From a virus, in the IMG/VR virus record IMGVR_UViG_3300043786_000796, positions 1-39,812 of that record: 39,812 nt of DNA; one strand, written 5' to 3'. The notes under the pieces were generated by a model. That model saw nothing but the letters and a program-made list of their open reading frames with translations. It was not told where the DNA came from and searched no databases. Position numbers and translations under genes: made by a program. Below, piece after piece: positions 1 to 39,812 of this stretch (position 1 is its first letter; each line of letters opens with the position of its first letter).

Positions 1-127
1 TCAATAGCCTTGGCGCGGGCCTCTGCTTTCATCTTGGTATGGACTAGGCAAACATCGGCGGCGTTATCGTAGCCGCAGGCGCATTTCACGTTGATGGATA
101 GCGCCTCGACTTGAGCAAGAGCCTCGT
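1..127. repeat. Left copy of 127-bp terminal direct repeat
   Basis: These 127 bases are identical to 39686-39812. The length equals a commonly used largest assembly k-mer, and a reading frame (230 leftward to 1, then 39685 to 39571) continues intact over the join. The repeat is therefore best read as the overlap left by assembling a circular or circularly permuted molecule and not as a biological terminal repeat. Confidence 0.93.
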
Positions 128-230
128 CCCGTTCGCGGATCAGGCGTTCAATCAAATCAGCCGCTTCGGTATTGCAAGGAAAAAGCCACTTCGACCGCAG
201 TTCATCTAGCAGTTCTTTGTAGTCGCTCAT
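1..230 (-). CDS. Small phage protein, 5' part; continues across the circular join (114 aa in all)
   Basis: Only the first 76 codons lie here; after closing the circle the frame continues at 39685 and stops at 39571, giving 114 residues. The start ATG (230-228) overlaps the stop of the upstream DUF551 gene as ATGA, so translation is probably coupled. The protein has a coiled-coil-like stretch rich in Arg/Glu/Asp (LIRERDEALAQVEAL), a CACGYDNAADVC segment and a C-terminal AILALRDKP-type end. It is a paralogue of the gene at 517-909: both have the MSD start, the RERDEA stretch, an ARAKAI(D/E)EAAA segment and the same C-terminus. Function unknown; such proteins are common in the accessory early regions of tailed phages. 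Confidence 0.8.
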   Translation of the reverse strand, partial: MSDYKELLDELRSKWLFPCNTEAADLIERLIRERDEALAQVEALSINVKCACGYDNAADVCLVHTKMKAEARAKAI

Positions 231-520
231 TCTGGTTTCCTTTCCAGTGCTGCGCTTGGTGGCTCTGGAAGGGGCATCCAGTGCGTTATCTCCAGCCGGT
301 CAAACGGCCCTTCTGCAAATCCTTTTAGGCGCTCGCGCACCACAGAACGGGCTTCATCATCGATCCACTCGCCCTTGAACCAAGAAACATCTGGAACGCG
401 AAATTCCACGTAAACCCGCAGTTCATCACTGTCGCGGGATGCAAGCCCAAGGGACTTGACCCAAATATCAACGTACGTCCCGTCCCGAGGCGCTGTCTCT
501 ATCGGCTTCCAGTCGGTCAT
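227..520 (-). CDS. DUF551-family phage protein
   Basis: 97 residues. The N-terminus has W4 followed by the TAPRDGT motif, and the C-terminal half carries THWMPLPEPP; this W-PI-TAPRDGT...THW-PLPEPP pattern is the signature of DUF551 (established family knowledge), small proteins of unknown function widespread in phage early regions. It sits in a chain of four leftward genes joined by ATGA overlaps: its own ATG overlaps the stop of the gene at 517-909, and its stop overlaps the next ATG at 230. The last residues, ALERKPE, are the same as the end of the protein at 906-1127, part of a duplicated module. Confidence 0.85.
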   Translation of the reverse strand: MTDWKPIETAPRDGTYVDIWVKSLGLASRDSDELRVYVEFRVPDVSWFKGEWIDDEARSVVRERLKGFAEGPFDRLEITHWMPLPEPPSAALERKPE

Positions 521-909
521 GGCTTGTCCCTTAGTGCGAGGATTGCGGTCGCCGCGTCGTTTCGTCCGCGCTCATACCCCATCTGATATTCTGTCTTTAT
601 ACTGAAATCGGGTTCCAGCCGCGCTACCGCAGCCGCTTCCTCAATAGCCTTGGCGCGGGCCTGCTTCTCGCCTTCAACACGGGCTTGATGCGTGGCGTTT
701 AGCGCCTGCTTATATTCTGCCGCTTCGGCAAGGGCCTCGTCCCGTTCCTTCATGTATGTTTCGATTATCGTTTGTGCGTAGTCTAAAGCCTCATCGCGGT
801 CATGGCGGGCCTCGTCCCGTTCGCGGATAATGCCCTGAACTGTGGTTGCCTCCGAAAACAACTGCGCCCTATGCAGCCTTTCAACAAGGGCCTGATCGGT
901 GTCGCTCAT
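517..909 (-). CDS. Ead/Ea22-like small phage protein (coiled coil)
   Basis: 130 residues, start ATG at 909 chosen because it overlaps the upstream stop as ATGA; a longer reading into the neighbouring gene has no support. The sequence is dominated by repeated Arg-Glu-Arg-Asp-Glu-Ala stretches (RERDEARHDRDEA, KERDEALAEAAEYKQ), predicted to form a coiled coil, then QARAKAIEEAAAVARLEP and a C-terminal AILALRDKP. General resemblance is to the Ead/Ea22-like group of accessory phage proteins, whose function is not known; this assignment is tentative. It is a paralogue of the gene crossing the circular join, sharing exact DNA blocks at both ends. Confidence 0.75.
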   Translation of the reverse strand: MSDTDQALVERLHRAQLFSEATTVQGIIRERDEARHDRDEALDYAQTIIETYMKERDEALAEAAEYKQALNATHQARVEGEKQARAKAIEEAAAVARLEPDFSIKTEYQMGYERGRNDAATAILALRDKP

Positions 910-1127
910 TCTGGTTTCCTTTCCAGTGCCTGCGCCAAAGCATCGGCCACTTCGACTGACCTCCGCGCAAACATCTGCGCCATCGTCTCGCCCGCAAGGC
1001 ATTCATGGGGATTGCACTTGGCAATGACAGCGGGGAGCGCTTGCGCCGCGAAGTACTCGCGCTTGGTGAGGCCGCGATTTGGAATAAAGGCGTTAAACGG
1101 AAACGCCGGTTCATCTGCTGTGCTCAT
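906..1127 (-). CDS. Small phage protein with GLTKREYFAA motif
   Basis: 73 residues. The GLTKREYFAAQALPAVIA segment is a recurring motif (G-x-T-x-R-E/D-Y-F-A-A-x-A) of short hypothetical proteins in early regions of tailed phages; no function is established. A strong ribosome site (AGGAGAGAGA) lies just before ATG 1127. The stop overlaps the next ATG as ATGA at 906-909. The C-terminus ALERKPE is shared with the DUF551 protein at 227-520, and the underlying DNA is an exact 29-base repeat (901-929 and 222-250). Confidence 0.8.
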   Translation of the reverse strand: MSTADEPAFPFNAFIPNRGLTKREYFAAQALPAVIAKCNPHECLAGETMAQMFARRSVEVADALAQALERKPE

Positions 1128-1224
1128 TTCTCTCTCCTAGGTGCGGTCGTCGTGCCGCGTTCGCTTGTGTTATCAATGGCCGTTTTGCGTCGGTGCGGGC
1201 TTGCAAGTCTCTGATTTCACTCAA
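1111..1224 (-). CDS. Possible 37-aa peptide gene
   Basis: An open frame without stop covers the gap between the integrase stop and the gene at 1127. The most credible start is TTG 1224, preceded by AGGAG eight bases upstream (TAGGAGTGCAAGTTTTG); the product MSEIRDLQART... is highly charged and overlaps the next gene by 17 bases. The frame is also open further upstream, so the start is uncertain. No family recognised. This interval (1128-1276), just downstream of the integrase gene, is also where an attachment site could lie, as in lambda, but no core can be named without the host sequence. Confidence 0.35.
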   Translation of the reverse strand: MSEIRDLQARTDAKRPLITQANAARRPHLGERNEHSR

Positions 1225-1276
1225 AACTTGCACTCCTAGCTGAATCGCAAGTCCGCGCAAGACCTCTTGTTTCTGT

Positions 1277-2335
1277 TCACTTTTTCGATCTATTTCCCGC
1301 ACCGGATCCCAGGTGCGGGCGCATCGCGTTGGCAATTCGTTCCGACGCCATGCCTGCCAGGCGCTTCTCGTTCGCCTGCCTTGTGTATGTTTCAGCCATC
1401 GACAGCCTCGACCAGCCGAACATCGCCATCAGTTCATGCGCGCTGGCGCCGTCGTCTGCGGCTATCGTTGCGCCGGCCTTCCGCAGGCCGTGGGCTCGCC
1501 CTGGGACGCCAGCTGCCTTGCATGCCTCCCCGAACCAGATCCCGAAGCTGTTGGCGCTTGTGAACGGCTTGCCGGCGCTCGTTGTCAGGAATGCCAGATC
1601 GCCGGTCGGCGTGGCGTCTATCGAGGCTCGGAGTTCTGACCAGATGGGGATGTGTACGGGCTTTCCGGTTTTCTCGGTCCGCACTGACAGAACTCCTCCC
1701 GCCAAGTGCTGGCGGCCGATCCTATAAATGTCGGAACGCCGCAGGCCGGTGAACAGCAGTAAATCCATTGCCAATCGTTCCCGAGCGCCGACCGGCCAGT
1801 GTTGTCTGTATTTCTCCACCTCCGCCACTGTCCAGACATGATGTCCCTCCGAATTGAAACGCGGCCTCGAGACGCCGTCGCAGGGGTTCTTGTCGACCAG
1901 TTCGACCGACACCGCCCATTTGAACAGCTGCTGCATGGCAATGAGGAATTGAATGCCGCTGGACGGCGAGCGCCGATCGATGCCGGCAACGATGTGCTTC
2001 CGGCTGATGGCCTTGAACGGCTCGTCACCGGCTGATTTGACGACCGCCTGCATGATGGCATCGCGGCGCTTGCGTGTGCTGCCTCTGAGGCTGGCGTAGT
2101 GAGCGCTCTGCTTGTAGCGGGCGACGAGCCACGCCATCGTCCCGCCACGCTCTGGCTCCCGGTGCCGAGCCTCGCCCTTCAGGGCGGCCATGTAGGCGGC
2201 GTCGAAGTCTGGCGTGCCAAACTCCGGCAATCGCGTCCTGGCGCCCTTCCCCTTCCGAAAATAGTAGACGGCGCGGCCGTGACGGCTGCGCTCTCGGTAG
2301 ACAAACGGCGGAAGGCGGCGGGGCATGGCCGGCAT
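1277..2335 (-). CDS. int: Tyrosine-type integrase
   Basis: 352 residues from ATG 2335, whose A is shared with the preceding gene's TGA (TGATG), so translation is coupled. It catalyses site-specific recombination between phage and host attachment sites. Counting from the in-frame TTG at 2338, the catalytic residues visible are Arg200 (TGLRRSD), a Lys at 223 or 226 (TEKTGKPVHIPI), His283 and Arg286 (HGLRKAG), Trp309 in place of the usual second His (FGWSRLSMAETY) and nucleophile Tyr318. The N-terminal ~65 residues (arginine-rich, VYYFRKGKGARTRLPEFG) match an arm-type binding domain and 65-165 the core-binding helical domain. The GW variant is often seen in alphaproteobacterial integrases. It lies at the distal end of the leftward early operon. 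Confidence 0.95.
   Translation of the reverse strand: MPAMPRRLPPFVYRERSRHGRAVYYFRKGKGARTRLPEFGTPDFDAAYMAALKGEARHREPERGGTMAWLVARYKQSAHYASLRGSTRKRRDAIMQAVVKSAGDEPFKAISRKHIVAGIDRRSPSSGIQFLIAMQQLFKWAVSVELVDKNPCDGVSRPRFNSEGHHVWTVAEVEKYRQHWPVGARERLAMDLLLFTGLRRSDIYRIGRQHLAGGVLSVRTEKTGKPVHIPIWSELRASIDATPTGDLAFLTTSAGKPFTSANSFGIWFGEACKAAGVPGRAHGLRKAGATIAADDGASAHELMAMFGWSRLSMAETYTRQANEKRLAGMASERIANAMRPHLGSGAGNRSKK
1296..1319. repeat. 8-bp inverted repeat at integrase 3' end
   Basis: CCCGCACC (1296-1303) and GGTGCGGG (1312-1319) form a perfect eight-base stem around GGATCCCA. It lies inside the last codons of the integrase gene. There is no T-run on either strand, so it is not a standard terminator; it could influence integrase mRNA stability or be incidental. 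Confidence 0.4.
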
Positions 2336-2502
2336 CAAAGGACAATCACCTTGCCTTCGTCAATGATCTCGCTGGCGTGTTCCGGCACAAAACGGATTTT
2401 GACGCCGCGCACCTCGACCTCGATCGGACAGCCGGTCAGCTTGGCGGTTTCGGCCAGTTTCACGGCGTCCGATTTCTTGAGGAGGGCGGCGCGGGTGTTC
2501 AC
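2335..2502 (-). CDS. 55-aa protein upstream of integrase; candidate recombination directionality factor
   Basis: GTG start at 2502 overlaps the HNH gene's stop as GTGA, and the stop TGA shares a base with the integrase ATG. The product is 55 residues: a basic, helical N-terminal part (LLKKSDAVKLAETAKLTGCP) followed by a beta-like part (IEVEVRGVKIRFVP) and an acidic tail. No firm family is recognised. Position immediately upstream of int, small size and basic helical start are what one expects of an excisionase, but this is inference from place and size only. It is too short for usual gene-length cut-offs. Confidence 0.72.
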   Translation of the reverse strand: MNTRAALLKKSDAVKLAETAKLTGCPIEVEVRGVKIRFVPEHASEIIDEGKVIVL

Positions 2503-2852
2503 TCCACGCTCCTGTAGAAAGGCCTCTTGCGCTCAGGCAGGGCTTTGGCGAGCGGCGTGGTCGCCCGCTCCTGTGGCGGGGCTTTCTTCGTCCTACCGGC
2601 TCCTGTGGCCTTATCCCTCTGCCGGTCGGCCTTGCGGACACGGCGGATGTCGTCGTCTGATTTGGTCTTGTGGCATGGCACGCACAGCAACTGGCCATTG
2701 GCGGCTTTATTCGGCCCGCCGAGGATGTCGGGCAGGATATGGTCGCAATGACCCTCGCCCTTTTTCAGGACGGCGCCGCACCGCTCGCACTTGCCAGCGG
2801 CACGGGCCACAATCTCAGCCTTTACCTTGCGGGAAAACTCATCGCGCGGCAT
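2499..2852 (-). CDS. HNH endonuclease
   Basis: 117 residues. Zinc-binding pairs C22-x2-C25 and C57-x2-C60 frame the HNH core: HCDHILP with D37-H38, N52 in NGQLLC, and H61 in CHKTKSDDD. This is the compact beta-beta-alpha metal nuclease. A basic tail follows (RRVRKADRQRDKATGAGRTKK). HNH proteins in phages often assist terminase cutting, but those sit beside terminase; this one is in the early recombination operon next to RecT and integrase, so a role in DNA processing, recombination or homing is equally possible. It overlaps the upstream gene by 14 bases and the next gene by four. Confidence 0.9.
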   Translation of the reverse strand: MPRDEFSRKVKAEIVARAAGKCERCGAVLKKGEGHCDHILPDILGGPNKAANGQLLCVPCHKTKSDDDIRRVRKADRQRDKATGAGRTKKAPPQERATTPLAKALPERKRPFYRSVE

Positions 2853-3051
2853 CGTACTTCAACCTTACAGCGTTTTCGTATTCCTTCTGCAAAAACGCCA
2901 AAAGCGCCGGGACATCTTCTCCGCAAGCCAAGGTTCTGCTTTCGTCGCGAATCTCGACGCCCGAAAAAATAATTGCCACTTCACCGGTAGTCTCATCGAC
3001 CTCAACCCAGAACTGGTCGCCGCCTACCTCTTCAAATATGACTTTTGCCAT
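2839..3051 (-). CDS. Small acidic early protein, unknown
   Basis: 70 residues from ATG 3051, which has AGGAG ten bases upstream; an earlier in-frame ATG at 3069 overlaps the previous stop as ATGA and cannot be excluded. The product begins MAKVIFEEVGGDQFWVEVDE and looks like a small beta-rich domain with a C-terminal helix (PALLAFLQKEYENAVRLKYD). No family recognised. It is embedded in the leftward early operon between the winged-helix and HNH genes. Confidence 0.7.
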   Translation of the reverse strand: MAKVIFEEVGGDQFWVEVDETTGEVAIIFSGVEIRDESRTLACGEDVPALLAFLQKEYENAVRLKYDAAR

Positions 3052-3065
3052 GTCGTTATTGCTCC

Positions 3066-3362
3066 TCATCGCGCGGCATCAGCAGCGCCCCAGGCCCAGA
3101 CCTCTTTCCCGTCAGGCCCGACCTTCTTCCAATACTTCTGGATCTTGCCCTGCTGGCCGAGTTCCGTGAGGCGGGGGCGAACGGCAAACTGGCTGACGCA
3201 CAACTCCTCGCCGGCCTGGTAGCAGGTCAGAACCCTGCCGGCATTGAACAGATCCATGAGGCGATCGCGGATGGATGCGGCGCGGCCAGAGCCCTCAATG
3301 CGCTCGGCCGCTGCCTTCGATGTCGTCTCTTCCTTGTAGCCTGCGGTGCGGGGATAGTTCAT
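3066..3362 (-). CDS. Winged-helix DNA-binding protein
   Basis: 98 residues. Residues ~28-90 have the winged helix-turn-helix pattern: RDRLMDLFNAGRVLTCYQAGEEL, then CVSQFAVRPRLTELGQQGKI as the recognition helix, and a wing with QKYWKKVGPDGKEVWAW. The N-terminus MNYPRTAGYKEETTSKAAAE is typical of a group of phage wHTH proteins found beside recombination genes. Role (transcription control or a replication/recombination accessory) is not established. It begins one base after the stop of the RecT gene. Confidence 0.75.
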   Translation of the reverse strand: MNYPRTAGYKEETTSKAAAERIEGSGRAASIRDRLMDLFNAGRVLTCYQAGEELCVSQFAVRPRLTELGQQGKIQKYWKKVGPDGKEVWAWGAADAAR

Positions 3363-3363
3363 G

Positions 3364-4263
3364 TCAGGCCTGCTCCTTGTCCAGCTGCTGTTCGAATGCC
3401 TCGAGGCGCGCCTTCAGTTCGAGCGCCGCGTCCTTGTCGTGAGCCCAGAATTGCTTCAGCGACTCTCGGTTCTGCTCGCGCAGGGTCACGACCATCGACG
3501 GGTCGTCCTTGTGCTGGTGCATGAATGCCGACCAGCGGTCGAAATACTGGCCGATCGGGACAAACTCGATGCCCTGGCCGAAGGTCAGCGCGATGGAGTT
3601 GTCGTGTTTGATCGAGGTCAGCGTGCGCTCCAGGCGCCCCGCCTCGGCGATCTCGGAGGCTGTGCGATCATCCACGATCGCCTTCTCCATCTCTTCCTCG
3701 CCGTAGAGGTCGCCGAACTCCTCGGGCCAGCCGGCGCGCAGCGCCTGCGATTCGGCGCACTTCTCGAGCATGATGCGCGGCATCTTCGCCCACATATCCG
3801 TGAGTTTCTGGCCGATGACCTTGCGGTTCCCGGTTTGCGGGTCGTCGCCCCAGCGCTTTTCCAAAGGCGCAAATTCGTCCCAGTAAGCCTCGCCCACGAT
3901 CGGGTGCCACTGGCCCTGCCGGTCCTGCCAATGCAATTCGACAGTGACGCTGACGAGCCCTGCGGGGTTCAGTTCGCCCTTCTGCGAGAAGTCGGTCACG
4001 AAGACCGCAGGCTTCGATTTCGGCCGGTAGTTGCCGCAGCGCGCCGCCACGCAGCGGTAGCCGTCACGCGTCAGGATCAGCGTCATCTGGCGCTTGTCGG
4101 CCTTGTCCTTGTTGAAAATCATCGGGATGATCTGCCGGCGGAACGGGTCGAGCCCGTACTTCTTCGCCGCGAGCATGTAGAGGTCGAACTCGGTCGCGTT
4201 GCAGTCCCGCGCAAGCGTGCGCTTCAGGACATCCATTTCGCGCTGGGTGGTGATTGCGTTCAT
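3364..4263 (-). CDS. bet: RecT/Bet-type single-strand annealing protein
   Basis: 299 residues from ATG 4263, which shares its A with the upstream TGA. The RecT-family core is visible: CNATEFDLYMLAAKKYGLDPF near the start, then QMTLILTRDGYRCVAAR, PAVFVTDF, VSVTVELHWQD, and KMPRIMLEKCAESQALRAGWP, a pattern typical of the lambda Bet/RecT superfamily. It anneals complementary strands in phage recombination. The usual partner exonuclease is not recognisable next to it; a Gp157-like protein lies directly upstream instead, a pairing also seen in other phages. The C-terminus is charged (DKDAALELKARLEAFEQQLDKEQA). Confidence 0.92.
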   Translation of the reverse strand: MNAITTQREMDVLKRTLARDCNATEFDLYMLAAKKYGLDPFRRQIIPMIFNKDKADKRQMTLILTRDGYRCVAARCGNYRPKSKPAVFVTDFSQKGELNPAGLVSVTVELHWQDRQGQWHPIVGEAYWDEFAPLEKRWGDDPQTGNRKVIGQKLTDMWAKMPRIMLEKCAESQALRAGWPEEFGDLYGEEEMEKAIVDDRTASEIAEAGRLERTLTSIKHDNSIALTFGQGIEFVPIGQYFDRWSAFMHQHKDDPSMVVTLREQNRESLKQFWAHDKDAALELKARLEAFEQQLDKEQA

Positions 4264-4772
4264 CACTTGCTCCTGATCGTTACGGTGATCGACCCGTTGT
4301 CGAGGGTCGCGCCTGGAACCTTGTTGGTATCATTGGCCTTGAGAAACGCAGCGAGGCCGCGCTTGTCGAGTTTGGGGTCGCCGCGAACCCACCACTGAGC
4401 GGGGATTGCGGCCTCGTCGGTGATCACCAGCCCGGGCTGGCGCTGCGACATGGAGACGGTCGCCTGCGGCAGCGTGACCTTCTTCGCGGCTGCGGCGTCG
4501 AGCGTCATCGCGAGCAGCGTGCGGATGCGCTGCTCCCGTTCTTCGAAGCGCTTCTTGCGGGCCTGCAAGTCCGAGATCATCCGGCTGACTGCCTCGGCGT
4601 ATGCCTCGTCGGCGAGGATCTGGTCGACGCAATAGGAGGCGAAGCCCTCAAGGTCGACCTCGCCTTCGACCATGTCGCGAAACAGGTCAGGATCCTCGCC
4701 GCACAGTTCCTTCAGCGAGGTGATTGCGACCTGCAGTGCACCTGCCTTGCGTTCAAGTTCGATGGTTTCCAT
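4263..4772 (-). CDS. Gp157-family (siphovirus Gp157-like) protein
   Basis: 169 residues. The N-terminal half is helical and acidic (SLKELCGEDPDLFRDMVEGEVDLEG), followed by DLQARKKRFEEREQRIRTLLAMTLDAAAAKKVTLP, then TVSMSQRQPGLVITDEAAIPAQWW and DKRGLAAFLKANDTNKVPGATL. This order matches the Sipho_Gp157 family, which is common beside RecT/Bet genes; resistance and recombination roles have been proposed but the biochemical function is unsettled. Start and stop are joined to neighbours through one-base TGATG overlaps. Confidence 0.88.
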   Translation of the reverse strand: METIELERKAGALQVAITSLKELCGEDPDLFRDMVEGEVDLEGFASYCVDQILADEAYAEAVSRMISDLQARKKRFEEREQRIRTLLAMTLDAAAAKKVTLPQATVSMSQRQPGLVITDEAAIPAQWWVRGDPKLDKRGLAAFLKANDTNKVPGATLDNGSITVTIRSK

Positions 4773-4885
4773 CAGAAGATCTCCGGTAGCCAGAGGGCGA
4801 GCGCCAGAAGGAAGCCGCCCATGACGGCGGCCTCCAACAGCGAGCGGGGAAGGTGAGGAAGGGTTTCGCGCAGGAAGTCACGCAT
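4772..4885 (-). CDS. 37-aa single-span membrane peptide
   Basis: ATG 4885 overlaps the upstream stop by eight bases, and the stop shares a base with the next ATG (4772), a close packing that supports a real gene despite its length. Residues 19-33 (AAVMGGFLLALALWL) form one hydrophobic helix; the N-terminus MRDFLRETLPHLPRS is charged. Function unknown; a small membrane peptide in an early operon could act on host membrane or phage exclusion, but nothing in the sequence decides this. Confidence 0.6.
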   Translation of the reverse strand: MRDFLRETLPHLPRSLLEAAVMGGFLLALALWLPEIF

Positions 4886-5066
4886 TGACGCCCTCCTTCA
4901 AAATGCCGCCGACCTTGATCTGTTCTTGGCGGAGTTCCTTCAGGTATGCCCGCTTCTGCTCAAGCGTCATGCGGGCGACCGACCTATCGAAAGGTTCTCG
5001 GCCAAGGCTCTGAAGAGCAAGGCGAATGCTGATCGTGAGGAATGATCCTTCGCGGGCGCTACGCAT
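4878..5066 (-). CDS. Small early protein, unknown
   Basis: 62 residues from ATG 5066, which shares its A with the preceding TGA. Basic and helical (MTLEQKRAYLKELRQEQIKVGG); no family recognised. Tight coupling with both neighbours supports its reality. Confidence 0.65.
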   Translation of the reverse strand: MRSAREGSFLTISIRLALQSLGREPFDRSVARMTLEQKRAYLKELRQEQIKVGGILKEGVNA

Positions 5067-5365
5067 CACAGGCTCTCCCTCTGGGAAAAGCCCAAGGTGA
5101 GCGGGTCGGGGAAGTCGCTGGTGTAGACCTCGCGCTCGGTGATCACGGTATGCTTGGGCGGCTGCTCGGCCTCCTCTTCGATTTTCTCGACGCGATAGCC
5201 GAGCGCCTCGGCCAATTTGGCAAACTCAACGTGGACTTGTTTTACGAGAAAATTGCGGTGCCCGTCTTTTGGAGTCGACCAATAGGCGGCGGTCATCAAC
5301 TGCGCGATTTCTTGCGCTTGATGCCGCCCTTTCAAAATGTCGGTGTTATAATCTTCGAACGCCAT
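5066..5365 (-). CDS. Early protein, unknown (99 aa)
   Basis: 99 residues, starting MAFEDYNTDILKGRHQAQEIAQLM with a helical, acidic middle (EFAKLAEALGYRVEKIEEEAEQ). No catalytic motif is visible and no family is recognised. It follows the first gene of the early operon by two bases and its ribosome site (GGGAGATC) falls at that gene's end. Confidence 0.72.
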   Translation of the reverse strand: MAFEDYNTDILKGRHQAQEIAQLMTAAYWSTPKDGHRNFLVKQVHVEFAKLAEALGYRVEKIEEEAEQPPKHTVITEREVYTSDFPDPLTLGFSQRESL

Positions 5366-5367
5366 TT

Positions 5368-5619
5368 TCAGATCTCCCGTAGGTTGAAGCCGCCGCTGTT
5401 CACGAATGCGACGGGGTCGAAAAATCGGATGTTTTTTTCGCGGAACTCGCGCAGGTCAGCGGCGTGAAACACGCGTTGGCGAGCCGCATTCTTGAGGTGC
5501 AACGCTGCAAGCGCTGCCCTGCCCTGGCGCCTGGCAGACCTGGCAAGTTCCACCTGGGTGGCATGCTCCCGCCTGCTGACTTCTCGGTAGTCCGTGTCGC
5601 GCCAGACAATAGGTTTCAT
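5368..5619 (-). CDS. First gene of leftward early operon, unknown (83 aa)
   Basis: 83 residues with many Arg and Ala (VELARSARRQGRAALAALHLKNAARQRVF), net basic, so it may bind nucleic acid, but no named domain is seen. It has a very good ribosome site (AAGGAGG eight bases before ATG 5619) and is the first gene behind the operator-covered promoter at 5643-5671, with a predicted leader of about 17 bases. Confidence 0.75.
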   Translation of the reverse strand: MKPIVWRDTDYREVSRREHATQVELARSARRQGRAALAALHLKNAARQRVFHAADLREFREKNIRFFDPVAFVNSGGFNLREI

Positions 5620-5642
5620 GTGAAACGCCTCCTTGAGCGGAG

Positions 5643-5671
5643 ACTATAGGATTTGTCCCATTACATGTAAA
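5643..5671 (-). promoter_or_regulatory. Leftward early promoter (PL)
   Basis: Read on the minus strand: -35 TTTACA (5671-5666), a 17-base spacer, -10 TATAGT (5648-5643). Both hexamers are close to the sigma-70 consensus. One operator covers the spacer and -10 and another covers the upstream edge of the -35, as expected for a repressor-shut early promoter. Confidence 0.8.
5646..5661. promoter_or_regulatory. Repressor operator OL1 (ATAGGA-N4-TCCCAT)
   Basis: 16-bp imperfect palindrome ATAGGATTTGTCCCAT overlapping the -10 and spacer of PL. It shares its half-sites with the operators at 5671, 6374, 6396, 11159 and 20134. Confidence 0.8.
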
Positions 5672-5686
5672 TGGGAATCATCCCAT
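5671..5686. promoter_or_regulatory. Repressor operator OL2 (perfect ATGGGA-N4-TCCCAT)
   Basis: ATGGGAATCATCCCAT, with perfect six-base arms, centred 25 bp from OL1 and abutting the -35 of PL. Its centre contains GAATC, a GANTC site of the kind methylated by CcrM in alphaproteobacteria. Confidence 0.82.
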
Positions 5687-5703
5687 CAGCAGGACAAAAT
5701 TTT

Positions 5704-6339
5704 TTAGACGCGGCCGGCGCGCCAGACTACCCGGCCGGCAACGCTGATGTCGGAGAGCGGCACCTCGTATCGGGTGTGCAGTGAATTATCGCTGATCAGC
5801 ACTGCGACGGCCTTGCCTGGCACCTTCTCGACCCTCTTGATCACTGTCCCGTCGCCATCGAACAAGACGAAAATCCCGGGCTGCGAGATCTGAGTGTCAG
5901 ATAGGTTGACCAGGATCCGATCGCCGCTGGACAGCGTCGGCTCCATACTGTCGCCGCGGACTTCAATCATCGCCAGCTTGGTTTGGCCGAGCCGCAGTTC
6001 GCTCGAAAGGTAATCCTCGGGAAACGGCCAATTGGAAACCACGTTCTCATTGCTAACCACGGCGCCGCCGCCAGCTGACGCGTGGACGCCATATTCTGGC
6101 ACCGATCTATAGTGTGCAGGCACGGTTTCGGCCGTAATTGGCCCGCCGATTTCGCTTTCCGATAAGCCCAGCAAAGCTGCGACCTTTTTCCGGTCGCGCT
6201 CCTTTAACTCTACCGGAATGCCTCGATTAAAAAACTGGTGCATGTAGGCGTCGTTGCGCCCCATCGCTAGGGACAGGGCCTTCATATCCATGCCGCGCTC
6301 GGTGAGCGCCCTCAGGATCCGTTTACGCACAACATCCAT
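5704..6339 (-). CDS. LexA-like (S24 peptidase) phage repressor
   Basis: 211 residues. The N-terminal ~60 residues form a helix-turn-helix (MDMKALSLAMGRNDAYMHQFFNRG). The C-terminal half is an S24 self-cleaving domain: Ser131 in RGDSMEPTLSSGDRILV and Lys168 in TVIKRVE form the Ser-Lys dyad, and Ala89-Gly90 (HASAGGGAVV) is a likely self-cleavage site. Known family behaviour: RecA-stimulated cleavage after DNA damage lifts repression. It faces a small Cro-like gene across an 84-base region holding three operators, and flanks PL with two more. No ribosome site precedes ATG 6339; the predicted promoter places the transcript start at or next to the ATG, so the message may be leaderless, as lambda cI is from PRM. 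Confidence 0.93.
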   Translation of the reverse strand: MDVVRKRILRALTERGMDMKALSLAMGRNDAYMHQFFNRGIPVELKERDRKKVAALLGLSESEIGGPITAETVPAHYRSVPEYGVHASAGGGAVVSNENVVSNWPFPEDYLSSELRLGQTKLAMIEVRGDSMEPTLSSGDRILVNLSDTQISQPGIFVLFDGDGTVIKRVEKVPGKAVAVLISDNSLHTRYEVPLSDISVAGRVVWRAGRV

Positions 6340-6345
6340 GCAATT

Positions 6346-6373
6346 TTTCTAAAGCAAAAATAGGATTTGTAAA
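6346..6373 (-). promoter_or_regulatory. Repressor maintenance promoter (PRM-like)
   Basis: Minus strand -35 TTTACA (6373-6368), 16-base spacer, -10 TAGAAA (6351-6346). A start about seven bases on falls at ATG 6339, giving a leaderless repressor message. The weak outer operator 6360-6375 overlaps it. Confidence 0.5.
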
Positions 6374-6375
6374 AT
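6360..6375. promoter_or_regulatory. Weak operator copy OR3-like
   Basis: ATAGGATTTGTAAAAT keeps one good half-site (ATAGGA, same TTTG centre as OL1) but the other arm is degenerate. It overlaps the repressor promoter and shares two bases with the next operator. Confidence 0.5.
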
Positions 6376-6389
6376 CGGACATATCCCAT
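6374..6389. promoter_or_regulatory. Operator OR2-like (ATCGGA-N4-TCCCAT)
   Basis: ATCGGACATATCCCAT, one mismatch from a perfect palindrome of the family; it lies between the divergent promoters and touches the first base of the rightward -35 at 6389. Confidence 0.7.
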
Positions 6390-6417
6390 TGACCTATGGG
6401 ATTTCTCCCATTAGGTT
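6389..6417 (+). promoter_or_regulatory. Rightward early promoter (PR)
   Basis: -35 TTGACC (6389-6394), 17-base spacer, -10 TAGGTT (6412-6417). The spacer is almost exactly the perfect operator 6396-6411. Transcription would start near 6424, which is the ATG of the next gene, and no ribosome site is present, so the message may be leaderless. Confidence 0.65.
6396..6411. promoter_or_regulatory. Operator OR1-like (perfect ATGGGA-N4-TCCCAT)
   Basis: ATGGGATTTCTCCCAT with perfect six-base arms filling the spacer of the rightward promoter; binding here would block rightward early transcription. Confidence 0.82.
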
Positions 6418-6423
6418 AACCGT

Positions 6424-6624
6424 ATGAGTGAACTCCTAGCCTTTAAATCACAGGTCGAACAATACCTTCAGGCCAACGGCATGAGGCCGACCAGGTTTGG
6501 AAAGCTGTTCGCAAACGACCCTCAGTTCGTGTTCCAGCTGCGCGAAGGCCGCGAGCCGCGCTCGGCAACGCGACACAAGATCCTCGAGGCGATGTCGTCG
6601 TCTGCTGGCGCGGAGATTGGCTGA
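6424..6624 (+). CDS. Cro-like small helix-turn-helix protein
   Basis: 66 residues. MSELLAFKSQVEQYLQANGMRPTRFGKLFANDPQFVFQLREGREPRSATRHKI has the layout of a short HTH protein: a first helix, then PTRFGKLFANDPQFVFQLREG in the place of helices 2-3. Similar small proteins stand opposite the repressor in alphaproteobacterial prophages. By position it is the Cro or early-regulator counterpart of the repressor. The ATG coincides with the predicted transcript start and lacks a ribosome site. Confidence 0.75.
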   Translation: MSELLAFKSQVEQYLQANGMRPTRFGKLFANDPQFVFQLREGREPRSATRHKILEAMSSSAGAEIG

Positions 6625-6625
6625 C

Positions 6626-6859
6626 GTGACGGTCACAAGTCTCACCGGCCATCGGCCATACCGCAGTCGGCACACCGACGATCTGCACCGCGACCGAGCG
6701 TACTGGTGGTCGCGAGCCAACAACCGGATCCTCGGACCCGAGGACGAGCGTTTCGCCGCGATGCGGCTCCACGACTGCGAGCATGAACTTCGCTGCCGTG
6801 GCCAGTTTCAAGAGTTCCGCGCACCTCCTCCCGCGCGGACGCAAGGCCCGGCCGCCTAA
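6626..6859 (+). CDS. Small rightward early protein, unknown (77 aa)
   Basis: GTG start at 6626, one base after the Cro-like stop, with GGAG about ten bases upstream. The protein is rich in Arg, His and aromatic residues (GHRPYRSRHTDDLHRDRAYWWSRANNRILGP). No domain recognised. Longer readings start inside the previous gene and are less likely. Confidence 0.6.
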   Translation: MTVTSLTGHRPYRSRHTDDLHRDRAYWWSRANNRILGPEDERFAAMRLHDCEHELRCRGQFQEFRAPPPARTQGPAA

Positions 6860-6939
6860 TCCTCCCGAGCGGTCGGGCCAATTATTCTGGATGTCCTGGG
6901 GGGACCAAACCGAACACTTCAAACGCAGGGAGAGCGCAG

Positions 6940-7428
6940 ATGGGTGAGCCGTACTCGGAAGAGGAAGCGAAGGAAACCCAGAGACTCTGGCGCGAGGGCT
7001 ACAGCGCCTCGCAAATTGCCAGCATTCTAAAAAACGGACGAACACGCAACAGCGTCATTGGTTTCGTTCATCGCAATTTCGAATACCCTTCCCGCAAGAA
7101 GGCAAATGGACCGTCCATGATGAAGGCGGCACGCGAGCCGAAGCAATTCCGCAGGCCTGCAGCGGCCGCCACGAAGCGAGCGGAGCCGGCGCCTGTACCC
7201 AGCACTGCTGGGCTCCCGCCGCTTCTCCTGCCCCTCGAGGACGTCAAGCCGGGCCAGTGCGGATACGCGTGCAACGACGCGAGAAGCTGGCAGCAGCACC
7301 TGTTCTGCGGTCACCCCGTCGCCGGGGAATCCCCGTATTGCGCCGAGCATCACCGGATCTGCTACGTGCCGGCGGTCAAGAAGAGCATCCGCAAGCGCGC
7401 CGACATCCTCTTCCAGGCGGGGCTGTGA
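6940..7428 (+). CDS. GcrA-family cell-cycle regulator homologue
   Basis: 162 residues. The N-terminal helix-turn-helix reads SEEEAKETQRLWREGYSASQ, IASILKNGRTRNSVIGFVHR, which is the hallmark of GcrA; a variable linker follows, then a Cys/His-rich end (QCGYACND, FCGHPVAGESPYCAEHHRICYVP) as in GcrA proteins. Known biology: in Caulobacter GcrA works with sigma-70 RNA polymerase at promoters carrying CcrM-methylated GANTC. Here it is the first strong ribosome-site gene (GGGAG) of the rightward early operon. Inference: it may redirect host or phage promoters during infection. The stop is coupled to the next gene (TGATG). Confidence 0.88.
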   Translation: MGEPYSEEEAKETQRLWREGYSASQIASILKNGRTRNSVIGFVHRNFEYPSRKKANGPSMMKAAREPKQFRRPAAAATKRAEPAPVPSTAGLPPLLLPLEDVKPGQCGYACNDARSWQQHLFCGHPVAGESPYCAEHHRICYVPAVKKSIRKRADILFQAGL

Positions 7429-7847
7429 TGGGCAAGAACAAGCCGTGGTTCCCCTTTTATCCGTCCGACTGGCTGCACGGGACGTCCAGCCTGACGCTGG
7501 AGGAATGCGGGGCCTACATCCAGATCATTGCGGCGCTGTACGAGTGCGACAACGCGCTGGAATTGGAACGCATTGAACACCCCGTCACCGGCAAGCTTCA
7601 GGGCTATTCGTACAAGCGCCTTGCACGCCAATTGAACACCCGCGCCGACAAGATTGAGAGGCTCGTTGAGGGGCTTGTAAAGGCCCACAAGCTGAGCATC
7701 CAAGCGGGCTTTTTGACCAACAATCGAGTGGGTCAGGAACTCGCGAAACGCGAGATGATCTCGAGAAGAAATCGAGAAAATGTTTCGAAAAGGCGAGACA
7801 GGCAAGACCCGAAAGTGAGGTATTTCAACGACTTACGCAAGATGTGA
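7428..7847 (+). CDS. DUF1376-family protein, short form
   Basis: 139 residues. KPWFPFYPSDWLHGTSSLTL then EECGAYIQIIAALYECDNAL is the DUF1376 N-terminal domain, usually found in phage replication-organiser proteins (O-like or YdaU-like). Residues ~65-115 (YSYKRLARQLNTRADKIERLVEGLVKAHKL) suit the winged-helix part. Most relatives are longer; here the basic tail ends abruptly in KVRYFNDLRKM. The -1 frame stays open beyond this stop to 7918 with a Gln/Pro/His-rich tail, so the C-terminus may have been lost by a small frameshift. This is the only replication-type gene recognisable in the genome. Confidence 0.82.
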   Translation: MGKNKPWFPFYPSDWLHGTSSLTLEECGAYIQIIAALYECDNALELERIEHPVTGKLQGYSYKRLARQLNTRADKIERLVEGLVKAHKLSIQAGFLTNNRVGQELAKREMISRRNRENVSKRRDRQDPKVRYFNDLRKM

Positions 7848-7936
7848 GTTTACGACCGTACAACGACCGAAGCCTTAAACCACAGTCACAGCATTTTCCC
7901 ACGCATATTCATTCCTAGTGGAGATGTAGGAAAGCA

Positions 7937-8143
7937 ATGGTCAAATACGCTCACGAAGACCGCGCAGCCTTCGTCGCCCGTGTTGTGCGCGAGAAGGGCT
8001 TTGGAGGGAAGGCAAAACCTCCCGTCCGTTCCAAGATCCAGCCCCGGCCTGTCGAAGAGATCCTGGCCGATCAGATCGCACATCAGGACCGCCGCGCTCG
8101 CGGCCTGTTCGAATTTGGCCCCGCAGAAAAATGGAGCAAGTGA
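7937..8143 (+). CDS. Small early protein, unknown (68 aa)
   Basis: 68 residues, basic, with GFGGKAKPPVRSKIQPRPVEEILADQIAHQDRRARG. GTAGGAAAG precedes ATG 7937. No family recognised. The 89 bases before it (7848-7936) hold no other gene on the plus strand apart from the possible displaced tail of the DUF1376 gene. Stop and next start overlap as TGATG. Confidence 0.65.
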   Translation: MVKYAHEDRAAFVARVVREKGFGGKAKPPVRSKIQPRPVEEILADQIAHQDRRARGLFEFGPAEKWSK

Positions 8144-8472
8144 TGACTGAACCGCAGACCGAAGAAGTTAAGCCGGATGAAAAAAAGGCAAAGCCCAAAA
8201 AGGAAAAAGTGCCGCTGCGGTCTTTGCCGCCTGTTCCGCAGGGACATGAGATCTACCACGTAGGCTTCTTGGCGATTGACCGCGATTTGCGGCCCGACAT
8301 GTCAAAACGGCAGCGCCAGAGAGCTGTTGAATTGAGCCACACGGCTGACTGGTGGTGGGCTCTATCTCTTCAAAACAAAGCCACCATTTACCAGCGGCGG
8401 CTCGGCCCGTTTGTTTTTGAATACGTTGGCGCCCTCAACAAAAGCATCCGTGAGACAAGGGCGCAGCCATGA
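8143..8472 (+). CDS. Early protein with lysine-rich N-terminus, unknown
   Basis: 109 residues. The first ~28 are Lys/Glu/Pro-rich and probably disordered (EEVKPDEKKAKPKKEKVPLR); the rest looks folded, with HTADWWWALSLQNKATIYQR. ATG 8143 is chosen over an upstream in-frame ATG at 8131 because it overlaps the previous stop. No family recognised. Confidence 0.68.
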   Translation: MTEPQTEEVKPDEKKAKPKKEKVPLRSLPPVPQGHEIYHVGFLAIDRDLRPDMSKRQRQRAVELSHTADWWWALSLQNKATIYQRRLGPFVFEYVGALNKSIRETRAQP

Positions 8473-8573
8473 CCCAGATGCGCTTCATCGTCATTCTCTG
8501 CGCCGCGTGTGCGGCCGTGCTGACAGCTGGTGCATCTGCCGGCCTCTTCGCTTGGCTGATGTTTGCCGTCTGA
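8469..8573 (+). CDS. 34-aa membrane peptide
   Basis: ATG 8469 overlaps the preceding stop as ATGA. Residues 5-33 form one long hydrophobic stretch (FIVILCAACAAVLTAGASAG, LFAWLMFAV). It is below usual gene-length limits but its coupling and composition support a real single-span membrane peptide of unknown function. Confidence 0.55.
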   Translation: MTQMRFIVILCAACAAVLTAGASAGLFAWLMFAV

Positions 8574-8588
8574 ATTGGGAGATCACTG

Positions 8589-8948
8589 ATGCCAAAGCCA
8601 TCTGAGAAGACCTTGCGCCTTCAAGCAGACAAGGAAGCCATCCAGCAAATGCTCGACCAGGGCGCCAGTTTCCGCCAGATCGGGCTTAAATACGGCTGCA
8701 GCTACACGCTCGTCCAATACGTGATGAAGCCAGAAACGAAGAAGGAACGGCAGCGAAAAACCAACGAAAAGAAGAACCGGGACACGACCGGCGTGAAGCC
8801 GCGGTCCTACGGGAAGCCAGAGCCGAAGGTGATTGTCGAGGGAGAACCTGAGCCGCCAGACACGCGCGATCTGACCGGCCGGATGTTTGGAGATCCGCTG
8901 CCTGGTCGCAGCTACCTGGACAGGATGAGAGCCAAGCAGGGCGCATGA
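8589..8948 (+). CDS. Helix-turn-helix protein with disordered tail
   Basis: 119 residues. Residues ~8-50 (LRLQADKEAIQQMLDQGASF, RQIGLKYGCSYTLVQYVM) resemble a resolvase/homeodomain-type helix-turn-helix, followed by a Lys/Arg-rich and Pro-rich tail. Probably DNA-binding; target unknown. The stop overlaps the next ATG as ATGA. GGGAGATCACTG precedes the ATG. Confidence 0.68.
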   Translation: MPKPSEKTLRLQADKEAIQQMLDQGASFRQIGLKYGCSYTLVQYVMKPETKKERQRKTNEKKNRDTTGVKPRSYGKPEPKVIVEGEPEPPDTRDLTGRMFGDPLPGRSYLDRMRAKQGA

Positions 8949-9151
8949 TCAATCAGCGCCATTTCCTGAAGGCATGGCTGCGCGCCAATTGGAAGGGCAT
9001 GCCTGACGAGCAGGCCGAGATCATGCTGCAGGCCGCAAATGCAATCGAGTCGCTCGAGTTGGACGTTATCTGCCTCAGATTGGAACTTCGCCGATGCGCT
9101 GGTACGCGATCCGAACCAAACCAGGCGCAATGCGCCAATCCGACCGATTGA
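8945..9151 (+). CDS. Small early protein, unknown (68 aa)
   Basis: 68 residues; helical start MINQRHFLKAWLRANWKGMP then DEQAEIMLQAANAIESLELD. It overlaps the NusG-like gene by 58 bases, so translation of the two is probably linked. No family recognised. Confidence 0.6.
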   Translation: MINQRHFLKAWLRANWKGMPDEQAEIMLQAANAIESLELDVICLRLELRRCAGTRSEPNQAQCANPTD

Positions 9152-9633
9152 CCATGGTCGAGGCGGAACTGCGCCTGTACGAGGTCGAGCATTACCTTCC
9201 GATCGAGACGGTGGAGATTCGCCACCACCGGACGAAAAAGCTGATTGAGATGCGCAAGCCTCTTTGCCCTGGCTATTGCTTCGTGGCCAATGTGATCGAT
9301 TGGACGCTGTTTGACCGATTGCGCTGGGCGACAGGGCCAATACGCATAAACAATCAGCCTGCCAGAATCCCTTTGGGCGACATTGACCAGATCAAAGAGG
9401 CCGAGCGCCTCATTCAATTGGCCTCAAATGCCCGCCAATCGGACACGCAGATCGAGATTAAGCGCCGGTTCCCCGCCGGAACCCGTATTAAAATCACAGG
9501 CGAGCATCCATTGCGCGGCCAATCAGCCTACGTATTGGAAACCAAAGGCCGCAAAAGTCTCAAAGCTGTCCTCAGCAGCCTAAAGGCGCTTCAAATTGAG
9601 GTGCCAATTGCCAACGCCATAGTTGACAGTTAA
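9094..9633 (+). CDS. NusG/RfaH-like transcription antitermination factor
   Basis: 179 residues. The N-terminus MRWYAIRTKPG, then AELRLYEVEHYLPIETVEIR, KKLIEMRKPLCPGYCFV and WTLFDRL follow the NusG N-terminal (NGN) domain in order (residues ~1-105). Residues ~125-175 (RRFPAGTRIKITGEHPLRGQ, then ETKGRKSLKAVLSSLKALQIEVP) match a KOW-type C-terminal domain. Known role: NGN domains clamp RNA polymerase and reduce pausing and termination. It is the last gene of the rightward early operon, upstream of terminase and all late genes, the place of lambda Q; I infer it is the late-gene antiterminator. No N- or Q-like gene is otherwise visible. Confidence 0.85.
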   Translation: MRWYAIRTKPGAMRQSDRLTMVEAELRLYEVEHYLPIETVEIRHHRTKKLIEMRKPLCPGYCFVANVIDWTLFDRLRWATGPIRINNQPARIPLGDIDQIKEAERLIQLASNARQSDTQIEIKRRFPAGTRIKITGEHPLRGQSAYVLETKGRKSLKAVLSSLKALQIEVPIANAIVDS

Positions 9634-9845
9634 GTTCGCGCCAATTGATTAGCGTTCGCGGCCTGTTCCGCAGGGGTCAATTGATCGTCCTGGGGGCTGC
9701 ACCAAGCTGGCGATTGCCGGCAATGGCCGCGCAATGGACTTCCAGAAAAAGCAGGCGGGATGTTTCAGACTGCGTCGACCGGCGCGCGGGACAAGGCCCC
9801 CATCGCCCGCGCAGAGCGGCGCGCCCCCCGCCTGCCCTGCACATG
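9634..9845. other. 212-base non-coding region between convergent operons
   Basis: No credible gene is seen. It separates the stop of the NusG-like gene from the end of the leftward accessory operon. It holds CAATTGAT twice (9642-9649 and 9678-9685, 36 bp apart), a 12-bp perfect palindrome ATTGCCGGCAAT (9713-9724), and a GC-rich stretch at ~9780-9830 where GCGCGGG can pair with CCCGCGC. There is no T-run. It may hold a weak bidirectional terminator or a recruitment site for the antiterminator made immediately upstream; neither can be shown by eye. Confidence 0.5.
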
Positions 9846-10037
9846 CTAAGGGCGCGAAATTCGGGCAAGTCCGGTGCTTTCAATCCCGATCAGGGCGAGC
9901 CGCAGATACGGCGGGATGGGGTGCTTCCGGTTCTCCCAGGAGGAGACTGTCTTCCTGGTGACGCCCAGGAGCGCCGCAAGGGCCTCACTGCTGAGGCCCC
10001 TGTCTGTCCGCCACTTGACGAGTTCGAGCGGGGTCAT
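9846..10037 (-). CDS. XRE-type helix-turn-helix regulator
   Basis: 63 residues: MTPLELVKWRTDRGLSSEAL, AALLGVTRKTVSSWENRKHP, then IPPYLRLALIGIESTGLARI. This is a complete XRE/Cro fold with Q-like position filled by E18-A19 and the typical SSWENRK recognition end. It is the last gene of a leftward accessory operon; ATG 10037 overlaps the previous stop as ATGA. It is a candidate for binding the 19-bp palindrome (11132-11150) at the head of its own operon. Confidence 0.82.
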   Translation of the reverse strand: MTPLELVKWRTDRGLSSEALAALLGVTRKTVSSWENRKHPIPPYLRLALIGIESTGLARISRP

Positions 10038-10231
10038 GCGCGGAGCCTCCTGTTGAAGTTTCTCGCCAGCAGCGCAACCCGGAGTTCTTCGTCAGTCTTG
10101 CCGAAAATGTCGGCGGCAAGGGCGCAGGCGACTGTTGCTGAAGGGTCTTCACTCCTTCCAATGAAGCAGGTTAGATCCTCGTTATCGAGAAGCCAGTCGA
10201 GCGTTTCGCGGTATCCCATACGCTTTGCCAT
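10034..10231 (-). CDS. Accessory protein, unknown (65 aa)
   Basis: 65 residues from ATG 10231, which stands seven bases after GGGAG; an ATG six bases earlier (10237) overlaps the previous stop but is too close to that ribosome site. MAKRMGYRETLDWLLDNEDL then acidic/helical to the basic end ARNFNRRLRA. No family recognised. Coupled to the XRE gene. Confidence 0.62.
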   Translation of the reverse strand: MAKRMGYRETLDWLLDNEDLTCFIGRSEDPSATVACALAADIFGKTDEELRVALLARNFNRRLRA

Positions 10232-10233
10232 CT

Positions 10234-10524
10234 TCATTCTCCCTTGTGTTGGCGCGCCTTCCGGCGCCGTTCCCAATCGGCCTGAATGAACGAAGGCACC
10301 CAGTCGTCCTCGCCGGTTTCCCGAATTGGCACTGGCGCCGCTTCGATCGGCGCGATGCCTTGGTGGACGATGTAGGACAGCGTGTTGAGGGCCAGCGCCA
10401 GTTCATCCCGGTCGTTGATGACCATTTTGCAGACTTCGCTTGCCTTCCGGCCTTCCTCTCTGGCGTGACGCTCCGCATCCGCCTTCATGGGGAAGAACCG
10501 AGTTCCAGACTGATAGACGATCAT
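10234..10524 (-). CDS. Accessory protein, unknown (96 aa)
   Basis: 96 residues: MIVYQSGTRFFPMKADAERH at the start resembles a small alpha-beta domain, then INDRDELALALNTLSYIVHQ and a basic C-terminus (DWERRRKARQHKGE). GGAGG lies eight bases before ATG 10524. No family recognised. Part of the leftward accessory operon. Confidence 0.68.
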   Translation of the reverse strand: MIVYQSGTRFFPMKADAERHAREEGRKASEVCKMVINDRDELALALNTLSYIVHQGIAPIEAAPVPIRETGEDDWVPSFIQADWERRRKARQHKGE

Positions 10525-10586
10525 TTCGCAATTCCTCCGTGGCGATGGATCCAGCGGTTGATCGAAAAAGTAATAACCGACCTCAC
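10521..10586 (-). CDS. Possible 21-aa leader peptide
   Basis: GTG 10586 has a strong AGGAG seven bases upstream and the frame ends in a TGA that overlaps the next gene's ATG (ATGA). The predicted peptide is MRSVITFSINRWIHRHGGIAK. Good ribosome site plus exact coupling argue for translation; the length leaves it doubtful as a functional protein, and it could serve to couple ribosomes to the 96-aa gene. Confidence 0.4.
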   Translation of the reverse strand: MRSVITFSINRWIHRHGGIAK

Positions 10587-10605
10587 GCCTACTCTCCTGT
10601 GTGGT

Positions 10606-10623
10606 GGGGGCATTCGCGCCCCC
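10606..10623. terminator. GC-rich hairpin between accessory genes
   Basis: GGGGGC (10606-10611), loop ATTCGC, GCCCCC (10618-10623). It lies 20 bases beyond the stop of the leftward 152-aa gene and before the rest of that operon. There is no T-run on either strand, so it may attenuate or stabilise mRNA ends more than terminate. Confidence 0.45.
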
Positions 10624-10642
10624 GGTGGGTTTCAGAGGTCGA

Positions 10643-11101
10643 TCACTTCGCCTTGACGGTCAGTTCAAGGATCTCGACGCGGTTGTCGGGCTGTTTGCAC
10701 TTGGCGGCTGACTTCATCGCCAGGTCGCGGCGGCCGCAGAAGCCGACCAGGAAGAACTCCTCATATTTGCCCTCGGCCTTGCGCTTCTCGACCAGGGCGA
10801 TGCGCTCGTTCCTCCTGGTTTCGGCGTACTGCTCTGCGGTGCCATGGGCCGCAACAATCTCGCGGGTGCGCTCTGACTTGTCCCAGCTGCGCGGCTCTTC
10901 GCCTGCATCCCACTTTGCGACAAGCTCCTGGTAGAATTTGAAGTTGCTGATGTCGGTCCTGCGCCAGCCCGAGTTCATCGCGTTATGTTGCGCGACCTGG
11001 TAGCTTTCGGTGCAGACGACTGCGTGGGTGTAGGTGCGGTCAGACTTCCTGGTGAAGACCGATCCGTCAGATGCTGTCGCGGTGTATGTGAACTGTGCCA
11101 T
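10643..11101 (-). CDS. First gene of leftward accessory operon, unknown (152 aa)
   Basis: 152 residues from ATG 11101, with GGGAGAA about ten bases upstream; a longer frame to 11143 would run into the regulatory palindrome. The first ~60 residues look beta-rich (MAQFTYTATASDGSVFTRKS, TYTHAVVCTESYQVAQ), followed by a charged helical part (SERTREIVAAHGTAEQYAET, RNERIALVEKRKAEGKYEEF) and FLVGFCGRRDLAMKSAAKC. No family recognised. It stands behind a promoter with one operator of the phage repressor type and a separate 19-bp palindrome, so its expression is probably tied to the lysogeny state. Confidence 0.75.
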   Translation of the reverse strand: MAQFTYTATASDGSVFTRKSDRTYTHAVVCTESYQVAQHNAMNSGWRRTDISNFKFYQELVAKWDAGEEPRSWDKSERTREIVAAHGTAEQYAETRRNERIALVEKRKAEGKYEEFFLVGFCGRRDLAMKSAAKCKQPDNRVEILELTVKAK

Positions 11102-11130
11102 GCCCGTGTTCTCCCGTTGTTGGTGATCAA

Positions 11131-11159
11131 TATGTAACGACACGTTACATGATAGTCAA
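11131..11159 (-). promoter_or_regulatory. Promoter of leftward accessory operon
   Basis: Minus strand -35 TTGACT (11159-11154), 17-base spacer, -10 TACATA (11136-11131), start predicted near 11124, about 23 bases before the ATG. The repressor-type operator 11159-11174 is centred near -42, the position from which lambda cI activates PRM, so activation as well as repression is possible. Confidence 0.55.
11132..11150. promoter_or_regulatory. 19-bp palindromic operator of a second regulator
   Basis: ATGTAACG-ACA-CGTTACAT has perfect eight-base arms. It differs from the repressor operators and covers the -10 and spacer of the accessory promoter. The operon's own XRE protein is the nearest candidate ligand. 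Confidence 0.7.
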
Positions 11160-11174
11160 TAGGAAAAATCCTAT
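11159..11174. promoter_or_regulatory. Repressor-type operator (perfect ATAGGA-N4-TCCTAT)
   Basis: ATAGGAAAAATCCTAT, perfect six-base arms of the immunity-region type, 4.7 kb from the repressor gene. It lies between the leftward accessory operon and the rightward terminase genes. Confidence 0.78.
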
Positions 11175-11210
11175 CAGAACTGCCGCAGCCTCTCAGAAAG
11201 GCAAACAGCC

Positions 11211-11699
11211 ATGGCCAAAAAGAAACTGGGCGCCCCGCCCAAATACGACCAGACCACCAGAGACGAGATCTGCGCAGCCCTCGCCGAAGGCCGCAGCCTG
11301 CGCTCAATCTGCAGGCAGGAGGGGATGCCCTCGATCGTCCTGGTATTGCGATGGTTGAGGGAAGAACCGGCTTTTGTGACGCAGTACGTGCATGCGCGCG
11401 AGGCCCAGGCCGACGCCCTTGCCGAGGAGATCCTCGAGATCGCCGACAACGCGTCGAACGACTGGATGGAGCGCGAGGATCCCGAGAACCCGGGGTTCAG
11501 CCTCAACGGCGAACACATCCAGCGCTCCAAGCTGCGTGTCGACGCCCGCAAGTGGTGGGCGTCCAAGGTGGCGCCGAAGAAATACGGCGACAAGGTCGAG
11601 CAAACGCTCAAGGGCGAGGTTGCGGTTCGCAACGTCCGCATAGCCGTCGAGGCGGCTCAGTGGGCGCCACGAAGCCCCGACGATGCTTCGGGACGATGA
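11211..11699 (+). CDS. terS: Terminase small subunit
   Basis: 162 residues. The N-terminal part has a helix-turn-helix (IC AALAEGRSLRSICRQEGMPS) for binding the packaging site, and the middle carries YVHAREAQADALAEEILEIA, RSKLRVDARKWWASKVAPKK and YGDK, the pattern of Sf6 gp1-like small terminases. It forms the ring that recognises phage DNA and delivers it to the large subunit. It overlaps the large subunit gene by 17 bases. Sf6-type small subunits are usually associated with headful packaging, which fits the circular map. Confidence 0.92.
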   Translation: MAKKKLGAPPKYDQTTRDEICAALAEGRSLRSICRQEGMPSIVLVLRWLREEPAFVTQYVHAREAQADALAEEILEIADNASNDWMEREDPENPGFSLNGEHIQRSKLRVDARKWWASKVAPKKYGDKVEQTLKGEVAVRNVRIAVEAAQWAPRSPDDASGR

Positions 11700-13071
11700 G
11701 ACTGTCGTCAGGCTGAGGGTTCCGCCCAAGCTGCTGCCGCTGTTCAAGCCGGCGCGGTACAAGGCGGCCTTCGGCGGTCGAGGCAGCGCAAAGTCTCACA
11801 CGTTCGCCGAGATGCTCATTGCCCGGGCATTCGAGGCCAAGATCCGCGCGGTGTGCATCCGCGAGGTGCAGTCCACGATCAAGGACTCGGTCAAGCAGCT
11901 GCTCGAGGACAAGATCATCAAATTCGGGTGGCAGGACGCCTTCGACGTCGTCCGAGACGAGATCCGGTGCATCGAGACCGGCTCGACCATCATCTTCCGC
12001 GGCATGCAGTCGTTCAACGCGGAGAACATCAAGTCCCTCGAGGATTACAACATCGCCTTCGTTGAGGAGGCCCAGGTTCTCAGCGATCGATCGCTTCGCC
12101 TGCTGCGGCCGACCATCCGCGCCGAAGGATCCGAGATCTGGTTCGCCTGGAACCCGCGTTTCGACAGCGACCCGGTTGATGCGTTCTTTCGGAAGGTTCC
12201 GCCCAAGGATGCGATCATCATTGAGGTGAACCACTACGACAACCCGTATTTCCCGGCCGTCCTGGTCGAGGAAATGAAGGGTGACTATGAGCGCGACCCC
12301 GAGATGGCGGAACACGTCTGGGGCGGCGGTTACGAGATCATCAGCGAGGCGGCCTACTACGCCAGGCTGATCGCCAAACTGGAGAAGGCCGGCCACGTCG
12401 GCGACTTCCCGCACGACCCCAGCCTGAAGGTCTACACAAGCTGGGACATCGGGGTCGACGACTACACCGCGATCTGGTTCTTCCAGATTCGGCGCGACGG
12501 CATGGTCAACGTCATCGACTATTTCGAGGCATCTGGCCTCGGCGCCCAGGAGTGCGTCCAGCAGGCCCTGCCGGAACACCTCGACAACGAGCGCGAGAGC
12601 ATATCCATGCTGGCCGAGATCGGTCGGTGGCGCGCCTGGTCGTACAGCGGGCACTTCCTGCCGCACGACGTCAGGAACCGCGAGTGGGGCGCCGGGGCGA
12701 AGTCCCGCGTCGAGACGCTGATGGAATTGGGCCTGCGCAATGTCCGCAAGGGCGCCGCGACAGATCCAGCCGATCGCGTGAACGCCACGCGCGAGCTGCT
12801 CCCGGTGTGCTTCTTCAACCAGACGCCCAGGGTGATGCTCGGGCTGTCCCGGTTGCGCCGCTACTCAAGGAAGATGAACAACCAGCTGGGCACCTATCTC
12901 GGCCCGCTGCACGACGACAATTCGCACGGCGCCGACGCCTTCGGCGAGTTTGCAATCAATGCAGGCATCCGCGCCGCGCCGCCGGCAGACGACACGAAAA
13001 AGCAGCCGACCGGCACGGTCCTCCTCGAGGGCGCCCCGAAACCCCGCAGCAAAACGAAGATCAGATTATGA
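11683..13071 (+). CDS. terL: Terminase large subunit
   Basis: 462 residues. ATPase: Walker A GGRGSAKS at residues 31-38, Walker B with YNIAFVEEAQVL, and the coupling motif region IWFAWNPRFDSDP. Nuclease half: acidic residues in YTSWDIGVDDYTAIWFF and the late HDDNSHGADAFGEFA. This layout is that of PBSX/Terminase_3-type large subunits. The enzyme cuts concatemeric DNA and pumps it into the prohead through the portal encoded next. Its stop overlaps the portal ATG as ATGA. Confidence 0.96.
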   Translation: MLRDDETVVRLRVPPKLLPLFKPARYKAAFGGRGSAKSHTFAEMLIARAFEAKIRAVCIREVQSTIKDSVKQLLEDKIIKFGWQDAFDVVRDEIRCIETGSTIIFRGMQSFNAENIKSLEDYNIAFVEEAQVLSDRSLRLLRPTIRAEGSEIWFAWNPRFDSDPVDAFFRKVPPKDAIIIEVNHYDNPYFPAVLVEEMKGDYERDPEMAEHVWGGGYEIISEAAYYARLIAKLEKAGHVGDFPHDPSLKVYTSWDIGVDDYTAIWFFQIRRDGMVNVIDYFEASGLGAQECVQQALPEHLDNERESISMLAEIGRWRAWSYSGHFLPHDVRNREWGAGAKSRVETLMELGLRNVRKGAATDPADRVNATRELLPVCFFNQTPRVMLGLSRLRRYSRKMNNQLGTYLGPLHDDNSHGADAFGEFAINAGIRAAPPADDTKKQPTGTVLLEGAPKPRSKTKIRL

Positions 13072-15431
13072 GCGCTGTTGACGATCTCGAATCCGACGCG
13101 GACGGCGCTGCCGATCAGAAGCGTCAGGAGCCCGACAAGAGCCTGAAGGAGGGCTCTCTGTGGGATTCGTACCTGCACGACTATGAAAAGGCCTTCAACG
13201 GCTGGAACGAGAAGATCGACCGCATCGAGAAGCTGTACGCCGATGAGGCGATGCTGAAGCGGGACAACAACGAAAGCGAGATGAAGGTCTTCTGGGCCAA
13301 TATGGAGGTGCTGAACCCTTCGGTGTTCTCGCGCCAGCCGGTGCCGGTGGTCGCGGCCAAGTTCAAGAGCCGCAAGCCCATCGTCCAGAAGGCATCCGAA
13401 GTCCTTGAGCGCTGCCTGGCGTCGTCCTTCGAAGCTGACGACATCCAGGGCACCATGAAGCTGGTGCGTAACGACTTCACACTTTCCGCTCGCGGCGTGC
13501 CGTGGGTGCGGATGGAAGTCGAGGGCGACTACGAGTGTGTGAAGATCGAACACCTCTCCCGGCGCGACTTCGCGCACGGGCCAGCCCGCAAGTGGAAAGA
13601 GGTACCCTGGGCTGCGCGCCGCGCCTTCCTGACAAAGAAGGAAATGCGCGAGCGCTTTGAACAGTTCAGCGGGAGCCTGTACCTTGAGGCCCAGTACACG
13701 ACGAAGGGCACGGGCGAAAAAGAGGACGAAGATAAGTCCGTCGAGAAGAAGGCGGTCGTCTGGGAGTTCTGGCACAAGGTGCTGGGCGTCGTCTGCTGGC
13801 ACTCGCCGGGGCTGAAGCAGGTTCTCGACATCACAAACGAGCCGCCGCTCAACCTGAAGGGCTTCTTCCCGTGCCCCAGGCCCGCCTACGGCACGCTGGT
13901 GCCTGGCACGCTGAAGCCGATCCCAGACATGGCCTACTATGCGGACCAGCTGGAGGAGATCAACAGCCTGACGAACAGGATCTCGGCGCTGTCCGAGATC
14001 GTGAAGCTGCGCGGCTTCTATTCCGCCGGCAACGACGAACTGAAGACGGCGATCGAGAGCGCAATCGCGCGCACGGATCCCAATGCCGTCCTGATCCCGA
14101 TCTCCAACGTCGGCCACCTGGGTGGCGGGCTTGCCGAGGCGCTGGTCTGGATGCCTCTCGATCAGATCATCAACGCCCTGCAGGCGCTCGTCCTGATGCG
14201 AAAGCAGCTGATCGAGGACGTCTATCAGATCACCGGCCTGTCGGACATCATGCGCGGCGCCACGGATCCGAACGAGACGCTCGGCGCGCAGCAGCTGAAG
14301 ACCCAGTACGGGTCGATCCGCGTCCGCGAAAAGCAGGAGGAACTGGTTCGCGTGGCTCGCGACCTGGCTCGCATCACTGGCGAGATCATCAGCGAGCAGT
14401 TCAGCATTCAGACCATCAAGGCCATGGCGCAGTACGACGAGGCGCCCCTGCAGGCCGAGATCGAGCAGCAGCTGGGCCAGATCCGCGAGCAGGTAGCGAA
14501 GCTGCAGACCGATCCGCAGATGATGCAGGCCGCGCAGGCGAACCCGCAGCAGGCGCAGCAGATCATGGGCCAGGTCAATCAGGCCGTGCAGAAGCTGCAG
14601 TCGACCATCACGCTCGACGCCATCGTGCAGCTGCTGAAAGACGAGAACATCCGGCCGTTCGTCCTCGACATCGAGACGGATTCGACCATCATGCCCGACG
14701 AGAACGCCGCCAAGCAGCGCGCGACCGAGTTCCTCGGGGCTCTCGGCACCGCACTGGCGCAGCTGATCCCGATGGTTCAAGGCCAGCCCGAGAGCGCTGA
14801 GTTTGCCGGTGAGGTGATCAAGTTCGCCGTGTCGCCGTTCCGCGCCGGCCGCAGCCTCGACCAGGCAATCGATGACTTCGTTGAGAAAATGAAGCAGACG
14901 GCCGCGCAGCCACGTCCGAACCCGGAGCAGGAGAAACTCCAGGCCGAAATGAAGACCAAGGAAGCCGAGGCCGCCGCCAAGGCGCAGGAGCGCGAGCAGC
15001 AGGCAAAATTGGCCGAGCAGAAGCACAACCAGGAAATGCAGAAGACAAAGGCCGCGCACGACGCCGCAATGGCTAAAATCGAAGCGGAAATGGCTCGAGA
15101 CGCCCAGCGCCACAACCTCGAAATGGAGCGCCTCACCATAGAGCGTGATGCCGCCAAGGAATCTGCGGACATCCAGCGCGACCAGGCGATCGAGAAGCAC
15201 AGCCGAGAGGTCGAGTTGTTCGACCGTCGAGAAGGCGAGCGCCTCAGCGAACGCGAAACAAGATCTGCTGAGCCGGCCGAAAGCCCAAAGGCTGAGCGGT
15301 CAGAAACGTCTGAAAAAATGCTCGAGATGGTTATGCAGAACCAGGCCGCGATTGCGCAGGCAGTCGGCTCGCTCGGCCGCTCCCGAAAGATCATCAAGGA
15401 CCGCAACGGCGACATATTGGGGATTGAATAA
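13068..15431 (+). CDS. P22-type portal protein
   Basis: 787 residues, start ATG 13068 coupled to terminase. Residues ~20-550 follow podovirus portals of the P22/BPP-1 type: WANMEVLNPSVFSRQPVPVV, PVVAAKFKSRKPIVQKASEV, FTLSARGVPWVRMEVEGDYE, LEEINSLTNRISALSEIV and MRKQLIEDVYQITGLSDIMRG then NETLGAQQLKTQYGS. Residues ~620-725 form a very long, highly charged coiled coil (QEREQQAKLAEQKHNQEMQK, ERLTIERDAAKESADIQRDQ), like the P22 portal barrel. A dodecamer would form the DNA entry pore. Immediately downstream is an unusual block of structural genes before the scaffold. Confidence 0.9.
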   Translation: MSAVDDLESDADGAADQKRQEPDKSLKEGSLWDSYLHDYEKAFNGWNEKIDRIEKLYADEAMLKRDNNESEMKVFWANMEVLNPSVFSRQPVPVVAAKFKSRKPIVQKASEVLERCLASSFEADDIQGTMKLVRNDFTLSARGVPWVRMEVEGDYECVKIEHLSRRDFAHGPARKWKEVPWAARRAFLTKKEMRERFEQFSGSLYLEAQYTTKGTGEKEDEDKSVEKKAVVWEFWHKVLGVVCWHSPGLKQVLDITNEPPLNLKGFFPCPRPAYGTLVPGTLKPIPDMAYYADQLEEINSLTNRISALSEIVKLRGFYSAGNDELKTAIESAIARTDPNAVLIPISNVGHLGGGLAEALVWMPLDQIINALQALVLMRKQLIEDVYQITGLSDIMRGATDPNETLGAQQLKTQYGSIRVREKQEELVRVARDLARITGEIISEQFSIQTIKAMAQYDEAPLQAEIEQQLGQIREQVAKLQTDPQMMQAAQANPQQAQQIMGQVNQAVQKLQSTITLDAIVQLLKDENIRPFVLDIETDSTIMPDENAAKQRATEFLGALGTALAQLIPMVQGQPESAEFAGEVIKFAVSPFRAGRSLDQAIDDFVEKMKQTAAQPRPNPEQEKLQAEMKTKEAEAAAKAQEREQQAKLAEQKHNQEMQKTKAAHDAAMAKIEAEMARDAQRHNLEMERLTIERDAAKESADIQRDQAIEKHSREVELFDRREGERLSERETRSAEPAESPKAERSETSEKMLEMVMQNQAAIAQAVGSLGRSRKIIKDRNGDILGIE

Positions 15432-15865
15432 TGCCAAAAAGCACGATTACCTGCAACCGCATCCTGGCGCTGATCTTCAACGCTACGGCATGGGCAGACA
15501 TTGCGGAGAACGACACTTCCGCGCCGCTGACCAACCTGTACCTGTCGCTGCACACCGCCGATCCGGGTGTGGGCAACAGCCAGTTGACCAACGAGACGTC
15601 CTACACGAACTATGCCCGCCTCGCGGTTGCCCGCACAACGTCGGGATGGGATGTCCCGGCATCTGGCCTGACACAGAACGCGGCATTGGCCCAGTTTGCC
15701 CAATGCGGCGTCACCGGAGCGACCATCACGCACGTCGCGGTCGGCACGGCATCGTCTGGCGCTGGAACCGTGCTTTATGCTGGCGCGCTCGATGCTTCCC
15801 TGGCCGTGGCCAACGGCATCCAGCCACAGTTTGCAGCAGGCGCCCTGAATGTGACGGAGACTTGA
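15431..15865 (+). CDS. Tail-fibre-like or decoration structural protein
   Basis: 144 residues. The pattern NRILALIFNATAWADIAEND, PLTNLYLSLHTADPG, TNYARLAVARTTSGWDVP and THVAVGTASSGAGTVLYAGA is that of a small phage structural family often labelled tail fibre or capsid-exterior protein; the exact place in the virion is not established. The ATG shares its A with the portal stop (TAATG), so it belongs to the late operon. Confidence 0.75.
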   Translation: MPKSTITCNRILALIFNATAWADIAENDTSAPLTNLYLSLHTADPGVGNSQLTNETSYTNYARLAVARTTSGWDVPASGLTQNAALAQFAQCGVTGATITHVAVGTASSGAGTVLYAGALDASLAVANGIQPQFAAGALNVTET

Positions 15866-15867
15866 TC

Positions 15868-16017
15868 GTGAAATACACCTGCAAGGAATGCGGCAAGGTG
15901 GTCAGCGTCGAGAACGGCAACATCAAGCGCGATTGCGCTTGTGACAACGGTATCATCGCGCACATGACCGCCACCGTTCGCGGCGAATCCAAGATGGCAT
16001 CCGGAGCCCGCAGGTAG
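15868..16017 (+). CDS. Small zinc-ribbon-like protein (49 aa)
   Basis: GTG start at 15868 with GGAG nine bases upstream; stop TAG overlaps the GTG of the next gene by one base. Cysteines are arranged YTCKECGKVV and RDCACDN, a C-x2-C ... C-x-C pattern suited to one zinc ion. Similar mini zinc ribbons sit between structural genes in other phages; function unknown. Confidence 0.65.
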   Translation: MKYTCKECGKVVSVENGNIKRDCACDNGIIAHMTATVRGESKMASGARR

Positions 16018-16922
16018 TGGCTGGCTTCAGGAACCTCAAGGAATACGTCGAGGCCGAAGACAACGGCCAGTATCACGTCGCGTTATTCCGCAAGGCGAAC
16101 CCTGGGACCACCGTAAACCAGAGCAAATGGTTGGATTTGATTTATTCGGGCGGCTCGCCAACGGCGCACTTCTACGCATCCTCGCCTCTTGAAGCGGCGC
16201 TGATCCCGCGGGCCCGCGGCTTCGATGTCCCGAATGTGGCGCCAGCCCGGCAAGTCCTGAGAAACATCAAAATTCAAAGTTTGTCCCGGTCGTCTACGCA
16301 AAACTCGAACGACCGCAACCAGATGATCCTTTGTGACTATCTGCTCTACTATCCATTCATCGACATGGACGCGACCGGCGATCCGCAAACGCTGATAAAC
16401 GACGTGGCCTTGCCGGAACGATACCCGGAAGGCGGGCAAGTCGTCGCTGTCGGCCAGTCGGCCAACCCTGGGGGCGGCGCCTTCACGTTCACCTACACCA
16501 ATCAGGATGGAACGTCGGGGCGGGTTGCGCCCACTCAATTGATCACGGCGGTCAACGGCGGCGGCCAGGTTGTCGGCGGTTCGATCACGAACTCGAACAA
16601 CGGACTTCCGTTCTGCATGTTGCAAGGCAACGATACCGGCGTCCGCTCGATTGAGGATGTCACCTTCACAGTCGCAGGCGGCGGGCTGATGGCCTTCGCA
16701 ATCGTCAAGCCATTGCTGACCTTTTACCTGACGCAGGTAGGCCGGCGCGACAACACGCTGAACATAAGCTTCGGCGCGTGTGACGAATTTGCGGGCCTGA
16801 TCAACATCCCGCGCCTGCCTATCATCAAGGACGATGCGGTGCTTTCCATCCTCGGCTGCGGCCACAACGGAACGGCTGACGGAATGATCCTCACCGGCAT
16901 CATCGAAACAGCTTGGAATTAG
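16017..16922 (+). CDS. Structural protein, unknown (301 aa)
   Basis: 301 residues from GTG 16017 (TAGTG overlap with the stop before). Rich in beta-type, Gly/Asn/Thr stretches (AFTFTYTNQDGTSGRVAPTQ, TNSNNGLPFCMLQGNDTGVR), as in virion surface proteins, with FRNLKEYVEAEDNGQYHVAL at the start. No enzyme motif. It forms a pair with the next gene; the two and the 144-aa protein look like a module of virion proteins. Assignment as structural rests on composition and place in the head operon. Confidence 0.7.
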   Translation: MAGFRNLKEYVEAEDNGQYHVALFRKANPGTTVNQSKWLDLIYSGGSPTAHFYASSPLEAALIPRARGFDVPNVAPARQVLRNIKIQSLSRSSTQNSNDRNQMILCDYLLYYPFIDMDATGDPQTLINDVALPERYPEGGQVVAVGQSANPGGGAFTFTYTNQDGTSGRVAPTQLITAVNGGGQVVGGSITNSNNGLPFCMLQGNDTGVRSIEDVTFTVAGGGLMAFAIVKPLLTFYLTQVGRRDNTLNISFGACDEFAGLINIPRLPIIKDDAVLSILGCGHNGTADGMILTGIIETAWN

Positions 16923-16931
16923 GATAAAGAA

Positions 16932-17816
16932 ATGGGCTGGACTTCGCACGACGACCTGATCAACCAGATCACAGTCAACGAAAAGGCTGGACAGACGTTC
17001 TATAACAAGACGCTGGCTTCTGCCGGCACGGCAGGCCATTGGACGCTGCTGTCTGGTCACGGCGGCTTCCCTGCTGCTGCTACGTTTGCCGGCGCCGATC
17101 TGACCTATGTGGCGACCGACGACACTTGGGGCGAAGGCGCGCCTTACCACGGCGGCAACGTGTCGGCCGCGACCAAGCACTTCCTCGGGGCTGGCGCGGC
17201 TATTGTCGCTGCTGCGGGTGCGCCTTGGTATCTGATGGCGATTGACCTGGTCGGCTATGTGCCGCTCTCGGGCACGAACGTCTCCACCATTGGCACAAAG
17301 ACCGTCACCATGACGGCGCTCGGCGGCGGCGCTCGATACCCGAACGGCCAGGGGCTGCGCCTGTTTGTGGCGGCTGACACCGCACTGGGCGCAAACGCTC
17401 CGACCTGCATCGTCAACTATCTGGACACCGGAGGCGGCGCTGGCGCCACAACCACGTTCACCTCGACCGCCTCACTTGGCATCGGGCAGCTGCTCAACTC
17501 GGGAACGGCGGCGAACAAGTGGAACCCATTCCTGCCGCTCGCGGTCGGGGATACGGGCGTCTCTGACATTGTCGACCTGGTCTGGGCTGGCACGGCGCAC
17601 GCATCCGGCACCGTCATCATCGGCCTCTGCAAGCCATTGTGGACGATCCCGGTCCCGGCCACCGGCCTCTACACGAAGATGGACTTCCTGAACGCATACC
17701 CAAGCCTGCCGCGCATCAGGGACGGCGCGAACATCCAGTTCCTGCTGTACCAAACAGCCGGCACGACTTCGGCTGGCACGATCATGGTCGACTTCGATTG
17801 GGCCTACGGAGGCTGA
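16932..17816 (+). CDS. Structural protein, unknown (294 aa)
   Basis: 294 residues, Gly/Ala/Thr-rich, beta-type throughout (GTKTVTMTALGGGARYPNGQ, GAGATTTFTSTASLGIGQLL), ending TSAGTIMVDFDWAYGG. No domain recognised. Start ATG 16932 is ten bases after the previous stop with AGGATAAAGAA in front. Part of the late operon; probably a virion surface or decoration component. Confidence 0.7.
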   Translation: MGWTSHDDLINQITVNEKAGQTFYNKTLASAGTAGHWTLLSGHGGFPAAATFAGADLTYVATDDTWGEGAPYHGGNVSAATKHFLGAGAAIVAAAGAPWYLMAIDLVGYVPLSGTNVSTIGTKTVTMTALGGGARYPNGQGLRLFVAADTALGANAPTCIVNYLDTGGGAGATTTFTSTASLGIGQLLNSGTAANKWNPFLPLAVGDTGVSDIVDLVWAGTAHASGTVIIGLCKPLWTIPVPATGLYTKMDFLNAYPSLPRIRDGANIQFLLYQTAGTTSAGTIMVDFDWAYGG

Positions 17817-17817
17817 T

Positions 17818-17970
17818 ATGGATAAGTCCATCCTCGACATCATCAACGATTTCGCGGCGTGGCGCGGCAACTTGTTCACCTTGGCGGCGCTGATAATCGA
17901 CCGGCATTCGGCCATGATCCGAGAGAAGCTGATAGCCGCCGGCCACGCGGAAGCTGCGGAACTGTTCTGA
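17818..17970 (+). CDS. Small helical protein between structural genes (50 aa)
   Basis: ATG 17818 lies one base after the previous stop, with GGAGG just upstream, and the stop TGA shares a base with the next ATG (17970). MDKSILDIINDFAAWRGNLF then TLAALIIDRHSAMIREKLIA is amphipathic helix, not a clear membrane span. Function unknown. Confidence 0.6.
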   Translation: MDKSILDIINDFAAWRGNLFTLAALIIDRHSAMIREKLIAAGHAEAAELF

Positions 17971-18770
17971 TGGCGCTGTTCGGCAACGGCAACAATTACG
18001 GGAACCCCTGCATACGGGTGTTTGGCGCCGGGGTCGTGGCGCTTACGACATATCCGTCAGCGCTGGTGTCGAATTTCGATCAGGGCGGGTTCAGGCGAAA
18101 CAGCTATTGGGGCACCGGCATCAACTCAAACTACGCTTCGATCCCTTCCGGCAAGTACAATTCCTATGCCTGGATGATGCCGGCAAAGGCCGGGGCCATT
18201 GCCAGTCACCGGACAATCATCGGGGAAGGCGACCTGACTGCGGCCATTACAGGAGGCAGGAATGGCGCTGCCACCTTGGCGGGATCTGGATCGCTGACGG
18301 CAATCGGGCAGCTTGTCGTCTCACTGGCCGCCACCCTGGCGGGCTCGGGCGACATCACCGCGGCGGATCTGCGCGCCTTCCTGAATGCGTCGGCAACCCT
18401 GTCCGGTTCTGGCGACATCACGGCAGCGCTTCTCGGGGCAAAGGCAGACATTTCGGCAAACCTTTCGGGCGCCGGCGGGATTGATGCGGTTGCAACGGCT
18501 CTCGGGACGATGGCCGCGACCATCACGTCATCCGGCGACCTGCTGACCACATCGAACGTTGGCAATGCGGTCCTCGATGCGCTCAACGGTGTCGAGGACG
18601 ACTGGACGCTGCGCCAGGCGCTGCGGATCATTCTTTCGGCACTCGGCGGCAAGGTAGACATTACCGGAAACACGGTCACGATCCGTGACGTGAACGACAC
18701 GGTGGACCGCATCACGGCCACAACTGACACCAACGGGCAGCGCACGGCGGTCACACTGGACGCAGACTGA
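17970..18770 (+). CDS. Structural protein with GSGDITA repeats
   Basis: 266 residues from ATG 17970. Residues ~85-200 hold about five copies of a ~25-residue unit built around A-x-L-(A/S)-G-S-G-(D/S)-(I/L)-T-A (AATLAGSGSLTAI, AATLAGSGDITAA, ATLSGSGDITAA, ANLSGAGGIDAV, ATITSSGDLLT). The C-terminal ~70 residues (LDALNGVEDDWTLRQALRII, LSALGGKVDI, TIRDVNDTVDRITATTD) form a domain found at the end of several phage virion proteins. Likely an elongated beta-rich virion fibre or decoration subunit. The next gene carries one more repeat copy. Confidence 0.72.
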   Translation: MALFGNGNNYGNPCIRVFGAGVVALTTYPSALVSNFDQGGFRRNSYWGTGINSNYASIPSGKYNSYAWMMPAKAGAIASHRTIIGEGDLTAAITGGRNGAATLAGSGSLTAIGQLVVSLAATLAGSGDITAADLRAFLNASATLSGSGDITAALLGAKADISANLSGAGGIDAVATALGTMAATITSSGDLLTTSNVGNAVLDALNGVEDDWTLRQALRIILSALGGKVDITGNTVTIRDVNDTVDRITATTDTNGQRTAVTLDAD

Positions 18771-19300
18771 TGGCTGATTTCTGGGCCGACAAATACTGGA
18801 ACGGCAGATATTTCAACACCCGCTATTTCGGTGCGGGCGAGGAAGTAGCCGGCGCAATGTCAGCCAGCCTGTCCGGTTCGGGCGGGCTTTCGGCGGCTCT
18901 GACATTTGTCGATAACAGTGTCGTTATCGATATGGCCATCGACGCAGATGGCGTCCGAGCGATTAGGCGTAAGGCCAAGCGCCAGGCGGCCAAAAACGAA
19001 AAACGCTGGAAGCGAGAGAGGCACGAACACCGGCTCGCCGTTGAGGCGGCTTGGGCAAAGGTCTTCGGAGAACCGCAGACAGCTGAAGCCCCGCAACCGA
19101 CTGTCGAGCAGACCCAGCAGGTCGTCTCGATCGCCGCCGCCGAGATCGACTTGCTCGGCATTGCTGATGCTACCGATCGGCTCCTCGAGATGGTCGAGGC
19201 CTACGCCGAGGAATTGAGGCTTGAGGCCGAACTGAGGCTTGAAGCCGAACGCAGGAAACGAAACAGGGACGCAATGATCGTATTGCTGATGGCAGCATGA
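18770..19300 (+). CDS. Structural protein with one repeat copy and charged coiled coil
   Basis: 176 residues. The N-terminus MADFWADKYWNGRYFNTRYF is aromatic-rich, then SASLSGSGGLSAALTF repeats the motif of the protein before it. From ~65 on the chain is charged and helical (RRKAKRQAAKNEKRWKRERH, then LEMVEAYAEELRLEAELRLE), suggesting a coiled coil. No family recognised; it probably assembles with the product of 17970-18770. ATG is joined to the previous stop (TGATG). Confidence 0.68.
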   Translation: MADFWADKYWNGRYFNTRYFGAGEEVAGAMSASLSGSGGLSAALTFVDNSVVIDMAIDADGVRAIRRKAKRQAAKNEKRWKRERHEHRLAVEAAWAKVFGEPQTAEAPQPTVEQTQQVVSIAAAEIDLLGIADATDRLLEMVEAYAEELRLEAELRLEAERRKRNRDAMIVLLMAA

Positions 19301-19632
19301 GAGAGCGCTACTGCAAGGTCTGCACCGGCTGGCACAAGCTGGACGCGTGGCCCCACAACTGCATGCCCGAGCCGAACTGGAACCGCAGCGAACTGGCCGG
19401 CCCGATGCTCATCCGCGACGGCATGGAGCCCGTCCAGAGCCAGCTTGACGGCAAGATGTACGACAGCAAGCGCGCCCTGCGTGCCACCTACAAGGCGGCG
19501 GGCGTGACAGAGATCGGCAACGACACCAGGATCCTAGATCCGAAACCGAAGCCGAAGCCACAGGCAGACGAGGCCGGGATTACCGCCTCGATCGAGAAAG
19601 CAATGAGCCGCGCCGGCCTGGGCGCGCCTTAG
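19297..19632 (+). CDS. Zinc-knuckle-like protein of the head operon
   Basis: 111 residues. MRERYCKVCTGWHKLDAWPH-NC has Cys6, Cys9, His13/His20 and Cys22, a possible zinc site. LIRDGMEPVQSQLDGKMYDS, KRALRATYKAAGVTEIGND recurs in podovirus head operons next to portal or scaffold genes. Function unknown. It overlaps the previous gene as ATGA, and its stop overlaps the end of a leftward gene by four bases, marking the insertion edge of that gene. Confidence 0.68.
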   Translation: MRERYCKVCTGWHKLDAWPHNCMPEPNWNRSELAGPMLIRDGMEPVQSQLDGKMYDSKRALRATYKAAGVTEIGNDTRILDPKPKPKPQADEAGITASIEKAMSRAGLGAP

Positions 19633-20111
19633 AGGCCAGCCTTGTCAAATGCCGCGTTAAGCACTTCATCGATGCTTGGTTTGGGGAGCGTCTCCCTGTC
19701 CAAAAAGTCTTGGATTGCCCTGTTCCGGGCCTTTGATGGTTTGTCGAAATCAATTTTACGCTGCTTCTGAACGCGTTTCAGCAGTCGCTTGAGAATAGCC
19801 TCCATCTCGTCCATCTCGCTGTCTTTATACATTTCGTCTATATATTCGTTGAGCATTTTGACGAGATTTACATCGTAATCGAATGTATCGTCGTATTCTC
19901 CAAGTATGTTAATGCACATTTGCAAGTTTTTGCGTCGACTAAATTTGTATATCAAGACTGAAAAGTCTTGTTTTATTTGGTCAATCACAATTTGTGCGCC
20001 CATTTTCTGGGCTTCGTTGATCGCGGCTTCTACTCCTTTGATCTCGTCGGCGTCTGCCCACAGCCAGTCGCCATAGAACGGGTTCTTCGCGGCGTTGAGT
20101 TTCGGTTTCAT
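19629..20111 (-). CDS. AT-rich moron in the head operon, unknown (160 aa)
   Basis: 160 residues from ATG 20111, with AGGAG eight bases upstream (an earlier in-frame start at 20162 would lie beyond the operator). It is visibly richer in A/T than its neighbours and reads against the late operon, between the zinc-knuckle gene and the scaffold gene. The sequence is charged and helical: NAAKNPFYGDWLWADADEIK, EAINEAQ-type helices, YDDTFDYDVNLVKMLNEYID, EMDEMEAILKRLLKRVQKQR. No transmembrane segment or signal peptide and no family recognised. A perfect repressor-type operator lies 23-38 bases upstream of the ATG, so its transcription is probably governed by the phage repressor. Host-conversion or superinfection roles are possible but not shown. 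Confidence 0.78.
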   Translation of the reverse strand: MKPKLNAAKNPFYGDWLWADADEIKGVEAAINEAQKMGAQIVIDQIKQDFSVLIYKFSRRKNLQMCINILGEYDDTFDYDVNLVKMLNEYIDEMYKDSEMDEMEAILKRLLKRVQKQRKIDFDKPSKARNRAIQDFLDRETLPKPSIDEVLNAAFDKAGL

Positions 20112-20133
20112 GCCTTCGCTCCTTTTCAGTTGA

Positions 20134-20149
20134 ATAGGACGAATCCTAT
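20134..20149. promoter_or_regulatory. Repressor-type operator before the head-operon moron (perfect)
   Basis: ATAGGACGAATCCTAT, perfect six-base arms, in the 70-base gap between the leftward moron and the rightward scaffold gene. TATTCA (minus strand, 20136-20131) at its edge could be the -10 of the moron promoter. The centre contains GAATC, a GANTC site. Confidence 0.78.
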
Positions 20150-20181
20150 CACAAACGCACATCCCTCAGAAGGATAAAATT

Positions 20182-21243
20182 ATGCCCGATGAAGTAATCG
20201 GCGCGGCGCCGTCTGCGCCGGCCAGCGAGCCCGTGTCAACTCCAGTCGCGGAAACGTCACCTCAGTCTGCAGAACCGTCAACTTCGGCGCCGTCTTCGAA
20301 AAGCGACAGGAAATACGACCCCTCGCCAGGTGCGTCCATCGATCGGGCCTTCGACAAGGTCTTCGAGGGCCTCGACGCCGACGAGAAGCCCGCCAGCGCG
20401 CGTCCACGCGACCATGCTGGGCGCTTCGCCCCGGCGGATCCGAACGCACAGGCGGCCACGCCTGACGGCAAGGAACAGCAGCCGGCGCAACCGGCGAGCA
20501 AACTGGCCGCGCCAGACCGCTTCTCACCAGACGCCAAAGCGGCCTGGGAGCAGGCACCCGAGCCCGTCAGGGCAGAGGTCAACCGCGCCATCACGGAATT
20601 GACCACCGGCATCGAGCGGTACCGGCAGGACTTCGAACCCTACCGAGCCCTCGACCAGCAGCTGAAGGCCAACGGGCAGAGTTTTCAGGAGGTGTTCAAC
20701 CACTACACCGGGATCGAGAACCTCCTGCAGGAAAACCCGGTCCAAGGCTTGGATCAGATCTGCCGCAACATGGGGATGTCGCTTGAGCAGGTCGCCAGGC
20801 ACGTCTTGGGACAGCCAGAGGATCAGCGCGCGGCGCAATCGAGCCGCGTCATTGCCTCCCTGCAGCAGGAACTGCAGCAGGTTAAGTCCCAGATAAACAG
20901 TTTTTCGCAAAACGCAGAGCAGCAAGCGATTGCCGCCTCGATGCGCGAAGTCGCCGAGTTCGCAAAAGCCAACCCTCGCATTGATGAACTCGCAACCGAC
21001 GTGAAATTCTTCCTCGAAACGGGAAGAGCAACCACCCTGGCGGATGCCTACCACATGGCCGAGCGGCTCAACCCCGCGCCGGCTCAGGCAGCACCCGTCC
21101 AGACCACGCCAGCGGCTCAGACCCGACCGGCACGGACAAGCATCTCAGGCGCTCCCGCATCGGGCTCAACCCCCGGCTCGCGCAAGCGCTCAGCCTCCAT
21201 CGATGACGCCCTCGACAGGGCGATGGACATCGCTGGCTACTAA
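20182..21243 (+). CDS. Capsid scaffolding protein
   Basis: 353 residues, immediately before the major capsid gene. Residues ~1-115 are Pro/Ala/Ser-rich and disordered, ~115-285 helical (QQLKANGQSFQEVFNHYTGI, IASLQQELQQVKSQINSF), and the end is a basic, helical tail (RKRSASIDDALDRAMDIAGY) of the type that docks on coat protein. The composition, size and position are those of internal scaffolds of tailed phages. AGAAGGA precedes ATG 20182, within a 20-base leader that is repeated before the gene at 22875. Confidence 0.85.
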   Translation: MPDEVIGAAPSAPASEPVSTPVAETSPQSAEPSTSAPSSKSDRKYDPSPGASIDRAFDKVFEGLDADEKPASARPRDHAGRFAPADPNAQAATPDGKEQQPAQPASKLAAPDRFSPDAKAAWEQAPEPVRAEVNRAITELTTGIERYRQDFEPYRALDQQLKANGQSFQEVFNHYTGIENLLQENPVQGLDQICRNMGMSLEQVARHVLGQPEDQRAAQSSRVIASLQQELQQVKSQINSFSQNAEQQAIAASMREVAEFAKANPRIDELATDVKFFLETGRATTLADAYHMAERLNPAPAQAAPVQTTPAAQTRPARTSISGAPASGSTPGSRKRSASIDDALDRAMDIAGY

Positions 21244-21272
21244 CAACCCGAGCCTTGTGAAAGGACACTCAC

Positions 21273-22289
21273 ATGCCTTCTTTGACCTCAGTCGAGAAGC
21301 TCACGGAAGTGTTTTCGCTGGCGCTGGAAGACCGTTCGGACGGCTACGCCGACCTCGTCTCCAACAGCAACGCACTTCTGGCCGTTATGAAGGGGATGGA
21401 TCAGTTCGAATCCTTCAGCGGCCCGACCATCCGCGAGCGCCTTCTCTACAATGAATCCGGTACCTACGTCCGCTATTCGGGCTACCAGTACCTCAACCCC
21501 TTGCCGGCGGAACTGTTCAACGACGCGGAGTACTACCCGCGTCTTGCAGCAGTTTCCATTGCCCTGTCTGGCGAAGAAATCCTTCGCAATTCGGGCAAGG
21601 CGCAGATCCGCGACGTGATGAAAGATCACATCAAGGCGGCCGAAGTCGAACTGGTCGACCGTTTCACGGAAGACCTGCACTCGGACGGCACTGCGGCCAA
21701 CCAGATCGGCGGTCTCCAGCTGGCGATCCCGACCACGGTCGGTGCCGGCACCTACGGCGGCATCGACCGCGGCGCCAACCCGATCTGGCGCACCGCATCC
21801 TACGATGCGAACTCCGCGTTTGCCGGCGTCACGCAGGTGAGTTCAGGCACGGTCAAGTCGATCCTCGACCAGATCGTGATTGCTCGCTCGCGCGGCAAGA
21901 AAGGCCCGAACCTGATCCTGATGTCTCAGGAACACTTCCTGGCCTACACGGCGGCAACCCAGGCCATCCAGCGCATCGTTGATGATGCTGGCGGCGTGGG
22001 CAAGCTGGGCTTCACGTCGCTGAAATACTACGGCGGCGCGGGGCGCTCGATCGACGTCGTCCTCGAGGGCGGCATCGGTTCGGCAATGCCGGCCAACACC
22101 ACCTACCTCATCGACACCTCGTCGCTGAAGTTCCGCTACCACGAAGACCGCAACTTCGCGCGCTTCGGCGGGAAGCAGATGCCAACCAACCAGGACGCCA
22201 TCGTTCAGCACGTTGGCTTCTTCGGAAACCTCACCATGAACAACCCGCTCCACATGGCGAAGTTGTTCGACTCCAACCCCGCTGCATAA
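21273..22289 (+). CDS. Major capsid protein
   Basis: 338 residues. The chain has the order expected of HK97-fold coat proteins of the BPP-1-like podovirus group: helical start (SVEKLTEVFSLALEDRSDGY), a segment with GPTIRERLLYNESGTYVRYS, RNSGKAQIRDVMKDHIKAAE with VDRFTEDLHSDGTA, then ILMSQEHFLAYTAATQAIQR and TTYLIDTSSLKFRYHEDRNF near the end. It follows the scaffold gene and precedes a decoration protein, the canonical order. GAAAGGA lies before ATG 21273. Confidence 0.9.
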   Translation: MPSLTSVEKLTEVFSLALEDRSDGYADLVSNSNALLAVMKGMDQFESFSGPTIRERLLYNESGTYVRYSGYQYLNPLPAELFNDAEYYPRLAAVSIALSGEEILRNSGKAQIRDVMKDHIKAAEVELVDRFTEDLHSDGTAANQIGGLQLAIPTTVGAGTYGGIDRGANPIWRTASYDANSAFAGVTQVSSGTVKSILDQIVIARSRGKKGPNLILMSQEHFLAYTAATQAIQRIVDDAGGVGKLGFTSLKYYGGAGRSIDVVLEGGIGSAMPANTTYLIDTSSLKFRYHEDRNFARFGGKQMPTNQDAIVQHVGFFGNLTMNNPLHMAKLFDSNPAA

Positions 22290-22302
22290 GGAGGGCTGAG
22301 CA

Positions 22303-22794
22303 ATGCCTTGGACCCCGAATAGCAACGACCTGATCGGTCAGCTGGTGGAGGAAACCTCTGCAACCCAGAAGCACGCTCTGGGTCAGAGGATGAACTTCAA
22401 AGACCCGAACTACGGCGCCGGCGAGTTCATCTATCTCAAGGGTGTCGCTTCAACGGCACTCGGCGATTGGGTGACCTACAACGCTGACGACTTTTCGACG
22501 GCGCTCCTGGCCGCGAACGCGATCGGTCCCGTGGCTGTTGCCATGGCGCCGGTCGTGGCCAACCAGTTTGGTTGGTACCAGATCTCCGGTAAGGCGGTCG
22601 GCAAGGCCCTGACAGGCTTTGTCGACAACGCCAACGTCTACGCGACGGCGACAGCCGGCTCCGTGGACGACGCCGTTGTTGCCGGCGACCGCGTCAAGAA
22701 TGCCAAGGGCGCGTCCGCAGTCGGCACGCCTTCGGCAGGCCTCGCCGAGTTCGAGATCGATCGTCCATTCATGGATGACGCCCTCGCCGCCTAA
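22303..22794 (+). CDS. Head decoration (cement) protein
   Basis: 163 residues directly after the capsid gene: NDLIGQLVEETSATQKHALG then GAGEFIYLKGVASTALGDWV, VAVAMAPVVANQFGWYQISG and AEFEIDRPFMDD. This is the usual small beta-rich cement-type protein that follows the coat gene in BPP-1-like phages, where the cement protein stabilises the capsid. Assignment from position, size and beta-type pattern. A strong terminator follows 18 bases after the stop. Confidence 0.8.
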   Translation: MPWTPNSNDLIGQLVEETSATQKHALGQRMNFKDPNYGAGEFIYLKGVASTALGDWVTYNADDFSTALLAANAIGPVAVAMAPVVANQFGWYQISGKAVGKALTGFVDNANVYATATAGSVDDAVVAGDRVKNAKGASAVGTPSAGLAEFEIDRPFMDDALAA

Positions 22795-22812
22795 CAGCCG
22801 CCAAGTGAACTC

Positions 22813-22840
22813 CCCGGGGGCGGCAACGCCCCCGGGTTTT
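22813..22840 (+). terminator. Rho-independent terminator after the capsid genes
   Basis: Ten-base perfect stem CCCGGGGGCG / CGCCCCCGGG with GCAA loop followed by TTTT. It would end or reduce transcription after the abundant capsid and decoration messages; the downstream tail genes then need read-through, which the NusG-like factor could supply. Confidence 0.88.
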
Positions 22841-22874
22841 CCCATCCGCACATCCCTCAGAAGGATCCCCTGCA

Positions 22875-23612
22875 ATGCCCGAAGCCAATTTCAACCACCT
22901 CCACGTCGAGTTCTTCATGGAAGCCGTCGAACTTCCAGCAGAGAGCGCCAAGGCAGGCCGCCCGATCTACAAGGACGAGGAGCGTGTCCGCATCCGCATT
23001 GCCGGCGACAAGTTCTCCGTGCTTGTGGCGCCCGCACACTCGGAAAGTTCGGTTCGCGACCCGCAGACCAATTACCGGCTGACCTACGCCCAGCTGCACA
23101 GCGGCCCGTATGAGGCATTCCGCAAGGGCGTCGAGTTCCGCGGCTCCGGTACGCCGCTTTCGGAACTGCCGTTCCTCACGGAATCGCAGCGCAAGGAATT
23201 GCGCGCCCTCAACATTCACACCGCCGAGGCTCTCGCATCCCTCGACGGCCAGATGCTTTCCCGCACCGGCATGTTCGGCCGCCAGATGAAGACCCAGGCC
23301 GAGCAGTACCTCGACAAGGCGTCGAAGGTTGCCGGCGTCACCCAGTTGGCCGCTGAGAACGCAGATCTCAAGGCTCGCATCGAACGCATGGAGGCCATGA
23401 TGATCGCGCCAGGCGCCACCCCGGCGCCGGCCGAGAAGGATCCGGTCATCAACGCGACGTCGCCCTTCGCTGACTGGGATGGCGAATCCATCCGCACCTG
23501 GCTGAAGGAAAACCGTGGCCCGACGCCCGGGCCGAACACCAGCCTCGCCAAACTGATCAAGATCGCGGACGACCACAACGCCGCGCTCAAAGCTGAGAGG
23601 GAAGCTGCCTGA
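22875..23612 (+). CDS. Head-to-tail region structural protein, unknown (245 aa)
   Basis: 245 residues. The middle GTPLSELPFLTESQRKELRA then LNIHTAEALASLDGQMLSRT recurs in podovirus genomes between capsid and adaptor genes and looks like a helix-hairpin-helix-type segment. A coiled-coil stretch follows (LAAENADLKARIERMEAM). Function unknown; place suggests virion or head completion. Preceded by the same 20-base leader as the scaffold gene, with AGAAGGAT nine bases from the ATG. Confidence 0.72.
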   Translation: MPEANFNHLHVEFFMEAVELPAESAKAGRPIYKDEERVRIRIAGDKFSVLVAPAHSESSVRDPQTNYRLTYAQLHSGPYEAFRKGVEFRGSGTPLSELPFLTESQRKELRALNIHTAEALASLDGQMLSRTGMFGRQMKTQAEQYLDKASKVAGVTQLAAENADLKARIERMEAMMIAPGATPAPAEKDPVINATSPFADWDGESIRTWLKENRGPTPGPNTSLAKLIKIADDHNAALKAEREAA

Positions 23613-24298
23613 TGACTGTCCTGTCGGTTGCCCAAGAAGTCGCGCGCAAGGTCGGGGTCGAAATCCCGACTTCCGTCGTCGGCTCGACCGACAGGACGCT
23701 CATCGAACTCCTGGGCATCATGTCAGACGCCGCGGAGATGATTGCCAACGGCCACGAATGGCAGAAGCTGAAGGCCATTGCCACGATCACGGGCGACGGC
23801 ATTGTCGACAATCACGCCCTGCCTGACGATTTCGAGGGCATGACGCTCGACGCGGAGATCTGGTCGTCTGCCACGGTCGGGCCGCTCACCAAGATCGAGA
23901 ACGAAAACGAGTGGCTTGAGCAGATCGTGCAGGGCACGACCAATGCCGTCAATTCGTGGATCATCTACAACGACCGCATCTGGTTCCGGCCGGCGCTCGG
24001 CAACGGCACCACGGCGAAATACTTCTACCTGTCCAATTACCTGTGGTCAGCCAGCGGCACGCCTGCGGCGTCGATCGCCAACAACACCGACACCTTCCGC
24101 CTGGACGAGAAGCTGCTGCGATTGGCCACCATCTGGATGTGGAAGGCCTCGAAGGGCCAGGCCTACGGCGAACAACAGGCAGACTACGAGCAGCGACTGG
24201 CGCGCAAGGTGAAGCGCGACGGAGGCGCCAAGATCCTGCGCATTGGTAGTGCCCGCCTGCCGTCTGGCGTCACGCTCGCCTACCCGAGGAACATCTGA
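23612..24298 (+). CDS. Head-tail adaptor protein
   Basis: 228 residues: MTVLSVAQEVARKVGVEIPT, DRTLIELLGIMSDAAEMIAN, GHEWQKLKAIATI, ALPDDFEGMT and YNDRIWFRPALGN. This helical N-terminus plus DW/EWQ..LP-D-F pattern is shared by podovirus adaptors that dock under the portal (P22 gp4 / T7 gp11-type role). Start shares the A of the previous TGA (TGATG), and the stop is joined to the nozzle gene in the same way. Confidence 0.78.
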   Translation: MTVLSVAQEVARKVGVEIPTSVVGSTDRTLIELLGIMSDAAEMIANGHEWQKLKAIATITGDGIVDNHALPDDFEGMTLDAEIWSSATVGPLTKIENENEWLEQIVQGTTNAVNSWIIYNDRIWFRPALGNGTTAKYFYLSNYLWSASGTPAASIANNTDTFRLDEKLLRLATIWMWKASKGQAYGEQQADYEQRLARKVKRDGGAKILRIGSARLPSGVTLAYPRNI

Positions 24299-25914
24299 TG
24301 GCTCGCCGCCTCCCTGGCGCCCGCAAGCCCCTGGCTCCGCAGGCGAGGGCGCAGACGAGTTCCAAGACCTTTCCGGCGCCTACCGGCGGCTGGTGGACAT
24401 CGAAGCCGCTTGTCCAAGACGGCCCAGCCACGGCGCGCATCCTCGACAACTGGTTCCCGACCCGGGAAGGCATCCGCTGCCGCGGCGGTTCCATACTGCA
24501 CGCCACGGTCCACGCCACGAACCCCGTGGTCGAGATGTGGACTTACGAAGGCGCAACGCAGAGGCTGTTCGCTTCGACGGCGGGCGCCATCTTCGATGTG
24601 ACCACCCCGGCGGATCCGACAGTCATCCCGGCATCTGCCGTCAGCGGCCAGACCTCTGGCTATTATTCCACCCAGATGTTCTCGACGGTTGGCGGGATCT
24701 TCCAGTACGTCGTCAACGGCACCGACCTGGCGCAACTCTTCAATGGCGCGACCTGGACGCAGATCACGGGCGTCTCCACGCCGGCCATCACGGGCGTCGT
24801 GACGTCGCAGCTGCAGTCGGTCTGGGCTCACGCCAATCGCCTGTGGTTCGCCGAGAAGGGAACGATGCGCGCCTGGTACCTGCCGGTCGACAGCGTCGGC
24901 GGCGCCGCGGTGGGCTTCAATCTGTCGGGCGTCTTCCGCAAGGGCGGGACGCTCCTGTTCGGCACGACGTGGTCGCTCGATTCCGGTGACGGCCTGGACG
25001 ACAAGTGCGTGTTCGTCTCGACGCGCGGCGAGGCTGTCATTTACGCCGGGACGGATCCATCCTCGGCGTCGACGTGGGCGATCGAGGGCGTTTATGACCT
25101 GGCCGGCGACCCGCTCGGCAAGAACAGCTTCTTCCACATCGGTGGCGAGCCTTACTTCCTCACATCGCGCGGCATCGTGCCGATAACGGAAGCGATCCGC
25201 CGCGACGTCTCGCAGCTGCAGCTGGGCGCCCTCACGGTGCCAATCTCGGACGAGTGGATCCGCCAGGGCGAGGAGCGCTCCGCGAGCCCGTGGCCGTGTT
25301 TCGTCTGGCCGTGGGCGCAGATGCTGGTGGTCGGCCTGCCGGTGGTCGACCCGAACGACGACGCCTATTGCTACGTGTCAAACACCGAGACGCGGGCCTG
25401 GTGCAGGTTCGTGGGCTTGGATGTGAATGCGGGCGCGGCTTACAGCTATTTCGGCTATTTCGGCACCTCGGCCGGCAAGATTTACCAGATGGACGTCGGC
25501 GGCAAGGACGACACGCTGCCCTACACATGCGCCGTGGCGCTGCACTTCGATCACCTCGAATTGCCCAATTTCGAGAAGACCGTCCACCAAGCGCGGGCGC
25601 TCTTCAGGACCGGCAACACTCTAATTCCGAAACTGTCGGCGTCGATCAATTACGCAATCCAACTGCCTGCCGCTCCCTCGTCGCCTCCAGAGTTCTCGGC
25701 TGGCGACGTGTGGGACAGCGCGATCTGGGACACGTCCGTCTGGGATGCCGGCCTGCTGACGACCAACACCGCAACGACCCGCTGGCAATCGATCGGCAAG
25801 ACCGGGTACGCGCACGCGATCCAGCTGCAGATCACCTGGGGCACGGTTTCCGAGCCGAACACCGAACTGCTCTCGATCGACGTCAACTACGAGCCGGGAG
25901 CGATGGTGGTTTGA
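24298..25914 (+). CDS. Tail nozzle / hub protein (P22 gp10-like beta-propeller type)
   Basis: 538 residues, beta-rich throughout with repeated W/Y-G-type blades: VVEMWTYEGATQRLFASTAG, YYSTQMFSTVGGIFQYVVNG, VWAHANRLWFAEKGTMRAWY, GLDDKCVFVSTRGEAVIYAG, NSFFHIGGEPYFLTSRGIVP, and a beta C-terminus. N-terminal APTGGWWTSKPL and DNWFPTREGIRCRGG are typical of these proteins. Directly after the adaptor, this is the podovirus tail nozzle or hub position, which closes the tail after packaging. Confidence 0.82.
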   Translation: MARRLPGARKPLAPQARAQTSSKTFPAPTGGWWTSKPLVQDGPATARILDNWFPTREGIRCRGGSILHATVHATNPVVEMWTYEGATQRLFASTAGAIFDVTTPADPTVIPASAVSGQTSGYYSTQMFSTVGGIFQYVVNGTDLAQLFNGATWTQITGVSTPAITGVVTSQLQSVWAHANRLWFAEKGTMRAWYLPVDSVGGAAVGFNLSGVFRKGGTLLFGTTWSLDSGDGLDDKCVFVSTRGEAVIYAGTDPSSASTWAIEGVYDLAGDPLGKNSFFHIGGEPYFLTSRGIVPITEAIRRDVSQLQLGALTVPISDEWIRQGEERSASPWPCFVWPWAQMLVVGLPVVDPNDDAYCYVSNTETRAWCRFVGLDVNAGAAYSYFGYFGTSAGKIYQMDVGGKDDTLPYTCAVALHFDHLELPNFEKTVHQARALFRTGNTLIPKLSASINYAIQLPAAPSSPPEFSAGDVWDSAIWDTSVWDAGLLTTNTATTRWQSIGKTGYAHAIQLQITWGTVSEPNTELLSIDVNYEPGAMVV

Positions 25915-26399
25915 TCCGAGCGAATTTCTTCGATGACGAGCAGATCGAGACGCATCTGGCGCTCTGGGCGGCTCGACGGATCTGGCCCGATCGCGACGAT
26001 GTATGGCGCGACCTGGCAATGAAGGCCCGCGTCATGGCCGTCTATGACGACAGCCACCTTCTGGCGGTGATGGTCTACCACAATTGGGATCCCAAGGCGG
26101 GCGTCATCGAGATCTCGGGCGCGGCCGAGAGCCCGAGGTGGCTGACGCGGCAGACACTGCACAGCCTCTACGCCTACCCGTTCGACATGCTGGGGTGCCA
26201 GGTTGTGGTGCAGCGCAACGCCGCCAGTAACAAGCGGGTGAACCGCATTCTAAAAAAACTTGGGTTTCACCCCGTGACAGTTCCCCGCCTTCGCGGGCGA
26301 TTCGAAGACGAAATTATCTGGACCCTGACGGTCGAAGATTGGAGGGCAAGCGCCCATGTCAAACCTGTTCGGAAAGAACTCGGCACCGAAGCCGCCTAG
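25911..26399 (+). CDS. GNAT-fold acetyltransferase-like protein
   Basis: 162 residues from TTG 25911, overlapping the nozzle stop as TTGA. The GNAT pattern can be followed: LLAVMVYHNWDPKAGVIEIS (beta strands 2-4), ESPRWLTRQTLHSLYAYPFD (helix), CQVVVQRNAASNKRVNRILK and KLGFHPV (motif B), typical of GNAT enzymes with the N-x-x-S-N-x-R end. GNAT-like genes recur in tail-ejection gene clusters of podoviruses; substrate unknown. It overlaps the next gene by 44 bases. Confidence 0.8.
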   Translation: MIRANFFDDEQIETHLALWAARRIWPDRDDVWRDLAMKARVMAVYDDSHLLAVMVYHNWDPKAGVIEISGAAESPRWLTRQTLHSLYAYPFDMLGCQVVVQRNAASNKRVNRILKKLGFHPVTVPRLRGRFEDEIIWTLTVEDWRASAHVKPVRKELGTEAA

Positions 26400-27390
26400 T
26401 GCCTCGTCGCTGGCTTCCGCGCAAACCGGCTCCAATGTTGGCACCGCGATTGCGAACGCGAACCTGGGCTATGTCAACCAGGTCACGCCAGACGGCAACC
26501 TGACCTACAGTCAGTCGGGAACCTACAATTACGCGGACCCGTCCACCGGCCAGAACTACGCGATCCCGCGTTTCACTGCGACCCAGACGCTGTCGCCGGC
26601 AAGCCAGAACATCTACAATCTCGGGAAGCAGACGGAGACGAACCTCGCCGACATCGGCGCGCAGCAATCTGGCGCGATCAAGTCGCACCTCTCGCAGCCG
26701 TTCAGCTTCGCACAGTCCCAGATCCAGATGCCAAACCTGCAGGATGGCGTTGCCGGTGCCGGCGACGTTCGCCGCACCTATGGCACGGATTTCAGCGCCG
26801 ATCGGCAAAGGGTCGAGGACGCGCTCATGGCGCGCATGAACCCGCAGCTGGACCGCGACCGCGAGGCGCTCCGCACGCAGATGGTCAACCAAGGCCTCAA
26901 CATCGGCACCGAGGCCTATTCGCGCGGCATGGAGGACTTCGGCCGCAACGTGAACGACGCCCGGTTCGGCGCCATCCTGTCTGCAGGCCAGGAGCAGTCC
27001 CGTCTGGCTGACCTCGAGGCGAGCCGCGCAGGCTTCGAAAACGCCGCACAGGCCCAGCAGTTCGGCCAGAACACCTCTCAGGCCCAGTTCGGCAACCAGG
27101 CGAGGCAGCAGGGATTTGCCAACCAGGTGGCCATGCAGGGCCAGCAGGATCAGCGGGCGCTCACGCAGCGCAACCAGCCGCTCAACGAGATCGCGGCGCT
27201 GCTTTCCGGCTCTCAAGTGTCGCAGCCGAACTTCGCGTCCGTCCCGACGCAGCAGATGCCCAATACGGATGTCGCCGGCATAATGAACTCCGCCTATGCC
27301 AACCAGTACGGCGCCTGGAACAACCGCCAGCAGCAGGGGCAGCAGTTTATGGGCGGCATCCTGGGCCTCGGCGCGAACCTTCTGCTCTAA
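26356..27390 (+). CDS. DNA ejection / internal virion protein 1
   Basis: 344 residues: MSNLFGKNSAPKPPSASSLA, a Gly/Asn/Gln/Tyr-rich N-terminus (NLTYSQSGTYNYADP), then helical Gln/Ala-rich repeats (FENAAQAQQFGQNTSQAQFG, NQARQQGFANQVAMQGQQDQ) and an end with GQQFMGGILGLGANLLL. The small, Gln-rich helical protein after the nozzle gene is characteristic of podovirus ejection proteins, which leave the capsid ahead of the DNA. Function by context and composition. Confidence 0.75.
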   Translation: MSNLFGKNSAPKPPSASSLASAQTGSNVGTAIANANLGYVNQVTPDGNLTYSQSGTYNYADPSTGQNYAIPRFTATQTLSPASQNIYNLGKQTETNLADIGAQQSGAIKSHLSQPFSFAQSQIQMPNLQDGVAGAGDVRRTYGTDFSADRQRVEDALMARMNPQLDRDREALRTQMVNQGLNIGTEAYSRGMEDFGRNVNDARFGAILSAGQEQSRLADLEASRAGFENAAQAQQFGQNTSQAQFGNQARQQGFANQVAMQGQQDQRALTQRNQPLNEIAALLSGSQVSQPNFASVPTQQMPNTDVAGIMNSAYANQYGAWNNRQQQGQQFMGGILGLGANLLL

Positions 27391-27399
27391 GAGGTTGGA

Positions 27400-29205
27400 A
27401 TGGACACCCAAAGGGAAATCGCCAAGATCCTCTCCAAGCGCCAGAGCGCACTTCCGCCGCTCGGCACGAAGGAATACAGCAGCGCCCTGCGCGACATCGC
27501 CATTGCCATAAACGCAAAAGACAAGCGCAAGGCGGTCGATCACGCGATCTATCGCCCGGGCGACTATCCCCCTGGTGCATTCGAGATGCAGCGCATGCCC
27601 TACGAGATGGGGAGCGTCGACCCAGAGGATGCTTACACGCCGGTTTCCGGCGAGGCCGAGATGCGCTCCTACACCCCGTCGCTGCGCGAGCGGGTCGGCA
27701 ACTTCTTCTATGACAACAAGATCGGCATGGATCCCGCGCACACCAGGCGCGTCGTTCAGGGCGCCGCGGACTTCGTCCCGGGCGTCGGCGATGCAATTGG
27801 CGTCGATGAGGCAGTCGGCGATTATCAGCTGGGCAATTACGGCAGGGCTGCAGCCGGCGGCGCTTTGGCTGCGGCGGGCATGATCCCAATGGCGGGAGAC
27901 CTGGCTCAGTTCGCTGGCCGCAAACTGATGCGTCAGGGCGGCGAGGCCGTTGGCGGTGCTGCGGCGCGCCTCGGGCATAACGGAGGCCCGTCTCTCGATG
28001 ACCCGCTGGAGATGTACGGCGCACAGCCGGGATCAGACCCGCGCTACCTCGGCAAGGCGCCAGACCGCTCGGGCAAGACATATCTGCGCTACGCGCCGAA
28101 GAAGGGCGTCAGCCCCCGCATTACGGCCTCGCTCGAAAAGCTGCGCGACCCGGCCAACCCGGTGCGGCAGTCCATGATCAACGACATCCGTGCCGGCGAG
28201 AAGTTGGGCGGCAACGAGTGGTACAACACCGAGGAACTGCGCGACTGGTTCGTCAAGGAACACGGCGACGACGAAGGCCAGCGCCAGTGGGCCGAGTTCA
28301 TGGATCTGATGGGCACCACGTCGCCTGGGTCGAACGTCGACGTCAACCTTGGCAACGCGTCAGCCGTCAGGCAGCGCATGTATCAAGACCCCGACTATGT
28401 CGAGGGGGTCAAAGGCGTCGAGACGCTCGATGACGCCAAGGCATTCGCCAAAACCCGCCAGAAGGGCTACGGCCACAAGACGCAGAACCTGCAGGAACTC
28501 GGCACCGCCCGCTACATGCGCGGCGAGTGGGACGGCGCGCCGGAACCTGGCGTGTCTCCCGGCAAGGGCAACTGGCTCGACCAGCCCAAGCCGAAGGGCT
28601 TCTCCAACAGCCTGAAGGGCAACGAGCGCAACATCGCCGCGGATCTGCACTTCACCCGCTACATGGCGATGGCGTCCCAGCACCCCGACTGGCTCAACAC
28701 CACGACCGACGTATCGGCCGACTTCCGCGATCGAGTGCTGAAGGACTACCCAGGCGCGAAAAGTTTCTTCAGCACCAAGATGGTCAACGGCAAGGAGGTT
28801 CCGACCTTCAACCCGTCGCAGGCCGTCAAGGCCGGCACCGTCCCGCTTGAGGCCATCGCTGAATACCCGTCGATCTGGGCTGCGAAGCCAAACGACAACG
28901 AGTATGGCGCCTTCGAGGAATACATTGCCGAAATCGGTAACGAACTGGGCATGACGCCCGCACAGGTTCAGGCGAACCTCTGGATGGGCGCCGCGAAGCG
29001 CACGGGCGTCGATGACGCCTCCCAGGGCACCTTCATGGAACTGCTGCGCAAGCGCGCCGACAAGCGAGCCGCGAAAGACGGCATGTCGCGCGAACAGGTT
29101 CTGCGCAGGTTCGTGCGTGAGAAGGGGCTTCTCGCAATCCCCGGCGCAGTTGCAGCCGGCATCCTGACCCAGGAAGAAGCCGACCAGATCTCAGGAGAGT
29201 ATTGA
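27400..29205 (+). CDS. DNA ejection / internal virion protein 2
   Basis: 601 residues. Residues ~120-170 are hydrophobic and Gly/Ala-rich (DFVPGVGDAIGVDEAVGDYQ, RAAAGGALAAAGMIPMAGDL), like membrane-active segments of ejection proteins and also like the linker of some secreted toxins. The C-terminal ~370 residues look like one folded domain (NEWYNTEELRDWFVKEHGDD, WAEFMDLMGTTSPGSNVDVN, LWMGAAKRTGVDDASQGTFM) that recurs in podovirus internal virion proteins and whose activity is not known. It overlaps the next gene as ATGA. Confidence 0.75.
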   Translation: MDTQREIAKILSKRQSALPPLGTKEYSSALRDIAIAINAKDKRKAVDHAIYRPGDYPPGAFEMQRMPYEMGSVDPEDAYTPVSGEAEMRSYTPSLRERVGNFFYDNKIGMDPAHTRRVVQGAADFVPGVGDAIGVDEAVGDYQLGNYGRAAAGGALAAAGMIPMAGDLAQFAGRKLMRQGGEAVGGAAARLGHNGGPSLDDPLEMYGAQPGSDPRYLGKAPDRSGKTYLRYAPKKGVSPRITASLEKLRDPANPVRQSMINDIRAGEKLGGNEWYNTEELRDWFVKEHGDDEGQRQWAEFMDLMGTTSPGSNVDVNLGNASAVRQRMYQDPDYVEGVKGVETLDDAKAFAKTRQKGYGHKTQNLQELGTARYMRGEWDGAPEPGVSPGKGNWLDQPKPKGFSNSLKGNERNIAADLHFTRYMAMASQHPDWLNTTTDVSADFRDRVLKDYPGAKSFFSTKMVNGKEVPTFNPSQAVKAGTVPLEAIAEYPSIWAAKPNDNEYGAFEEYIAEIGNELGMTPAQVQANLWMGAAKRTGVDDASQGTFMELLRKRADKRAAKDGMSREQVLRRFVREKGLLAIPGAVAAGILTQEEADQISGEY

Positions 29206-30278
29206 TGCCACAGCAATCCTTCATCTACGGCGGCAACACCGGCATGTCCTACGAGGAGATGCAGCGCCAGCGTGAACTGGCTCAGGCTCTTGCGGGCCGT
29301 GTCGGCAGCGCCGCGCCCAGCAACATCGGTGAGGGCTTGTCGGCAATCGGCGCAGCTCTGGCCTCAAGGAAGTATCGCAAGCGGGCGACAGAAGCCGAAG
29401 CCGCCGGCCGCGCGCAGGCCGCAGAGCAGTTCCAGCAGTTTGCGACGGAGAACGGCGTTGACCCGTCGATGATGGGCGCGCTCGACAACCCGTACATGAG
29501 CGACGGCCAGAAGGCCGTGGTCAACACGCTTTTCGAGCAGAAGTACAAGCCGAAGGACACCTACCAGATGCTGACGCCCGAAGAGGAGGTGCAGTTCGGG
29601 CTCGACCCGAAGGGCTCCTACCAGCGCGGAGCCAACGGCAAGATCGACACGATCGGCGGCGGCGGGACGACCATCAACAACCTTCCTCCATCCGCGCCAG
29701 ACTACGAAAGCGACAAGCTGCGCGAAGAACTCGACAAGAAGGATGCCGCGAATTGGGGCCTCTATCTCGACGCGGGCGCCGTTGCCGGCCAGATGAGCCG
29801 CGACATGGAAATGTTGGGCGAACTGGCGAAGGTCGCACCGCAGGGTCCGATCACGGGCCGCATCGCCCAGGCCTTCCCAGGCTTCGACAGCGCGGGCGCC
29901 GCGTTTCAGTCGATAATCAAGCGAGTGGCGCCGAGCCTGCGCAATCCCGGTTCCGGATCGACGTCTGACATCGAATACAACGGCTTTCTGGAATCGCTGC
30001 CCTCGCTGCGGAATCAACCGGCAGCAAACGCCCTCATCGCGGCAACCGTTCAGGCCAAGGCGCAGATCGACCTGGAGCGCGCAGACATCATCTCGCAATG
30101 GCAGGACGGAACGCTGCCTCTCAACGAGGCCCGCAAGCGGATCCGCGTCCTGAACCGCAAGTCGATCATGTCGCAGGAAATGCAGGATCTCATCGACGGC
30201 GTCGATTCGAGCGCTCGGCCAGCCCCAGCCCCAGCGCCAGGCGCAGACGACGACGGCTGGGATGTAACCACCGACTAA
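29202..30278 (+). CDS. DNA ejection / internal virion protein 3
   Basis: 358 residues: MPQQSFIYGGNTGMSYEEMQ start, helical Ala/Gln-rich first part (ATEAEAAGRAQAAEQFQQFA), a Gly-rich hinge (DTIGGGGTTINNLPPSAPDY), then a second helical part and an acidic Pro/Ala tail ending DDDGWDVTTD. No enzyme motif. Place and helical low-complexity composition fit an internal virion protein. Confidence 0.72.
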   Translation: MMPQQSFIYGGNTGMSYEEMQRQRELAQALAGRVGSAAPSNIGEGLSAIGAALASRKYRKRATEAEAAGRAQAAEQFQQFATENGVDPSMMGALDNPYMSDGQKAVVNTLFEQKYKPKDTYQMLTPEEEVQFGLDPKGSYQRGANGKIDTIGGGGTTINNLPPSAPDYESDKLREELDKKDAANWGLYLDAGAVAGQMSRDMEMLGELAKVAPQGPITGRIAQAFPGFDSAGAAFQSIIKRVAPSLRNPGSGSTSDIEYNGFLESLPSLRNQPAANALIAATVQAKAQIDLERADIISQWQDGTLPLNEARKRIRVLNRKSIMSQEMQDLIDGVDSSARPAPAPAPGADDDGWDVTTD

Positions 30279-30288
30279 GGAAACCTCG

Positions 30289-32376
30289 ATGCCGACATAT
30301 ACGATCACCAGCCCAGACGGGAAGAAATACACCGTCACAGGAGAAGGATCCGCAGCGGAGGCTCTCGCCGCGGTCAAAAGGCGCGTCGGTGCCGGCGGGC
30401 CACAGAAGGTGACGTCGTTCGGCTCCAAGGAAAAGCAGCGCGACCGTTGGGCAGAGAACCACCCGCTCGCCTCGAGGGCCTCGGTGTTCCTGCAGGGCGT
30501 TCCGTTCGTGGGCGAGTATGCCGACGAGGCGCTCGGCTACCTTTCCGGAAGGACGGGCGGCAATGACCAGGAGGAAGCCACGGAACTCGTCCGCGCCATG
30601 CAGGAGCGCGAGGAGCGGGAGCGCCCGGTGCAGACTGCAGCCACAAAGGTCGGCGGCGCAGTGGCCGCCACGGCACCTCTGCTGGTCACTGGCGCTGGTT
30701 TGCTGCCTCAAGGCATGTCCATGGTCGGCAAGACCGCGCTCGGCCTCCTGGGCGGCACTGTGGGCGGCGGAATCGAGGGTGGCATCTCCGGGTATGGTTC
30801 CGGAACGGATCCCGAAACGCGCGCAGCCAACGCTAAACGCGGCGCAGTCGTGGGTAGCGTGACCGGCGGCGCCATAGGCGCAGTCGCACCGGCAGTCGCC
30901 GCGGGCGTCGGCGCAGGCATCAATCGGCTGGCTGACGCCGTGACGGTTGGCCGCCAGGCCCGCCAGATCGGCTTGAGCCGTCCATCCTATCAGACGCTTT
31001 CCCGCACAATGGTCGCCGACGACTCGCTCGGCCCGACTGGGGCGGCCAACATTCAGCGCGCCGGCCCCGACGCAATGGTCGCCGACGCCGGCCCGACCTC
31101 GAGGGCGCTGCTCGACACATCGATCCAATCCAGCGGCCCGGCTGCTCGGGTAGCGCGCACTGCAGTCGAGGACCGTTCTGCTCGTTCCCTGGGCGTCGTG
31201 AACCAATCCCTCGACGCCAATGTCGCGCCGCTGCGCCCTACCGGGCAGTCGGCCTTCCAGCGCCAGACGGATCTTCGCCCGCTCTATGACCGCGCCTACG
31301 CGCAGCCGATCGACTATTCCAACCCCATCGCAATGGAGATGGAGGGCGTCATCCGCGGTCGCGTGCCGTCCTCGGCAATTGCCAGGGCCAACCAGCTGAT
31401 GCGCGCGGAGGGCTCACAATCGCAGCAGATACTGGCTCGCATTGCCCCGGATGGATCCATTGAGTACGAGCGTCTGCCAGATACCCGCCAATTGGATTAT
31501 ATTGCCCGGGCATTGGGCGACGTCGCCGACAAGTCGGACGGCCAGGGCAAACTGGGTGGCCAAACCCAGCTGGGCGCTTCCTACCGCCGGCTTCAGCAGG
31601 AGATCCGCCAGAGGCTTCGCAGGTTGAACCCTGATTATGCAGCCGCTCTGGATGCCGCCGGCACAGAGATCGGACGCCGCGAATCCTACCAGTTCGGCAC
31701 GGAACTGCTGCGCCCAGGCGTCTCGCGCCAGGATGTCTCGGAGTACCTGCGCGGCATCAGCAGCCGAGCCGAGGCCGACGAAATTGTGCAGGGGGTGCGT
31801 CAGCAGTTCGATGATGCCATCGCCAATGTGCGCGCAACCATGACCGACCAGAACCTGGACGCCCGCCAAGCCATGCAGGCGATCCGCGAACTGTCCAGCC
31901 GCGCGTCCCGAGAAAAGGTCGAGATGATCGTCGGCCGGCAGCGCGCCGAGGCGCTATACCGCGACCTTGACCAAGCGCTCGCAGCGCAGGAATTGAGGGC
32001 CGGCGTCACCGACAACTCCCGCACCTTCGCGCGCCAGAACATCGATCGCATGGTCACCGAGAACCTCGAGGCGGGGCCGGTGAACCAGCTGCGCGAAGGC
32101 AAGCCATTCCAGAGCGGGCGTCAAGCTGCAGCTGCCCTCCTCGGCCGCTCGCCTGCCGAAAAGCAGGCCCTACGCGACCAAAACTACGAGGAGATCGCGC
32201 GCTTCTTGACAGGCCCTCGCGGCGGGGATGCCGCTGTCGCGCTCAACACGCTGTCGCAGATCGGACAGAGGCTCCCAGCCAACGAAGAACTTGCCCGCCT
32301 GTTGGCGCGGAGGGCTACGGCTGGGGCGGGGGTTGGCGCCTATCAAATAGGCTCGCAAAACAGAAACAGACTATGA
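30289..32376 (+). CDS. DNA ejection / internal virion protein 4 with glycine-zipper membrane segments
   Basis: 695 residues. Residues ~121-170 and ~184-210 form hydrophobic, Gly-rich stretches (VGGAVAATAPLLVTGAGLLP, LGLLGGTVGGGIEGGISGYG, GAVVGSVTGGAIGAVAPAVA) of glycine-zipper type, suited to forming a pore in the host membrane. The rest is helical and charged (QTQLGASYRRLQQEIRQRLR). T7- and P22-type phages use such proteins to build the DNA conduit; the role here is inferred from that. Its last 61 bases overlap the 3' end of a leftward gene. Confidence 0.78.
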   Translation: MPTYTITSPDGKKYTVTGEGSAAEALAAVKRRVGAGGPQKVTSFGSKEKQRDRWAENHPLASRASVFLQGVPFVGEYADEALGYLSGRTGGNDQEEATELVRAMQEREERERPVQTAATKVGGAVAATAPLLVTGAGLLPQGMSMVGKTALGLLGGTVGGGIEGGISGYGSGTDPETRAANAKRGAVVGSVTGGAIGAVAPAVAAGVGAGINRLADAVTVGRQARQIGLSRPSYQTLSRTMVADDSLGPTGAANIQRAGPDAMVADAGPTSRALLDTSIQSSGPAARVARTAVEDRSARSLGVVNQSLDANVAPLRPTGQSAFQRQTDLRPLYDRAYAQPIDYSNPIAMEMEGVIRGRVPSSAIARANQLMRAEGSQSQQILARIAPDGSIEYERLPDTRQLDYIARALGDVADKSDGQGKLGGQTQLGASYRRLQQEIRQRLRRLNPDYAAALDAAGTEIGRRESYQFGTELLRPGVSRQDVSEYLRGISSRAEADEIVQGVRQQFDDAIANVRATMTDQNLDARQAMQAIRELSSRASREKVEMIVGRQRAEALYRDLDQALAAQELRAGVTDNSRTFARQNIDRMVTENLEAGPVNQLREGKPFQSGRQAAAALLGRSPAEKQALRDQNYEEIARFLTGPRGGDAAVALNTLSQIGQRLPANEELARLLARRATAGAGVGAYQIGSQNRNRL

Positions 32377-32545
32377 CGACGGAAACGGCGCCGACGAGCA
32401 AGCCGCCGACGCCGCCGGTATCATACCAAGCCAGAAGGCCGGATTTGAGGACGAACAGGGAAATGATGCCTGCCGCTCCACAAGTCGCGTAGATCAGGGC
32501 TGGCATTCGGTAGTCACTGACTGACGCAAACGCCGCCGTCTTCAC
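32315..32545 (-). CDS. Small two-span membrane protein (moron)
   Basis: 76 residues from GTG 32545, which has AAGGGA five bases upstream; ATG 32509 is an alternative start. Two hydrophobic stretches, ~14-41 (PALIYATCGAAGIISLFVLK) and ~44-67 (VGGLLVGAVSVVIVCFCFAS), then a short Arg/Pro tail. It overlaps the secreted-protein gene by 32 bases upstream and the ejection-protein gene at its end. Function unknown; it is transcribed against the late genes together with the gene before it. Confidence 0.62.
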   Translation of the reverse strand: MKTAAFASVSDYRMPALIYATCGAAGIISLFVLKSGLLAWYDTGGVGGLLVGAVSVVIVCFCFASLFDRRQPPPQP

Positions 32546-32813
32546 TCTTTCCCTTGATCCAGACGTCTTCCAACGTCACGCAGTACCCGCGCCGCACAAT
32601 CTCGTCATAGACATAGTCGCGGCCTGCGCAGGTCGCATCGCCAGCCTCGCCCAACCCGCCGCCACGGCAAAGCAGATCAAGCAAGCCGACATACTCTATC
32701 AGCTGCGTGTCGGTGAAGGTCGGTGGGGTGCCAGAAACCTGGCGCTGCGGGGCGGCGTCTGCCGCTGCCACGGTGGCCAAGGTTGCAAATGCCAACGCGA
32801 ATACGAGTTTCAT
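32514..32813 (-). CDS. Secreted small protein with signal peptide (moron)
   Basis: 99 residues. Residues 1-21 form a signal peptide (MKLVFALAFATLATVAAADA, AxA cleavage). The mature part has four cysteines (49, 62, 78, 96), consistent with two disulfide bonds in the periplasm, in LLDLLCRGGGLGEAGDATCA, GRDYVYDEIVRRGYC. No firm family recognised. AGGAGG lies just before the ATG. It reads against the flanking virion genes, so it is an independent accessory locus; a TATTAT -10 with partial repressor-type sites lies upstream. An envelope or exclusion role is plausible, not shown. Confidence 0.75.
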   Translation of the reverse strand: MKLVFALAFATLATVAAADAAPQRQVSGTPPTFTDTQLIEYVGLLDLLCRGGGLGEAGDATCAGRDYVYDEIVRRGYCVTLEDVWIKGKSEDGGVCVSQ

Positions 32814-32835
32814 AGGAGCCTCCTGTCCGGCTTAC

Positions 32836-32873
32836 ATAATAGGACATTCTGGCGAAAATAGGAATTGCCATGG
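32836..32873 (-). promoter_or_regulatory. Moron promoter with partial repressor-type sites
   Basis: Minus strand -10 TATTAT (32841-32836) with weak -35 TTCCTA (32864-32859), 17 bases apart. ATAGGA half-sites at 32839-32844 and 32858-32863 overlap the two hexamers. Neither has a good second arm (CTGGCG and CCATGG), so binding by the repressor is less certain than at the other operators. Confidence 0.45.
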
Positions 32874-35185
32874 TTGACAAAAAAGCAAGCGGGACCGCTG
32901 TCGCCAAAACGCAAGCGGAGGCCGACGCAATCGCCCGCAGCATCGTTGCAGACCTGATGAGCGACCTCGGGCTTTCGTTGCCGCAAGCGCTCGGCGTTGT
33001 CGGCAACCTTGGTTATGAGAGCAAGAGCCCCACTTCTACCGTGCCGTTTTCCGCCTACCAGGAAGCCGACTTCAACAAGCACGGCACCAAGGGTGTCGGC
33101 TGGGCGCAGTGGACGGGCTATCGCCGTGGGACGTTTGAGGATTGGGCAAAACTCAACAACCTGCCGCCGAACAGCTACGCGGCAAACATTGGGTATTTAA
33201 AAACCGAGTTGGCCGGCAAAATTCCCGGCCTGAACAAATCGCAATACGGCGCGCTCGACAAGATCAGGGCGACCTCGACGCCCCGAGAAGCTTTCGACAT
33301 CTTTATGAGAGACTTCGAAAACCCATTTAGCAAAGCATATGTAGGTGAAAGGCTGGAAAACCGCCTCAGCATCATGAACTCCTTTGCTGAACCTATCATC
33401 AAGGAAGTTCAGCAAAGCCTTGCCAACCTTGGCTACGATGTGGCCGTCGACGGCGCATGGGGACCGCAAACCGCCAATGCGCTGGCCGGCTACCAGATCG
33501 CCAATTTTCCCGGCGAAGGTCAGCCTGGCGCCAAGGCCCTCAGTTCGCTTGCGCCGTCAGTCCGCGAAAGCGTGCGGACCATGGAAAACCGTTCGATGGT
33601 CGACCTCCTCGACTATCAGGACAACCGCTCCATCCGGCAGCAGGAACTGGATTCCATGCGCCGCATGAACATAATGAACCAGGAGAAGCAGGCCTTCAAT
33701 CAGCGCCTGACAGAAAACCTGGGCCAGTATCAGCCAGGGCGAGGCGGGACACCTCGCGGGCGCTTCGACATGCCGATAGGAAGGCTCCCCGCCGATCCTA
33801 AGCAGCCTGCCATGCCGGGAGGCCCAATCGGCAGGCTCCCGGCTGACCCGAACAGGCCTGCGATGCCAGGCGGGCCGACCCCTGGGCAGATCCCAGCGGA
33901 GCGTCTGGCTCGATCGCCGATCACCGGCCAGCGCGCTCGCCTGTCCGAAATCGCATCCATGCAGGCGCTCCAGAACTATCGCAACGAGCCCCGCATCGTG
34001 GCAAGCCCGCCATTCTCTGGTGTCGGCCGCATGCCGGCGCCCGGAGAGGGCGAGCGGCTCGCTCGATCGGCCATCATGGGGCAGCAGGCTCGGGCCTCTG
34101 AGATCAAGTCCCTATCCGACCTAGCCGCAATGACGCGCGCGACCAACGAGCAGCGCGCCGGCTTGGCATCCATGGGCAGGGCGTCCGAGAACCGCTCGAT
34201 GGCGGATCTTGCATCAATGGACCGCAAGGTTGCTGAGAACCGAGCCGTTTATGCGCCTTTCGCCCGAGCAGCCGAGAACAAGTCGATGGCGGATCTCGCG
34301 GCCATGAACAGAAGCAACGCCATGGGGCAAGCGTCCCAGGCTCGGGCGTCAGAGAACGCTTCGATGGCGGCCCTCGGCCAAATGCGTGCGCCGACCATCA
34401 CCGGACGGCCTGACGCGCCCATGGGCTTTGTCTCCCGCGTTGAGGGCAGGCCGCAAGGCGCCATCGGATCGCTGCCGATCAGCCCGACCGTGGGCGCGAC
34501 CAACTTTGGGCCCGGCCCGACAGACACCCGTGAAGCCTCCAGATGGAACGCGACCACCGGCCTGATCACCCGCGCCGACCAGCAGATTGCCGACCTGCAG
34601 CGAGGCCCGTCTAAGTCACCCACAAGCGATTTCAGGCAGACGCCGGCTTCAAGACTCGCCGAAGCCTACGGCGTCATGGGCAGGAGCCGCGTCGAGGCAG
34701 CAATCCCGTCCGCTCGCTTGGATCCTCGAGCAGCTGCAGCCACGCAGGGCTTTGTCTCAGGCTGGGGTGGCAAGCCGCAGACCGGCAGCACAATGCCGAT
34801 GGATGCCGTAATGGCGCCGCGACAGATTCAGACAGCCCCTGCGGCCGTCCCTGCCGTTCCGCCGGCAGCCCCGGCCCCGATCTCCACGGCTTCGTCGCAA
34901 GGTTCTCGCCTCGCTGCCGGCTACGCAGGCTATGCAGCTGCTCGAGGCTACCCAATGGGCGCAACGCTGCAGCCAGCCCCACAGCCCGCCGCGCCGTTAC
35001 AACAGCGTGCCGCCCCAGCACCCGTTGTAACGCAGCCTCAGAGGCAGATCACAAACGAACCGCAATTCAGCGGACGCACGCCCGGCGATCGCGCTCGCTC
35101 GGCTGCGTTTCAGCCGGGCGGCATTTTTGGCTACACGTCGCAGCAGGCCCGTGGCGGCGGCGGCTACAACCCGACCCCGGTCTAA
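32870..35185 (+). CDS. Ejection protein with phage lysozyme domain, peptidoglycan-binding segment and repeats
   Basis: 771 residues. Residues ~20-170 are a phage tail lysozyme domain: LSLPQALGVVGNLGYESKSP with candidate catalytic Glu50, then GVGWAQWTGYRRGTFEDWA and AFDIFMRDFENP. Residues ~178-209 (VQQSLANLGYDVAVDGAWGP-QTANALAGYQ) match a peptidoglycan-binding repeat. Beyond ~300 the chain is low complexity: two GRLPADP-x2-PAMPGGP units, then about four repeats around A-x-E-N-x-SMADLA-x-M (~440-503), and a Pro/Ala/Gln tail. It would open the cell wall during DNA entry. Unusually long for a wall-opening virion protein. Confidence 0.85.
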   Translation: MVDKKASGTAVAKTQAEADAIARSIVADLMSDLGLSLPQALGVVGNLGYESKSPTSTVPFSAYQEADFNKHGTKGVGWAQWTGYRRGTFEDWAKLNNLPPNSYAANIGYLKTELAGKIPGLNKSQYGALDKIRATSTPREAFDIFMRDFENPFSKAYVGERLENRLSIMNSFAEPIIKEVQQSLANLGYDVAVDGAWGPQTANALAGYQIANFPGEGQPGAKALSSLAPSVRESVRTMENRSMVDLLDYQDNRSIRQQELDSMRRMNIMNQEKQAFNQRLTENLGQYQPGRGGTPRGRFDMPIGRLPADPKQPAMPGGPIGRLPADPNRPAMPGGPTPGQIPAERLARSPITGQRARLSEIASMQALQNYRNEPRIVASPPFSGVGRMPAPGEGERLARSAIMGQQARASEIKSLSDLAAMTRATNEQRAGLASMGRASENRSMADLASMDRKVAENRAVYAPFARAAENKSMADLAAMNRSNAMGQASQARASENASMAALGQMRAPTITGRPDAPMGFVSRVEGRPQGAIGSLPISPTVGATNFGPGPTDTREASRWNATTGLITRADQQIADLQRGPSKSPTSDFRQTPASRLAEAYGVMGRSRVEAAIPSARLDPRAAAATQGFVSGWGGKPQTGSTMPMDAVMAPRQIQTAPAAVPAVPPAAPAPISTASSQGSRLAAGYAGYAAARGYPMGATLQPAPQPAAPLQQRAAPAPVVTQPQRQITNEPQFSGRTPGDRARSAAFQPGGIFGYTSQQARGGGGYNPTPV

Positions 35186-35196
35186 GGAGATTTCCC

Positions 35197-36345
35197 ATGC
35201 CTTATGATGGCAGCAACGTATACTCGCCGCCGGCAGGCACGGCGGCAGTCAGCGGCGCGACCGTAGCTAGCGCGAAGTTCAACAGCGTCGTCGCCGACAT
35301 CCAGGCGGCATTGAACGATCTGCGGTATCAGAACCTGAACGTCGCAGCGACGATGAAGACGCTTCTGGGTTCTGCCGATATGGCAGCAGCCAGGACGAAC
35401 CTCGGGCTCGCCATCGGCACGAATGTGCAAGCCTACGACCCGGAACTTGCCGCCCTCGCTGGGCTTGCCTCTGCGGCCGATCAACTTCCCTACTTCACGG
35501 GAGCCGGCGCAGCTGCGCTCACAACGCTCTCGGCCTTTGGCCGCACGCTGATTGACGACGCAGACGCCGCGACGATGCGGGGAACGCTTGGCCTGGGCGC
35601 CCTGTCCACGCTTGCGTCAGTTGCGACGGCCAACGTCGACAACGACGCCATAACCTACGCAAAGATGCAGAACATCTCGGCAACGGCCCGCTTCCTCGGG
35701 CGCTTTACTGCCGGTGCCGGCGATGCAGAAGAAGTCACTGGCACGCAGGCCACAACCCTCCTCGACGTGTTCACAAGCGGCCTGAAAGGTCTGGTGCCGG
35801 CTTCTGGTGGCGGCACAACGAACTTCCTTCGCGCGGATGGAACTTTTGCGGCGCCTGGCGGCGGCATTCCTGCTGGCGTTGTTGTCCCATATGCGGCGTC
35901 TGCAGCGCCATCTGGCTGGCTTCTATGCTTCGGGCAGGCAGTTTCCAGAACAACCGAAGCTGCACTCTTTGCGGTCATCGGCACGACATATGGGGTTGGC
36001 GACGGATCAACTACATTCAATCTTCCAGACCTTCGCGGTCGCGTTGTTGCGGGCGAGGACGACATGGGCGGCACCTCCGCAAACCGGCTTACTGGTTTAT
36101 CTGGAGGCGTTGATGGAGATATTCTGGGTGGTTCTGGTGGTTCTGAATCCCACACCCTTACTACTGCGCAGCTTGCTGTACACAATCACACCATTGCATA
36201 TAATGGCGCAGGAGCTGTCGGGACTAACGGCGCAGAAGCAAATCGAAACACTGCAAACAACATTACTAGCAGCAATGCTGGTTCTGGCAGCGCTCACAAC
36301 AACGTCCAGCCTACACTGATCTTGACTTACATCATCAAAACATAA
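35197..36345 (+). CDS. Tail fibre with tail-collar domain
   Basis: 382 residues. The N-terminal part is an elongated fibre pattern (AARTNLGLAIGTNVQAYDPE, TMRGTLGLGALSTLASVATA). Residues ~223-300 are a phage tail collar domain: IPAGVVVPYAASAAPSGWLL, CFGQAVSRTTEAALFAVIGT, TYGVGDGSTTFNLPDLRGRV. The end has SHTLTTAQLAVHNHTI and AHNNVQPTLILTYIIKT, the metal-binding tip region of such fibres. Likely receptor-binding. Base composition is lower in GC near the 3' end (36100-36345), a hint of host-range exchange of the tip. Confidence 0.9.
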   Translation: MPYDGSNVYSPPAGTAAVSGATVASAKFNSVVADIQAALNDLRYQNLNVAATMKTLLGSADMAAARTNLGLAIGTNVQAYDPELAALAGLASAADQLPYFTGAGAAALTTLSAFGRTLIDDADAATMRGTLGLGALSTLASVATANVDNDAITYAKMQNISATARFLGRFTAGAGDAEEVTGTQATTLLDVFTSGLKGLVPASGGGTTNFLRADGTFAAPGGGIPAGVVVPYAASAAPSGWLLCFGQAVSRTTEAALFAVIGTTYGVGDGSTTFNLPDLRGRVVAGEDDMGGTSANRLTGLSGGVDGDILGGSGGSESHTLTTAQLAVHNHTIAYNGAGAVGTNGAEANRNTANNITSSNAGSGSAHNNVQPTLILTYIIKT

Positions 36346-36354
36346 GGTGACGCC

Positions 36355-36981
36355 ATGAAGTTGACAGCGATATTCAAAGACGGAAGCATAGTCATTGACG
36401 GTGAAGCCAGAACGGGCTTTGACCTATCTGGCTTGCCCCCGGAATACCGCGCGCTGCAATGGGATTCCGAGAAAGGTTCAGGCTGGATTGAACTGGGGGT
36501 GGCCGGCGACCCCATCCGTGTATCCGACCCGGCGGTGGTTGACCCGTTTGTTGCCGCGTACCAAGCAAGATTGAGCGAAGAGGCTGCCGCAGCAGCGGCC
36601 TTGCAAAGCGCGCCACCCACAAATGCTATGGTAAACCAAGAGCGCGACCGGCGCACGCACGCCGGGTTTGTGTTCCAAGGCAAACTGTACCAGTTCGATC
36701 CTGACAGCCGCAGCCGGATCACCGGAGCGGCAACCCTGGCCAAGTTTGCCATCGTGAGCGGCGTCCAGCCGGGTAATTTGCGCTGGATCAACCCGGCGCT
36801 CGATTTCTCATGGATCGCGGCCGACAACACGCTGACGTCGATGGACGCCCACACATGCTCGGCATTTGGTGACGCTGCGGCCGTTCACGAACAGCGCCAC
36901 ATCTTCGCAGCTCGCGCCCTCAAGGCCATGGACCCGATCCCGGCCGACTACGCGACGAACAATGCTTTTTGGCCAGCCTGA
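36355..36981 (+). CDS. DUF4376 tail fibre assembly-type protein
   Basis: 208 residues. N-terminal ~85 residues (FKDGSIVIDGEARTGFDLSG, LPPEYRALQWDSEKGSGWIE) are followed by an Ala-rich helix and the DUF4376 domain: MVNQERDRRTHAGFVFQGKL, YQFDPDSRSRITGAATLA, WIAADNTLTSMDAHT, and AARALKAMDP. DUF4376 proteins stand next to tail fibre genes and are thought to help assemble or cap fibres. Directly after the collar fibre, as expected. Confidence 0.85.
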   Translation: MKLTAIFKDGSIVIDGEARTGFDLSGLPPEYRALQWDSEKGSGWIELGVAGDPIRVSDPAVVDPFVAAYQARLSEEAAAAAALQSAPPTNAMVNQERDRRTHAGFVFQGKLYQFDPDSRSRITGAATLAKFAIVSGVQPGNLRWINPALDFSWIAADNTLTSMDAHTCSAFGDAAAVHEQRHIFAARALKAMDPIPADYATNNAFWPA

Positions 36982-37201
36982 CTTCGAATGTACCTTCTGG
37001 CCGGAAGGTACTTGGCACCACTGCTGCATTGCTCACGACCTAGGCGGCTCTGACGAGCAGCTGGCGCAGTGCGTTGCCCAATCCACCGGCTGGGCGTCTT
37101 GGGGCCTGCTGATCGCGGCCCTGATGTACTTCGGCGTCAAGATGTTTCGGCCCATCCTGCGGGCGGGAAAAAAATACCTGCAAAAATGCGCAGAAAAATA
37201 G
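36962..37201 (+). CDS. Small CCxxHD membrane protein
   Basis: 79 residues from ATG 36962, overlapping the previous gene by 20 bases. MLFGQPDFECTFWPEGTWHH then CCIAHDLGG has Cys21-Cys22, His25-Asp26, which recalls the phospholipase A2 active-site motif CCxxHDxC, though the final Cys is Gly here. Cys10 and Cys37 could pair. Residues ~44-62 are a membrane span (WASWGLLIAALMYFGVKMF) and the tail is basic (RAGKKYLQKCAEK). Similar small proteins occur near lysis genes in alphaproteobacterial phages; function unknown. It could be a lysis accessory. Confidence 0.68.
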   Translation: MLFGQPDFECTFWPEGTWHHCCIAHDLGGSDEQLAQCVAQSTGWASWGLLIAALMYFGVKMFRPILRAGKKYLQKCAEK

Positions 37202-37248
37202 GCCGCGCAAAAAATAAATGCGCCGAGCCGGCCGATTAGAAAATAATT

Positions 37249-37299
37249 CCCACGAAATCACCCCACGAAATAGGCCACGCATTTAATTTCGTGGCTTTT
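37249..37299 (+). terminator. Direct repeat and hairpin before the lysis genes
   Basis: CCCACGAAAT occurs twice, 13 bp apart (37249-37258 and 37262-37271). The second copy's CCACGAAAT (37263-37271) pairs with ATTTCGTGG (37286-37294), followed by CTTTT, a moderately strong terminator or attenuator; a shorter CCACG stem (37276-37280) competes for the same right arm. The 115-base gap 37202-37316 holds nothing else apart from a ribosome site (AAAGGAA). Confidence 0.6.
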
Positions 37300-37316
37300 C
37301 CCAAAGGAACGGATCC

Positions 37317-37862
37317 ATGATCTACGCACCCTGCGTCGGCGGGTTGCCTGGCGTCATCCTTGACGGCGGCATGCGCGAACTCTCCGAGCGCCTCGAAAAG
37401 GTGTCCAAGGACATCACCTCGGTGGTTCTCCCGTGGTTCCTCTGGAAGCGAGCCAGGGACGAGGCCATTGCGCTCTTCCGCGCCGGCAAACTCGAATATG
37501 TGATCTACAACGGCCACAGCTGGGGTTGCCTCAAGGGCATCCAGTTCGCCAGCGACCTCGCCAAGCACGGCATCAAGGTGCGGCTGATGGGAGCCTTCGA
37601 CCCGACCGCGTTGCCGCTTGGGGCCGCTCCCATGGCCGTTCCAGAGAACGTCGAGGAGGTCATCGAGATCTGGGCGACATTCCCCTCGCCGCCAGCCTGG
37701 GCGCGCTTTCGCGACCGCACTGGTGGCCGTGGCGGCATGTACCAGTACCCGCACGACACGCCCCGGGAATTGAAGAAGTTTGCCGTCAGCCACATCGCGG
37801 TCGGATCCTACGACCCTGCGCACGAACTGATCCTGCAGCGGGCCAAGGAGATCATCGGATGA
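37317..37862 (+). CDS. Alpha/beta-hydrolase-like protein in the lysis cassette
   Basis: 181 residues. VIYNGHSWGCLKGIQFASDL contains the nucleophile-elbow motif G66-H67-S68-W69-G70; Asp95 (LMGAFDP) and His159 (AVSHIAVGS) are at suitable places to complete a Ser-Asp-His triad. The fold pattern (CVGGLPGVILDGGMRE at the start, helix, GHSxG, helix, strand) is that of a compact esterase or lipase. It lacks a signal peptide. Its stop overlaps the endolysin ATG (ATGA), so it is co-translated with the lysis genes. A lipid- or ester-cleaving lysis factor is inferred; substrate unknown. Confidence 0.78.
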   Translation: MIYAPCVGGLPGVILDGGMRELSERLEKVSKDITSVVLPWFLWKRARDEAIALFRAGKLEYVIYNGHSWGCLKGIQFASDLAKHGIKVRLMGAFDPTALPLGAAPMAVPENVEEVIEIWATFPSPPAWARFRDRTGGRGGMYQYPHDTPRELKKFAVSHIAVGSYDPAHELILQRAKEIIG

Positions 37863-38491
37863 ACCGCGTTTCCAAGGAGGGCCTGGTCTTCATCCGCAAG
37901 CACGAAGGCTTCCGGCTGAAGGCCTATCGGGATCCGGTCGGCATCTTGACCATCGGCGTCGGCTTTACGATGCGCTCGGAATCGTTCCGGCAATGGTGGG
38001 CGAGATGGAAGCGCGAGCCGTTCACGATCCAGTCCACGATGACGGCCGAGGAGATTGACGACGCCCTCGAGTTCCTGATTGCCCGCGAGTATGGCAAGGC
38101 GGTCGATGACTTCCTGCAGGGCAAGGAAGTCCCGCAGAACGTCTTCGACGCCGCGGTGTCTGCCGTCTTCAATCTCGGCCCGGGCGCGCTCAAGTGGCGC
38201 TGGGCCAGAGCCATGAAGGAGGGCAACTATCGGCAGGCTGCGGCCTATTTGCGGGTCACCGGCACGACGGCCAAAGGAAAGACCCTTCCGGGCCTCGTCA
38301 GGCGCCGCGGCGAGGAAGCCGACCTGATTGTCAGGCATCACGTCAAGCCGCAGCCAGCGCCCACGCCTGGGCCGGTGCCGCCCCCAGATTACGTTCCCCC
38401 AAAGCCAAATCCTGTTCCGACGCCCAAGCGATCCGGGCTCGAGGTGCTTTGGGATCTGATTGCCCGCCTGTTCACAAGGAGAAAGCCATGA
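37859..38491 (+). CDS. Endolysin, GH24 lysozyme type
   Basis: 210 residues. Glu16, Asp25 and Thr31 form the canonical E-x8-D-x5-T triad of T4-like lysozymes (KHEGFRLKAYRDPVGILTIG). Further family marks: NVFDAAVSAVFNLGPGALKW and GLVRRRGEEADLI. It cleaves the glycan strands of peptidoglycan. The N-terminus has no signal anchor, so release should depend on a holin. Residues ~160-190 are Pro-rich and the end (SGLEVLWDLIARLFTRRKP) is an amphipathic basic helix, which could act on the outer membrane. Confidence 0.93.
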   Translation: MNRVSKEGLVFIRKHEGFRLKAYRDPVGILTIGVGFTMRSESFRQWWARWKREPFTIQSTMTAEEIDDALEFLIAREYGKAVDDFLQGKEVPQNVFDAAVSAVFNLGPGALKWRWARAMKEGNYRQAAAYLRVTGTTAKGKTLPGLVRRRGEEADLIVRHHVKPQPAPTPGPVPPPDYVPPKPNPVPTPKRSGLEVLWDLIARLFTRRKP

Positions 38492-38691
38492 ACGCCGCAC
38501 TCGCCCGAATCTTCCTGCGCTACTTTGCCATGGCCCTGTTCATGTGGGGCTTCCTGGCTCCCGCCGATCGACAGGTCGTCGCCATGGATCCCGACCTCGC
38601 CGGCCTGGTCGAGATGGGCATTGCCGTCACCACCTCGGCCGCGATCGAGGGCTGGTACTGGCTCGCCAAGCGCTACGGCTGGTCGACGTGA
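38488..38691 (+). CDS. Small two-span membrane protein, lysis cassette (holin candidate)
   Basis: 67 residues, ATG overlapping the endolysin stop (ATGA), AAGGAG in front. Hydrophobic spans ~8-25 (IFLRYFAMALFMWGFLAP) and ~37-60 (LAGLVEMGIAVTTSAAIEGW), short basic end. Size and topology fit a class II holin; three more membrane genes follow, so which one forms the lethal hole cannot be decided from sequence. Confidence 0.65.
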   Translation: MNAALARIFLRYFAMALFMWGFLAPADRQVVAMDPDLAGLVEMGIAVTTSAAIEGWYWLAKRYGWST

Positions 38692-39065
38692 TCGCAGCCA
38701 TCCTATCCTGGCTTGCCGGCGGCGGCATTGCGGCGCTCGGCAAGGAAATACGCCAGGCCCGCCTCGATCGCTTCAATGCCGAAAACAACGATCAGCGCAT
38801 CGCCGCGGATGTTCGGTTGAAGGAACTCGAGGCCGAGGTCTCGGAGCGTCGGCAGAAACTCGCCGACCCGATTTTGAAATTGCCGCTGTTTGCGGCCGAG
38901 GTGTCGGTGTCGCTCTATATTGTCGCAATCATGCTGGATTCGACTGTGCCGATGGCATGGCTGACCCCGCTGGAATTGCCCGAGTGGTTTAAGCCTCACT
39001 TCTATCTGATCGTCGCCTCGATCTTCGGGATCTCAGCGGCTGAACGCTACCTGCGGAGACGGTGA
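38688..39065 (+). CDS. Membrane protein with coiled coil, lysis cassette
   Basis: 125 residues from GTG 38688 (GTGA overlap). A hydrophobic N-terminus (VIAAILSWLAGGGIAALGK), a charged coiled coil ~22-56 (IRQARLDRFNAENNDQRIAA), then two more hydrophobic segments (~67-84 and ~103-118) and RYLRRR at the end. The first part resembles an inner-membrane spanin, but the extra spans do not, so it may be a holin-type protein. No partner lipoprotein (outer spanin) with a lipobox is visible. Confidence 0.65.
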   Translation: MIAAILSWLAGGGIAALGKEIRQARLDRFNAENNDQRIAADVRLKELEAEVSERRQKLADPILKLPLFAAEVSVSLYIVAIMLDSTVPMAWLTPLELPEWFKPHFYLIVASIFGISAAERYLRRR

Positions 39066-39066
39066 T

Positions 39067-39399
39067 ATGTTCCAGCATGACTTCAATTTCTGGTTTGCCG
39101 TCGCGGGCGCCGCCATCGTCAAGATGCTGACGGCCGTGTTCGGATCTGATCCCGACAGTCACTGGCGGGCCGTGGCTATCCGTGCGGCCGTGTCGGCTGT
39201 GGTAGGCATTTACATCGCGCTGATCTTCACGCCCCCGACGCTCGATCATTACTCGCTGGACCCCGAGGTCTATAAAATCCCGGTAGCGGCAAGCCTGACA
39301 ATCGTCGGGGAATCGCTGATGCGAATGGCCCTGGCGCTCATCCCGCAAGATTGGCAGGGAGTGAAGGACATATGGAAAACGTGGCGCGGCGGAAAGTGA
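39067..39399 (+). CDS. Three-span membrane protein, holin candidate
   Basis: 110 residues; spans ~8-26 (FWFAVAGAAIVKMLTAVF), ~35-54 (AVAIRAAVSAVVGIYIALIF) and ~71-92 (PVAASLTIVGESLMRMALAL). Three spans and size fit a class I holin. Start ATG 39067 lies one base after the previous stop, with GGAGACGGTGAT in front. Confidence 0.7.
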   Translation: MFQHDFNFWFAVAGAAIVKMLTAVFGSDPDSHWRAVAIRAAVSAVVGIYIALIFTPPTLDHYSLDPEVYKIPVAASLTIVGESLMRMALALIPQDWQGVKDIWKTWRGGK

Positions 39400-39587
39400 C
39401 GATGAGAAGGAAGACAGCGCACGCCGTCGACTTCCTGGTTGTAGGCCTTTCGGCCAGCTTCCTTGTGTGGCTGGCGTTCATCGCTGCGAATGGCGACGTC
39501 CAATGGAACGGAGACGGCGACTACCCGACTGCCGCAAAATCGGTGCTTGGCGATCTGCCTGGGGAAGCTGCTATTCCTGAACAGTAG
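39396..39587 (+). CDS. Small single-span protein at the end of the late operon
   Basis: 63 residues from GTG 39396 (GTGA overlap with the stop before); ATG 39402 is an alternative. Basic start (MTMRRKTAHAV), one span ~11-30 (VDFLVVGLSASFLVWLAFIA), then an acidic tail (NGDVQWNGDGDYPTAAKSVL). It is the last rightward gene and its end overlaps the end of the leftward early operon by 17 bases. Function unknown; possibly a lysis accessory. Confidence 0.62.
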   Translation: MTMRRKTAHAVDFLVVGLSASFLVWLAFIAANGDVQWNGDGDYPTAAKSVLGDLPGEAAIPEQ

Positions 39588-39812
39588 GCTTGTCCCTTAG
39601 TGCGAGGATGTACGCTTCAACGTGGTCAACGTCACCCGCCAGCATTGCGCCCGGAGCGCAGCGCCGGAACGCCGCAGCCGCTTCATCAATAGCCTTGGCG
39701 CGGGCCTCTGCTTTCATCTTGGTATGGACTAGGCAAACATCGGCGGCGTTATCGTAGCCGCAGGCGCATTTCACGTTGATGGATAGCGCCTCGACTTGAG
39801 CAAGAGCCTCGT
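39571..39812 (-). CDS. 3' part of the small phage protein crossing the join
   Basis: This is the C-terminal portion of the 114-residue protein whose start is at 230. The frame is open to the right edge and continues in phase into 230-1 when the circle is closed; an internal GTG at 39774 is not a real start. It ends ILALRDKPTVQE and has exact DNA blocks in common with the gene at 517-909. It is the last gene of the leftward early operon and converges on the end of the lysis operon. Confidence 0.8.
   Translation of the reverse strand, partial: EALAQVEALSINVKCACGYDNAADVCLVHTKMKAEARAKAIDEAAAAFRRCAPGAMLAGDVDHVEAYILALRDKPTVQE
39686..39812. repeat. Right copy of 127-bp terminal direct repeat
   Basis: Identical to 1-127; see the left copy. 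The bases in this copy are redundant with the left end of the map. Confidence 0.93.

Follow-up and report, generated by a model that had tools for sequence, protein, structure and literature searches.

The window analysed here is the entire IMG/VR record IMGVR_UViG_3300043786_000796, a stretch of 39,812 bases that has a 127-bp direct repeat at both ends and is therefore probably a complete genome. An integrase lies at 1277-2338, the packaging and head genes run rightward, and the relatives of its TerL among cellular genomes include several Rhizobiales records. By an approximate gene list, intergenic sequence makes up about 6% of the genome. The lysogeny switch consists of the following features:

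5643-5671, minus strand: promoter P_L, TTTACA-N17-TATAGT, matching 10 of 12 consensus positions
5646-5661: switch operator O_L1, ATAGGATTTGTCCCAT, covering the spacer and -10 of the leftward P_L
5671-5686: switch operator O_L2, ATGGGAATCATCCCAT, adjoining the P_L -35
5704-6339, minus strand: S24-type repressor, 211 aa, with an HTH-like N-terminus, assigned from profile matches and from motifs read from the sequence
6374-6389: switch operator O_R2, ATCGGACATATCCCAT, whose final T is the first T of the P_R -35 TTGACC
6389-6417, plus strand: promoter P_R, TTGACC-N17-TAGGTT, with a geometry common to the switches of L188, L189, L203 and L210
6396-6411: switch operator O_R1, ATGGGATTTCTCCCAT, within the P_R spacer
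6424-6624, plus strand: Cro-like gene, 66 aa

The repressor matches PF00717 (S24) at 48.6 bits (cut-off 23.3) and, over residues 6-206, the transcriptional repressor family phrog_4; it carries the cleavage motif HASAGGG and the catalytic motifs GDSMEPT (Ser) and IKRVEK (Lys). The Cro-like protein is 41% identical over 44 aa to an open reading frame in the same position of the L210 switch. Both hallmarks of a CI/Cro switch are found here, namely a phage repressor that combines an S24 domain with an N-terminal DNA-binding part, and repeated operators at two divergent early promoters that flank the repressor, and we infer that the S24 repressor binds the operators of P_L and P_R.

The initial annotation had described a palindrome family, ATRGGA-N4-TCCYAT, around the repressor gene with perfect copies far away, and this holds: the motif is exact at 5646, 5671, 6396, 11159 and 20134, and has one mismatch at 6374. 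Four of these six operators flank the repressor and the Cro-like gene, and the other two, at 11159 and 20134, are distant; both are intergenic, each 5' of a leftward gene, as follows:

9846-10037, minus strand: cargo unit 1, terminal 63-aa HTH_3/XRE protein
9886-11184: cassette including the operator, missing as a block in L093, L014 and L015
10034-10276, minus strand: cargo unit 1, small open reading frame of no family
10234-10524, minus strand: cargo unit 1, small open reading frame of no family
10643-11101, minus strand: cargo unit 1, first gene, 152 aa, phrog_32956
11131-11159, minus strand: proposed leftward promoter TTGACT-N17-TACATA, sharing one base of its -35 with the operator
11132-11150: second, different perfect palindrome, ATGTAACG-ACA-CGTTACAT, in the spacer of that promoter
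11159-11174: outlying operator 1, ATAGGAAAAATCCTAT, identical in L012 and L013
19629-20111, minus strand: cargo unit 2, 160-aa protein with no assigned function; a 30% identical homologue lies at the same place in L093
20134-20149: outlying operator 2, ATAGGACGAATCCTAT, 22 bp upstream of a leftward start codon and identical in L092 and L093

The six sites are well separated in score from the rest of the genome. With a weight matrix built from the four switch sites (window matrix), 11159 scores 20.5 bits and 20134 scores 18.6, directly below the switch sites, and the next match reaches 13.0; none of 100 dinucleotide shuffles attains 18.6. A second matrix (class matrix), for which 18 other phages supplied 47 unique operators and this genome none, puts 11159 in first and 20134 in fifth place; here too, neither score is attained in 100 shuffles. 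A weight-matrix scan of the kind that the initial annotation had proposed, with a shuffled control, favours both distant sites, and its remark that sites of this kind are missing from the ordinary late genes is borne out, the next best matches being at chance level. Chance matches are a practically negligible explanation. The reversed control pattern occurs three times in 862 kb from 20 other phages of this operator class, so that one stray match per genome would be unremarkable, but besides the shuffle result both sites fall in the intergenic ~6% of the genome, 5' of leftward genes, and are also present in relatives; in this genome the reversed pattern has no match. What marks a dispersed-operator regulon, the switch motif at promoter regions outside the switch and beyond chance, is found here.

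The partial copies at 32839 and 32858, which had been taken as a third outlying locus, are rejected as operators: the class matrix places them 1804th and 108th and the window matrix 649th and 146th, and each is a single ATAGGA half without a correctly spaced partner. The claim that every distant copy lies 5' of a leftward unit hence stands for 11159 and 20134 and falls for this pair. The seventh-ranking class-matrix match, at 35183, is also set aside; it is at chance level (equalled in 32 of 100 shuffles) and shares bases with the likely ribosome-binding site of the gene at 35197.

The two outlying sites differ from the switch sites in detail. Arm position 3 is A in both arms of each, whereas it is G in six of the eight switch arms, which may lower their affinity relative to the switch. 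They are also lone operators, while the switch promoters have pairs; taken with the A at arm position 3, this suggests weaker binding than at O_R.

At 11159 the operator and TTGAC overlap by one base on the minus strand, as they do at P_R and in the switches of L188, L189, L203 and L210; all four of these switches contain the TCCYATTGAC join. Read leftward, the site is ATAGGATTTTTCCTATTGACT, the same as the L188 switch through TTGAC; the L188 switch carries the identical ATAGGATTTTTCCTATTGAC, and the repressor HTHs of L188 and this genome are homologous (38% over 60 aa). Given this P_R-type geometry and the identity with L188, the 11159 promoter looks like a third early promoter. An alternative promoter core, CTGATA-N17-TATCAT, is likewise covered by the operator.

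The same geometry bears on whether the repressor activates the outlying promoters from a class II position, which would make the units true lysogeny-expressed morons. Lambda CI activates P_RM from O_R2, and if TTGACT is taken as the -35, the centre of the 11159 operator is near -42, much as that of O_R2 is relative to P_RM. However, P_R and the other switches of the class share this arrangement and their promoters are necessarily shut in lysogens, the alternative 11159 core sits beneath the operator, and the 20134 site, 22 bp from the start codon, is too close for an activator site upstream of a promoter. We therefore consider activation rather unlikely. The 11159 cassette shows one mark of a moron, being a unit with its own (proposed) promoter that is absent as a block in relatives. 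The expectation carried by that name in the initial annotation, of units switched on in lysogens, is probably wrong: with operators lying over or right next to the promoter region, the units are expected to be silent in lysogens. No convincing promoter core emerged when the 20134 region was searched for one, so the direction there is read from position.

Cargo unit 1 shows acr-aca anatomy, with a terminal small HTH gene and an inverted repeat in the promoter, and ATGTAACG-ACA-CGTTACAT is perhaps the operator for the unit's own HTH protein. No Aca or Acr family match was obtained with the general libraries Pfam, PHROGs, NCBIfam and PADLOC, none of them Aca-dedicated, and tblastn of the HTH protein against phages gave no match. 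The first cargo protein (phrog_32956) has homologues in phages of Serratia, Pseudomonas and Caulobacter; the one in a Serratia phage lies next to primase/helicase. The predicted structures of the two cargo proteins are poor (pLDDT 38 and 42).

Both outlying operators can be compared with the same places in relatives. L093, L014 and L015 are ~93-95% identical to this genome over long aligned stretches, and in all three the cassette at 9886-11184 and its operator are missing together. About 40 bp of the 3' end of the HTH gene is left in them, a remnant which suggests loss. At 20134, the 70 bp around the operator show one difference in L092 and L093, with none in the operator itself. As the flanking late gene is also only ~1-4% different, this constancy alone is not significant; what matters, as we read the alignments, is the contrast between the constant operator and the diverged leftward gene behind it, whose protein in L093 is only 30% identical. 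In L013 the C-terminus of the repressor is almost unchanged relative to this genome, while a single diverged block takes in the repressor N-terminus, the Cro-like gene and the switch operators, the operators having moved toward TAGGA-N4-TCCTA (for example, GTAGGATATGTCCTAC). The L013 copy of the 11159 cassette is 100% identical to the one here, and its ATAGGA-N4-TCCTAT fits the switch-operator types of both genomes.

These comparisons also speak to the idea that the outlying palindromes serve another regulator, for example a host factor or the HTH protein of the cassette, and have come to look like the switch operators through convergence. Both arms of both sites read ATAGGA, unlike most switch sites, and the 11159 cassette does encode an HTH protein. 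In the compared stretch, however, L093 and L014 lack nearly all of the HTH gene and their 20134 site is unchanged, the palindrome in the cassette promoter that suits the cassette's own HTH protein is a different one, and L188 uses the identical 16-mer as a switch operator. We regard such a regulator as highly improbable.

Searching IMG/VR for paired sites brought up 24 more contigs, many of which have two operator clusters ~1 kb apart with the same 22-bp spacing as in the O_R pair here; several also showed similarity in the repressor. When all palindromes were clustered blindly, GC-rich coding palindromes swamped the result; limited to tandem pairs, clustering recovered this genome's switch and those of L007 and L020. 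Across the 862 kb of the 20 other phages, all of them among these 24 contigs, the exact core TRGGA-N4-TCCYA is nearly confined to the switch clusters, the one stray match (G047) lying inside a gene. Distant clusters in G053 and G043, considered as outlying sites, resemble the second operator cluster of a switch within an immunity region of 4-5 kb, and an apparent outlying site in L020 (17811) is intragenic. When other phages were scanned with the motifs of their own switches, no outlying promoter-type site emerged, and the L007 and L010 contigs gave no strong outlying site. Given this near-absence in 20 phages, outlying promoter-type operators are, as judged from these scans, a trait of this lineage and not general to the operator class.

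We propose that the leftward cargo units have lytic-type promoters, which the repressor keeps closed in lysogens and which open upon infection or SOS induction, a reading to which we give a probability of roughly three in four. The S24 repressor, and probably its Cro partner too, would bind the four P_L and P_R operators together with the two outlying ones, each outlying operator lying in the promoter region of a leftward accessory unit amid rightward late genes. In a lysogen the repressor would occlude the cargo promoters and keep the cargo silent; upon infection of a non-immune cell, or RecA-stimulated cleavage of the repressor, they would fire alongside P_L and P_R, so that early-type cargo would be expressed from within the late region. 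Weaker binding may even open the cargo ahead of the full switch, which is speculation. Support at the level of the sequence comes from motif identity, the switch-type promoter geometry at 11159, the coupled absence of cassette and operator and the unchanged 20134 operator in front of a diverged gene; that the repressor binds there, that it represses instead of activating, that SOS opens the promoters and what the cargo does, we infer. The initial suggestion of repressor-controlled accessory units is in this form well supported at 11159 and 20134, and not at 32839/32858.

Its other suggestion, that the sites act as stoperators or roadblocks against stray late-region transcription in the lysogen, now appears very unlikely. 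Both sites do lie in gaps between divergent genes, and 20134 has no clear promoter core. Against this, there are just two sites rather than tens, both perfect palindromes, and at least one is promoter-associated, with switch-promoter geometry; moreover, the 11159 site disappears with its cassette instead of being retained to guard the late genes. The stoperators of cluster A mycobacteriophages are asymmetric 13-bp sites, up to 30 per genome and mostly in one orientation (PMC6550527), and many asymmetric sites of mostly one orientation are not what is found here.

Repression of lytic-type cargo promoters could be carried further, to a repressor-gated dock in the late region for exchangeable, early-acting counter-defence cargo under lytic-type promoters, silent in the lysogen and expressed at once by an incoming or induced phage. 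This is a tentative extension and on balance unlikely; it draws on the acr-aca-like anatomy of the 11159 cassette and the fast diversification of the 20134 gene. The symmetric ATAGGA arms would suit both heteroimmune repressor types of the lineage.

With repressor-gated cargo as the preferred reading, late-region accessory genes are tied to an immunity switch from sequence alone, and their predicted timing is infection and induction, not lysogeny. The approach also offers a search route for such cargo in other phages, in which operators derived from the switch are used to scan for outlying copies, and it cautions that an orientation antisense to late genes does not by itself imply a lysogeny-expressed moron.

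The locus resembles the lambda-type CI/Cro switch in its divergent repressor and Cro-like gene, its paired operators at P_L and P_R, with one operator over the -35 and a second in the spacer, and its S24 domain with cleavage motifs. It differs in having two extra operators, ~5 and ~14 kb away, on accessory units; the lambda late region is not known to have such operators. Immunity repressors act at promoters beyond the main switch in P1 (C1 operators), coliphage 186 (CI at pB) and phiC31 (conserved inverted repeats), where the outlying sites control the phage's own lytic functions, whereas here they would control exchangeable accessory cassettes. In SPbeta, the master repressor MrpR, which is related to tyrosine recombinases, uses a repeated 15-bp element, SPBRE, at about ten promoters in several intergenic promoter regions across the prophage (PMC10516654). 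The likeness is one immunity repressor with a repeated element at dispersed promoter regions; here, the repressor is a CI-like S24 protein, its binding is predicted, and the outlying palindromes number two. Cluster A stoperators are likewise repressor sites outside the switch, as predicted here, but they are asymmetric, numerous, mostly not promoter-associated and block elongation (PMC6550527, PMC9283540), whereas the two sites here are symmetric and lie in promoter regions. Prophage morons and accessory loci run antisense to late genes from a promoter of their own, and morons are often highly expressed in lysogens (PMC7067206); the units described here share the orientation and a (proposed) promoter of their own but are predicted, from operator position, to be silent in lysogens. 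Prophages in which one repressor acts at several scattered promoters are thus already known, and the present case would work like a small regulon of dispersed operators added to a CI/Cro switch, with exchangeable late-region cassettes as its outlying targets.

Between a contig of a related phage (L013, 1-2390) and window 4313-6700, divergence falls in the immunity-specific block, made up of the repressor N-terminus, the Cro-like gene and the operators, and the repressor C-terminus and the flanks of the block are nearly unchanged. The two phages thus form a natural pair that is probably heteroimmune. The same operator class (exact core TRGGA-N4-TCCYA) is found in more than 20 further phage contigs (L188-L211), several of which have an operator that overlaps the -35 TTGAC by a single base, and these contigs provide a set ready for work on repressor specificity.

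The leftward gene at 19629-20111, behind the 20134 operator, is diverging fast, with 30% identity to its counterpart in a second related contig (L093, 8093-8467), and the late genes on either side are ~95% identical. No family was recognised for it, with 0 matches among 50,697 phage records. Other features of the window are:

1-127 and 39686-39812, direct terminal repeat of 127 bp
9846-10037, HTH gene of 63 aa, last in the cassette operon
11132-11150, perfect 19-bp palindrome ATGTAACG-ACA-CGTTACAT, within the cassette promoter
32315-32813, minus strand, two small overlapping leftward genes set between late genes

The terminal repeat makes it probable that this record is a whole genome, closing into a circle. 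No operator was found at the 32315-32813 genes, one of which begins with a signal-peptide-like stretch, MKLVFALAFATLATVAAADA.

Where the window has 9650-9740, L093 carries an insertion (about 331-1130) with a reading frame that, judged by eye, looks like an HNH/AP2 homing endonuclease. The cassette (9886-11184) gave no Aca or Acr family match in Pfam, PHROGs, NCBIfam or PADLOC; in anatomy, with its promoter palindrome and terminal 63-aa HTH gene, it is similar to acr-aca operons.
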